In this document: positions 1 through 62,534 of the stretch, one piece after another
How the letters are laid out: each line of letters opens with the position of its first letter
Position numbering within the stretch: the first letter of the stretch is position 1
NCBI GenBank assembly: GCA_032358255.1
Contig: JAULBX010025375.1
Coordinates: 1 to 62,534 of the forward strand
Length of the DNA: 62,534 nucleotides
From: Heterotrichella gracilis
Lineage: Eukaryota; Sar; Xanthophyceae; Tribonematales; Xanthonemataceae
Direction: 5' to 3'
Notes under the pieces: model-generated
What the model was told of the DNA's origin: nothing
Databases searched by the model: none
Seen by the model: only the letters and a program-made list of their open reading frames with translations
Program-made: the position numbers and the translations under genes

Positions 1-3000
1 GGGTATATGCAACACAATTTGGGTGAGTTAGAGGAGCAAGGGGAGTAGGATTAAGGGTGCGGTGTGCAGACGTGGTCCAGCATCTCCAGTCTCCTCCCAG
101 ATTGTGCAGGGCAATGGGGAGGCACCAACACGTTAAATTCTGCAAGGGGAGGATAAGTGAAGGATAGGTGGATGGTCTTGATAGAAGCGCTTGTTCTACC
201 GTCCACTGGCTGCGCACCTTGGCAGGGATTTCTGTTTTGAGCACGTTCTCCTTGAGCCTGCGCAGCATGCGGGGCTCCAGGTAGGTGTGCAGCTTGCGGA
301 TGTACACGCGCGCTGCCTCAGCGGCCCTGTCCTCCTCGTCGTCAACCTCGCCTGCGCCCTCCTCGGTGACTGCCTCGCCTGCGCCCCCTGGAGCTGCACC
401 TGGAGGCAGGGTGGGTGGTTATGTGGGGGATATGTGCAACCTAGGCGTAAGGCGGTGGGATCGCACCGCTGGGGAGGGTGGCTCTAGGGCAGAAGGGGCT
501 GCATTCGGCAGCGTGATGCAGATGTAGGTATGCAGTTGCTTGCCACACCACAACAACACCACTAGTAGTAAATTCTGAACCTTGAAAAGTCCAATGTCCA
601 CGCACCGCCAGGGCTCCTGCGCTCCTCCCCGGCCGCCTTGCTCAAACTCTCCAGAGGGTCTTGCAGCTCCTCGATGCGGCGCTCGATGGCCGGCGCCTTG
701 CAGCCCTCCATGAAGGCCAGCAGGGCGTAGAGCTCGCCCAGGTTGTTCTGCATAGGCGTGCCGGTCAGCAGCACCTTCCAGCGCGGGTGCAGCGTGAGCA
801 GCGCCTCCGCCTGCTTGGACTTTTGGCCCTTGAGGCGGTGGCCCTCGTCCAGCACCATGGCGTCCCAGGTGTAGTTGCGCAGCACGGCGCCGTCCTGCGG
901 GTGAACATTGCAGTGGCGATTGAGGAGCTACCCAGATGCATGCGTGCCCTAGATGGGATGCGCCCACCGATGGTAGCCGCACGCCATGCACCCATGTCCT
1001 TCACACGCCGCTGCCATACAATCATAAAAAGAGGGTGGGCATATGGGGAAAATCAACAAAACAGGGTGGGCACATAAAATTAAGCACAAGAGGTAGCCAA
1101 CCAGACACATGGGCGCCATGTGTTGCATTGGCGTACCAGCATGACCGCCTCGTAGGACGTGAGCAGGATGTGGAAGCGCTTGGCCAGGGAGGTACGCTTG
1201 GCCTTGGCGGTGGTGCGGTCGGTGGTGCCGTCGGGCACGCGCCCAGAGGGGTCATCCACACCCATCTCGTACCTGCGCATGGGCATAGCGTGTAATAAAA
1301 GAAGAGAAAACAAATGCCAAAGGCGTTATACTGTTTCACATTACCTAGCGCAAATAATGCCTGTGCAGTTTCAAAGCCCACTGTGTTCCTACACCCCCCT
1401 CCAGAGGGGCTGAAATCCTACACAAACTTCTATTATATTGACGAGTTGTTCTTTATCAACAATTTTCGTTCCACCTTTATAAAAAAATGCAAATAGACAG
1501 TCCATCATATCCCCCCCCACCCCCCGCCTCACCGCTTGATGATGTTCCTGGAGGGCTCGTGCCCCCGGTAGGTCAGCACCTCAAGCTCAGGGGCCCAGGT
1601 GGCCAGCTCCCGCTGCCATGCAGGGATGGTGTTGAGCGGCACCACCACCGCGATTGGGTTGGTCACCAGCCCCTCGCGCCACGCCACGTAGGCCCACACC
1701 GCCACCTGGATGGTCTTGCCCAGGCCCATCTCGTCGCCCAGGATGGCGGAGGTGCCGCTGCGCAGCTTGTCAACCAGCCAGGACACACCTGGAGGGGCCG
1801 GGAGATGGGGGAGGTATTTAGAAACAAAGTCATTTTCTGCAAAAATGCAATGAGGTTTCTTTTCTACACTACGCATGTTCACATCAGTCACCGCTGGAGT
1901 ACTACTTCACTTCAGAAATGATGCATGCATGCATGTGTGAGTAATGATTTGGCACCCTAATGCCAATGGGGGGCATGGAAGAAGTCTGAGTTAGAGGTCA
2001 TGTTGGGACCCTCCGGACCCTGTCAGCAGTAAGTGGGTGCAGAGCTGCTTAATGGCATGCCTGTGGTGCAGCAAGTTCATCATGCAGTGCAGAGATGTGG
2101 TTGCTGGCCACATCATCTGGTGCGCATCCCCCCCAAACCCACCTTCCACTTGGTAACCCTTCAGGGTGCGGCCAGGACCCTGTGCATAGCTGGGAAGCTT
2201 GAAGGGGCCCTTTGCGCACTTGCTGCTGCTGGCCTGTGTGCATGCACACTGCATTCAGATGGAGAAAATCGCACAGCCATGAAATTTGGATGGTACACGG
2301 CCGCTGCATTGTGCATCAGCACCAAGACATCCAGCCTGTGTGCGCTGCCTTTCAACCCTAACAGCAAATTTGATGGTCTTGGGGGAGATGCAGCTGGATA
2401 TGGACAACTTTACTGTTTTCAAATCACACCATTCGAGCAGCGTAGCGACTCCAAGGATCTCACCTTGCCGGGTAGTGGTTTGAAGTACGTGATGTCAATC
2501 TGCAAGCGCTGTGTGTAGGCAGTGATGACCTGCGTCTCCACAGAGTCACAGTCCTCCCAGGTGCACTGCTCATAGTCCAGCCCCCGCCACTTCACCAGGC
2601 AGCGGTCCCTGTCCTCGCTCAGGGCAATCACCCGCTCAGCCTGCGGAAATCACATGCAAGGAGGGCATCAGCGGGAATCAGCAGGGGGCACAAATTGCAT
2701 TGATGAGCAACGCACAGAGGCAGGGAACAACTCTGGAGGTGACTTTGGGAGGGTGGCCGCATGGGCTCTCGCAGTGAGGTCCCATGATATGTCATACAGC
2801 AACGCCTGCACGGGGCTCAGCCACCATGCACCAAGTCACCGCTTGCAGTCATTCCGCGGCACACAAAGGGCGATTGGCCACCACCGTGCCCCCTACCTGC
2901 TGCCACTCCTGCTGCACCTCAGGCTCCACCAGGCGCGTGTTGCGGTGCTTGACGTGGAAGGTCTGCAGCTTGTGGCGCGCCAGGCGCTGCGCAGCCACGG

Positions 3001-6000
3001 CGCCCACCCACGCGCAGTCGCGGTAGCCCTTGCCCGTCCATTTGATAAAGTACTCCAGCTTGCTGGCGTCGGTGGCAGCGGGGCGGCAACCCAGCAGGAG
3101 GTCGATGCCGCGGATGCCCTGGTGGCAGTACTGGCACAGACCGCCGGAATCCTGCAGGGATGCAATGGAAGCAGCGTTTTCAGCAGCAGTAAGAAGGAAT
3201 GTGTGGTGCCTATGTGGCAGAAATTCAGCATGCTGCACATCACACCTCACAATGAGGTTCAGCAAGAACCCAAGGCTGTGTAAATGACGATCCAGGCAAT
3301 TATTACAGGTTGAAGGAGTGAATGGACATGCCTGACCTGCAACACCGCCAGCGCTCCTCTCACCTTTGGCAGGCAGGATGCATGCACCCGCCCCTTGCAC
3401 TGCCTGCACTGCTTCAGCTCCCCCCGGCCGCGCGCCTGCGTCAGCAGCCCACAGGCCTCGCACTCCCACTTGAAGGTACACTCGGGACAGTTCCAGTCGC
3501 CAGCTGGCACCTCCTCCAGCGGCGGCTTCATGCAGCGCAGGTGGAGGCCGTTGTTGCAGCTGTCGCACAGCACCATGGCGTGCTCTGAGCCCTCGCAATC
3601 CTGTGATGTACAAGGCGGGGGTTGGAACACAACACAGCCTCTCAGATTAAAGCACTCTGGAGATACTCGGCATGGAATCATGTATTGTTGCGGGGGAGCA
3701 TTGGAAGCAGAGGCTGTTCAGTGCTGTACATTGCCACCTCTAAACAAGTAAACTCTGTAATTCTGATGCCGATGCTATGGCTGCATCCGCGTCTTTCTGG
3801 TGCAGCTGAAGTGTTTGCTTATAACATGTAGGTCAGCAAGGTCAACATGAGGTGCAGTGCTTGTATATAACAATTAGCCGATGGGTGAACCTAAATATAA
3901 ATTAGCCAGTGGGTGAACCTAAAGATAAATTTACTAGTGGGTGAACCTAAAAATTTGGCAAGCAGAGTCCCTGACAGTACCCTATGGGGTCCTACCGGCT
4001 TCTTGCATGTCATGCACAGGGTATCCTCCTCATCTGAAGCATCCTCCTCAGAGCCGGACCCCCCCTCCTCATCCGCATCCTCCTCCTCCCTTGCACGCAG
4101 CGCCTCCTCCAGCAGGTCTTCGTCGTAGGTCGCAGCCTGTTCAAGGGGAGTAGGCATGCAATTATAATTTAAGAGGGATAGAATAGCCCATTCAAGTGTT
4201 GATGATTGCCGTCAATGGTAGTTCAGGCCTCTAATTCTTCGAGGATCAGCAGTGAGCCCTTTTGCAGCAAGGAGTGGTGGATGAAAGAGTACATTGCACA
4301 CCCTTTTATCTTTTTGTAAATGCGCCAATGGCATGCCCAGTCACAGCACCAATCATGCAATGCCATTGTAGTACTTAGCACTGTGCCTCACCTTTCGCTC
4401 GCGGCCTGACTGGCGCTTGGGGACAGCAGCAGGTTTGCCACCATCCTTGCCCTTGACAAGTCGGGAAGACCGGCGGCCACCTGCAGGGAGTCAGCAAATG
4501 CTTTAACGGTTGAATGTGGCAGCCATTGAATTGCGCAAAGAAAGTCCACACGGTGATCCTCCCATGCAGACTATTTTTCTTTTTTTACATTCTAATAAAA
4601 TAATGATGATAAAAGATAATTGAAAGAATTGGTGACAGTAAATGATCAAAAGAAAAGTTGCAATTGTTGCAATGCTGCTCACCTGCCCGGGGCTGGCGTT
4701 TAGTGCCCTCAAAGTCACTCTCATCCTCGCTCCCGCTGGTAACCTCCTGCACCCGAGCTACCTTGTTCCGCCCCCGTGTCACCACGCGTGACTTCCCCCC
4801 TGCACAGGCACCACTGCACTGAACGCATGGCCAAGACTCCAAGGTGCAGCTTGTCCACTTGGCATGGCAGCATATGCAGGAGCGCTTGTGCTTGTCAAGT
4901 GGCCAATCGGAACCCAGTTGGCTGTTGGCTAGCCCCTGGCTAAAACAGAAGTAATGGTCCGGTGGTTGCTCAAGCCACCCTGGACAGGCACGCACCCTTT
5001 GGAGCTTGGAAATCGCCATCCTCCTCCCCTTCATCTTCGCTTTCATCCTCCTCTGAACCAGACACCACCACATAGGCAGCCTGCCTGCCAGTGCTGCGCT
5101 GGGAGCGCCTTGCTGGCCCAGCCTGCTTGCGTTTGCTGCCGCTCAGCTTGGCCCCCGCTGGGCCCTTGCTGCTGCCCTTGACATTCCAGATGGGCCCCGA
5201 GGGCACATTGCGGAACATGTGGTGCGTGGCGTGCTTCTTGCAGGTGATGGTGCATGTCACTGCAAAAATACACGGGATGTGGCATAAGCACGGTTGATGC
5301 GTGCGCGGTGGTGGGGTGGAGTTGCCATTGTGCAGGATTTGCAATGCACAGGCGTATTATCACATCAATATTTACCTCCAATGCACACTGCTACTTGAAG
5401 AAATCGATGTGGTGCTTAAGAATTCAGGCGCTGCATTTCTAATGTCATCTCATGAATGGCATGTGCGTCGATGATGGGGATGGTCCGCACCTCTGTCTGT
5501 CAGACATGCGGCTGCTTCCAGGCAGTGCAGATGATACACCGACCCACAGCTAGTCACATGGCAGCCAATGCTTGCCCCCGTATTTCCACACAGCGTGCAC
5601 TTCCGATTTTGGGCATGGCGGATTGCCATCCCCAGCTCTCTACTGCTTGGATCGACCTCATCTGCAGCAAAGCATCAGCAAGTTTAATCAACGGCCAGTT
5701 GTCGTGGCTGTTGCAATCCGCATGACCATGACAAAGCATTACAATTAAAACCTACAGCTGGGAACTTCGCAGGTCATGGGCAGATGATTATTCCGTACAA
5801 TAAAAAGATGCAGTACGGTAATGCAGTAATTGTGGTCATGCAAGCCCGGAAATCCATTCCTTCACACCTGCAGCAGTACTCAGCTTCCTGATGATTGGGT
5901 TGGCGCTCCACTTTGCACACGCACGGTGCATGATGTTGTCGCCTGCTTCCAGGCCTTCATAGTCATGCATCTGCTGCTGGCCGAGTTCCCTGGCAGAGCA

Positions 6001-7288
6001 TGAAGTACAGCAGGAATCAAGCGTGTTCTTGCAGCACACTTGAATGAGCCACTAGCTTTTAAGCGAGTGCCAGACTGGCAACAACAAAAAACAACCAAGA
6101 TCATTGTTGCCTGCTTTGCCAGATACTTACTCCTCGGACGGTGTGGGGAACTTGCACAGGCAACATGCCTCTCCCTTGTACGTGCTCATATCAGCTGGAT
6201 GAGCAATCTCAGTCCCTTGGCCAGTTCCCATTGCAGGTGCTGCCACAGCGATCCCCCTTGAATCACCGGACACGCTACCTGTAGGGGAGCTTTTCATGTC
6301 AGCAAGAGCTCCAGATTATCACAACGTGCTTGGGGTCAATCCGGATAGGTCAATATCACTGGTTCACCGAATATGCAAAACAGCTCACCCTGTCCCTGGT
6401 AGAAGAGTTGAACAAGCTTGGGATAGTCACGGTGGTCTGACAGGGGACGCTCGTCAACCAGGCACAGGTTTTCAAAGTCCAGCCACTCAGTGCTCCCACT
6501 GTCCTTGTAGCACACCTGGTATCTGTGCGCAGAAATGACAGGATTGGAGGTTCTATTGACAGAGGCAAGGTTAAGGTGATGGTGTCTGCCAAGCAAAGTT
6601 GGATTAACGAATGTGGTTGCACTCTGGTTTCAGAGGAAGGGTTGAGGTGGGACCCTACTTGCAGGTGCAGCGCACTCGGCCATGCTCTGCTGGTTTCTTG
6701 GCGACTATGATTGCCTCCATCCATACTCTGGAAGACTTGCTGCGCCTGAACGCCGTGACTCTGCTGCCTGGCTTGAGCAACCCCTCCTGGCAGTGGTAAC
6801 CCTGATCCAGAGTTCAGTTCACACCTCAGACATGGAGGTACCTAAGCATGATGTGCAGCAAGTAAGATTAAAGAGTTACCTCTGCAGGGATGCTGGCATA
6901 TTGGACACTGGACAGCTCCAATAGCTCCTCATCTTCGTCCTCAGAGAAATCCACAAAGTGCACAAAGGCACTGCCACCCTACACACCCAGCGATATATCA
7001 GTTGTACAAGTGATGGTTGGACCACATTGTGCTCTTCAAAAAACACATGGAATATATCAGTGCCTACCTTTTTATACACTGTACAGGTGTACCTGCAAAA
7101 AAGGGTTCACAAAAAGGTTTCAGGGCCTTAAATCTCCACACATCCTAGCGGGGGCCACAAAACTGCGACAAACGAACCACTCGCATACAAAGCGACCGGC
7201 ATAGCACGCACCAGGCGCCATCACTCCTTGACTTCGCCTCCAGCTCCTCAAAACCTCCAAATATGTTGTGGGTCTCCTGAACCCTCAT
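1..7288 (-). CDS. CHD-type chromatin remodelling ATPase, 5' part (C-terminus beyond left edge)
   Basis: SNF2-family, CHD3/PICKLE-like nucleosome remodeller. Twenty exons with closing phases: 7212-7288, 7068-7092, 6880-6978, 6659-6786, 6389-6522, 6131-6278, 5868-5989, 5491-5661, 4996-5259, 4683-4799, 4392-4480, 3996-4136, 3364-3600, 2897-3151, 2464-2640, 2143-2233, 1533-1788, 1137-1272, 606-894, 218-399; 1046 residues seen. Domain order: two Tudor/agenet-like stretches (about 25-150), an extended PHD (CCLCK.. HRAC.. CTLCGNTG.. YHLHC, about 190-335), acidic and basic linkers, a C4HC3 PHD finger (about 495-540; CMTC..CDSC..H..C..CPEC), a second PHD-like finger (about 545-595), chromodomains at about 590-669 and 670-728, then SNF2 ATPase with GDEMGLGKT (motif I), DEGH (motif II) and LLTGTPMQNN (motif III). 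The helicase C-lobe must lie left of position 1. The ePHD and Tudor-like N-terminus is unusual for a plant CHD. The start ATG at 7288 is the first in-frame one and is inferred. Confidence 0.9.
3873..3956. repeat. three-copy 28-bp minisatellite in a CHD intron
   Basis: Three near-identical units (3873-3900, 3902-3929, 3931-3956) share the core GTGGGTGAACCTAAA (or ATGGGTGAACCTAAA). The repeat sits in the intron between the exons at 3996-4136 and 3364-3600. The CCTAAA part recalls the telomere-like motif found in other introns of the window, but no exon sequence is copied here. Confidence 0.85.
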
Positions 7289-8389
7289 TGTGTTCAAGTT
7301 TTATGGTCCAAACCATGGCCAGCATGAGGGTGCAGTGCTACTGATGCCTCCCGTGTGAGTAATGCACGGTTTAGGTTCCCGAATATGTTGGGCAAGGTGC
7401 AAACTGTTTGCTGATGTGGGATGCCGTGGGCGTTATCAGCAGACTAGAAGTGCTCGGATCGACCGACAGCTTCAAAATATCGTTTGAAAGTCTGTCTGTA
7501 GCTGTCATCCAAGGTGGATGCTGCTGCAAACGAGGAGGTAAATCGACACCTGTCCGCAGGCATGTGAGATGCCAGCTGGCATGTCATCGTGGCAGCGAGC
7601 TCGCACCGGACCACACACCAAACGTTGGGCCTTTCAACAGGTGACAGGGCTATGAAAGCCAGTCACAGTGCGCAAACCGCCTTCATCGTGCTGCCAAAGG
7701 ACACGCCACACCCGCTGGACTGCGGTATATACCTCTACAAGTGGAACACCAGGTTGCACCTCCTTGGCCCTGAAGGAGAGCACAACCCTGCCTGCTGTCT
7801 AGTCCTGCTTCGTGTAAAAGGTGCAGACGTTGAACGTGCAGTAGCGCAGCTGTATCCCTCACTATACAAATCACGTCTACCCCAGTGTCAAGGGTGTGGG
7901 CTCCTTCCAAGGACCTCTCAGTTGGCCACTATTCACCAGGTGGGCAGGTCATACAACAGCCACTGTTGTGTGCAGTAACTCCAAGCCTGCAATATCAATC
8001 ATCATGCATTGCATCCGTGGCCCTCTCGCTGTTGTTAGTTTTTCCACAAGGCTTTCACCAAAGCCTCCCATGCATATATAAGTGGGCAAGTGTGCAGTGA
8101 GTATCAAGGTGGGTTGTTGTGCCCACCAGCAGGTATAGTCAGTTGGCCAGTGCCCACTACTTGCTGCAATTGGGTTCTCCAAGTGTTTCATCCACTTATC
8201 TTCAAAACTGTTGCCTCACAGGCAACCCTTGGTCACCACCTGTGGAGGGTACGCGCAGCAGTGGACACCAGCAGACCCACACCCTCCCTGGGCTATGTGT
8301 CAGGGGTTTGGCCTGCACTGCTCCGCCAGGTGGCGCACAGCCCTGCCGTGAGCGCAAACCCAACCATAGGCTTTCTCCCCCAACCAGCA
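7289..8389. promoter_or_regulatory. divergent intergenic region between CHD and CGLD27
   Basis: About 1.1 kb separates the two start codons of the head-to-head genes, so it should hold both 5' UTRs and promoters. A TATATA box-like hexamer lies at 8075-8080, about 310 bases before the CGLD27 ATG. Open frames in this stretch show no recognisable protein. Promoter role is inferred from position only. Confidence 0.4.
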
Positions 8390-11095
8390 ATGGGGTGTTC
8401 CAGCCTGTACCCACGCACAAGCCAGGTACTGGCACCACCACAAGGGACAAGCAGCTTTTCACACCGCAGCACACTCCTGCGACCAGCCTATCTCTCCCCA
8501 GCCCCTTTCACCTCGGGGTCAGCGCGGGTGGTCTCCATATGGACTGCACCCCGCCAGTTGCACCGGGGCCTGGCCTGCAGACCCCTGTGCGCCAGCAAGG
8601 GGGAGCAACAGCCGCAGGGGGGGTTGGACCCCAAGCTGGAGGTGGCTGTGCCCCATGAGCAGCGGCCAGTGAACGAGCTAGCGCAGCTGAAGAACTCGCA
8701 GCTGTACAACTGGGTAGGGTCACAAACCAGCCCTCTCCTAGGGTCACATACCAGCACTGTTAGGATGTCGGTCAACCATTTATTGGCTGAAATTGGGCTC
8801 CAACTAGGTCGCACACCAGGCCTCTGCATGATGACTGGCTTGACTGCATGGCGGGAGCCGGTTGTGTGGTTTAAATATAGGAGCGGTGTAGGTGGTGGCA
8901 ACAACAGCAGCAGAAGAAGTGCGCGATAAGTTTGGAAATCTGGTAGGATGAAGCATGTGAAAGTGTGTATCGACATACCTATCCAGATGGACTCCGCCAA
9001 CTAGGAGCGGCGTAGGTGTTCGAGAAGTTTGGGAATTTGGCAGGATGACTCTTGATGCGATCCTGTCCCATGCCTATGCCCAGGCGGTGCTGTGCACGCT
9101 TGCTAATTCTTGATGCTCCCTGCTGCAGGCTATATTGGACCTGCGAGACTACGCCACGCGGCTGGGGATACTGTCGGTGGCAGTGTTTGCGGTGATAGCA
9201 GGGCCAATAGCCTACCAGACGTTTGACCCCATGGAACAGGTGACAGCCGCACTGTTTTGGTCCACCCTTGCGTGCTTTTCCACATAAATTATGCGACATG
9301 GTGCATCATCCAGGTTGCCACAGCAGCGCCCCTCAGTCTGCAACAAACCCCATGTGTCTGCTGGCCCCACGCCATCTCAATGCACTGCACTTGCATGCAC
9401 AGCATTTCCACTACATGCGCCGCAGATGAATGATACCACCGATTACACACCGCTCAATGCACAGCACATGTCGATGCATGCCATGTACCGACAAAGCATG
9501 CATCTGAGCTCTTTCCGCCTTCACCTGCAGCCCTTGGAGTTCATCCTGAGCGGCAGCGTAGGCGCCCTTGTGGTCACCTCCATTGCTGTGCTGCGCATCT
9601 ACCTGGGGTGGGCGTACGTGGGGGATAGGCTGCTCAGTGCAGCTGTGGAGTATGAGGAGACGGGCTGGTGAGGCAAAATGCTGGAGGAATTGTGGTTTTG
9701 GGAGCAGTGTCTGAGGAGTTGGGGGGGGGGGGGGGAGGGAGGGGGCGTCGCTTGGGCGCAAGGGGAGAAGCTGGAGCAATTGCAGCACGGGTCAAAGTAC
9801 AGCACAGCAATAACTCGTAGCCCCTGTTGATATACAGATATGTTCCCAGTCAGGTGCTGCGGCCGTGTGGGTGGGTGGGTGGGTGGTAGACAAGTACAGC
9901 TTGCATGACAGTCCGCATGTGCTGGATGCACGCATTACCAGGCCAGCATGGATCACCGGTAGTCTCATGCACATCCACATGTAACAATGCTGCCTCGTGT
10001 CCGCCATGTAACGCCTACTTTAGGCGCTGCCTGTTGCACGCCTCTGACCATGAGCTCCTCATTGTGCTGCAGGTACGATGGGCAGCTGTTTGTAAAGCCT
10101 CCCGAGGTGCTGGCCAGGGACAGGCTGCTGGGGTCATATGAGGTGCGTGGGGCTGGGCGGCAAGGCGTGCTACGGCAATGACCATTGACTGGTGGACAAT
10201 GATCAGTGACGCATAACCATATGAAGCATGCATCAGTGCTGAGCACACGCGTGATCAAATGGGTCAATGGGTGAACAGGCAACATGTGTCACCAGTTGAC
10301 GCTGTGCACACATGCGGCCATGTATCTCTCCCTGCATGTGTTTTGTCCATGCGTGCATCGTTTCTGCTATTTGGGAGCGTTCACAGGTGGATGGATGCAT
10401 TTTCTGAGAGGAGTAGATTTTCCAGTCACCACGTCGCATGGCATTGCCCACTTCCAATATTGGTCAATGCTGTGCTGTCCTTTTCCACCGCTCATTAGCA
10501 TGTTGTGCCTCCCAGGTCAAGCCTGTGCTGAAGCGGCTGAAGCAAACGCTGCTGAGCACCGGCGGGGCGCTGCTGATCACGGTGTCGCTGCTGGTGGCGT
10601 CCATTCGGACATCCACGGACGCTGATGGAGTGTATGGTGCGGCTTGCACACCCTGGCATGCTGCATGTATGAAGGCCACATCGTGCTCGAGCGCACATGT
10701 GGCGGTAGCACCCTGCATCGGGACCCTTGTTGCCTCAATTTCGCCCCCCATACCAATGGCGAGCGCCCTCACATGCCCCCCCCCTGTCTGACCCCTGCAA
10801 CCCCTGTCTGCATTTGAAAACCCTCCTCATCGCCCTACCAATGGCTCCCGCTCTCACAGCCAACCCTGCACCCCCCTCTGCAGGCCGCGGCGCCGCCCGC
10901 CAGCCGCGCGAGGTGACCCCCGCGGGCATCATCTACAGCTCCAAGGTGCGGGACCTGAGCGAGCTGCTCACCGATGACGATGCTGCCGCTGCTGAGGCTG
11001 AGGCGCAGGGGGGCGTGCCTGGCTACTGCGGGGACAGATACTTCAAGGCGGCAGCAGGTGGCCAGTACTGTGCAAAGTTTGAAAGGAAGCGGTAG
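8390..11095 (+). CDS. CGLD27: CGLD27-like plastid membrane protein (DUF1230/Ycf36 family)
   Basis: Homologue of the Ycf36/CGLD27 family, conserved in cyanobacteria, plastid genomes of some algae and the green lineage; the plant member is linked to iron nutrition, its reaction is not known. Exons 8390-8713, 9129-9239, 9531-9667, 10073-10142, 10516-10636, 10884-11095 close in phase to 324 aa. Residues 1 to about 85 are Ser/Arg/Pro-rich with few acids, as in a chloroplast transit peptide. The family core follows: EQRPVNELAQLK, RDYATRLG, two hydrophobic membrane segments, then the family hallmark LGWAYVGDRL..YEETGWYDGQ..KPPEVLARDRLLGSYEVKP and a third hydrophobic segment. The C-terminal 70 residues (from GRGAARQPRE) are a less conserved tail. 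ATG 8390 is chosen because it begins the transit-like sequence; the frame is open further upstream. A TGTAA algal polyadenylation-type signal occurs at 11221. Confidence 0.9.
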
Positions 11096-13297
11096 CGGGG
11101 ATGTTAGGGGATGGGGATGGGATGGGGAGTGTTGATATGGACGGCGCTTTGGCAGTGTGGGGCGTTGGGTGTGGGTTGGAGAGTTACTTTTTCGGCACTG
11201 CAGTTGCTACTGGTGCAGTGTGTAAACCTTGGACTGGGTACCCGCCATTTTTGGGCTGATTGTTGCATTCGCCTTGTGTTACAGGTGACGAGGCAGGGCG
11301 CGAGGTAGACGAGCGGGAATGGTTTTGTAGGATGCACAGCGGGTTGTGAGGGGCGGGTAGGCTGGCGGCTAGGCTTTGTGCCGCACAAAGCTTGTCGCCT
11401 GGTAGACGTTTCACTAGAAGGCTTGGGATACCCAGCCTGGGATTGATGCTTTGGGAGGTGATAGGGGGTCGGTGCTTTTGGTGACTGGGATGTGAACATT
11501 GTGAGTCTGGTTGGTTAAGCAGGGAGCGCCTGGAAGTCTTATACTACCTATTTGATGGGAGACACCTTTGTGGTGTTCAGCAATTTTGCAGCATGCTTAA
11601 TATGGAAGCAGTTGAAAACCAGTTCCGAAGTGGTGAAGGCAGGACAGAGTTGTGTGGCCCAAAGCTAGCCTGCCAAAAGTGCTTGAACTGCTGGAATGCA
11701 TGTAACAGAATACCTAGGTTTCGTTTAGAGGGAGGCTCCAGCAAAAATATTGCCTCAACACGGGTGAGACGCCGTTGGCGCACGGTGCTTCTGTTGGAAC
11801 CTTCGTGTGACCCAATGTCGACGACTTTATGGATTTGTGAAGGCCGACAAACTGAACGTAAACTGCACCATATCCATAGTTAACAGAGGTGTAAGGGTCG
11901 GTGTCTCCTCAACGCACGTTTGCTACAACGCACTGCCTGCATGCCTGACTCATGACTCATGCATGCATTGACCACTAGGGGAAAAGCCCACATGCATGCA
12001 TGCGTTGAACACTGATCGTAAGCACCTGTAGGCCGCATTTGCACAGCTGCACTGCAAAAACTGTGCCTTCATATGTTACTGTACTGACTGGAATCGAAAG
12101 CTTCTCACAAATTGAACAGCAACCACCAGCATTGCTTTAAACACGGTGTGAACAGCTGCAGTGGTGTAGCCCAGTGGGTGGCTTTATCCCCTCTTCGTGA
12201 CTCATGACGCTCACTAACATCCGCGTGGATTCCAGCAACGTGGCTAGTGCCATACAGACGCGTTTCTTGCTCCGCGCGCTTCGGTCACCTGCTGAGAAGT
12301 ACTTGTGTCACAACAACCAGCTCTTTCTGTCAAAACACAACCACTTGCTTCTCACCCACGTACGGTTCACTTTGAGTTGCTTAAGGTCTGCAGGCCCGTC
12401 GTCTCTTACTGATACGAACAGTTTGCAAGTTTTAAAAGTGTGCCCAGCATCGTGTGGACTAGTGCTGTGCCTATTTTGCCACTGCAATTGCCCACCATCT
12501 CGCCATCGCCCAGCAGTACCCACTTCTACACAACCCAGCAACGACAACGACCACAGCTTAATCAGTGGAGTCCACTTCAAACACAAGCAAACAGAGTCTT
12601 GGCCCGCGCCATACCTACGGCACTCACCCCCGCCACAATGGGGGCCCATGGCCATGGCACAAGCCTGGTTGAAGGATCTGAGATAGGCAGATGCACTTAC
12701 TAAACAGGAAGAGTAAGAATACGGTTTGTTTCCTCTGGTTTTGATCACACTGCCCGTAGAAGGTCTGCTGTCGCCTTCCTTCGAACCTTCCAAGCCTGGG
12801 CGACACATTCAAACTTGCATGTAAAAGCAATATTGCAGCAACGCGCTTTACACCCAAGTCGCTCGCATATTGGTTCACCACCGCACTGGTTCAGCATGGA
12901 CAGCAATAAGCTCTTATAACTCTATATTATTGCCTCGCTGAGTTCTTGCAGCAAGCTCGCTCCTGATAAGCATGGGTGCGCACCCAGGGTGCAGTTCCCA
13001 GCACCTTCCTTGGCCATGCATTCCTCCCTCAGTTTTATCAGAGGATCCCCATAGCGGGCCACTTTATATCAACCGTTTCGTGTTCTTGAAGCGTCCCTCA
13101 GTTCCAAAGACGCTTGGGCAGCGGTTGTCGTAGTCCTAGCAGCGCCCTAGATCCTCCCCTCGCTGGCCTGCTTTAAATGCCTCTTCACCTCGCTGGCCAG
13201 TACACTAGTGCTCCGGCACCTCAGCCGCCAGAGCTGATAGCTAGCTTTTAGTCTGTAGTCTGGCGCTCTCTCATACTGTGCCCTCGTCCCTGAGACC
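11096..13297. other. intergenic stretch, no supported gene
   Basis: Holds the CGLD27 3' UTR and whatever lies upstream of the coiled-coil gene. Repeated GCATGC steps occur near 11940-12005. Open frames at 12204-12686 (plus) and 12308-12808 (minus) overlap each other and show no motif, no coding-like composition and no plausible splice partners, so they are not called. A first exon of the coiled-coil gene may hide here. Confidence 0.5.
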
Positions 13298-16200
13298 ATG
13301 CGTGTATACGTAGCTACTCATACTTATTTCCTTTGCCCTGTGCAGGCCCTGCAGCGCCAGGTGCGAGACATGCAGACCATCAACATCCTCAAGCAAGACA
13401 AGAAGGTTTTGGGCCAAGCCATTGCGATGCTCCTTGAAAAGGAGCAGTGCCTCCAAGGATGTCTGGATGGACTGTCTACCCTGCAGAGGGCCACCCTCTG
13501 CGCCCTGCTCATCGTCCATGCTGCGTGCAAGGTTGCTCTCATGGACAAGCGCCTGGTCAGGCTCAAGCTTTCAGAGGCAAAGCACGAGCTGCGTGAGGCC
13601 CATGAGGAGATCATTGGGCTGCACGACGAGCTTGACGACAGCGAGGCCGAGGTAAACAACCCTGATCCCACACCCTCAACCTGAAACCCTAATCATAAAC
13701 CCTAAACGCAAACGCAAACCCCAAACCCAAACCCCTAAGCCACACCCTAAACCCTGGCAACAGCAATTTCAAGGCGATGAACCTACTGGTATTACAAAAT
13801 TACTGGGCGAGGCGCAACCGACCCCCTGGTTCTTCTGCAACGATGTAGAGACCTTTCTTGCTCCTGAACCACCACAGTAGCCTAAACCCTAAGCCCTAAA
13901 CCCTTAGCAATGCATTGCTGCTAATGGCCTGACCTTGGCGTGCCCCTCCCCTGCTTTCAGATCCGGTCCTTGAAGCAGCAGCTGAGCAAGAGCCAAGCCG
14001 AGCACCTCCTGGCCACCCAGTGCATTGCCTCCCTCCAGGCCACCTGCGCCACCCAGTCCACCACCTTGAAGACCCTAGAGGAAACCCTACAAGGCAGCCT
14101 GGTCGACCTGCAGACCAGCCTGCTGGCAAACCGCGAGGAGAACAACATCCTGCAGGTAAAGGTTGTAGGGACACGTGGGGGAATGACCTGCCATTCAAGC
14201 GCTCTCTGGATCTCACCCTGTCTTGTCCTCAACTAATGCCCTCCCTAGCTGACTTCACAAAAGGACCATAAGGCTTCCACATCTTTATTTGCATTCTTTT
14301 TGTTGTCATTTGCTGGTCATTGTTCTGCATTGTCCATTAAATCACATTTATTTTCTTATTTGCTCTGCAGTGCCGCTACGACACCGCCGCTCGTGACCTG
14401 GCCAGCAGCCGCTCCGAGGTGCAGGCCCTGAGGGATGAGACAGCGCGTCTGAAGCAGCTGCAGGAGCAGGACAAGGCACTGGGCAGGGCCAGGCAGGAGG
14501 CTCTGAAGAGGAGCCACGGCAAGCAGGTTTGGCCCACTTTACAATTTAGATTCCCTTGTGTTTTCCTGTTCAAAAGAGAGCCCCTGGGGTTTAATAACTT
14601 GTGTTTCATTTCAAATGCGGACCGCATTTTGCATTGCGCATGCAATGCACTCCTCTGCTGCCCTTGTCCCATGTTTTTGCCTGCAATTTGGAAGAGAGCC
14701 ACGGCGGGTACTGAACACCTGCCTTGTTCATGATTCAGGTGTGCTCCCTGGAGGAGCGCGTGCAGGACTTGCAGAGGGTCATGCAGGTGATGGCGGAGGA
14801 CGCAGAGAAGCAGGCGGAGGAGTACAAGAGGCTGTGTGCGAGACAGGTACATGGCATATCTTCTTCCCTGCCTGTCTATCACGTGCTGCTGGTGCATGCT
14901 TCCCTTTTGCTGCTGGCAGCAAGTGCACGCATGCGCAAAATGCGCCACATTTCGAATCATATTGAACTTGAGCTGTTTTCACAGGAGGAGATGCACAAGG
15001 AGCACTGCGCCGAGGTGCAGCTCGACCTGGAGGACGCTGTCGCCCTGCTGGCATTCAGCAAGCAGGTGTGGGAGGCGGACCGCCTGGAAACGGACCACGA
15101 GCTGACCTGCTACAAGGAGCATGTTGAGAACCTCAGCGTTGAGCTGGAGGCGGCCAAGGAGGAGGCCTGTGCCCTGCTGAGGCAGGTGGAGGCAAAGGAG
15201 CTGGAGCTTCACGCCGCAAAGGTACCCCCATGGCACAATCAAATGAACAAAGTAGACTATTGTATATGTGACTTTTTGTATGGGTCTGCATCCATGGCAT
15301 TTCTTCAAGGCTTGTTTCTCCTCGTGCGGCGCTGGGTGCTGTCGCTGCTGTGCATGGTTCTGTTGTTGTTATTCCCCTTCGAGGTGCAGTTGGGATCAAG
15401 CCATTTGCAAGGTTCTTTTTGCAGTTGTAAGAAGTGCGCACATAAACTGTATTGAGTAATCATAAGCGCCAGGGGACCAGATCCCTGGCGCAGCACGTGC
15501 AGGATTTACCACTGAATGTGACAATGTTCTGGCTATGTAGCTGGAATGCATGTATGTAACCGTCACGTAGGGTACGTGAGCCTAGGCAGAGGCTCAACCA
15601 TCCCTCCCTGATTGCAGAAAGTGCATCAGCAGCAATGCGAACTGCTGGCAACCAGGCTTGAGGACGCTGAGGCCCTCTTCCGCTACAAGCAGCGGGTGTG
15701 GGAGGGGAAGCACCACGAGATCAACGTTGAGCTGGACTGCTACCAGCAGCACGTTGACACTCTCACCCTTGAGCTGGAGGCGGCCAAGGGCGAGGCCTGT
15801 GCCCTGGAAATGCAGCTGGAGGCCAAGTGTGAAGAGGGGGAGTGGGACATTATCTGCTCCCCCTACGCTCCACGTGGCACCAAGGAGTACAAGGAAGAGG
15901 TGTGGGCGGATGCCAACGAGTGGGCAGCTGCGCAGCCGGTCCTCAAGGTACGGCGTGCATGGAGCCTGGTGATGGCACCTGGTTGTTTGCTCAATGCTCT
16001 GTCACGTGCGTGGAGCTGACAGACTGTACTGGGTGCTTGCGGGCGTTCCATTGAAGTTCAATTTGCTACATGTGAGTTTTGGGAGTTACGATCCACTTGT
16101 TGGCCATTGCATGAATATTGACACAATGCATGTGCATACCCTGCGTTTGCCTTGATTGCCCTAGGGGAGCTCCTTGACTCTGAATCGTCACCGTGCAGCT

Positions 16201-16606
16201 GCTTGCTGTGTTGTGAAATGATGATAACACCTCATCGTGCCCATTGCAGACGATCAGCATCAGCTGCGGAGCTGGCATCCAGCTGTCCAACAGTGGCCCT
16301 TTTGCCCCAGACACCTCCTCACCATCCCCCTTGCCCCTGTCAACATCATCCCAGCCAACGACATCATTCTATGGGGGTTCCACCTGTGATGAGGATTGGC
16401 TCAGCGCAGCGTTTGGCAGTGGCGCCTCGAGCCCTGGCAAGGGAGCTGATGCTGCTGTCAGCACTGTGGCCGGTGACGTCGCCGCTGACAACGCCACTGG
16501 CGCCAGCACAGGGTTTTTCCAAGTGGCCAGCTCACCCCGGGGGGTGTGGAGCTACCTGCACGGCCAGGTGGCGGCTGCACTGGGCCAGGGGGTGCCCAGC
16601 ACCTGA
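13298..16606 (+). CDS. long coiled-coil protein of unknown function
   Basis: Not recognised as a named family. Exons 13346-13651, 13961-14155, 14371-14526, 14739-14846, 14985-15221, 15618-15947, 16250-16606 are all phase 0 to phase 0 and encode 562 aa. Heptad-rich, charged helix covers nearly all of it (for example LKQQLSKSQAEHLL, QALRDETARLKQLQEQDK), followed by a Ser/Gly/Ala-rich non-helical C-terminus of about 119 aa. Exons 5 and 6 encode homologous modules: both have LEDA, a K-Q-x-VWE motif, E-L-x-CY-x-x-HV, then LELEAAK or VELEAAK and EACAL. This suggests an old exon duplication. The start is uncertain: ATG 13298 is in frame, but TTTGCCCTGTGCAG at 13345 looks like a true acceptor, so an upstream first exon is likely. 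Structural or cytoskeletal role is only a guess. Confidence 0.7.
13660..13905 (+). repeat. telomere-like CCCTAAA tracts in first intron of coiled-coil gene
   Basis: Degenerate CCCTAAA/CCCTAAG repeats occur at about 13685-13755 and again at 13880-13905, both on the coding strand. They are interrupted and far from a chromosome end, so they are interstitial telomere-like sequence. Confidence 0.8.
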
Positions 16607-16652
16607 GGATGTGGTGCCCCTCGGTAAGGTTTGGTAAATTGCCAAGGCGCCT

Positions 16653-17612
16653 CGGAGGCAAAGGCTTCCGGCAGGGGTTGCAACCAGTTGGTGATATAGT
16701 GATAGCCGGCTCACCGCCCGTTTGGCTATGCAGTTTGCCATTGGCTTCTCAGCCCGCCGCAGATATATCATGTATAAGGTAAATTAGTTATGCCCATTGG
16801 CATTTTTCTCTGAAGCAAAGCCCATTTTTTTGTGCGCCAACCTGGCAATTGGTCTGCGCAATGTTTTTCTACTGGCTGCAGCCCGGCTTTATTTTACAAC
16901 ACGTACCCGGTAACCTTGGGCCAAGTTACTCCTAAGATATGGACCGCCTGATCCGCTGTGCACTGCGCAATTGCGCAAACATGTTCCCACCAAGGCATAT
17001 GCAATTTTATGCCTTGCCACATGGGGCTTGGCAAAGCACCCACTTAGACCTTACTTGTTCAAGGGACATTGTGGGATTGCCCACTTGCTAGTAGCTGAAT
17101 CCATTTATTTAGCTACTTTACAGGGCTTTGGAGGCAAAGACTGCCTGCAGGGGTTGGTGCTCAGCCTGCTCAGCCTGCTGCGGAGCGATATGTTCATATC
17201 AGTGATGCTGCAGGACATCATGTATAGGTTACACATCACGGTAGTTAGTTGTGCCAGTTGGCAATTTTTCTCAGAAGCTGACCAATCCCATTTTCCCATG
17301 GGATCCCATTTTTGTGCGCCAATCTGGTAATTGGTCTGCGCATTGTTTTTCAAGCGGCCTTCAGGCCATTTATACCGTATGGACCCTTCTCCTGGAGTAT
17401 GGACCATACCATCTGTACCCGGCGCATACGTGCATTGCGCACTGCTTGCGCAAACATGTTCCCACCGAGTCATGCATTTTCCCGCCTTGCCACCAGGTCC
17501 TGGGGCTTGTCAAAGGCACTAACAGGGATCATGTATACTTGGTTCAACGGCCTTAGCAGGATTGCGCAATGGCGCCAAGTAGCTAGTAGCATACATTCCA
17601 TTTTCTTTGTTT
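16653..17612. repeat. diverged ~0.48-kb tandem duplication
   Basis: Unit A (16653-17128) and unit B (17129-17612) share collinear blocks: GGAGGCAAAG at 16654 and 17130, ATCATGTATA, TTTTTGTGCGCCAA, CAATTGGTCTGCGCA / TAATTGGTCTGCGCA, GCGCAAACATGTTCCCACC at 16972 and 17448, and GCTAGTAGC near the ends. Offsets stay at 476-481 bases. It lies downstream of the coiled-coil stop codon and contains no supported gene. Confidence 0.85.
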
Positions 17613-18192
17613 AAACTATGCATATTAATTAGCACAATATGCAATTTGTGCAAGTATCCAGCAGCTGCTGGTATAATAGGAGTACATTATTAAGTTGCTT
17701 GAAGTTTTGTATCGCGATGCTGTACCCCCAGGTACCCGGTTGTATTGCGTTTTTGTACGTACCTGCGGGTATCCGTTGTACAGTCTGATTGCCAGTGTGT
17801 CGCTGTGACACTAAGTAGTCATCCAGGGTACTAGACGACGCCGCCAGTCTGGCAGCTGCAATGGTGCTTGGGATTTGGGATCTGATCCTCTTATTGTCCT
17901 AGTGTCCCCCAGCTTCTGCAATCCCCTGGTCCGTCCACTCAGCCTGTCCAAACCCCCACCGCCACCCCTCGCCATGTCAGCCCAGCCTAATAATTCACGC
18001 CGCACCCGTCCCCGCTTTACCACTGCCAGCTCGTACTTTGCTCCCCGTGACTCATACACTGACAGAAATTAATCGGGGCTATGCTTAGGTGCTATGCCCT
18101 TGTTACCCACGCCATGTTCCACTGGTTGCTGCCCGGCTTGTCTGTGTTTTTCAACATTGCTGGTTGTGGTTTGCCGCCGTGTGTGGGGGCGT

Positions 18193-18266
18193 TTTGTTTG
18201 TTTGTTTGTTTGTTTGTTTGTTTGTTTGTTTGTTTGTTTGTTTGTTTGTTTGTTTGTTTGTTTGTT

Positions 18267-18329
<63 letters not shown>
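18193..18329. repeat. compound microsatellite (TTTG)n(TTTC)n
   Basis: About 73 bases of uninterrupted TTTG units (to about 18266) switch directly to about 62 bases of TTTC units. The long open frames read through it (CLFVCLFV) are artefacts of the repeat. Confidence 0.98.
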
Positions 18330-18424
18330 ATTAATGTCCATCAGCTTCTGTCTTAAAATAACCTTTTTTTTTTGTCACCTAGCCTCCCCAGGCTGGCATC
18401 ATGCCATGATAAGGTCTGACTGGC

Positions 18425-18463
18425 GTCTGACTGGGCATTAATGGTGCACCAGCCCAGTCAGAC
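18425..18463. repeat. perfect 12-bp inverted repeat
   Basis: GTCTGACTGGGC (18425-18436) and GCCCAGTCAGAC (18452-18463) are perfect reverse complements around a 15-base loop. It lies in intergenic sequence between two convergent genes; it may be part of a decayed mobile element. Confidence 0.8.
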
Positions 18464-19199
18464 AGCTGAGTGAAGCATGCAATGACAACTATATATTAGG
18501 CACCTCTTTATTTCCTGCCGGCACCTCCCCTGCTCCCCACAGTACCACCACTACCTTTTTCCCTCCGAGGGACGGTTTCCCTGACTGACTTGACTTGGGG
18601 GCTATGCGTAGTTGCTATGCCGCCTTATTTACGCCTTTGGCGTCTGTTTTATTTTCTTTTCTTTTCTTTCTCTAAAAAAGGCGTACATCAGTCATGCAGT
18701 GCAAGCTGTCCTGATTATCATACGATGTAGCCATGGCATTTTTAGAGCACAAATTTGCTTAAGCCACCGGCTGTTGTAACAACATCAGCGCTGCAAACAC
18801 TTCCCCAAAGCTGCAAAGCAACCGGTTACAGGAAGGGCTGAACAGTGTAGCATTGTGGCACATCTGCAGCAGCAGCTTGGACCAAGTCATGTGTTTGCAA
18901 AACTATCCCAGCAAAACCAGAATGACGGGAAGACATCTACCCTAAGAAACATAATCTGAAGCAGACTAGTAGCTACCACTGGTGCTATCAAGGGTCATGA
19001 TTGCAATGTTGATTTGGTGAACCGCATCACTCTGAAATCCCCCCACCCCCATCCATGCCATGCTCCATGCCGCATGCTTAGTATGTATTACATTACAAAC
19101 CCAATCTACCACCTGCTGCCCCAACCCTTGGCAGCTGCATGCTTTGAACAAGCCAGCCATCCATCTATGCTGCAGCAGCCATGAGGATCACAAGAGCTT

Positions 19200-22100
19200 C
19201 TAGAATTCGCAGTGTCCAGGGAAGCGCGGGAAGGGGATGACATCCCTGATGTTCTCCACCCCTGTGCTGAACTGCACCAGGCGCTCAAACCCTAGCCCAA
19301 ACCCTGCATGGGGCACCGACCCGTACCGCCGCAGGTCCAGATACCTGCACGCGAGCAGGCACACAACCCTCATCAAACATTTCTGGCCAGCAACTTGCAG
19401 CTTACTTTGTGGTACATCCAGTCGTGGTGCATATGTGGTGGAGAGGTTATGCTACTCGCCATGGGCTATGTAGTAACCCCTAAACGCAAACGTGGCCAAG
19501 CAAATTCAGTGTGTTTCCTTTGCAAATCAAGGTCAGTGAATCACTAACTCCCCATTAGTAGAACACACACCCCCTCCAACCCCACCCACGCACCACCAGT
19601 ACTCCTCTGAATCCACCCTGCCACCACCACCATCCGAACCTCCCACCCCCACCCACACACCACCAGTACTCCTCTGGTTCCACCCCGCCACCACCATCCG
19701 GACCTCCCCCCACCCCCACCCACGCACCACCAGTACTCCTCCGGGTCCAGCCCCGCAGCCACCATGCGCTCCATGAGCACATCAAGCCGCTCCTCCCGCT
19801 GGCTACCCCCCATCAGCTCACCCACCCGGGGCACAAGCAGGTCCATGGCGGCAACGGTGCGCCCATCCTCGTTCAGCCGCATGTAGAAAGCCTGCAGGGG
19901 GAGCGTGGGTGCGGTGGCGGTGCTGCTGTGGTGGTTGTGCTGGTGGTGGGTAATGTGAGAAGGAAAAGAGTGTGGTGCGTGCAGTAGGACGAGCATAGGA
20001 CTGTGGGATTTTGTTGGGTGCACAATGGCATGCTCTCAGAGAGCGCACAGGATTGCGTAGGATTGTTTTAAGCCTGTATGCAGGGATTGGGTGGTGCTCA
20101 AGGGGTTAGCACTCCTCACAAATCCCTGGTAATTGACCCTCCCCTCCTTCCCCTACCTTTATCTCCCTTGGGTAGTCGGTGACCATGAGGGGGGTGCCCT
20201 TGAACACCACCTCGGTCAGGTAGCGCTCGTGCTCGCTCTGCAGGTCGGCGCCCCACCGCACAGGGAACTCAAAGCCGTGGCCAGACTGAAGCAGCAGCTC
20301 CACGGCGCGCGTGTAGGTCACGGTGGCAAAGGGCTTGTCAACCACGTCCTGGAGTGCGGGGTTTGTGGAAATTTGATAGCGAAAGGGGTTAGGGTTTCTC
20401 TAGGGACGGTAGCCCCAACCCACGCATATGGGTCATGGTGACAGTGGGCTTGTCAACCACATCCTGAGGGTGTGAAACATGCCACGATTAAGGGTTATAG
20501 GGTGCAGCAGTTTATAGGTTGCAGCAGTCAGCCGCCATGTGTATGTGGCAATGGGCCGCTCACCCGCGTCCTCGGTTTTAATTAGGGTTTGGGTTCACTT
20601 TTGTAGTTCATGGTGCACCAAAACACCTACAACCCATTAAGGTTGCGGTGGTTAAGGGCTTGCCAGACCACCTCCCTGAGGTGTGCGGTTTTCAGGGTTT
20701 GGCTTTTATCTGCTCACTGCACCTGGTTGGCCATTCACCCACCCACCCACCCACCTGCAATCGCTGCCGCAAGCCCTTCTCGTACTGCGCCTCAAAGAAC
20801 GCCAAGTCCCCCGCACAGTGCTCCAGGATGTACTTGACACAGTGCTTGAGGTAGGCCTCTGCGCATGCCATGTCATCTGCCAGGTCTGCAAATGCCATCT
20901 CAGGCTCGATCATCCAAAACTCCGCTAAGTGGCGGGCTGTGTTGGAGTTTTCGGCGCGGAAGGTGGGCCCTGCAAACAACCCGGGGGGGGGGTGAGAAAG
21001 GGAGCGAGTGTTTCCAGTGCACTTTTGGCATGGATTTGGCAGTGGGAAGGGTAGTGGAGGCATGGGCATGCGAGGGTACATATGAGAGGTTAACATTGCG
21101 TGTGCGATGCAAGGAGCCTACAAAGCAGCATGCGCAATTTTGGTACGCATGTAATGGGTTTGGTATTTGTGTGTGCGATAGGTCCACCCCAGGGGTTGGC
21201 GGAGAATAACTATGTTCATTTCCTTGACTTATATGAATAAGATTAAATCAGTACAAAATATGTGATGATGTGAGACGATTACACATTTTCCCAGCAAAAC
21301 ATCTTATGGTTTATCTGTAAACAATTATACGACTGCCACGCACCAAACGTGTACACATCCCCCAGGGCCGTGGCATACATCTCCCCGTTCAGCTGCCCAG
21401 ACACCGTCAGGTAGGTGGGCTTGCCAAAAAAGTCGCCGCTGTAATCCACCTTGCCTGCTGACGTCAGCGGCAGCCCCTGGCCAGCGGCAGCGCGCGCCTC
21501 TGCGTCTTGGAGCTCGCCCTTGAGGGCCAGCAGAGTGTTCACTGCCTGCTGCATCTGCAGGGGATGGTGTGCGGGGGGTGAATGGTCAGGGCGGTAGATG
21601 GTGCGCACGCCGGGGTCATGTGTGACTGGGGTAAGGGATCAGTAGCAAAGCTGTCGGTGAAACGTTTGTTTTCAAGTTGGGGTACACCTGATATTCCATA
21701 TGCAGCTGTCCCTATTATGCTTCCTCTCGGGACCGGAGTTGCCCTTCCCAGGATTGTGTGGATGCCCTTCCACGAGGATTCCGGCTGGTAACCAACCATT
21801 CAATTGTACCATTCAATTACATTCCTGTTTTGCATTTTTACACCTACCTACGCCTAAATTCTGGCAAATCTACCAAGTTTGTTTCTGGTTTTACACCCTA
21901 CCTGCGCCTTGATTTCCGGCAGATCCACTAGATTCCCCTCCTTCTTGATTGCCTTGAGCGCCAAGCCCTGCGCCTCCACCTGCTCCCGCAGCGCCTGCAG
22001 CTCATCCCCAGTGGGCACACCCCCTGCCAGCGCCTTCTCATACTCACTGATCATGGTGGTTACCTACGCAGGTGCCACGTGGCATTCTGTCAGCGACAGG

Positions 22101-24140
22101 GGTGAATGAATCGATCAGAGTGAATGTAGTAGGCATTTCCTTGCAAAGCCGGGTGAGCGATTTACAATGGCGCTAGGCGTTTCCATGAGGCGAGGAAAGC
22201 CCCTGCGAAACTCCCACAGCTAAATGATGGTAATTTAGCAGTTTCCCCCCTGCCAGCGCCTTCTCATACTCACTGATCATTGTGGTCACCGGCACAGGGT
22301 GCACATAGCTGGTGGGCTGTGTGCGCATATGCATGAGAGAAACCGCAATTGGAAACTCCCACAGTAAGTGCATATATGGTACATGCGCCCATGCATGCAT
22401 CGCCATGAGTGGGCGCAATTTGATACTCCACCCTCCTCACCGAGAACCCTAAACCCTAATACCCTTTTCACCTGGAACATCTCCCCCAGCCCCTCGCAGC
22501 CCGATGCAGACCGCTGCAGCGTGTGCACATACTGAAAACCCTAAACCCTTCTCACCTGGAACATCTCTCCTGCCCCCTCGCAATCCGAAGCCGATAACAG
22601 CGGCGTGTGCACATACTGGAACCCATTCTGCTGGAAGAACTGGTGCGTGGCAAAGGCCAGGGCGCTGCGCACGCGCATGACCGCGCCGATGGTGTTGGTG
22701 CGCGGCCGCAGGTGCGCCACGCTGCGCAAAAACTCCAGGGTGTGGCGCTTTTTCTGGAGCGGGTAGGAGGCGACGTCGCAGGTGCCAACCACTTGGACCT
22801 CCTCTGCTTTCAGCTCCACCTGGTGTGGTGTGGTGGGTGTGGTGGATGTGAGTGGTGTGGTGGATGTGGGTCATCACTTGGCTGGAAGAATGCAACTGGG
22901 TACAGTAGATTTGGAGAAATGCATGGAGGGCAACGCCACCAACATCTGCCAATGCCACCGCCTCAGCCTCATGCAGCCGTTGAGGCATGGACATGCTGGG
23001 TGCGTTTGGAAAACACATATACAACATATTGGATAATTTGGCCACATTGCCTGGTGAACAACTGCAGTAAAAACGGTGGTCAAGGATGCAAAAAGGGGTA
23101 CTTGAAATATGCAAATTTAATGCTCGCCATGGCATGGCATGGAACGCCCGTTGGCATCATTGCATGCAGCAGTGCTGGGCATCCCAGTCCCAGCGAGGCT
23201 ACCATCGCGCCATCTGCCACCACACCATCACAACCTTCACATTCCATCCCAAAAACTAGATGCTGTACCTTTTGCTTGCCTCCCGGGGACTCCACCAGGG
23301 TCCCTTTCACCATCACGGCCGCCCCCGTGTTGATGCTGCCATCCTCCAGGCACTCATAGCCAGGGGTGCCCGGCTCCACAACCACTTGCAAGCCGTTCAG
23401 CAGGGATCCGTCGTTCACCTGAACCGCACCAATGGCATCCGAATGAGTCTGCTGCCGGGCCGGGCTAATGCCATGCCACAAACCCAGCATTTAGCGAGGT
23501 GCTGGTTTGCACCGTGCTAGATGAGGCTGCTACAAAGCAGGCTGTGGTGTGCATGTGCAGCGGATGTGTATTATCATTACCTCCATGAAGGAAAAGGTCT
23601 TTTGATTGCGCACTGTCCGGACCCACCCTTGCACTGTGTAGGTGTTGCCTACCAGCGATGCACCTCCATCCTCCCCACCCTGCAGCAGCAGCAACACCCA
23701 CATTAACCACCAGATAGCAGTTGAATTTCAGTGGCATTAATATTTACTTGTGGAGGAAAGCAACCCACTCAGCCCAGTTGGGCTTCATTCTCTTGTGCAC
23801 CATGCCCATGCTGGGCACTTGCCGTGATCTCGCGCACACGTGTCCTCCGCTTGGTGAAGCTCCGGGTGTTGGTGGAGAAAGCTGACTGTGGTACGCTTGT
23901 TGGGGGGCTGGCAACAGCACTTTCCACACCAGCCTGGCTGCAAGTGGTCCTCAGGCAGCGAGCTGTGGTGGAGGTGAGGAGGGTCCTGCTGTGCACTTGC
24001 TGACCCACCCTGCAGTGGTATGCTGCACTGCCTGCAAGGTACTGGCTACCGCTGTGTTGTAACCGTCTGAACACGCTCCTTGCTGTTCTGGCAACCTGGC
24101 CCACCTGCTTGGTGGCAGTGCTGTGTGCAAGCCTCTGCAT
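19200..24140 (-). CDS. asparaginyl-tRNA synthetase with WHEP insert, organelle-type leader
   Basis: Class IIb AsnRS, charging tRNA-Asn. Exons 23823-24140, 23581-23679, 23269-23418, 22556-22819, 21902-22063, 21344-21554, 20755-20969, 20157-20348, 19728-19891, 19200-19344 close to 639 aa. Residues 1 to about 106 are Arg/Ser/Thr-rich with almost no acids, like a plastid or mitochondrial targeting peptide. An OB-fold anticodon domain follows ([20 protein letters not shown], about 119-200). The class II core has [12 protein letters not shown] and [14 protein letters not shown], motif 2 ([20 protein letters not shown]) and motif 3 ([12 protein letters not shown]), ending FPRFPG-x-CEF as in plant AsnRS. 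Between [12 protein letters not shown] and [22 protein letters not shown] there is a WHEP-type helical hairpin ([30 protein letters not shown]). Intron 1 appears to use a GC donor (ACG/GCAAGT); the nearby GT sites break the frame. Five introns carry junction copies. Confidence 0.93.
19580..19712 (-). repeat. two extra tandem copies of the AsnRS exon 9 donor junction
   Basis: The true exon 9 end with its GTGCGTGGGTGGG donor (19713-19765) is followed by two further copies at 19646-19712 and 19580-19645, period about 67. All contain GAGGAGTACTGGTGGTG plus the donor. The first copy keeps one base change in the donor (GTGTGTGG). Confidence 0.9.
20418..20690 (-). repeat. diverged copies of the AsnRS exon 8 acceptor end
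   Basis: The best copy (20418-20473) matches the exon 8 start (20305-20360): CCTCAGGATGTGGTTGACAA against TCCAGGACGTGGTTGACAAG, continuing for about 50 bases. Two weaker candidates lie at about 20535-20580 and 20641-20690. A TTAGGGTTT tract sits between the true junction and the copies (about 20388-20396). Confidence 0.7.
21842..21878 (-). repeat. diverged copy of AsnRS exon 5 donor end
   Basis: The exon 5 tail with donor (21896-21935) is repeated at 21842-21878 with about 70 percent identity (GATCTGCCGGAAATCAAGGC against GATTTGCCAGAATTTAGGC). Confidence 0.65.
22247..22290 (-). repeat. copy of AsnRS exon 5 start in the upstream intron
   Basis: Nearly identical to the true exon 5 start (22021-22063): both contain ATGATCAGTGAGTATGAGAA and GGCGCTGGCAGGGGG. 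The copy lacks an AG acceptor just before it, whereas the true exon has GCGTAG, so the copy is unlikely to be spliced. Confidence 0.9.
22472..22534 (-). repeat. copy of AsnRS exon 4 donor end separated by CCCTAAA tract
   Basis: The last ~63 bases of exon 4 with its donor are repeated after the true donor. Both have TATGTGCACACG/C..CTGCGAGGGGC..GAGATGTTCCAG and GTGA. The separator is AAAACCCTAAACCC (plus strand), and another CCCTAAACCCTAAT tract follows the copy at 22446-22460. Confidence 0.92.
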
Positions 24141-24911
24141 GGTTATTGTCTACACAGGTGACTTGGCTGAAACCAGCTGGTATGATGGAAGGCGTCCAGC
24201 CTAGGCTAGCAAGTAAATATATCTCAGGGAGAACCAGGGCTGACGTTATGTACCGCGCTGCTACTGCAGGAACTGATACAGAGCTAGAAAAGTTGAGATG
24301 CAAATGGTGGGTGCCCAGTACTGCCGTTTGCACAGCGCTCCTGGAGCACAGGGTGTCAAGCAAAAGCCGATACTGCAATGAGGCTTGTATTGCGGTGCTG
24401 TTCACTGCTTCACGGCTTGCAATCTGCTGTGCAATGCGTCGGTACTGCCCAGTTTGCAAACTCTGTGGCGAGCAAAGCGCCCAAGTGGGAACATTTGGAC
24501 CCTTGAGCTGGGGGTGGGTCAATGTGCATTGCCGGTACATTTTGCATTGTGGAGGGTGGGGGCAGAATTCCTAATATTCGAACAAAATATTTTTAAACCA
24601 ACCTAAAACAGCAGCACCCTGTAACAAGGTGGGCTGCGGCGATTGAAGCGAATACCTGTGCCGAGAGCGGTGCAGCAGTCTATGCGTGAAGCCTTCGCTG
24701 GGGTAGACAACTGAGTGGGTTGCCACTTGCATGCATACAGGACCCATTGCATACTGCCGCCAGGCATCCCCCCAGTTTGGAGCCTCTGCAGCCCCTTGAC
24801 CATACGGCGCTGCTAACGTGCTATCCAGCCAGCGTGCTCCCTGTCACACCCGGTACCGTAACTGGGTTGTAGCCTTGGCCATCAGGCGCATCTTGCCCTA
24901 TATTGGACGCA
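24141..24911. promoter_or_regulatory. divergent intergenic region between AsnRS and importin-5
   Basis: About 0.77 kb between two head-to-head start codons. Open frames on both strands here (to 164 aa) have no recognisable protein and are treated as chance. Promoter role is inferred from position. Confidence 0.4.
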
Positions 24912-27900
24912 ATGTCTGCGGCAGACGTGCAAGCCATCTTGAGCGGGGACCAGGGCGCCTTTGAGCAGATGGTGCAACTGCTCATGTCCCCAGACAACGC
25001 CCAGCGCTCCAAAGCGGAGGAGCTTTTCACGACGTCCAAGCAGAACGTGGACCTGTGTGCCTCGAACCTTGTCACCGTGCTGCGAAGGTCACCCCACCTG
25101 GAGTCCCGTGCTCTGTCTGCCGTGCTCCTGAGAAAGGTACTGCCCTGTTTTTGAGGCACGCACGCTTGAACGGATGTGGAACACTGCCCAGAGGGGCACT
25201 TGCCCACTGCTCGGTAGGTCAGGTTGACAGCATGTGTATTGGGGACTTGCAGGTGCTGACCAAAGATGATCCCTCACTTTGGCCAAGGCTCGCCCCCAAC
25301 TCCAAGGTAGGCACCGTGTTTGGAACCAGTCCAAGGAGATTTCACACTATTGTGCACTGTTTGCTTCACACAGCACGCACTGCAAGGCGGCATGTACTGC
25401 TACTGGGTGCAAGTGGTGATGGAGTACCCCCCCTCACAGGCGTTTGTCAAGAACGAGCTGCTGGCATGCATACGGGAGGAGCAGCAGCGCTCCATTGTAA
25501 AAAAGGTATGGGGTGCACACAAAGCAAGGGTCAAACTGTACAGCATGCCATGCGAGGGAACCTTTTGGGCCATGCTGGCTGTCAGGCGCTGCACACGTCC
25601 CCGCACCTTTGCTTGATGTCTTTGGTTGCTTTTGTGCCTGCTGGGTATCTTTGGCTTGGGGTTGACGACTACAACAGGCAGGAGTGGCAGTCATCTTCCT
25701 GTACGCGTGCGTGGTGGCACCTGCCATGGATGCGCAACCACTATCAAGTGACTGCCATGTCCTCTCCACGCGCCCCCATTGGGTGGGCCACCCACCCACC
25801 CGTGCACCCACCTTGCCCAGGTGTGCGACACAGTGGCAGAGCTGGCTGCCGGCATCATCGAGGAGCAGGGCTGGCCGGAGCTGCTGCCCTTCATGTTCCA
25901 GTGTGTGCAGTCCGGCGTGGAGGGGCTGATGGAGAGCGCGCTGTCCATTTTCGCGCAGCTGGCGCACTACGTGATGTCGACGCTGCAGGTGATGCCCCCG
26001 CTGATACCAATGCCCTAGTCCTCGCTCATGTCTTAATTGATGGCCATGCTCAGCCCATGATCATGTCCCTTGTGATGCTCGTGTACTCGTTCAAGTGCGC
26101 GCAAGCCCTCACTCATGATCGTATCCATGGTTCCATGCACTCCCCTAATGTCCACTCTGATTTTCCCCCTGCAGATGTACCTCAGCATGCTGTTAAACCT
26201 TAACCCTAAACCCTAATGCTAACCCTACACCCTGCAGGTGTACATGGGCACGCTGCACCAGGTGCTTGCTGGCGCCCTCACGCACCAGAGCATGAACGTA
26301 CAGGTGGCGGCCATGCGGGCGGCCACCGCTTTCATAGAGGTGCGGGTGGTGGTGGTGGTGGGTGTGGGTAAAGCGAAGTGTATGTGGTGAGGCACACCAG
26401 CCCCCAGTGGTGGTGGTGGTGGTAGGTCAAGCAGTGTGTGTGGTAAAGCTTCTGCTGAGATGTCGACGTTGGTCAATGCTGCCTTCTCAGGTGCAGCCGC
26501 ATTGCTCGGGAGTTGAGGAGCGGCACATCATTGTGGTTGATTGCATGCAAACCCGAGTAAAGTGCTTGACATTAAGCTACCTGACCAATTGCATGTAGAG
26601 CCAATTGACGTCGGCGCCACATGTGCAAGACTGGCTGCTAACTTGGCTAAATTGCTGGAATGCTTGTACAATGACTGCATGGCATCAACCAACCGACCAC
26701 TAGCATTGCCCAGGAGCTTGAGAGCCCCAGCGACCGCGACAAGTTCCAGGACACAATCCCCGGGATGCTGCAAGTCATTGGCAGCGCGCTGAACGCAAAT
26801 GAGGAGGTGCACGCGCAGGACGCACTGGAGATGCTCATCGAGGTGGGGCACGCTAGGGTTGGGGGCCACATGGGTAGGGTTTTGGGGCCACATGCTGGGG
26901 GTGTGGCGCTGGAGGTGCTGCCAGGGTTTCTCAGTGGCTAATGTTTAGATGTCCATGCATGGGGCATGTGCACTTTGCTGGAATTTGGGGTCCATGCATG
27001 GGACATGTGGCCATGCTGGGACTTTGTGGGAGGGCTGTACACATATGCACAGGGCTGTACACATGTGCATGGGACATATGCATGCATGCAGAAGCATGGC
27101 ATGGGCCTGGTGATCATGGTCCAATTGACACATGCTACGGCTGCGGAGGATGTGCGTACTGATATCTGGGGAGGCCCCATTTTGCATGCTAGAGATGTGG
27201 AGCATACACGCCTACTAACTCATTGGCCAAACCTGCCTCGCCATGCATGCACATGGCTGGCGCATGCGGTGACGGCTGCCCCTGATGCTGACGTGGCACC
27301 TGTGGTGGTGTGTGTGCGCAGGTTGCTGAGGAGCACCCGCGCTTCCTGCGCAAGTACCTGGTCCAGGTGGTGGGGGCAATGCTGCAGGTGCGTGGCGTGA
27401 TGGGGGGCCGGGCATGAAAGGGTCGGGCTGGATCAGGGGCTGATTGATCTGCACAGGCTCTGCCCAAATGGGCGAGGCACCGGCATACAACAGCATCACC
27501 ACACAGCCCCACCAATCGCATCACCATCCGCGGCATGCACACGCCTCTGCAGCCGGCAATCAGGTTCCAACTTGGCATGCAAGCGGGGAAGGTGCATCGC
27601 GTGCATTAAGCACACGCAAAGAATGCAATATCTGCCCAATCATCCGGCAAAACTGCACAGAAAGTCTTGCCACGCCATTGGCCGCTCCAGCTTTGCACGC
27701 ATGCCCTACTCCATCCTTAAAACACCCTAATTACCGAACTGAAAACCCTGAATTAAACTCTGAACCCTGCAGATCGCCGAGGCGGAGAGCCTTGAGGACT
27801 CTTCCCGCCAGCTGGCAGCCGAGTTTGTGGTCACGCTGTGCGAGGCGCGTGAGAAGGCCCCTGGGATGATGCGCAAGCTGCCTGACTTTCTGGGGAAGCT

Positions 27901-30900
27901 GTTCCAGATCCTGTTGGGGTTCCTCCTGGATGTGGAGGTGAGCAGAGTGGTGTAGGGTTTAGGGTTTTGGGGAAGCTGTTTCAGATCCTGCTGGGCTTCC
28001 TCCTGAATGTGGAGGTGAGCAGAGTGGTTTTGGGTTTAGGGTTCAGGATTTTTAGAAGCTGTTCCAGATCCTGCTGGGATTCCTCTTGGATGTGGAGGTG
28101 AGCAGAGTGGCAGACCTGGCGGGTGGTGTTTGTGCATGGGCATGGGAGGATGTGGGTGGCTGGATGCATGTGGGTGGGTGTGGGTGTGGGTGGATCTCAA
28201 AGTGCGGCACTCATGTCTGGTGCACAACCGGGTACATGCAAGTTGAAGTCAGCGGGTTGGGGCACAGGGGATGCCTCACAAAGGCAATTGGGAGTGATTG
28301 CACTGTGTGCGGCTGGGTGGGGCAGTAGGAGGCACTTGCAATGGCTAGGTGCCACGCATCCCGCCTGCAGTGGCGCAGTCTGCACCCGCACACCCACCGC
28401 ACCTACCGCCGCCATCACCCACCCCCCACCCCCCACCGCAGGACGACCCCCTGTGGCACAACGCCGACACCGACAAGCACGAGAACGAGGGGGAAGGGGA
28501 ACTCTATGACTTTGGCCAGGAGTGCCTCGACAGGGTGGCCATTGCCCTCGGTGGGAACACCATCGTCCCCATGGCGGGCCAGGCGCTGCCTGCCCTGATG
28601 GCGGATGGTGACTGGAAGAAGCGCCATGCTGCACTGATCTGTCTGGCCCAGATCGCCGAGGGGTGTGTGAAGGTCATGCTCAAGGGGATGGACGGGCTGG
28701 TGGCGCTGTGCATCCAGGTGGGTGGTGGGGTGGTGGTGCATGGTGGCGGGTTGCATGGGAAAATAGTGGGAGTGAGGTTTTGCCGTGCGCAGAGGTGGGC
28801 ATGTCTCGGCGCAAGGCCAGGTGTAGGGGTAAGGAGGTAAATCTAGGGGTAACACGCCACAATGCACAATGCAAGGACGCGTGCCCAACATGGCACATGG
28901 ACATGGGACTGCCTGGCGAATGCTTCCCCTCAGCCGCAAAGTAGCTGTTTTACAAAAGTAAAATGAAGGACTTTGCTTTGTATTATGAATACTTATTATA
29001 CAAGATCTTTAGTAAAATGCCAAACCCGCCCCCCACCTGCCACCGCAGGGCCTGCAAGACCCCCACCCCAAGATCCGTTGGGCAGCCTGCCAGGCGCTTG
29101 GCCAGATGTGCACCGACCTTGGGCCAGACATACAGAAGGAGCAGCATGCGCGCATTCTGCCGGGGCTGCTGGCGGTCATGGACGACTTCAACAACCCTAG
29201 GGTGCAGGTGGGGCATTAGTTGGTGGAAGGTGTGGGCGTCATGCGTGGGATGGTGTGGGTAACCACGGGCGTTAAAATTATACAACTGTGGTTCTGACAC
29301 CTTGAGTGGCAGCCATGGACGGCTTTTCCAACAACTGGCGGTAACACGTGGAGCGGGTGGGGTGGGCAGACGCAGTATAGGGTGCAATGTGGTGCATGTG
29401 ACCCCTCGAGGTGGCTGACGCATGCACTCCCCTGTGGAGCATGGTGTGGCTGTGGCTAGTGCATGTGGGCACATGCGTAGGGTTTAGGGTTTAGGGTATC
29501 TGCATGGACGGGGAATGTCACGCACAGGCATGGCCATTGATGTGGGCGTATCCCTCATGTTAGCATGGCCATGGACATGCACAACCATTTATACAAGGGA
29601 TTCCTGAAGCCTTTTCCAATCATGCTGTGTCCTCACCCGTAAATTTCGCACCCTCCTTCCCCGCCAGGCGCATGCTGCCGCTGCTGTGGTCAACTTCAGC
29701 GAGAACTGCGACCAGGATCTGATGGCGCCCTACCTGGACTCACTCATTCACAAGCTGCTGGCGCTGCTGCAGAACGGGAAGAAGCTGGTGCAGGTGCGGG
29801 GTCTGTGGTATGGTGGGATGGTGGTGGAGGGGTGCACGTGGTGACTCGTCCATGGGTTGATACTGTGTGTGGCGCCATAGCAAGGTCGGTGTGAGTAATG
29901 TGCAAGTGCTACTCAACACACCCAGTGGCCCTACAATGCAATCTCCACCTTAACAACCCCACCCACACACCCCACCAACCCCTCCCGCAGGAGGGCGCCC
30001 TCACCGCCCTGGCCAGCGTGGCCGACTGCGCCCAGGCCGAGTTTGTCAAGTGGTACGACAGCGTGATGCCGCTGCTGAAGCACATCCTGCTTGCCGCCAG
30101 CGACAAGAGCCACCAGCTGCTGCGCGCCAAGGCCCTGGAGTGCATCAGCCTGGTGGGCATGGCGGTGGGGCGAGACAGGTTCAGGGCGGACGCGCAGGAC
30201 GTGATGCAGTTCATGCAGATGCTGCAGGTGGGTGGTGGTGGTGGAGGGGTTTGGGGCTTTGTGGCGTTGGCGGTGGTGTTTGGTGATGCAGTTCATGCAG
30301 ATGCTGCAGGTGGGTGGTGGTGGGGTGGGAGGGGGGGGGGGGGGTAGGCTTGAGTTGCGATTGCCGTATCCAATACCTGCCCCTGCCACTACACACACAA
30401 GCAAATGCACAGCCCCCACCCTTGCTAAATTCTCCCACCTCCCCCTCTACACCTACATGCCACCCATCTTCCCTGTATGCCCCCCTCCACTTTTCACCTT
30501 CCTCAAATTCCCCCATTCTTGCCTGCAGAATAGCCAAATGGACCCCGACGACCCCACCGCCAGCTACATGCTGCAGGCGGGTGCGCGGCTGTGCAAGTGC
30601 CTCAAGGAGGAGTTCCTCCCCTACCTGTCGGTGGTGATGCCCCCCCTGCTGCAAGCGGCGCAGCTTAAGCCGGATGTGCATGTCACTGACGCCGACTCGG
30701 ATGGGGATGAAGGGGACGACGGGGATGAGGAGGTGGGGATGGGAATGATCACGGTGTACCATGGTGTTGTTTATGACCTGTAATGTCGATGCGGATGGGG
30801 ACGAGGGAATTGAAAATCTTGTCAAATCGATGCTTGTGATTAAGTCGATTATCACTGGCAAAGTGCATGCAAGTAGTTGGTAATGGGTGCAGAGATGTGC

Positions 30901-33900
30901 CAGTAAGTGTCTGGAGGAGAGGAAGGTGGCCATGGGTTCCCAAGATTTGCAAACCGCTAGGGTGCTACATGCTGTCACATGCATTGCATAATCCCCCTCT
31001 CCCCCATCCTGCCCAGATTGAGACCATCTACCTTGGCGACCGTAAGATCATGATCAAGACCAGCGTGCTTGAGGAGAAGGCCACCGCGTGCAACATGCTG
31101 TGCTGCTATGTGGAGGAGCTGAAGGATGGGTTTGCACCCTATGTGGAGGAGGTGGGTGGTGGTGGCGGTGGCGGCTTTGGTAGCGTTGGTTCCTACAAGG
31201 GGTGATGTGGTGGCAGTCATTTACTGTCTAACGCGCTGCAACCCAAAGTATATTCCCCATCAAAATTCATCCAGCTTCCTCCCTGTCCCAGCCTCCAATC
31301 TAATGCAACTTGATGCGATCCGAAGCCCGATTCCAATCCAATCACATCTCACCAACCAAATCCAATGCAATCTCATCCCGTCGCCAATCCGTCCCCGATC
31401 TCACCCAATCCAACACCCCCCAGGTGACCAAGATCATGGTCCCCCTGCTCAAGTTCTACTTCCACGAGGAGGTGCGGGCTGCAGCGGTGTCCTCCATGCC
31501 GGAGCTGCTGCGATCGGCGTCGCTGGCGGCTGACAAGGGGCGCGTGCCGCATGAGTTTGTCAAGGCCATGCTGGACTACATATGGGGGCCACTCATGGAG
31601 GCCATGACCAAGGTGGGGGGTGGGGGGAGCAAGGGGTGTGGCGGGTGGGGGTGGCGGCGAGTTCCTGGGGTTGGGTATGGAGCTGGTGGGCGTGTTTCCA
31701 GGACTGGAGTGCTTGGGTGCATGTGCTTTCTATTTATTCTTCCTTGCATCACCGCGTCGCATACCCAGACGTGCATGCAACCAAGGCGGGTTTTGATCTG
31801 CATCGGGCTTGGTAACGAATAAACAGGACGCTACTCACACCTACCTCCTTCCCTTCCACTTCTTTCTCCCCCTCCCCCTGCTTTAACTTTCCTCCTATCC
31901 CCACCCACCCATGCCCTCCCCCCACAACCCCAGGAGCCCGACCAGGAGGTGCTAGCCACCATGCTGGAGTCAGTGACCGACCTCATTGACGTGGTGGAGG
32001 GGCCCAAACTGCTGACCCCAGACCAGCTGGGGGTGCTGTTTGAGCGCCTGGGCGGTGTGTTTGCCACCAGCGAGGAGCGGCGGCAGGAGCGGGCGGAGCG
32101 GCGCAAGGCTGAGGACTTTGACGAGGAGGAGGCGGAGGCGCTGGAGGTGGGTGGGTGGTGGTGGTGGTAGTGGTGGTGGTGCTGGTGGTGGTTGGGTGGT
32201 GATGTTGGTGATGCACCAATGAGTTTGCTGGATATTTTTCCAATGCCTGGCATGGCAGCAGGCGATTCCATGTGCCTGTTTGTACCGCTGTCCATTGGAC
32301 TCCCCTCGCCCACAAAATAGACATATAATCACCACCCACAGGCACAGTACCTGACACATAACACCGTCGGCTCTCATTCACAACACGCACACCATCCCGC
32401 AGGAGGAGAACGAGCAAGAGGAGGAGCTGCTGGACCAGCTGTCCTCGTGCCTCACCACGGTGATGCGGCTGTACCAGGACGGTGCGATGGCCTATGTGGA
32501 CAGGTTGACGGGCATGATTGGGACGCTGCTGCAAAAGGCGCGGTCGGCCGAGGAGCGGCGCATCGGCATCTGCATCATTGACGACATCCTGGAGCACTCG
32601 CCGGCGGGCGCGGCAAAGTACATGGCGCAGGTGCGTGGGGTGTGTGGGGGGGAGGAAATTTCGATTTACCATGAGGTGACTTATGAAGTGTATTTGATGA
32701 TCTAGATGTGTTGTTGACATGCATGTTATAACAATGATAATAGTGTATAAATATGTATTGTTGACATGCATGTAAGAAACTTACCATCAATGGTGTAAAC
32801 CGTAATAGAATACAACTGTCGGTGCTGGCGCAATTTACCCTGGCTGGCTTGGAGTGGGTGTGGAGCCACCAATTGACTTGGCAGATACTGCTGTCTCCTT
32901 TGGAATGCATGTGTCAACCTTCCCCCCCACCCCCTCTTGTTGCAGGCAGTGCCCATCCTCCTTGATGCCTGCACGGACCCCGACCCCTCCCTGCGCCAGT
33001 GCGCGGTGTACGGCTTGGGTGTGATCGCGCAGCACCGACGAGATGCCTTCAGGGCAATCGCAGGGGACGCGGTGCAGCGGATGGTAGCGGTCATCACCAG
33101 CCCAGACGCAAGGTGCGGGGACATGCGAGGGGAGTAACCCCAAGGGTGCATGGCACTGTAAATTCAACCCCAATGCCTTTCAAACCCTAAACCCTGCGTT
33201 GTGATCCACCCGCTGCAGCTGATCATGCACTCATTAGTAACGTGTCATGACAAACCCTAAAGAAACCCTATAGAAACTCCTCGCGCCCTATAGCAACGCC
33301 CTATAGAAGCGTCCTTTAGAAACCCCTCGCGCCCTGTATCGCGCCCTTTAACCCTGCATCAACCCCCCTCGCCACCTACGCCCATGCGCAGGTCTGACGA
33401 CAACGAGATGGCCACCGAGAACGCAGTGAGTGCGCTGGGCAAGGTGCTGGAGGGGCACGGGGATGTGGTGGATGGTGCGGCGGTGGGTGCGGTGTGGGTC
33501 AAGGCGCTGCCACTCACTGCGGACACGGTGGAGGCAAAGCTGGTGCACGCGCAGCTGGTGCGATTCATTGAGGCCTCGGATGCAAGGTGAGGGGCGTGGT
33601 CAGAGGTTGAGAGGGTGCATATACCGATGTACATGTGTTTCTATGCTGCTGCTGCCCCTGATGTCTTGGTGCCTGTGGATGTCATCATCATGCTCGTCCT
33701 CATCATCTTTTGATGTCCTGTTTGGCATGTTTGAGTGTTGGATGGGGATTGGCGGTCTGTGCTGATGAGTCTCACTGCTCATGCACGTCCACTCGCCCAT
33801 GCTCTGCGGTTTTCAGATCATGCACTGCGCATGGCTGCTTGTTGACACCATGTGCTTTGTGCCACCCTGTGCAGGGTGCTGGGTCAGGGCAACGCGCAGT

Positions 33901-34106
33901 TGCCGCAGGTGGTGTCGGTGCTGGCCACAGTGGTGGGCAATGGCAGCCAGTACGCAGAACCAGCCACGCTCACCAAGATGGTGGTGCTGCTGCAGCAGAT
34001 GCAGTCGGCGCTGCCCGGGGAGGTGTTCCAACAACTCACCAGCAGGCTAACGGCCAAGCAGCAAGCAACCCTGCAGGCGGCATTGGCGGGGGCGGCGCAG
34101 AGCTGA
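24912..34106 (+). CDS. IPO5: importin-5 / karyopherin beta-3 nuclear import receptor
   Basis: HEAT-repeat importin-beta family receptor that carries cargo, including ribosomal proteins, through nuclear pores under Ran-GTP control. Twenty exons: 24912-25136, 25253-25306, 25440-25505, 25821-25988, 26238-26339, 26714-26842, 27322-27387, 27773-27937, 28442-28717, 29049-29207, 29668-29793, 29991-30227, 30529-30732, 31017-31151, 31424-31612, 31934-32146, 32403-32630, 32946-33112, 33392-33586, 33875-34106. They close to 1111 aa, against about 1097 for human IPO5. Recognisable family blocks: [15 protein letters not shown] helix, [19 protein letters not shown], the loop [46 protein letters not shown], the acidic stretch [28 protein letters not shown], and the C-terminal [25 protein letters not shown]. 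Seventeen exons begin and end in phase 0. Three introns carry junction copies. Confidence 0.96.
26167..26229 (+). repeat. copy of importin-5 exon 5 acceptor plus CCCTAAA tract
   Basis: CCCCTGCAGATGTACCTCAG at 26167 copies the true junction CCCTGCAGGTGTACATGGGC (26230); about 26 bases match before the copy breaks into TTAACCCTAAACCCTAATGC. A telomere-like tract therefore separates copy and true exon. Confidence 0.85.
27970..28110 (+). repeat. two extra copies of importin-5 exon 8 donor end
   Basis: The exon 8 end with donor (27892-27950; GATGTGGAG/GTGAGCAGAGTGG) is repeated at 27970-28027 and 28055-28110 with few changes. TTTAGGG-type tracts (GTGTAGGGTTTAGGGTTTTG and GGGTTTAGGGTTCAGG) occupy both junctions between copies. 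Confidence 0.95.
29470..29495 (+). repeat. TTTAGGG tract in importin-5 intron 10
   Basis: Short perfect GGGTTTAGGGTTTAGGG run in the intron between exons 10 and 11; no exon copy seen beside it. Confidence 0.85.
30282..30325 (+). repeat. copy of importin-5 exon 12 donor end
   Basis: GTGATGCAGTTCATGCAGAT followed by GCTGCAGGTGGGTGGTGGTG occurs at 30201-30240 (true junction) and again from 30283, essentially identical. The copy would be a fully functional alternative donor context. Confidence 0.93.
33180..33355 (+). repeat. degenerate telomere-like and short tandem repeats in importin-5 intron 18
   Basis: AAACCCTAAACCCTGCG at 33181 and a run of variants of CTATAGAAACCC/TCGCGCCC between about 33250 and 33355 form an irregular short-unit array before exon 19. 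Confidence 0.7.
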
Positions 34107-34644
34107 TTGTGAGGGAATATGTTACCAATGATGTTTGAAGTGATGCTGGGAGCAGTCTGTTTTGTCGGGGTTTGGGGTATGGTTTGGAATGAGAACCCTA
34201 GGTTGGGGCTGAGGTGAGTAGATTGGAGTGAATACCCTAGGTTGGGGTTGTGTGACCTGGGTGATATGGCAAGGTGAAGAGTTAGTACCAGGTGTAAGCA
34301 GATGTAGACCTTGGGGTACGCCCTAGTGGGGCTAGGACTGAGGCTACACCCTAGTATTGACACGCTGTTCAGTGGTGCGCTTGATTCTGACTGGGTGTCC
34401 GTGTAATTCTGCTGGCTGCTAGAGCCTTGCCGTGGGACAAAACCTATCCTTTTTATATCACTGCCTGTTTGTACGTACAAAGTTTGAGTACTTCTTGAGA
34501 TAGAATGAGTCCCCTGCTTGCGATGACCTCGGGCTGGATTGCATGCCCCTTCAGATGCCGTGTATGCCTGATAGTTCGAATTGACCGTTGTAAGCAGGGA
34601 CAATTGCGCCATGCGATTGTTGTGCATATTTGTGCTGTGACAGC

Positions 34645-35002
34645 CCAGCGCGCTGTGGTTTGCCACAAGCCGGGACTTTGATGCACGGGTGGAAATGAGT
34701 GTGCGCTGTATGGCCATCAGGCCTGTGGTGGCCTATTGGGCCAAGGGGTCCCAAGGCCTGTGGTGGCCCATCGCCCTTTTGCATGCACGGTGGACAACCA
34801 CGCCAAGCGGTGTCCCTGCGCCCCCCAGTGGTTTGCCACAAGCCTGGAATCAGATGCAGCGGTGGAAATGGTTTGTGTGTCGTCTGGCCATCAGCCCTGT
34901 GGAGGCCCAACAGCTGGCATCATGGCCCCAGGGCCGGGCACCTCGCCCTTGGAGTATGCACGGTGAACAACCACGCCAAAGCGATAACGTTGTGCGCCCC
35001 AC
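34645..35002. repeat. 174-bp period tandem duplication
   Basis: GTGGTTTGCCACAAGCCGGG at 34654 and GTGGTTTGCCACAAGCCTGG at 34828 start two diverged units; the match continues through GCAGCGGTGGAAATG-like, GGCCATCAG and ATGCACGGTGGACAACCACG-like blocks. Intergenic between importin-5 and eS28. Confidence 0.88.
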
Positions 35003-35320
35003 TGATGTGCATATGTATGCTCGCCAACTGCTGTCAGTCCTGCTGGCGTTTGCTGTGCAGGGCAGGTTGAATCCTGGGGCAGTCCTAGCAGTATTCTGCT
35101 GTGCATCCCCCCCTAGGCGTTCTCAGAGGCCAGTGTTCACCCAACTGCCCCAGTGCACCGCTGACTGGACAGCGATGCTGACCCCCTTGCACAGGTGCGT
35201 GTGGGCCATGTGGCCTTGTAGGGCCTTGGCGCAATCTAGGCATTGTAGATAGTGGAAGTTGTTACAGTATCACCCCAAACCCAACCAGGCTGGGTTTCTC
35301 AGCAAGCATATCGCACAGCC

Positions 35321-36096
35321 CTATCGCAATCTCCGCGCCTCGCGCTCAGACTCCAGAAGGGTCAGGATGTCGCCTGCGGCAGGATACCAAGGTTTCTCAG
35401 CTTGCTGAGGCACGGATGTTGGGTGGGGTCAACCACCTGCTTCATTACCATCAGGTGTGCAACTGCAAAGTCATGCTACCAGGGGTACAACCACCGGTTA
35501 CAAGTCATGCCATCAGGGGTGCAACCATGAGCTGGGCGCTATGGATGGCAGATGCATACTCCCACAGGTTGCCCCTGACAAACCATATATACACTGGCAC
35601 GGTATCTTTGTACTCCAGGTTTGCCCTTCAAAGGCCTTTGCCTGTGTTATGCTGTGCCCCAGGTTGCTCCCCTGCCCACTAACCCCACTCCTAATCAATA
35701 CAACCTGCTTGCTCCCCCATCCCCCAATACCTTCTCTGACGGGGCCCTTGACGTTGCGCATGATGAGGCGGTCCTCATCGTGCAGGAACTTCACGCGGAC
35801 CTGTGTAACCTGGCCACGGGAGCCGGTGCGGCCAATAACCTTCATGACGATCGCCAGCTTTGGTGGGGCGTCCTGGTGGCACATAACGGGGGTGGGCCCA
35901 GTCAGTTCTGTGGGCTGTGATATGGATGCCCCTGCTATTCCTGACAACTGCAGTCCCCGATGCTCAGTGTACAGAATTTAGATGCACGCAGGGGTGCATG
36001 CAGTGCAGTGTGAGTTGGAAAATGCAAGAGTTGTTGGGACGATGGGTGCACATGCATGGCGTGCTGCCAAGCGAGGGTGCAGGGTGCACTCACCAT
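35321..36096 (-). CDS. RPS28: 40S ribosomal protein eS28
   Basis: Small-subunit ribosomal protein eS28, near the mRNA exit of the 40S head. Exons 36094-36096 (the ATG alone), 35731-35872 and 35321-35373 give 65 aa, the family length. The peptide has [35 protein letters not shown] and [16 protein letters not shown], matching eS28 almost throughout. The lone start codon is followed directly by a GTGAGT donor, and the next exon begins after CCACCAG with GACGCC, so the reading frame runs M-DAPPKL. An in-frame ATG at the exon 2 border (MCHQ) exists but would include the acceptor and does not fit the family. A TGTAA signal on the minus strand lies at 35262-35266, about 55 bases past the stop. Confidence 0.95.
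35448..35531. repeat. short tandem repeat in eS28 intron 2
   Basis: Three imperfect units around CCATCAGGGGTGCAAC..CAAGTCATG at 35448, 35476 and 35510. Confidence 0.75.
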
Positions 36097-36715
36097 TGTT
36101 GCGTTGGGTACAAGCTACCCGGGTGCTCACAGCATGCAATCACCGCACCAAGGAAAGGAAGGAGTAGGCAGCAGCGATGGAGTTTGTACGTTGCTGCAAA
36201 ACCTTCTGCTCGAGCGGCGGCCGTAACAAAGCGAACTGGGCGAATTCACTTGGGGATTGTTAGGGTCCCGGGCATGGCTAGAAAGTAACGTTGGGATTTG
36301 GGATTGATAATGTCCCAACAAATTTTACGATTTTATGTTGGGGATGGGAGTTGGTCATTCCTGTGACCTCGTCAACATCCGTTGCTGTCGTTCAAGCAGC
36401 ACCAAAACTGCCCAGCTGCTGTATTTCGTAACGCTGTATAGGTGAATGTAGCCATCAAAAGCTGTTAAGTTGGCAAATAACCAAGTTGCAACATGCATGC
36501 ATGTGCTTGACGCAAGCAAGGTACCACGGGCGAGGTAGCTGCTTCTGGCACTAACTACTACAGAGTTTGTGGCTGCATCGTTAAAAGTCTCCATAATCTG
36601 GTCCACACGCAAACCAAGACCAGGAATCTCCACTTTGAGCCATGCAGCATCCCAAACACTAACGAAAAACAGACCTGGGGCCTTGGGCCACGGGTAAAAC
36701 ACACGCTTGGTCACG
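36097..36715. promoter_or_regulatory. divergent intergenic region between eS28 and TMEM184
   Basis: About 0.6 kb between opposing start codons. No motif that I can name with confidence; promoter function is inferred from position. Confidence 0.4.
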
Positions 36716-38712
36716 ATGTTTCCGCCAAGGATACCTTTGAGGAGGGTGTTTCGGGCGGTAAGTGCTCGTGTATGTGTTCATCAGTGGGTGAACACAATGG
36801 TTTTGTCGTTGCTTTCGGAACATGCACTTCGAGAGCTTCAACCGGTGCCAACCTGGTGTGTGCCCACTGGCGTGCAGATATGGTGCCTCGTGGCAATAGG
36901 ACTGTTGGGCGCACTACCTGCTATGGTTGCTGAGTTTCGAAGGCACAACTACAACGTACACTATCAAGGTATGGCGTTAGTCAGGATCACAACCTGTCCA
37001 TGCCCAGCTTTTGGGACTCCTCTGAAGCTCACATTGCTCCTGGGTAACTCACTCACCGTGGACTTGGGTGTTGCAGCATGGTTTGTGGGCGGGATATTCG
37101 TCTGGCTGGCAGTGCCAGTCACAGTCTACGAGGTAAGCCCTTATTTGGCAGCTGCTGTGTGGCTCTGCGCAGTGGGATTGCTTGGGTTGGGACAAAGCAG
37201 TGCTGCTGCTGCAGGTGGCCATGCACCTGGAGTACTTCTCACGGCCAAAGCTGCAAATAAGGGTCATACGCATCCTGTGGATGGTGCCTGTGTATGCCGT
37301 GGACGCCTGGTTTGCCCTCCGGTTCCAGAACGCCAGGCCGTACCTCAACACAGCTAGGGAGTTCTACGAGGCGTATGTCATCTACAACTTCTACTGCTAC
37401 CTGTTGGCGTATTTGGAAGAAGAATATGGCGACGTGAACGTGTACTTTTCCACCAAGGACCCTATCAAGCAGCTATGGCCGGTCAGCTACATTGTGAAGC
37501 CATGGGAGCCTGGTGCACAGTTCTTCTGGGAAAGCAAGAAAGGCGTGCTGTCATACGTCATCTTGAGGCCACTCATGACACTCGCAGCGCTACTTGCCAC
37601 CTGGATGGGCATCTATGGGGATGGCCACTTGTCGTTAACCACAGCAGCTCCCTACATCATGGCCGTCACCAATTTTTCACAGATATGGGCGCTCTACTGC
37701 TTGGTGCTGCTGTATGATGGGACACACGATGAGCTCAAGCCCATCCGCCCACTGTCCAAGTTCATCTGCATCAAGGCAGTGGTTTTCTTCTCGTTCTGGC
37801 AAGGGGTGGTGATCTCGGGGCTGGTGACACTGGGGGTCATCAAGGCCACGCACTCCTGGTCAACGTATGATGCTGGGGATGTTGGGGATGGCATCCAGGA
37901 TTTCCTCATCTGTGTGGAGATGTTCATCGCAGCCCTGGCGCATGCCTATTCTTTCCCCCCAAGGGTAAGCTTCTGCCACCAAGTTATGTCAAGATTGCTT
38001 GGCCGCCCCCCCTGTGGCCACCTTGTTGACAAAATACCAGTTGCTGCCATGGCCATTGAAGCCTCACAGCTGGTCTTGCTTGCTTCATCTTAAGTTTATT
38101 TTATGCCTATATTGCCCTACCATTTTTGCAGGATTATTTGGATCCCAGCCACCCGCCCTATGGCTTGTTCCGCAACCTGCGCCGCATGTTTGACGTCACT
38201 GACGTGATGGACGATGTACAGCTGGTGGTAGATGACACAGTGACGCGCACAGCAGACAACATCTCAGGTGCTGGCCAGACTGCTTGGCGCCATGGCAAGC
38301 GGGTCACCAAGACAGTCATGAAGCAGCCAAAAGCATTGCTGATGATGTTTGGCAAGCGGTATGTACTGTTGCATGCATATGCAACCTCTTTGCATGTACG
38401 TGCAATGCCGTTGCATGGCAATAAGTGAGTACGCCTGCATAAATGTAACTACAATTTTCAGCTGAACACTGCATGCCAAATCTGCAGTGGTTACTGGCAA
38501 TTCTCACTTCAGGCATTGGCAGCCTACCCCACCATTTGCACGCAACCGTCCTCTTGTGCTTCAGCACCATTTTGATTGCCACGTGTTTGCATTGCAGGAT
38601 GGGCAACTCCAAAAACTACGCTGAGTTTGACGATGAGTCAGATTCAGACTCTGCTGACCGGCAACGTGCTTTGCTGCAGTATTCTCTACACGAGGGCCCG
38701 TTCACAGATTGA
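36716..38712 (+). CDS. TMEM184/LAZ1-type seven-pass membrane protein (Ost-alpha family, DUF300)
   Basis: Member of the organic solute transporter alpha/TMEM184 family; the plant LAZ1 members act at the vacuolar membrane, substrate unknown. Exons 36716-36757, 36878-36968, 37077-37132, 37215-37964, 38132-38358, 38598-38712 close to 426 aa. Membrane segments: IWCLVAIGLLGALPAMVA, AWFVGGIFVWLAVPVTVY, RVIRILWMVPVYAVDAWFAL, EAYVIYNFYCYLLAYL, VLSYVILRPLMTLAALLATW, IMAVTNFSQIWALYCLVLLY, and a segment around FFSFWQGVVISGLVTLGVI. Family motifs seen include HLEYFSRPKLQ, RILWMVPVYA, YEAYVIYNF, LKPIRPLSKFICIKAVVFFSFWQ and a His/Tyr C-terminal helix (AHAYSFPPRDY). The tail is acidic (DDESDSDSAD). Codable sequence just past the stop in another frame is discussed in Part 2. 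Confidence 0.93.
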
Positions 38713-39920
38713 TACACAGGAGCCACCCAGTGCTGACCAAGCGGGGAGCTACCAGCGCCTGGGTGACGAGCCGCTGCACCAAGATGGGCACCAAGCTGCC
38801 GGGGCAAATACAGCATGACGCGCTGGTGCACTTCTTTAATTCGTTGTGTATGATTATCCATGGCATTTACGAGCAACGTCAATGGATTTAACTAATCGTT
38901 GCATTTCTGGTGCCATTGTATCATTAATCTTTTTCAGCAGCTTGTCTTTCCTGTCCTGTCATGGACCTGGCCCAGGGTGTTGTTTCAATTCAGCAGGCAT
39001 ATTATTGAACCGGGGGAAACCCATCATCATGGGATAGGGTTATCATGGAATGCACAATTGGTACAGTGTCATCTATGAGCAGGCACTGCAACCATGGGGG
39101 TGGCATGACACTGGCCACAGGTTGGTCCGCTACTAGGTCAGCACGCTGTCCGCAGTTGCTGGGTAGCAATGTAACTAGTACAACTCAGATCACCGGGATA
39201 ATCCTCCTCCCATAGGGCCGCAGCCGCTGAGGTACCTGAGTCGTCTTGAGCCCTACGGCATGGACTCAGCTGAGTCAGATTCTGAATCCGTCAGGCGCTG
39301 GCCCAGGGGATGGCTTTAAATCAGACTGTCTGCAGTGCAGCTTGGACTCCACATGGTTCCATTTTTTCCGCGGCAATGCTGGAAACCTTGATGTGTACTG
39401 ATTGGATAATTGCTCCACTTTTGTGTGATGCATTATTTTCTCAGTATCGCGATCAGTGGTGTACATCGGGTGACAGTGCACATCTGCCAACTTGGAGTGA
39501 CTGCTAACAAGGAGAAGGTCGGTACTCTGCTGCCACCTTGCCATCTTGGTGCTTCCGCCATCAATGAAGGAACAGAAGTTGGTTATGTCCATTGGTTGAA
39601 CGTGCACATCGGTGTTACAAGTGGTGGTTGTGTGTACAGGGAGTTTCGTGGAACATGAAACGGGGTGAACACCCTCAATACACACTTGACAATGCAAAGT
39701 TCTTTGACAACACTCGTCACCCGTGCTGCTGTCTGGCTGTTGCCCATAGGCCACGACCCACTAACATACCACCATGCGCAGTCACTTACACCAGCTGCCA
39801 GCACACAGAGGTTGTCTCAAGCACAAATGAGTACTCAGTCAGTTCACAGTGCAGCCGTTCATAGTAAGGCATGTCCGATCGCTCAGAATGCGTGCGAGTG
39901 GGACCACATCCTCCATTTCC
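38713..39920. other. intergenic between convergent TMEM184 and UBC7 genes
   Basis: Contains two short coding-like stretches on the plus strand (frame ending at 38818, and about 39215-39320) that may belong to the TMEM184 tail, otherwise no supported gene. Remaining sequence is AT-richer and shows no repeat of note. Confidence 0.5.
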
Positions 39921-40818
39921 TCACAACATTTCTTGAGATTTCCTCACTATGCGAGAGGTTTTGCGCTTGAACTCATCCCTGTTTTCTCTCCACTCCTTGG
40001 CAGCATCAATGTTGGCAGGAGACTCGTCGTTGGGAGAGGACAGCATGGAGATTATGGAGATCATGATTGTTTCCACCTGCAACCCCATACACACCACGTT
40101 CAGCATTCAACAGCTGCAGGAAACAGGTTGTGGAAGTGTTACTGGTTGTGCATGCATTGCAATTTTCCTGGGTTGTGGCATGTGCCAGTGCTGCAGACAT
40201 ACCGTGTGCACCGGTGACCAGCGCTCTGCAGCTGTCTCGTAGCCGTGTGGATCGTCGCCTGGGTTGTGCAGGATGGAGATGCATACCCTTCCATCGGGAT
40301 ACACTGGAACAGCAGGACACACACACACTGTGAGGGCCAGGTCACCAATGGGGTTGGCAGGCCAACAATAAACACCCAAGTGAACAGTACCATTGGGATG
40401 CCACATCTCTGACGTGAACCTGCAGTTTGGTGGTGAGTTGGGATAATCCGAAGGAAAGCTGAGAACAGCATTGAAGAAACCTCCCTCACTGCAGAGCACA
40501 GGGTCAGTGTGTCAGTTCCCCCTGTAGTCCCCAGCTGGCATCCAACTGCTGGTACCACGAAACCACAACTTACTAGAGCGTATCAGGAGGCCCCATTATG
40601 GTGACTTGCCACTCAAACAAGTTGACGTCGTCAACAAGGCCAGCAGAAAACCCGTCCACGGGGTTCTTGGTGAGCTCTGCAGTAGCCAGCACCTAGTTGG
40701 GTGAAGGATGCTACGAGAAGGTGACTGCAAAAGGTGGAGACCCCAAAGCAACTGCACCTTTCAATTGTTTCCGAAGAAGAAGAGCTGCGTGTGACTGTGC
40801 ATCGGTTGCAGAAGCCAT
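39921..40818 (-). CDS. UBC7: ubiquitin-conjugating enzyme E2, UBC7/UBE2G type
   Basis: E2 enzyme that passes ubiquitin to substrates, with the UBC7 class acting in ER-associated degradation. Exons 40758-40818, 40574-40676, 40391-40488, 40203-40303, 39921-40076 close to 172 aa, usual for the class. Visible: [30 protein letters not shown], the HPN triad (85-87, split by an intron after the Asn codon's neighbour base), catalytic Cys95 in GRVCISIL, and the class-specific acidic loop [11 protein letters not shown] just after the Cys. The C-terminus reads [26 protein letters not shown] as in plant UBC7/13/14. No junction copies in its introns. Confidence 0.96.
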
Positions 40819-41224
40819 ATCGTTGGAGCAACAAAACCCAGTGGCCCAAGCCTTCAAATAAGGGCGTCTTTCGGTTTTGAGCACCAGTCAGATTTCAACC
40901 AGTTGCAGTCGCCAAGGCTGCAGTGCAGCAGGACTGGACACGGCCCAAGAACTCAACCCAGCTGTCCAGTGCCAAGAGGTAACGAGACGAGGGACTGTGT
41001 GTACAAGGATTCGACTTTTGCCCTGGGCAGCGTCCTGATTTGAAACAACAGAAGTGGCTGAAAACGGGACACGCAGAAAAACTGTAGAGGAAGACGGCAG
41101 GTCGAGAAATGCAGAATTACACGACAGGTCTACGTCAGGAATGTATGAAGAAGACATTGCCACAATGCTTTCATATGGAGCAGACAGTTTTACCTCTCGC
41201 CGAGTCACGGGCTGACGGCAGGGA

Positions 41225-41262
41225 AACCCTAAACCCTAGACCCTGCAGGCATAAACCCTATC
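41225..41262. repeat. interstitial CCCTAAA tract
   Basis: AAACCCTAAACCCTAGACCC followed by GCAGGCATAAACCCTA in intergenic sequence upstream of UBC7. Confidence 0.8.
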
Positions 41263-41372
41263 GTAGGGACGTCACCCTTGAGGGATTTTTACCACTGTCA
41301 ACTCAACTCTCCATCCAAAGTTCAAGGACCTCGTCAGGGCCTGGCCTGCTGGCCCTCACCAGACTTTGAAAG

Positions 41373-41476
41373 GAGAAGAAATACAGAAAGGGAAGTGCGC
41401 GTCACGGTGAAACCCCGATTATATAATCAGGGTGAACATCAGACAAACGCGCACTTCCCTTTCTGTCTTTCTTATG
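41373..41476. repeat. long inverted repeat with 20-bp perfect arms
   Basis: ACAGAAAGGGAAGTGCGCGT (41383-41402) and ACGCGCACTTCCCTTTCTGT (41447-41466) are perfect reverse complements; with one mismatch the arms extend to about 27 bases. The loop contains the 12-bp palindrome GATTATATAATC. It could be a small MITE-like element or a hairpin-forming regulatory RNA source; no flanking target-site duplication is evident to me. Confidence 0.85.
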
Positions 41477-42249
41477 GGCTTTAGCGATCGTTCACGACTT
41501 TCGCAATAATTGCCTCAAGGAAGGTGTTGGAATTTCTTTTGTTACATCTTAGAATTCACACCAATGCTTCACATACAATCCAGTGTATGCTCATGTGTGC
41601 GGCGGTAGCGGTGCAAGGAGGGCTGAGACGGTTGCCAATACTGGAAAAAACATCCAACGGTCAATGCAACCAATGGAGAACTTTGCGGAAATGACTAGCT
41701 TTACTAGTAGTAAAATGGGTGCGATGTATAAGTACTTGAAGCATGCCTCTAGCCGGCTGGAACAACCCTCAATTGTCAGTAGTAAAAATTGACAGCGTTG
41801 TGCGTGACTAGAATAGTTACTACAGTATCCTGCTGATCACAGACAGGTCTCTACGGTACACTGCGGAAGCATTTTTGTGTATGGTGGGAATATGGGTAGT
41901 ACTACTAAGATCCACAGTGCGCGGGTAACAATGTAGCCTGTTGACAATGACAGTAATAAACTGTAAACGTCGACATAATGTAGGTGGAAACAGCAAAACC
42001 AAGCCAAAAGAAATTGCTGGTAATATGGGTATGTAGGAGGCATTGATGATGTAAATTGCGCAGATATGCAGCACAAAACATAGGCTGTTGGTCAAGCTGC
42101 AAGGATTTATCCTAGCTGTACCTCCTTGAAAGCACGATCATGCTGTATGAAAGTGGTTTGATCGGTAGAGTTGGCAGCAAAAACAGCATAAAGGTAGCAC
42201 TTCAAATCCATTCACTTTTATAAAAGGTATTCAACTACAAGTGACAAAA

Positions 42250-45200
42250 CTAAATAATTGCAGACAGGGCAGACCTGAGGCTGCCAAGGAACAGCGATCG
42301 CCTGTTCTCGCTCCTGGGAGCATGTGGCTGCACAGTCATCCGGTCTCCAAGCAGCATGCGGCGGTTGGTGGGCGGCTGCGGGGCCGCAGCTGCTTGCAGC
42401 AGTGCCTCCATTGGCTGAGTGAAATCAGCACGCTCATACTTGTTGAACTTGAAGTCATCACCAAATAGGCCTGACACCCGGAAGTCCGACTCCTTGCCCT
42501 TCATCAGCACCTCCCCGTTTTCCGCGGTGTCAGTGAACTCCCCTGGCGTGGTGCCATGGGCAGTCTGCCCGATGATGCCGTTCCACTGCTCCCCAGCCAC
42601 CGGCATGGTCTTGGTTTTCACCTGAAAATAAACAAAAAAAAGATAAATAAAATGACGGATACATAATAATGATTTCTACAATTACAAGGAAAGGCCTCCA
42701 GGCAGAGCACCACTTCATGCCATGTGATGCAGGTCTGGCGATAATCAACAAGCCAGCAATTTCTTTTTCCAATAATGCTTAACAGCTTTGCAGCCCGTCC
42801 TTGAGCATGCACTTTGCTTCAGGACAGATAAGCAGAGATGGCATTGATGTGATCACTGCCCTCCTGTCCACTACATCTCCTCTACCGTACCTGGAAATCA
42901 AGGTGATCCTCGCCCTTGCCGCTGTATGCCCAGAACCTGAAGGAGGGCACGTCGATCATGATGCTCTCGCCCTCCCGGATGCCTGGGTAAAACATGGTCA
43001 TGTTGAAGCCAGGGAACTCCACCGTCACCCCTGGCGTCATCACCGACGTCATCTCCTGCCCGTCAACCTCCACAGTCACATGGCCATTGCCCACCGCCTC
43101 GATGCGAATGCGGGTTTCTGCCTCACCCTGCCCGCGCCCAAGCTTGACCCCCATGGCCTTGGCGAAGGTGTTGAGCGTGTTCTCGTTGTCAAAGTTGGTG
43201 AACTGCACGTTCAGCTGGTACTGGGGGGTTGACAGCTCGTTGTACACACCACCTGAAATGACAAAGGAAATGAATAAATATACGGATGAGGAAATAAAGC
43301 ACGATCCTGTATCCCAAGGCCACACGTAAACAATAAGATGAAACAAAAATAAATAGGATATAAATAAATAAATATAGGTTTTAACAGACGGCGTTGATTC
43401 AAAAGAGGATTTAGTGAAAGAACCTACCTGAGAAGCCGAACACGTTGTACCAGTGGCCATCGAAGCCCATAAAGTGGGGATCGCCCACGTGGGCTCCGGA
43501 GGGGGGCTCGGGGGCTGGGGGTGGGGGGGTAGGTGGTGGGGGGTCATCCAACCCACCTCCACTGGGTCCTGCAGGCAATTGAGATTGCAGTGAGTAGTCT
43601 GCAATGTCCCAGCCAGGTTTGGATTTGATCACAGGGGCCATGGAGGGACCCTCAAGAATGCAAGGTTTGTTTAACACAAGTTTTGCATGTTCACAAGGAT
43701 GTGCATATTCCTCGATTCATCTTGTCATGATAAATGGCTCCATGTGCAGTGCACATAAGTGGGTTGGTTGAGTGGGTGCGTACCATCAGGGGGTGCAAAG
43801 CTGGGCGGCGAGTACTGGGGAGGTGATGCGATTGGCGACGGTGGTGGCGGGGAATCCACTGGGCTGGGAGGTGGTGGGCTGGGTGCCGGTGGTGGTGGGG
43901 ATGGAGATGGTGGCGCCGGGGATGGTGGTGTTGGAATTGGGGATGGGGGCGTAGGCGAAGGCGGTGTGGGTGAAGGCGGCGCAGGGGATGGTGGTTTTGG
44001 TGGTGGCGGTTTTGGTGGTGGCGGTGTTGGTGGGGTTGGTGGTGGCGGTGCAGGTGATGGTGGCGTTGGCGGGGGAGAGTAAACTGTCGCGCAATACGCA
44101 TCTGCCGCTGCAAGAAGGAACAACAGACGCGGCTGAGTGAACATGCAATGGGGATGTCGTGACACAACCCCACACCCTAAAATACAACCTTTAGGGTGAT
44201 GATGTGACGCAGCCCAAACCCCCATTGACGGGTGTAAACCAATACGCAACATGCAGGCGCCTATCATGGATCAGAACATGAGCACTCTATGTACCCTTAA
44301 CCTTAAACGGCCAGCATACGGCGCACGAGCACAGAACATGGTGCACACTTATCTGCAGCTGAGGAGGGTGTGACCCCGTACACCCTAAAACCCTAATTAG
44401 GGACATGAGCACACCCTTACCTGCATCGCTGGCCAGCTGGGTGCCGTCATACGTGATCCACATGTAGGCCGGCAGGGAAAACTCAAAGTCGGAACCGTAT
44501 TCCAGAGTCCCCACCCCTTGCGTGGTCAGTCCCAGCTTCATGACTGTGCCTGCTGTCATGCAGCCACCCAGGCCGTAGTTCTTGCCATCAGCGGAAGGGT
44601 TGTCGTCAAAGATGCCTGCAAGGGAGTAACGGAAACAATTAGGGAGTAACGGAAACAATGAGTGGTGTTGTTGTTGATGGGAATTGTATGGGGTTTCAAT
44701 AGTATTTGGTGAACCAACCTCAATAAAAAGGGGTGTCGACTAATGTGCAATTTTAACACCAACGGCTCATGCAAAGCCAGTTAATTTTCCATTTCTGGTA
44801 AAAAACAAATCAGGAAAGTGAAGGCTATCAAATGATCGACAAAAGCAATGAAAGGTAAATGCTGTCTAGGGCATCATCGGACATCTGCATTCACCGGACG
44901 CACATGACACGACAAATAGTTTCAAACCCTACGTTAGGGTTTGCGTTAGGGTTTAGGGTTTGCTCCCCACCTGCGGCACAGGAGACTGCACCCACGCCCT
45001 TGCGGCAGTAGGCCCCGCCATTGCCCACATACTGCGTGATGCCAAAGCCATTGGAGGTGGCGGGTGGGGACCATGTGATCACCGCCGAGCCCTTGTCGGT
45101 CCCCGAAAAGCGCAGGAATGTGAGGCTGGTGGGGGGGTAGGGCTTGACGATGGGCCGGGTGGAGATGTCCGCATCCCCAACCTGACTGGTCAGCCCCGCT

Positions 45201-47797
45201 GCATTGGTGATGCTGATTTGGACGCTGTAGAGCCCGCCCAGGACCACGTTGGACAGGATGGTGGAGCCTGCGACAGTGGCTGATGTGGAGGCTGGGATGT
45301 TGGTGATGGGAACGACCACAGTCCCCGCGCTGGCGGAGCACGCAGCTGCGGCATTGGTGGTGGAGCCGTAGTTGGCCCCGGAGGATATCTGAGGAAAAAG
45401 GAAGGGTGGGTATTTATTGAAGTCCATTGAATTCACTGATTAGCACAGTAGTAAAGATTGTTTAACACTGTCCACTGAATTCAGCACTGTTAAACACTGT
45501 GCATTGAATGGATGCACGCCTTGCTGCAATGCAAACCCTACACCCTACACCTGGCCCACATGGCCTCCACCCACCTGGGTGCACGAGTAGATCACGTTCA
45601 CTTTCGTGATGGCGCTGTTGCCGGTGTTGACACCCGTCCAGCTCCACGCCACAGGCAGCGTGGCCAGGCCCCGGGTGATGGTGGGCTTGGTGGTGCCGGT
45701 GCCCCGGTTTGGGGCACTGACCGGGATCGTGATCCGGCTGTTGTCCGCCCCGATCGTGGCAGGGCTCAGCGGCGACTCGAAGGTTGCCGCCACCCCGCTG
45801 GAGGGCAGGCTGTCGCCCGAGTAGGTGTAGAAGTTGGATATCTGGACCTTGTAGAGCCTGCAGGGGGAGGAGGGTTTACGGTTTGGATGGGGTTTTAGGG
45901 TTCTGGCAGGGTAGGTGTAGAAGTTGGACCAGGCAGGGTTGTAGGGTTGTAGGGTTTTGGGGTGACGTTGGCACCGGAGCAGGTGGTAGTGTGTGGGAAA
46001 GTGTTGGTGAACACAAAAAGCAAGGAAGGCATTGGCAAGTAGGTTATTCACTTAGTTAGTTACGTGCATTGGCAAATGAGTGGTACATACACGTATTTAT
46101 AAGAACAGACATGGAGGTGGTCTTACTATGGACCAGTCAGAAGGCAAACCCCAACTCACCCGCCATTGACTATCCCGGGTGTGGTCCCATATGTGAAGGT
46201 CACGCTGCCCCCGATGCTGCTGGTCACGCGGGCAGGGGACTCGGCGGCTGTGCACGCGCGCGTTGCGCCATCCTCAAGCACGTTGACGCACGTCAGGTAG
46301 ATGTACATGCCGGTGGAGGGACCGTTGCCGTTGTTGGTGTCCCCTGCATACGGTGTTTAGGAACCCTCAGGGTGATGGTGCAAACCCTAAGGAGGGTAAA
46401 GTAGATGGAATGGCGTTACGGCTGGGTGACAGTGTACTGGCGCATAGGATTGGGGTTGCATTTTCTTTGACCCCCACACCCTGCACAGCCAGGGTTGGGT
46501 GTGCATGTGTGCATTGCACCTGATTGGCAGAAGTACCCCAATGGCCTGAAGCTCTGATCTATACCGAGCTACAACAGTACTCACATTGCAACTGGCTGAC
46601 TGTGTAGCCCTGGCTGGGAGCCAGATAGATGTTTGGAAACACTCTCAAACCCTAGCCAGCTCTAAACCCTGAAACAGTACTCACATTGCAACTGGCTGAC
46701 TTGGTATCCCAGATTGGAGCCTGGGTTGCCGGTTGCCTGCAGTTGGGGCTGCTGGGGCTGCTTGGTGAGTGCCTGGACTGTGTACCCTTGGGAGGCCTGG
46801 GACTGTGCGCTCTCCACCCCGCTAGTCACTGTGGTCACCTTGACGGAGTAGGTGCTGCAGGGCAAATGGGAGCGTGTTTAAGCTGCTCTAAACCCTGAAC
46901 TCTAAATCAATGAACCCTACACAATCACTGTGGGGACCTGGGCCGAGTAGGTGCTGCGCTGAAGGGCAATTGGGAGGGTGTGTAAGGTTGCTCCACGCCA
47001 GGTTACAAGAATCGGTATGGCTTGGCCAACTGGGAGTAAGTGTGGAGACAGGGCATGTAGGAGTGCGCCAAATGATAAAGGTGAGACTTGGAGACGGTTT
47101 GCAGGGCATAGGCATAAACAATATTTGGTGCGTGTACGCCTTTGCACCACTAGTTGACACTCAAACACACACAGCACCCATGCTGGACCCTTTGCTAGCA
47201 CAGCTTTGCGCAAGGGGCACACATCAGGTTGGTGCGGGTGCCACTCACCCTCCGGGGTTCAAGTCAGGGAGCTTCCTGATGTAGGAGGGGTTGGTTCCAA
47301 AAGCCGTCTGTGCAATTGGGACCACAGGCGAGCCGATGGTGCCGCAGTTTTGTGAGCAAGTGAAGTATGCCTTGTAGGAGGTTGCGGTGCCCACTGCAAA
47401 GGGGAAGGAGTGTGTGTGAAGGGAAGGTCAGGGGCTAAGGCAGCAGCGAGTGGAGCGAGCTGGCTACAGTACCCTGAACTACCTGAACCCTAAACCCTAA
47501 ACCCAGCCATGTCACTTGCCAGTTTGGTGAGTGGCCCCATGCTATGCAAGGAACCACCGGTTGCTCAAGTGGCGGCTGACATCGGGTGAAAGGACATGCA
47601 GTGAGACTGTAGGCTTTACGGCTTAGGATTCAAGGTTTACCTCGTGGGAAGGTGAGCGAGAGACCATAGGTATCGCTCGTGAGGGACAGGGTGGGCTGGC
47701 CAGAGATCTGTGCTTGGGCCAGACCCGTTAGGGTGGCTAGTAGCAAGGGGGCGAAAAGGGAAGCCTTGGCCACCTGGGGGTGTTGTAACCGCGTCAT
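42250..47797 (-). CDS. secreted FN3 / proline-rich / vWD-like extracellular matrix protein
   Basis: Predicted cell-wall or matrix protein. Exons 47641-47797, 47249-47393, 46685-46854, 46160-46343, 45575-45857, 44971-45388, 44421-44615, 43784-44107, 43428-43568, 42891-43252, 42250-42621 close to 916 aa. A signal peptide is clear (LFAPLLLATLTGLAQA, likely cut after residue 29). Residues about 30-450 are beta-rich repeats of fibronectin-III character, clearest at about 385-450 (PPTSLTFLRFSGTDKG..ITWSPPATSNG..ITQYV), with paired cysteines. After a Cys/Gly module (to about 517) comes a hydroxyproline-type linker of SPPPP/PPSPAPP repeats (about 520-625) and a second short one. Then GDPHFMGFDGHWYNVFGFSG opens a von Willebrand D or Root_cap-like domain that runs to about 860, with a basic Arg/Ser-rich end. 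Function in the wall is inferred from domains. The CDS has at least three intron copies of its own exon ends. Confidence 0.88.
44375..44400. repeat. CCCTAAAACCCTAATTAGGG tract near FN3-protein exon 7 donor
   Basis: Two telomere-like repeats on one strand followed by an inverted TTAGGG, 20 bases from the exon 7 donor. The intron to the right of exon 6 has a similar tract at 44931-44962. Confidence 0.75.
45905..45946 (-). repeat. copy of FN3-protein exon 5 acceptor end
   Basis: CCAACTTCTACACCTACCC in the copy matches CCAACTTCTACACCTACTC in the true exon, and the CTCTACAAGGTCC start is degraded to TGCCTGGT. Telomere-derived ACCCTACAACCC lies just outside the copy. Confidence 0.75.
46575..46622 (-). 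repeat. copy of FN3-protein exon 3 donor end
   Basis: GTCAGCCAGTTGCAATGTGAGTACTG is present both at the true donor (46675-46700) and 100 bases downstream of it (46575-46600); upstream exon sequence is also matched with changes. CCCTAAA-type sequence lies between (46650-46672). Confidence 0.93.
46923..46995 (-). repeat. copy of FN3-protein exon 3 acceptor end
   Basis: GCAGCACCTACTCGGCCCAG is a copy of the true GCAGCACCTACTCCGTCAAG, with about 70 bases of flanking intron also matching. Exon 3 is thus flanked by a copy of its start on one side and of its end on the other. Confidence 0.9.
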
Positions 47798-50700
47798 TGG
47801 ACCGAGCCCCGTGGCCTTTGGTGGGCCGAACGGTGGCTGAAGGGGTTGCACGGGGACCTGCGGTGCGCGAAGGCGGGGGTCAGCATTGCGATGGTGCGAA
47901 GGTGAACACACTAGTCCACTGTCCTGACGTGAAACAAGCCGAGGCTAAAGGTTGCGTGAGCGCGATTGAAATAGACGGGTCAAAACCGTGCTCGCTGGGA
48001 CGAGCAAGTACATCGGCTGGCGCGAGGTGAGTCCAAACGGCAATTCCCTAATGGTGGCTCGCCTACAGGGTAATGTGCTGGCCTTGGAGCGCTCTGGGAC
48101 ATGAAAACGGCAATCGGTGGCTGCAATGGCAGACAGGTTGACCACGCACGTGTAACACCAGAAGATTAGACGACAATTGATGCGTACACCTTGCGCATGT
48201 CAAAGTGCCTAAAAGTCGGTGAGCGGTTTGCCACCAACAGTGAACGTGTATAGGGTCCACGGTCTTGGCGACACGCTGTGCGAGCTTGGTGACAAAGAAG
48301 TAACACGGACTGGGTTTAGACTGCAGAATTGCCCTTCATCGCAGTGTGCAAACATGTGTGGGTGCATGGGCGGGGAATACCTGGCGTGAATTGCACGTGC
48401 CCAAAGGACATGCCAAGGATTCCTCAGTTCCATACCTTTTACTATGCAGTCTTCCTGAAGCGTTTCCTTGGAGCTTCCCAATAAATTTCACAGCAGCTAG
48501 CAAGTGATTTAGTATGCTAATTAGGGTGCGATTGTGTCCGTAGTATGGACCCAGATGGGTCTCGGATCGACAGCGTTGGTTACAATTGACGGTAGAGGTA
48601 GGGATACACGTTCTAAGGCGTAAATCCAATAACAATGTGCTAATGTGCTGTGTAATGCTTCCCCTGCAGTCTGCAGTTGGGCGAGCTTTGGTGGCTTGGA
48701 CAGCTCGAGCGCGTATCCTTGTACCGAGTGTCCAGAAGTTCATAGCACTGGACTCCCATGTCTGCCTTGCACTTGCAGCGGCAATTACGTCAACCCACGT
48801 CACTTTCTATTTTGTACCATGGCGGGAATTGCGTGTAAATCTACCAAGTGGCAGCTGGTACAATACATGACGACGTGCGAGGCCATACGGTGTACCATAA
48901 TGGCGGACTTGGCGCTTTGGCAGACCTCGGTTGGCGCCAGGAGACTTGTCACATTCCGCCAAAACGCACTGCTACAGAAGGTACTTTTCGGCAGTACCGA
49001 CGTGGACCACCCGTCAAACCAGCAGGGCACACAAAATGTAGGAAGTCCCCGCCTTGCAGTGTTTCACTTGTGTTCGTGATATGGAGCGCGCACAGCGCAA
49101 ACCGTGTGTCAAAGAGTGTGCAAGGGTGTTACAAGCTGTGTTCACTCCGAATGGCACTGCCACACGCAAGTGTGAAGCACGGTGCAATTAGCTGCAGGGT
49201 TTCACCGAAAGGAGGCTTATCACTATGTGCGTGTCACACAGACTGCACGCTCAGGCCAGTGATTGCCCACTAAACCTGGAGGGTAAATGGAGGGGTAATT
49301 GGAGTCACATTGAAAGGTTTTGAGGCCCTTGGATTAGGGCTTGCACACTGGACCCAGCAAACCTGCTGCCCTGTTGGGGTGGGGATCCAGCAAAACTAAA
49401 GTATTCTGTGAACAACCACGGCCCCGCAGGGTTCCAGCTTCTGAGCTTGACGGGCACCCGCCATACAGCAAGGTCAGCAGTCAGCCTTGCCTACCCTGCC
49501 CGGTGCACAGCAGGGCTGTCCTGCAGAGGTGCTAAAGCTGTGGCTGAACCTTGCTTGTCTGAAGGGTCTCCCTGACCCAGGGCTTAGGGTTTAGGGTCTA
49601 GGGTCCCCCGGACCCTGGGCAGCCGCAGTGACCCTGGACCTCCCGCTGTAGGCTACAAACCTTTGCCCAATCACCCTACCAAGCAGGGCAAGGCTTGGCA
49701 CTCTCCGCCAAGTCTGCCAGTGGTCAGCAGCCACAAGGCTAGGTAGCCCATGGTGCGCCATACTCGTTACTATTCCTATTCTTTTCCTCTGCCTTTTCCA
49801 GGTGCAGCAAGACACTGGTTGCATGGTGTCCTATGCTTGACAGAGGCTAACAGGTGGGTGCACCTCGTAAAGGTCTCAGACTTGAAGTCTTAGGCTCATG
49901 GTTTGGCTGTACCTCATTTGCCCTTAGGCCTGTACCTTCAACTTGAAGGTACCTGCCAAGTTGCATTGTACCTTGAACTCTGAGAGGGTATGTAGAGCCA
50001 CTGGAATGGGCATAAAGCTTGCTTGCGTAAGTAGAGGCATCTGCGCACAATGCTGTAGTGTCTGTACCCATGTCATGAACTCTATGTACTCTATGCCCAA
50101 GTGATAGTTCAGTACTGGGCGGCCCCCCTTCACATTAGCCACAACTTCGGTACAGTACCCAGTTGAAGTTGCAACAACATATCCAAGCCTGGAACCCAAA
50201 ATGACAAAGGATTTGGGGAGGGGCGGCCTTTGTCAACCACGGAGCAAGCGCTGCACTGGCGTCAAGGCCCAATGATTTTACCTCTGAGAGGCCTTGCCTG
50301 TAAATACCCTTAGTAAGGGTCTTGGACGTTAGCATTGAGGCGCCCGAAATACGTCTGCAGCCATGGGTAGTCTTTTAAAGACCCCAGCTGTGCACCTTCC
50401 TCGCTGTTGTCTTGTAGCCGCATATCACGAGGCGTTGCAAACGCTTCTCGCGAGAGTCAGCTCTGTATCTACTGGAGGTCCCGGGTGGCAGCCCTCAGTC
50501 TCCACGGGTTGTTGGTGTGCACGTCGTCTGCTTGCTGTTAGCACTGGAACCTGTTGCGTTGAAAGCAGCGGGTGGTTGCACCACAGACGTTCACGTGGGC
50601 ACACTCGCCAGCTCTCCGTGCATTAGTGCATCCCGTCGAGACAGCTGTACTAGACTTTTATCAAAACCTCCATCGTCAGTATTAAATGACGGCGCACAGT

Positions 50701-51160
50701 AACACTCTGCAGTGGTAGAATAATCGAGGACGACCATCAGGTGTGCATTTAAATAACGGGGGCTACCAATGGCCGATTTGCACACGTATGCATGCATGCA
50801 TTGTGGGAGTTGCATGCAATAGCTCCGAAAGGCCGGGACCGTGACATCCGAAAGCACTGGCGTTACGAATATCACACCAGTCTTTGCAGTACCTACACCC
50901 TCCTTTGCCACCCTGTGCTCACACATGTGAGCTCTGTTCCGACAATCACAGCCATTTCAGAGGTTCCCCAGGACAGCTGTTTGGCCAGTCACATGTTGAA
51001 GGCACACACTACCTCGAAACACCCTTGTGCAACTTGTGCAAATGTGGTGTGTGCTCCCCTCCATGGCCATGCCTCTATCACAGTGCACCCCCCACCCACC
51101 CCCTCCTCCTCCTCCAATTTCGACACCCACACCACCTTTGCCGCAGACCCCCCTGTCGCC
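47798..51160. other. 3.4-kb intergenic stretch, no supported gene
   Basis: Divergent region between the wall-protein gene and the membrane-protein gene. Open frames at 48645-49079 (plus; Cys-rich), 48336-48803 (minus) and 50792-51418 (plus, overlapping the next gene) show no domain or splice consistency. CCCTAAA/TTTAGGG tracts occur at about 47495-47515 (in the adjoining intron) and 49588-49608. Self-similar blocks near 49920-49990 are weak. Confidence 0.5.
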
Positions 51161-54100
51161 ATGACTGACCAGGAGCCCCTCCTGCCCCCTTGGCACATCC
51201 ATCGAACCGCCACCCTGTACTATGACGCCGAACAAGGGGAGGACAACCAATCAGAAGCCTCCTTTGTCACTGCCACTGGGGTGGGAGGCAACGGGAGCCC
51301 TCGGGTGATGGTGCGCGCCACACCCTCGAACCCTACTAACCAAACCCTACAAATCCTCACCCCTAAGCATACCCTACACCTGTCAGGCCAGCGGGATGGG
51401 GGGCAGCGGGAGCCCTAGGGTGCTGCACATCCTTTGAACACTACAAACCCTAAGCCTGCACAATAGCGCATAGCCTCAACCCTACACAAACACTACACAC
51501 GGCACAGAACCCTAGCTCGGCACCCTGTCGTACATATGCGGGACACCCTCATACCCTACACACCTCAACCCTAAACAAACCCTTCCCTGTGGTTCTAACG
51601 TCTTGTGTACCCCTTTCCAGGACACCCAAGCAAGCCCCAGCAGGTCCCCCCCTGGCCCTTCGCCATTGCCCCCCGCTTGTGGCGCAAATGCCACCTATGG
51701 GGACAAGTACTATGGAATGGTAAGGAAGGATGGGACCCTTCTAAGGGTTTCCAGACCCTTGCTAGGGGGGTGAGGTTTGTAGTACAAGCTTTTCTACACA
51801 GGGTGATACTTGTGGTAGGGAACCCCAGTTGGCGTCTAGTAGAAAACTCTTGTTCCTTTGGGGGTTCATACATCCCTGTATCCATTGTGTAGATCCGAGC
51901 GTTTTGGCACTCAACCGCTTTGCAAGGTCCCTAGACCCTAGACCCTACCTCAGGACTTTTTGTCATACCGGGGGCCCTGTGCCCGCTAGGGTTGCCAAAT
52001 GAAAACGGCCTGAAAACCCTAGACGCAGTGGAGCTAGGGTTCAGCCCCAACACCCTCATGGAGAATCTAACCCCTTACCAGGCAGGGTTCCATAATTAAC
52101 TATATAACTACAGGGTCCAGCTCAGGTCCAGCTCCACAACCCTAACCAAGGGTTCATTTGCCCTGCAGGTGGCCTGGCTGACCATGCTCCTCTTTGGCTA
52201 TGCCTTTACTCGAGGCCTGTGCTGGCTAGGGTTGCCAAACGACGGCATGAAAACCCTGGATGCGGTGGAGCTAGTTGACGATTTGGCGCAGCTGGCGGCG
52301 TTTGGGGCCATTCTGGGATGGTTTGTGGGGATCACCCATCGCGAGCGCTTTTTCTACCTTTTCGCAGGGTGCGTGTGGGGGGTGAGGCAGGGGATGTGGG
52401 ATGGGCCCACATGACATGCGCGCTGTCGAGTCCAGTGGTGATGCCCTGTGTCAATTAGACCTTTTGGTCAAGGGCATGCATGTGTGTGTTACCCAAGGCT
52501 CAACCGAACAAATGTAGGCGAATGGATTTGCCCAGGATTTTGTTGGGGTTTGAACGCCCTGCCAGTGCTGCACTACCAGCCTAGGGTTTCGTTAGGGTTT
52601 GCGCCAACTCCTCGCCAACAGAATAATAACAGAATGATGATGAAAGCGCGGCGCAACGCGTACGAGCCATCCCGCCAACCCTGTCCCACTTCTGCAGGGG
52701 CGACTTCCCCTTGATCTTCTACGCCACCATCCCCCTGTTTTCCGCCATTAGCAGCGCCCCCCCCCTGCGCCACAGCCTGGTGGATGTGCACTCATGGGGA
52801 CCCGCCATGTGGCTGGTGCTGGTGGCAGGTGAGGACCATTTCTCTCCACGATATCATCATGTATTTCCACAAATTTTCCTGGGCCCTTAGCCTGGTGAAG
52901 TTGTCCCGGGGGATGTGCAAGGTGAGGAAGCAGAGTACATGTTTTGTGTGGTTTTGTTTTGTGGGCGTCAGGTCGCTGGGTGAGAATATGCTGCACCAAG
53001 GCCTGGTGGGTGTGCATGCATGCGGACCCGCCATGTGGCTGGTGCTGGCGGCAGGTGGGTGGAAGGTCGCAATGAAACCTATTGTGTTGTAAAAACCGTA
53101 TGTAGTAAGAGTTTAATAGATGAACATGCAGGGACAGGTATCATGGTCTCTCACATGCACCTGGGGTTGGTTGAGACCTAACTCCACATGTGCCCATGTG
53201 TGCAGGTGTGTGTGGTGCGGGTGGGGCCATATGTTGGCATGTGCGCCACGCGTGGGGGTGCCTGGATGGGGAGGATTGGGGGCTGTACATGGTCAGCAGG
53301 GGGGTAATACTCATGTAAGTAATGGAAGGGGGTGGTGAGGGGAAGCATGCATGTGGGTGCCCCTGCATTAAATCATCCTTGGTCACCAGGGGGTTAGTAC
53401 TAGTGTGGGTAAACCGGGAGTGTGGGTGGGGGACCTGCATGTGACCATACCTGCATATACAGATGCGGGCTTTTCATCATTATAAAGTACGTTTTTCACT
53501 TTAGTGATATTCCATGTACACAACGGATGTATGGTAGTCTGTCATGCATCTCAATCAACACCGTACCAACAGCACTGACCTAGGCAGCTGACCATATTTC
53601 CTGGTCCAGGTCTACCCATGCCCTGTTTGCACACACACACACACCCTTCCAACCCTTCACAGCCCCCTCACCTCATCTCCCTGTTTACCTCCCCAGGTTT
53701 TACGGCTGTGTTTTCCTCACCCTGCACCTGCACCGGGGCTACACCTTCCACCTGCACCACCTGTACCTGGGCTGGCTACTGGGGGTGTGGGCGGAGTTCA
53801 ACACTAGGGTTTCCAGCATTACCCTAGCGGTGGGCGCAGGCATCTTCGTGCAGGGTGAGCACTGAAAACCCTAAAGCACTACCTACCTAACTAATCATAT
53901 TATCCATCACCCTGGAGATATCTTGCACCAAGGTTGCGGTGGGCGCAGGCAGCTTCGTGCAGGGTGAGTAGAGGTGGTGCCGTGTGTTTGGAAAACCCTT
54001 AGGGGAAAATCTAGGAGGCTAAGTAAACCTACACCCTTCAGAATTTCCATCATTGCGCTCGCAATATCGCAGCCATTGTTGTGCCATGCACGCCAACCGT

Positions 54101-54475
54101 AACTCCAGTGATCATGAATGTGCCGGGAGGGTCGAGGGTCAATGGGTTGTGAGAAACCCTAGGATGGCTTTCCACCCTAGAGTGACGTTGTGAAAACCCT
54201 CCATCGTAGCACAGGCGCGGGCAGGTGAGGCCTTGAACCAGGAAGTTCCAACACCGTTCACAGTCAGTCATTGATTGTGCCCCCTTCCCTTTCCCTCCCC
54301 AGGCATCGGCGCCTATTCCTTCGCCCCCCTCATCGAGCCCTCCTCTTGTTTCACCGTCAGCGCGCCCCCCCTGGCCCCCCTCACCTGCACGTTCACCGCC
54401 CAAGGGGACACCCCTGTGAGCCTGCTAATGTGTCCCCAGCCTGCCGGGGCGCAGGTGACACACAGCTGCAGGTAA
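51161..54475 (+). CDS. polytopic membrane protein with HLHH-x5-W motif, unknown function
   Basis: Not assigned to a named family. Exons 51161-51304, 51621-51719, 52169-52368, 52698-52828, 53663-53854, 54303-54475 close to 312 aa. The N-terminus (to about 80) is hydrophilic, then Pro/Ser-rich. Membrane segments: WLTMLLFGYAFTRGLCWLGL, AQLAAFGAILGWFVGI, IFYATIPLFSAISSA, MWLVLVA, FYGCVFLTLHLH, and SITLAVGAGIFVQGIGAYSF. Between the fifth and sixth lies GYTFHLHHLYLGWLLGVWAEF; the clustered histidines suggest metal or haem binding, an inference only. Exon 5 could begin at 53663 (frame-consistent) or at 53697 (better acceptor, but it breaks the frame with exon 4). The first two exons are less sure than the rest. 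Four of its five introns contain junction copies. Confidence 0.72.
51388..51431 (+). repeat. copy of exon 1 donor end
   Basis: GGTGGGAGGCAACGGGAGCC at the true end of exon 1 against GGATGGGGGGCAGCGGGAGCC in the intron, both followed by CT-GGGTG. The intervening 75 bases are full of AACCCTA-type telomere-like sequence. Confidence 0.8.
51970..52044 (+). repeat. copy of exon 3 interior in upstream intron
   Basis: Matches exon 3 at 52213-52276: GCTAGGGTTGCCAAATGAAA against GCTAGGGTTGCCAAACGACG, then TGAAAACCCTAGACGCAGTG against TGAAAACCCTGGATGCGGTG, and GGAGCTAG. About 80 percent identical. Confidence 0.9.
52996..53060 (+). repeat. copy of exon 4 donor end
   Basis: GGACCCGCCATGTGGCTGGT occurs in exon 4 (52798) and again from 53024, each followed by GCTGG(T/C)GGCAGGTG. 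The copy retains a usable donor. Confidence 0.93.
53931..53972 (+). repeat. copy of exon 5 donor end
   Basis: GCGGTGGGCGCAGGCATCTTCGTG at the true end against GCGGTGGGCGCAGGCAGCTT in the copy, both followed by CAGGGTGAG. ACCCTAAA separates them (53868). Confidence 0.93.
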
Positions 54476-55972
54476 CCCCTGGCCTAGGGTTTGGAAAGAG
54501 GCCGGACTTGACGTTGCTCTGCCCCTGCCATCGCGATGACCGCAAGACTAGGGGTCGTTCAAGTAACTGGCAAAGTTTAACCACGCATGACATCCCATTG
54601 GGCAAAATCATGACAGGACACTACATTGGCCGCCATTTGCCAATGGCCTGGTACTACCGGCCGGGACCACTGGCCATTATGGTAGGTTACTAGGTGGCAA
54701 ATTGCACGCCGTTTGCTGAGGGGCAAATTATTTGTCCCAAGGGCCCATCCAACTTGGCAATTTGCACGCGGTCACCGTGGACAGAGAGGCCCATTCGTGC
54801 ACTTAACAACAGTTGTGAAGTTACTTCGTCATCATGCTGCAGCAGTGCATTTTCTGATTCATGCTACCTCGAAAGGTCCCTTAATTTTGGCCACTGTAAC
54901 AATTTACTCAATGATTTACATGGCCTCTCAGTGACTCACGGCTGAGCCAGTGGCCACTGCCAGTACTCACGTGCATGCAACACCCCTGGGGCCATCATCC
55001 AAGAGCCCCAGTATCTACCTATGCATTATGTGATGAAGTGCCGGCGTATTTGGGCTAAGTGATTGAATGATGATGCAGAGCGAGTCGGATGTGTCTGGTT
55101 GGTTTGGGTTTATCCGTGGCACGGGATGTTCTGCCCAACGATTGATGATGGTACACAACGTTAATAAAACCAACGGCATAGTATACCTATATGTTTGTAG
55201 CATGGAAGGAAGCATCAACGACTGAATGGAGGAAAATTGGATGTGATAAAGCTGGTGGGGTGACCCCTTTGGGGCACCAGCCTGTGTGAAACCCTAAATA
55301 ACCTAACCCGCCAGCAGCCAGAGGGTTGCAACCCCCTTGGCTACCTACAAAATGCCCCCTAGCAGGGTGGGTCTACGTGCGTTTAAGGGTTGGTGTCCAA
55401 GTACGGAAGACCCTACCAGCCCCGTGACTAACCATTGCAAACGACCCTAAAACAACCAGTCCCAACATACCTGCTCAAGACAAAAACAAACACCCTGCCT
55501 TCAACCCCCGCAAACGAGGCACATGCCAAGCCTGAAAACCCCAACACAAACCCCAAAAATCAAACAAAAAACCCTACAGGAGCACATCCACCCTGCGCCC
55601 TGCCCTGCAAGATGGCCAGCCCTCTCACATTACCCCTACCCCGCACCCCCTCCCCGCCTAGGGAAACCCACCATGAAGAAAACAGGCCCAACGATGACGC
55701 CAAAAGTGAAACCAACACATTTATTCACCAAATTTGATTCAACGCCAGTGCAATCAACGCACCCACAATCACATCCACGCACCCCTCCACCCTCCAATCG
55801 CCGCCCAGACCCCAACCCTCCCTCCAGCTAACCGCCCCAACCCTAGCCTAGGGTTGCAGTTGGAGGTGGAGGCCAATAGCGTGGCGTTGAGAGCTGCTGC
55901 TGCGCATGACGTTGTGGTTGTCGCTTCCGTCATCACCTTACATCAGCTCCCAATCAAACTGCCCCCCACCAC
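54476..55972. other. convergent intergenic region
   Basis: No supported gene. A/C-rich stretch at 55430-55740 contains many ACCCTA and AAACCCC variants and encodes only low-complexity frames. A truncated copy of the next gene's last exon lies at its right end (55852-55935). Confidence 0.5.
55852..55935 (-). repeat. copy of GAF/TM gene last exon beyond its stop codon
   Basis: On the minus strand, GCGACAACCACAACGTCATG..CTCTCAACGCCACGC..TGGCCTCCACC follows the exon's GCGACAGCCACCCGCGCATG..CTCAAGGCAACCC..TGGCATCCACC. It ends in CTAGGCTAGGGTTGGGG, a telomere-like tail. Confidence 0.8.
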
Positions 55973-58900
55973 TCACGCCGCCGCCCTGTTTGGCCCAGGC
56001 AGCAGCGACTGCATAAACAGGCGCCTGCAGTGGCGCTCGTAGGCAAACAAAAACCCTAGGCTGAAGGTGGATGCCAGCAGGGTTGCCTTGAGGGCGGTGC
56101 CTGCGCATGCGCGGGTGGCTGTCGCCTCCGCCATTTGGGCGCACAGGAAGGGCACTCGGATGGTGAGCGCTGCTACCGCCGCCAGCTGGACGAGTGCCGT
56201 GAGGAACCAGCGGACTTGGACCGAGAACTGTAGGTGGGGAAGAGGGGGGTGAGTGTCAGGGAGAGAGAGGTGGTGGGTTAGGGTTTAGTGGATGTTGTTA
56301 ATGTTGGTGGCTGCCACCTCCGCCAGTTGGGTGCAGAGGAACGGGATCCTAAGGTTTAGGGTTCAAGGATGCCACCGCTGGCAGCTGCACAGCGCAGTGA
56401 GGAATCAACAAAGTTGCACCGAGAACTGCAGGTGGGGGCTGGGGAAGAGAGGGGATGAGTGTCAGGGAGAGGGAGAAGGGAAAATATTTTTGGCGGTGGG
56501 TTAGGAGGGTGTTGTGAGTGTGGGTGGCTGTCGCATCTGCCATTTTGGGCGCACAGGAAGGGATACGTTTAGGGTTGGGGCGGCCATTGCCAGCAGATGC
56601 ACCAGTGCAGTTAAGAATCAACAGATTCGGACCGAGATTTGCAGGTGGGAGTGGGGGGCGAAAGGGGTTTAGAGGAGGTGGTGGGTTTGGGCGGTGGATT
56701 TGAGCAAAGAATCGTGGGTGTTGGGGGAGGGTGCTGTAGAGAGGTTTATGGTTTCACCGTCCGAGGTAAGGTCAACTGTTCACCATCCAAAAACTGGAGT
56801 TAGGGTTGTTCACCATTTGTGCTAGGGTTTTTCTAGGTTTTCCCTATTCACCCACCTGCATGCCCAGCGGCATCATGAACAGCAGCTCGGCCCCGCTGGT
56901 CTTGGCAACCCGCAGCGCGGCGCTGAGTCGGGAGTAGGGCGGGGCGTGTGCGGCCTCGCCGGCGCCAAATGCCACATGGCACACCACGTACTGCAGGTAG
57001 AGACCCAGCAGGAGGAGTTCGCGCGCACCCACGAAGCGGTGGCTGCAAGGGGGGGAAGGGAGGGGGTTGAGGGCTTTGGGTGGCGTTGAATAAGGGCATG
57101 GAAATAGGATGCGTGATACATGGGCTGTTGCCGGATGGTATGCGCTGTGGCGCAGGCGTTTAAATGCCACATGGCACACCACATACTGCAGGTTGGGGCC
57201 AAGCAGGAGGAGTTTGTGCGTGCCCACAAAGCACTGGCTACGGGGGGGAAAAGAGGGGTTACAAGGGCCTTTAGGAGGGCCTGGTGATGCCTGTGTAGTG
57301 CATGGCCTGTTGCCTGCGGCACGCGTGTTTTAATGCCACGTGCCAAGCCGTGTACTGCAGGTAGAGGCCCAGTAGGAGTGGGAGGGAGACTGTTGGCCCA
57401 CCCACCACCGCCAAATACCCCCCCCATCGCCAGCTACATACCACCCACCACCACCACCACTAACCCACACCCCTCACCTCCTTGGGATGAGCAGCGTGAC
57501 GAGTAGAGGTAGTAGCAGAAGGTGGGACGGGGAGTGCAGCGCACCCCCGCTGTTGGCCCACCCCTGCGGCTGCAGCCCCCCCACCACCACGCAGGCCAAG
57601 GCGTACAGGAGGAGCGTCACCACATTGGGCTGCGGGGAGAGGAAAGAGGGGGTCAGGGGAGAGAAGTTAAATCAGTTTGCAGGGGAGGACACAGGTGACT
57701 GCGATACAATGGCCATGCCTGAAGCTGTGTGGTGGTGTTGCGTAAGGTATGGCTGCCACCGCCTGCTGGAATCATAGGGCTGTGGCTGCAACACCCTAAA
57801 CCCTAGCGTCTAAAGTCACGAGCCTCTGCCTCCCCATGCAATAGCCCACTGCAGGCACACAGCTCAGCGCAATACACCATAACTCCAACTCCCCACCTTG
57901 AAGTGCTGGTGCGCCTGCCACACCACAAACTGGCGCTCCGCCCGCCGGTCTATGAACGTGAGGTACAGGGGGTGCAAGTCCAGAGAGAGGGGGCCGCCAG
58001 GCAAAGCGGTCTCGCTAGGCGAAACCTCCTTGGTGGAGCCCTTGGGGGGCGGGAAGGGCGCCTGCGCCATCCCCGCTGAAGAGCTCCCGGCACCCCCCTT
58101 GCGCCCATCATAGAACGCGCCCCCCTTGGGCTTGGAATAGAAGTCCTGGTTACATAGTTGGGGAGATAATCAGCACTTTCAACGTTTTGGACAATCTGCA
58201 AGTTGTGTGGCACAAGCTGTGCAGGGCTGATTGCTGAGCTGGTTTTCCTGCCGGAATGCAAGTAATAAGTAGAAGAACCGTTCTGCAAACCACCGCCTCT
58301 GCATGCGCACACACCTCGTCTTCCCAGGAATCGAGGGAGGACGCCGGGTTCTTGGAGGGGTGGGGGAAGTGGGGGTTGGAGCTCCCCGCGGGGGGGTAGG
58401 CGCGGGTGGGGGGTGGGGGCTGGTCCCCATGGGACTGGCTGGGGATGGGGAGGGCGCATGCCGGCTCTGCATGCAAAAAAGCGCAGAGGGGTCAGCCACG
58501 GAGCAGGGTAAGTGGTGCGCGTGAGTGTGGGTGGGCAGGGCGTGTGTGCGCGTGGGGATGTATGGGCGAGGAGCACATACCTTGCATCAGCATCAGGCCT
58601 CCGCATGCACCGGAGCACATCTGCGCATGTTGCTGCTGAGCTGCTGAGCTGTGTTACACGCATGCACCCACCCACGCACGTCTGGGGCCAGCTGTTGCCA
58701 CCCATTTGCTCGCAAGGGTTTTGTGTCACCGGCTACAAAAGGTGTAGCCCCCTCTTCCTTACCCCTCCACACACCCTGCCGCCTCGCATGCATCTCACCC
58801 CATTCAGCATGCACCCCCCCATCCCTACCCAGATTCCCAGTCCCGCTTTGCACCCCACAAAATCCCTGGTGCCCTTCACCCCCCCCCCCCACACCACCAC

Positions 58901-61271
58901 ACACCACCAGTAGCACCCCTCCCTTCCCTTCTCCTCCCCACCACCCCACCCCCCATCCTACCCACCTGCTGTGTCCGGTCCTGCCCCCTTGGGCTCCGAG
59001 CAGCCCCCTCCTGCATCCCCTTCGTCCTCCTCATCGCCATCCACATCGCAGTCGGTGTCGGTATCTGCGCCGCTGTCATTGCCGGATCCGGGGAAGAACA
59101 CCTGGTGCGGGTGTGAAGAGGTGGATTGAATGCGCGCATGTGCGGCAGTATGTGTGGTGGTATGTGCGTGTATACGTATATGTATACGTATGTGTGTGTG
59201 TGTATCGCGCAGATAATAGCGATGGGTCTTAGTATGGTTGTGCGCGAATAGCGGGTTATCGTGGGAATGCATGTGCACGTGTTCCTTGTGGTGCATATGG
59301 TATTGAACCGCGCAGGGACGGTTATAATTGGCCAGGTTGTAGGGTTTCAGATTTACACAGGGATCTAGGGTTTAGGGTTTACCTCAAGGATGTTGTCCAC
59401 CGTCTCCTGGGCGTCCTGCGCCAGGCTGGGTGCCAGCGCATCCGCCAAGCAGCTCAGGCCACGCACTGTGTCCCTGGGGCAGAAGTGGGGAGGAAAAAGG
59501 GACTCAGAGGGCGGAGCGGGGATGCAAACCCCGCACCCTTTTAGGCAGCTCAGGTCGCACACCGTGCCCCTAGGAGAAGGATGAGGGCGAGACAGGCATT
59601 CAAGGGGGGAATGGGGGCGCTAAAAAGCCGATAATTGTGAAGGGTTGCGCTGCACTGACCAACCCAGCGCTTTGCCGTACTGCCTGCCTCAGCAAGGCAT
59701 GCGATCATGCCCCATGGCCTGCAGTGCCTCAGCATGGCCTGCGGTGTGCGATGCAGCCCACTAGGCGGACTCGCCCCTCCACCCATTCCCCTCCCCACGC
59801 AACCATGCGTGGCGTGCAACCACCAATACCCCCTACACCACCACCATGCTGCCCTGACCCACGCACTGACCTGCCGCTGGCCAACTTTGGGTCAAAGGGG
59901 CCCAGGGTGATGCAGCACCCTAGGGGAATGTGCCCCACATGTCCACTCACCCCCTTCCACACACCCCTTCTATGCAACCAACCGTGGCGTGCAACCATCA
60001 ATCTATGACGTCAACCATTACGCTGCCCTGCAAGCCTTGCAAGCACTGACCTGCCGGAGGCCGACTTTGGGTCGAAGGGCCCCAGGGTGATGCAGCCCAC
60101 CAGGCGCACGTGCCCCTCCGCCCCCTCCCCCTCCCCTTGGTCTGCGTTCCCCCCCTTGTGCTCCGTGTATATGGGCAGGCTCACCACGCTGGAGCAGTTG
60201 TGCAGCTCGGTGAGGTGCTCAAGGTCAAACAGCTTCAGGCCCCTGGGACAGGCAATTTAGGGTTTAGGGTTCAGTTTGGCAACACCCAGTGAGGGAGTGA
60301 GTGACCATCGAATCCAGCTTCAAAGCCAGGTTTGCGGTTCTGGGTATGCCTCGCGTTCAGTTTATGGGCAAGCGAATAAGGGAAAAAGGTGGGTTGTGCA
60401 CTGGGTGCGGTGCTACAGGCCAAAACAGGTTGAGACCCCTGGCGAAGGTTGGTGGGGAGGGGGTGAGCAGCAACACGAAGGGGGGGTGGGCGGAGGCTCA
60501 ACACCCAGCACTCCAAAAGCCTAGGCAAGGCCGCCTCAAGTCAGCGCACTTGAACCAAGACTCCCACCTATCTACATCAGGTAGGACAGACTGCAGTGTA
60601 TGGGTGCTAAAAGACATCCTCCCACCCCCTTATTGTTTGAAAACCCATTTATGGACAACCCATGGATATGGAGGTTTTCAAGCAGGCGTGGTAAGGGCCA
60701 GGGCCAGGGATCTCTGCCCTCCTTGCCTTGTGAGGGCCGCCTTGAAGGTGGTGGCGCAGGGCCGCAGCTTCTCAAGCGCAAACCCCTGGAGGGACTGCTC
60801 CCTTGGCACGAGTGACAGGGTCAGATAGCCCTCGGTGAGAAGGTTGCTGCTTGAGATAAGCACCTCATCGGTGGCAACCACCGACAACCTGCGGGAGAAG
60901 AAGGTGGGAGATTGGAGCCTGGTTTGCAGGAAAGCATACCACCCACTGAGGGATCAACCAGTTGAGAAGTAGAGTGTCCCTGGTTGGTGGTATGGTACGA
61001 ACATGGGTGGTACGACAGTGGCTAGCAGCTCAGCCCTCGCTGTAAAGGACGCTGTGTTGCGATGGGAGGGTGCAAGGGAGGCTGTTGCCTCCGATGGGAC
61101 GTACCCAAAGTACGATCTGCTGGGGAAGAGCTGTTTGAGGGATGTCACGACACTGCTGTCTGCGAATCCCTTGTTGAAGCATGTCGCCAACTGCTGGGCA
61201 CACAACTGGCTGTCGCTGGTGGAATAACCGGGCGACAGCACGTCTGCCATGGCCACGTCAGTGTCCGTCAT
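55973..61271 (-). CDS. GAF-like domain plus multi-pass membrane protein, unknown function
   Basis: Exons 61105-61271, 60727-60888, 60051-60242, 59383-59473, 58966-59101, 58315-58466, 57897-58145, 57478-57629, 56856-57042, 55973-56227 close to 580 aa. Residues about 40-215 resemble a GAF-like fold (FFG-type core: ATDEVLISSSNLLTEGYLTL.., HLTELHNCSSVVSLPIY.., VRLVGCITLGPFD, TVRGLSCLADALAPSLAQDA), as in many algal sensor proteins. A low-complexity acidic then Pro-rich linker follows (about 215-350). The C-terminal half has five or six membrane segments (VVTLLLYALACVVVGGL, LLLLPLLVTLLIP, ARELLLLGLYLQYVVCHVAF, ELLFMMPLGM, FLTALVQLAAVAALTI, TLLASTFSLGFLFAY). Together this suggests a membrane sensor without a visible output domain; inference only. 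The intron after exon 2 seems to use a GC donor (AAG/GCAAGG). ATG 61271 is in frame, but an upstream exon is possible. Confidence 0.72.
56288..56648 (-). repeat. two degraded copies of last exon's start, upstream of it
   Basis: Copies at 56505-56648 and 56288-56432 match the true start of the last exon (56090-56235): TTCTCGGTCCAAGTCCGCTG against ATCTCGGTCCGAATCTGTTG and TTCTCGGTGCAACTTTGTTG, then GCGCCCAAATGGCGGAGGCG-like sequence. Both carry stop codons, and AACCCTAAACCTTAGG or AACCCTAAACG has been inserted inside each. Confidence 0.92.
57155..57392 (-). repeat. two degraded copies of exon 9 start, upstream of it
   Basis: True exon 9 reads CTGCAGTACGTGGTGTGCCA and TGTGGCATTTGGCGCC; copies at 57155-57245 (CTGCAGTATGTGGTGTGCCA, GTGGCATTTAAACGCC) and 57330-57392 (CTGCAGTACACGGCTTGGCA, GTGGCATTAAAACACG) diverge after the same point, about 80 bases in. 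Confidence 0.92.
59160..59212. repeat. TA/TG-rich microsatellite
   Basis: Alternating GTATACGTATATGTATACGT followed by (GT)n, in intron 4 of the GAF/TM gene. Confidence 0.9.
59538..59575 (-). repeat. copy of GAF/TM gene exon 4 acceptor end
   Basis: CTAGGGGCACGGTGTGCGACCTGAGCTGC in the intron copies CCAGGGACACAGTGCGTGGCCTGAGCTGC of the true exon start (59441-59478). Confidence 0.85.
59745..60040 (-). repeat. tandem copies of GAF/TM gene exon 3 donor end
   Basis: The exon 3 end and flank (60043-60140) recur at about 59866-59965: GGCCCCAGGGTGATGCAGC..TTTGGGTC(A/G)AAGG, and ACTGACCTGCCG at the donor. A third partial copy (GATGCAGCCCACTAGGCG, GTGCCCCTCC-like) is at 59745-59800. Unit length is about 175 bases and includes GTGGCGTGCAACCA. 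Confidence 0.85.
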
Positions 61272-62534
61272 GTTGAGAAGGAACGGTGCTTGCACCGTGT
61301 GTGCTGGTAAGAGCAAGCCGTTTTTGTCTAAAACCTAGTACGCAACCAAGGCGGGGTCGACATTATGGCTGTCGCGCCACACAGAGCAACAGCAAAGAGG
61401 CTCCTTTGTTCTACCGCACTTCTTTCTGCAGTGATACCGTGATTGCTGCTTGGCAGTAGGAGCCTGAAGAAAGCCTTGTAACCTATCTGTATCTAAATAG
61501 AAGGCCTTTTACGGGGCTGAAATGGGCGAGTGGGAGGGTCTAAAATGTTGCAGACAGATGTGCCCGCCGCCGCCGCCGTCCAGTGACGGTTCATTGATCT
61601 CAATTGCATTTGGACGGGTCCTGGGTCCGCCGTCGGTTTGGGACCCTGCATGTGCCCGAATTTTGCAAAGGTTATCGTGCCCTTTGCTTTTGCCAGGCAA
61701 GCCACGCAAGTTTTGCAGGAAAGCTTCAGCGTATGCAGGCGTAAGCCATGTTTTGCATCAGGTTTCGGTGGTCTCGTTCTGTAGTATTATCTTGTTGGGA
61801 ACCAGCCGTTCCCAGAGCACTTCCTCCTGGGCACTCCACCTCGTAAACCATGTGCTTCGACGATACCACAAAATTCCACTGTCACTTGCTATAGCTACTG
61901 CATCGCACAGGCGCCCCGTGATTCTGTTTAGCACGAAAGAACCCTCCCGCGTTGGGCTTGACGACTGGAGCAACTCACCTTCCTGCGTCGAAGCCACGAA
62001 CCTGTGTGGTACGTATATTACACGCCACCGGTATTAAAACGTGGCACTCCGTGTAACCATGTGTGGTACCGGAACTTTGTTTACACACCTACCAAAGCTT
62101 CCATCCTAACCTGGAGCGTTGCTTGTGGACGGTTTGCTGGAAAACACGAGTTGGGCATATGCATGCATTGTGGGTGGGTTGCAATCTCACGTAACCGGCC
62201 TGTAATTACTTCCAAAAGGAGGTGCACAGCCCCTCTTGCCGTACACAATGCACTTGTAAGCAGCACGCGATGCTTACTGAGTCTCGACCATTCACTGCCG
62301 TTGGCTTGAGCTCGATCGCTTGTGCCCCGATTTGCCTGGCCGTGGTGGGGGGTGGTTTTGTCGATAGTCGCTGGCACTTGTGGGACAACCTCCATCCCAC
62401 CCCAGGTTGGACATTGCCTCAGCCAGCGGTGGCCAAACACACAAACCTCCCCCTTTCCCACCTTTGCCTCGCCTTCTCTTTTTTTGTTCCACCACCACTC
62501 CCGGTACACTTGGGTATGGCACCTGGTCCCACCC
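61272..62534. other. right-end stretch, no supported gene
   Basis: On the minus strand 61758-61990 is open and reads plausibly (VLNRITGRLCDAVAIASDSG), preceded by a GTTCGTGGCTTCGACGCAGG stretch between an acceptor-like CACACAG and a GTGAGT donor. On the plus strand 61522-62037 is open through the same DNA. I cannot decide between them or assign a family, so neither is called. Confidence 0.4.

Follow-up and report, generated by a model that had tools for sequence, protein, structure and literature searches.

How do stretches of DNA around exon-intron junctions come to be repeated inside the neighbouring introns, often with telomere-like repeats between the copies, and is the splice junction itself a preferred site of such events? 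The question is raised by a 62,534 bp stretch of algal DNA (contig C287; the whole of this stretch is hereafter called the window), for which a sequence-only reading had claimed at least fifteen such places in five genes. Between positions 19,576 and 60,136, 16 places with local direct copies were found in the introns of five genes, and 14 of them cross a predicted splice junction, in agreement with that claim.

Local direct copies in introns

The window belongs to a eukaryotic assembly of 68.5 Mb in 903 contigs. The closest named relatives of one protein encoded in the window are from Botryococcus braunii and Trebouxia species (65-70% identity), which, for this one protein, points to a trebouxiophyte-like green alga as the host. 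The window was analysed together with 250 kb from five other contigs (five 50-kb blocks), giving a sample of 312.5 kb or 0.46% of the genome; the places of the blocks were picked without regard to content, and the contigs were drawn from a list of contigs bearing telomere-like words. Genes were predicted by a hidden Markov gene finder self-trained on the sample, with no benchmark against RNA. The model comprised 74 gene pieces with 550 exons (median 150), some tiny ones of which are false, and 483 introns (median 265), and its splice consensus was CAG/GTGAG-like at donors and TGCAG/G at acceptors (the slash marks the junction). Two window genes were aligned to solved homologues, importin-5 and asparaginyl-tRNA synthetase, and six copy places lie at junctions that fit these alignments, four in the synthetase gene and two in the importin-5 gene.

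In the synthetase gene (reverse strand) three copies of about 67 bp, at 19,576-19,768, include the donor of the predicted exon 19,728-19,891; this place was obtained in one window scan only and was removed by the complexity filter of the later scan. The segment 20,296-20,351, consisting of the edge of exon 20,157-20,348 and of the intron next to it on the acceptor side, is found again at 20,411-20,466 with a weak telomere-like spacer, and another acceptor segment (22,020-22,083) recurs at 22,246-22,309 within the intron 22,064-22,555. The same intron also carries a copy of the donor of exon 22,556-22,819 (22,445-22,624), with telomere-like tracts between the copies (22,536-22,549) and beyond them (22,445-22,459), and thus has copies at both its ends. 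In those cases of this gene that were checked, the conserved residues are retained by the outer copy. A decayed pair near 21,842, noted in the sequence-only reading, is visible by eye but falls below the threshold of every scan.

The importin-5 gene (forward strand) contains three copies of the donor region of exon 27,773-27,937 (27,888-28,110), placed by the importin-5 alignment, with tracts at 27,949-27,971 and 28,026-28,051 between them. Further downstream in this gene, the donor of exon 29,991-30,227 is copied (30,201-30,323), and the pair 30,201/30,283, described as nearly identical, was indeed found to match in 41 of 41 bases; at junction 30,227 the alignment is compatible with or without the use of a 9-base piece of the copy. 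Two of the copies in the first array (27,985-28,014 and 28,068-28,097) have acceptor-like and donor-like sites of their own and were modelled as in-frame 30-nt exons, which together add 20 residues absent from human importin-5. At 18,193-18,327 a predicted intron contains an almost perfect TTTG array with about 34 units.

The other places were identified by the scans in combination with the gene model and the tract analysis. On the reverse strand both ends of the predicted exon 46,701-46,854 are copied, the donor with a weak telomere-like spacer (46,558-46,721) and the acceptor with a tract at 46,888-46,906 between the copies (46,826-46,986). The acceptor region of exon 55,977-56,227 is present in three copies with a period of about 192 (55,861-56,691; tracts at 56,278-56,288 and 56,353-56,363 inside), as is that of exon 56,856-57,042 with a period of about 194 (56,957-57,378). 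On the same strand a weak duplication extends across two predicted exon edges (59,449-59,623), and the donor region of exon 60,051-60,242 is repeated in the intron with a period of 176 (59,750-60,136). On the forward strand the donors of the predicted exons 50,993-51,310 (51,265-51,498) and 52,698-52,828 (52,765-53,057; period 226, no telomere spacer) are copied. Copies were thus found on both the donor and the acceptor side, as had been stated. Two forward-strand places show no clear junction crossing: at 51,976-52,274 a segment inside exon 52,169-52,368 recurs in the upstream intron (51,976/52,216), and at 53,827-53,968 (pair 53,827/53,936) the gene model is poor. At the latter place a segment of 33 bp is present twice with 97% identity, and both copies have a donor-like site (CGTGCAG before GGTGAG); the donor and the acceptor of a predicted 108-base intron fall at nearly the same point of the two copies, an arrangement resembling that in the intron gain model of Rogers. 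Clusters at 34,655 (intergenic) and 53,290 (intron only) were left out of the 16.

The pattern is widespread beyond the window. A first scan of the sample detected 86 direct and 2 inverted pairs within 800 bp, as compared with 2 direct and no inverted pairs in locally shuffled sequence. A second scan, run without low-complexity masking, yielded 159 direct and 3 inverted pairs, which the complexity filter reduced to 115 and 1, respectively. Together with the filtered first scan this gave 80 clusters in 312.5 kb, 72 of which have a period below 300 (230 per Mb). The identity of the best pair ranged from 62 to 100% among the clusters; the copies differ in age, as suggested by the sequence-only reading. 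Among 475 predicted introns, 60 contain detectable copies, 61 a telomere-like tract and 21 both.

Telomere-like tracts between the copies

Strict telomere-like tracts separate copies in the window at 22,536, 27,949, 28,026, 46,888, 56,278 and 56,353, and weaker ones are present elsewhere. In the whole sample 92 tracts were recorded (6 with the reversed word), of which 82 are in introns, 8 in intergenic DNA and 2 in exons. Introns make up 48% of the sample bases, and the density of tracts is 0.55 per kb in introns and 0.13 per kb in intergenic DNA, with balanced orientation in introns (43:39). The tracts carry the genome's own telomere unit, because CCCTAAA arrays of at least 6 units begin within the first 7 bases of six contigs (C70, C140, C526, C609, C717 and C770), and because the genome has 834 triplets of CCCTAAA, whereas two other telomere units reach 33 and 8. 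Contig C626 encodes a telomerase RNA-binding domain; the family search for CTC1, a part of CST, gave no match in this genome, nor in any of the control genomes.

It had been proposed that the tracts mark break repair with insertion of telomere sequence between duplicated flanks. Consistent with this proposal, 24 of the 81 intronic tracts with full flanks lie between direct copies and none between inverted ones, the expectation being 3.2 (from a rate of 4.0% among 3,000 random intronic points). No flanking copy was detected for the other 57. Eight further tracts were collected around perfect triplets; three of these are flanked (L001, L002 and L003), and L003 is an exact copy-tract-copy arrangement. 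From the side of the copies, the 65 genic clusters include 19 with a tract, as compared with 5.7 ± 2.25 expected from relocated hulls of like intron content, which bears out the association with telomere-like sequence. Spacers of 63 genic clusters, scored for telomere likeness against random intron, reached p<0.1 in 30 cases (6.3 expected) and p<0.05 in 19 (3.2 expected). The statement that the tracts often sit exactly between the copies proved true of a part of the cases: for 8 of the 24 flanked tracts, the copy on either side begins at a distance of 2-7 bases, but at p<0.1 a telomere-like spacer is lacking in 33 of the 63 genic clusters.

The clusters fall into groups by period. Among those scoring at least 45 bits with a period below 300 (n=46), 27 have periods of 65-125, none 126-153, 16 have 154-201 and 3 have 226-237. 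The 30 genic clusters with a telomere-like spacer have periods of 61-115 in 27 cases and of 154-169 in 3; for the 33 without, the periods are 71-117 in 19, 155-201 in 11 and 226-237 in 3. Telomere spacers therefore belong mainly to the short-period class, and the class around 180 bp is mostly plain tandem duplication. A period of about 180 is close to the nucleosome repeat length, near which the second group (154-201) is situated.

The splice junction as a site of duplication

The claimed preference for splice junctions held on the donor side but hardly on the acceptor side. When pairs were relocated at random in the 312.5-kb sample (2 low-complexity clusters of 55 being removed), 25.1 ± 2.8 junction clusters were obtained, as against only 31 observed; for pairs joining a junction and an intron the values were 11.4 and 21. 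Because junctions are dense, relocation is a weak test for junction crossing, and therefore a positional profile, a simulation of survivorship (donor side only) and the positions of the tracts were used. In the profile, 40-base segments were compared with the adjacent intron. Matches peaked at the donor (32/357, 9.0%), as compared with 24/691 for segments starting 40 and 60 bases into the intron and 2/269 for exon segments starting 110 bases back. Acceptor segments matched in 21 of 366 cases (5.7%), barely above the 13-18 of 336-380 obtained with intron segments. Control comparisons of the donor segments gave 5 matches with the reversed intron, none with its reverse complement and an expectation of 1.9 with other introns; the corresponding values for acceptor segments were 0, 1 and 0.7. 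In the simulation duplications arose anywhere and survived only outside pure exon, the exon copy being kept undecayed. The simulated donor peak exceeded the intron interior 1.1-1.5 times, whereas the observed peak exceeded it 2.6 times and was narrower.

If survivorship alone operated, the tracts should be spread evenly along introns. Counting those of 77 tracts whose start is no more than 30 nt from a splice site gave 23 at donors, where 6.1 are expected (P = 1e-7), and 14 at acceptors, where 6.9 are expected (P = 0.011). Of 21 cases of copies flanking a tract, 16 include a predicted junction, the expectation being 6.9, or 9.2 when detectability at junctions is doubled (P = 6e-4); 3 of the 24 flanked tracts had been dropped from this count for sharing copies with another tract, and the remaining 21 are not all independent, since an array or intron is in some cases common to several of them. 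Within 25 nt of donors the tracts are oriented 11:11, and the donors beside them are mostly strong (26 listed, six scoring below 4.6). A genome-wide count independent of the gene model, with a limit of 12 bases on the distance, placed CAGGTG upstream of TTTAGGGTTTA 205 times, upstream of TAAACCCTAAA 134 times and downstream of TTTAGGGTTTA 67 times (three arrangements counted); chance is about 67 per arrangement, as estimated by extrapolation from the sample, which has only 26 of the repeat words, and tandem groups inflate the counts a little. Some of these matches are in evenly spaced threes, at C23 (72,994/73,106/73,218; 112 bp), C325 (44,952/45,034/45,116; 82 bp) and C409 (80,869; 44 bp), which are likely to be further copy-telomere arrays.

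Taken together, these results attribute much of the junction bias to survivorship and to the slower decay of copies anchored in exons; acceptors show little excess of copies, and a residual preference at 5' splice sites, beyond neutral survivorship, is shown statistically. The reading in which survivorship explains everything holds that short tandem duplications arise anywhere, that exonic ones are lost, and that those at junctions and in introns stay, junction copies being easier to detect because the exon half does not decay; splice sites would then not be preferred at all. The yield of random relocation, the modest donor peak simulated without any preference and the near-background acceptor values agree with it. 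It is, however, opposed by the height and narrowness of the observed donor peak, by the junction-crossing copies in excess even at double detectability, by the crowding of tracts beside donors and by the surplus of CAGGTG before rather than after telomere repeats, and we consider it rather unlikely as a full account. Still less probable is unequal crossing-over or replication slippage seeded by pre-existing telomere-like tracts, with the tract serving as homology and not as insert. There are arrays (C9 4,027; C2 22,196; 22,451) in which each copy has a tract after it, and the tract may therefore predate the duplication there, and the 44-112 bp spacing of genome-wide matches in several groups (C23, C325) is what such a process could leave; but in other arrays the tract is solely between the copies (C8 28,641; C2 40,738; L003), none lies beyond the last copy at 28,110, and the placement of tracts beside donors would be left unaccounted for.

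That tracts and copies are kept for a function in RNA, as splicing enhancers, decoy sites or alternative mini-exons, appears very unlikely. Such a role could fit the strand bias near acceptors (within 60 nt, the coding strand reads CCCTAAA in 15 tracts and TTTAGGG in 5; the numbers for donors are 15 and 13), and also the in-frame 30-nt exons of the importin-5 gene model, yet orientation beside donors is even, the 20 extra residues are absent from human importin-5, and in the synthetase-gene cases checked it is the outer copy that holds the conserved residues. CCCTAAA near acceptors is possibly kept for suiting the branch point or the pyrimidine tract. An artefact of the assembly is hardly credible: two clusters are 100% identical, and one of these is at a run of 100 N (C13 38,286-38,594), but in 78 of the 80 clusters the best pair is less than 100% identical, and most therefore cannot be assembly duplicates; moreover, the pattern recurs in all six blocks. 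The C13 block (the L032-L033 region) has telomere-like tracts besides its identical copies and looks as if the assembly broke there. Templated filler from nearby DNA was rejected as a source, since it would also give inverted copies and only 1 of the 116 filtered pairs is inverted.

Probable break repair and the lengthening of introns

The copies are probably scars of double-strand-break repair: breaks with staggered ends would have been filled in and joined, frequently with telomere repeats added where the ends meet, and the copies would survive where the outer splice site works, with enrichment on the donor side. Two nearby cuts on opposite strands would leave complementary overhangs of about 20-95 bases; if both ends were filled in, not trimmed, and then joined, the stretch between the cuts would be doubled, and direct copies are what is observed. 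In the class with a period of about 60-115, where the copy-telomere-copy order is often seen, telomerase would have added the genome's own repeats at the joint, and a CST-polymerase alpha-like system may have filled the overhang. Since the telomere-end enzymes telomerase and CST-polymerase alpha act on 3' overhangs, extending them and filling them in, one machinery could perform both steps; the suggestion draws on tandem duplications at 3' overhangs that depend on CST (PMC8355091) and on telomere insertion at breaks, in some cases staggered and with direct duplication (PMC2246262, PMC7215372). A copy spanning a junction (these are predicted, with homology support in two genes) would be harmless as long as the original outer splice site is used. 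Coding sequence would tolerate the event only where that site keeps the message, and the inner copies would therefore decay in the lengthened intron. The enrichment just inside 5' splice sites is statistical. A stronger version, which we put forward tentatively as a possibility, is that in this algal lineage staggered cuts occur preferentially at the 5' splice sites themselves and are healed by the telomere machinery. Telomerase would prime one end, the opposite overhang would be filled in, and each event would leave exon end, donor, telomere scrap, exon end and donor, so that introns would grow largely from their own 5' edge by a transcription- or splicing-linked mutation process.

Each step is already known, and the combination, junction copies with telomere spacers and crowding at donors, is a new variant. 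In the sections of PMC2246262 and PMC7215372 on mammalian interstitial telomeric sequences, telomere units inserted at internal breaks are described; at some of these sites the flanking DNA is directly duplicated, and staggered breaks are given as the reason. The present tracts share with them the organism's own telomere unit at internal sites and the direct flank duplication. By the counts given there, duplicated flanks accompany 6 of 130 loci in rodents, 4 of 25 in primates and 3 of 66 in the horse, and the proportion lying in introns (31% in human) is that of a random distribution, whereas here 24 of 81 intronic tracts have duplicated flanks and 82 of 92 tracts are in introns, crowded at donors. 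Small tandem duplications at 3' overhangs depend on fill-in by CST-polymerase alpha according to the passages on this process in PMC8355091; they resemble the present copies in being direct tandem copies of tens of bases that need no long repeats, and there it is the telomere-end complex that does the filling. Telomere repeats, present at the joint here, are not reported in those passages.

Telo boxes of Arabidopsis and rice, for which the relevant part of PMC3022908 proposes telomerase acting on free 3' ends as the origin, have the motif in common with our tracts. As given there, they are enriched in 5' UTRs, and their frequency in introns is near or below the genome average (150.7 vs 155.2 and 72 vs 81.1 per Mb); the tracts described here are, in contrast, more frequent in introns than in intergenic DNA, although the motif is longer and the rates are not comparable. 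In the Rogers model, as presented in the portion of PMC4974935 that deals with it, introns are gained by tandem duplications that carry splice signals. The signals are carried likewise here, but existing introns lengthen and the copies stay intronic. Intron gain of this type was rejected as the explanation: of 472 introns, 11 have similar ends (score of at least 40; 0.2 expected), and the donor and acceptor offsets coincide within 1 base in one of the 11, a doubtful case.

No match for junction copying with telomere spacers in an alga was found in the literature searched, which consisted of titles and abstract openings with most subscription journals outside. Introner elements also supply algal introns with new sequence at many sites of a genome, and the present copies are similar in this respect. 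Introners form dispersed families of like sequence, however, and the 601 bp locus 27,700-28,300, the only one searched for dispersed copies, matched itself alone; for this locus an origin from a transposon or an introner was set aside.

The origin of intron sequence and the causes of intron lengthening are long-standing questions, and here one source can be read from the DNA. The results suggest that introns grow from their edges through DNA breaks mended with the help of the telomere machinery. The scars preserve a record of what telomere enzymes may do to ordinary breaks, and from them follows a claim that can be tested directly, namely a clustering of breaks or insertions just inside 5' splice sites.
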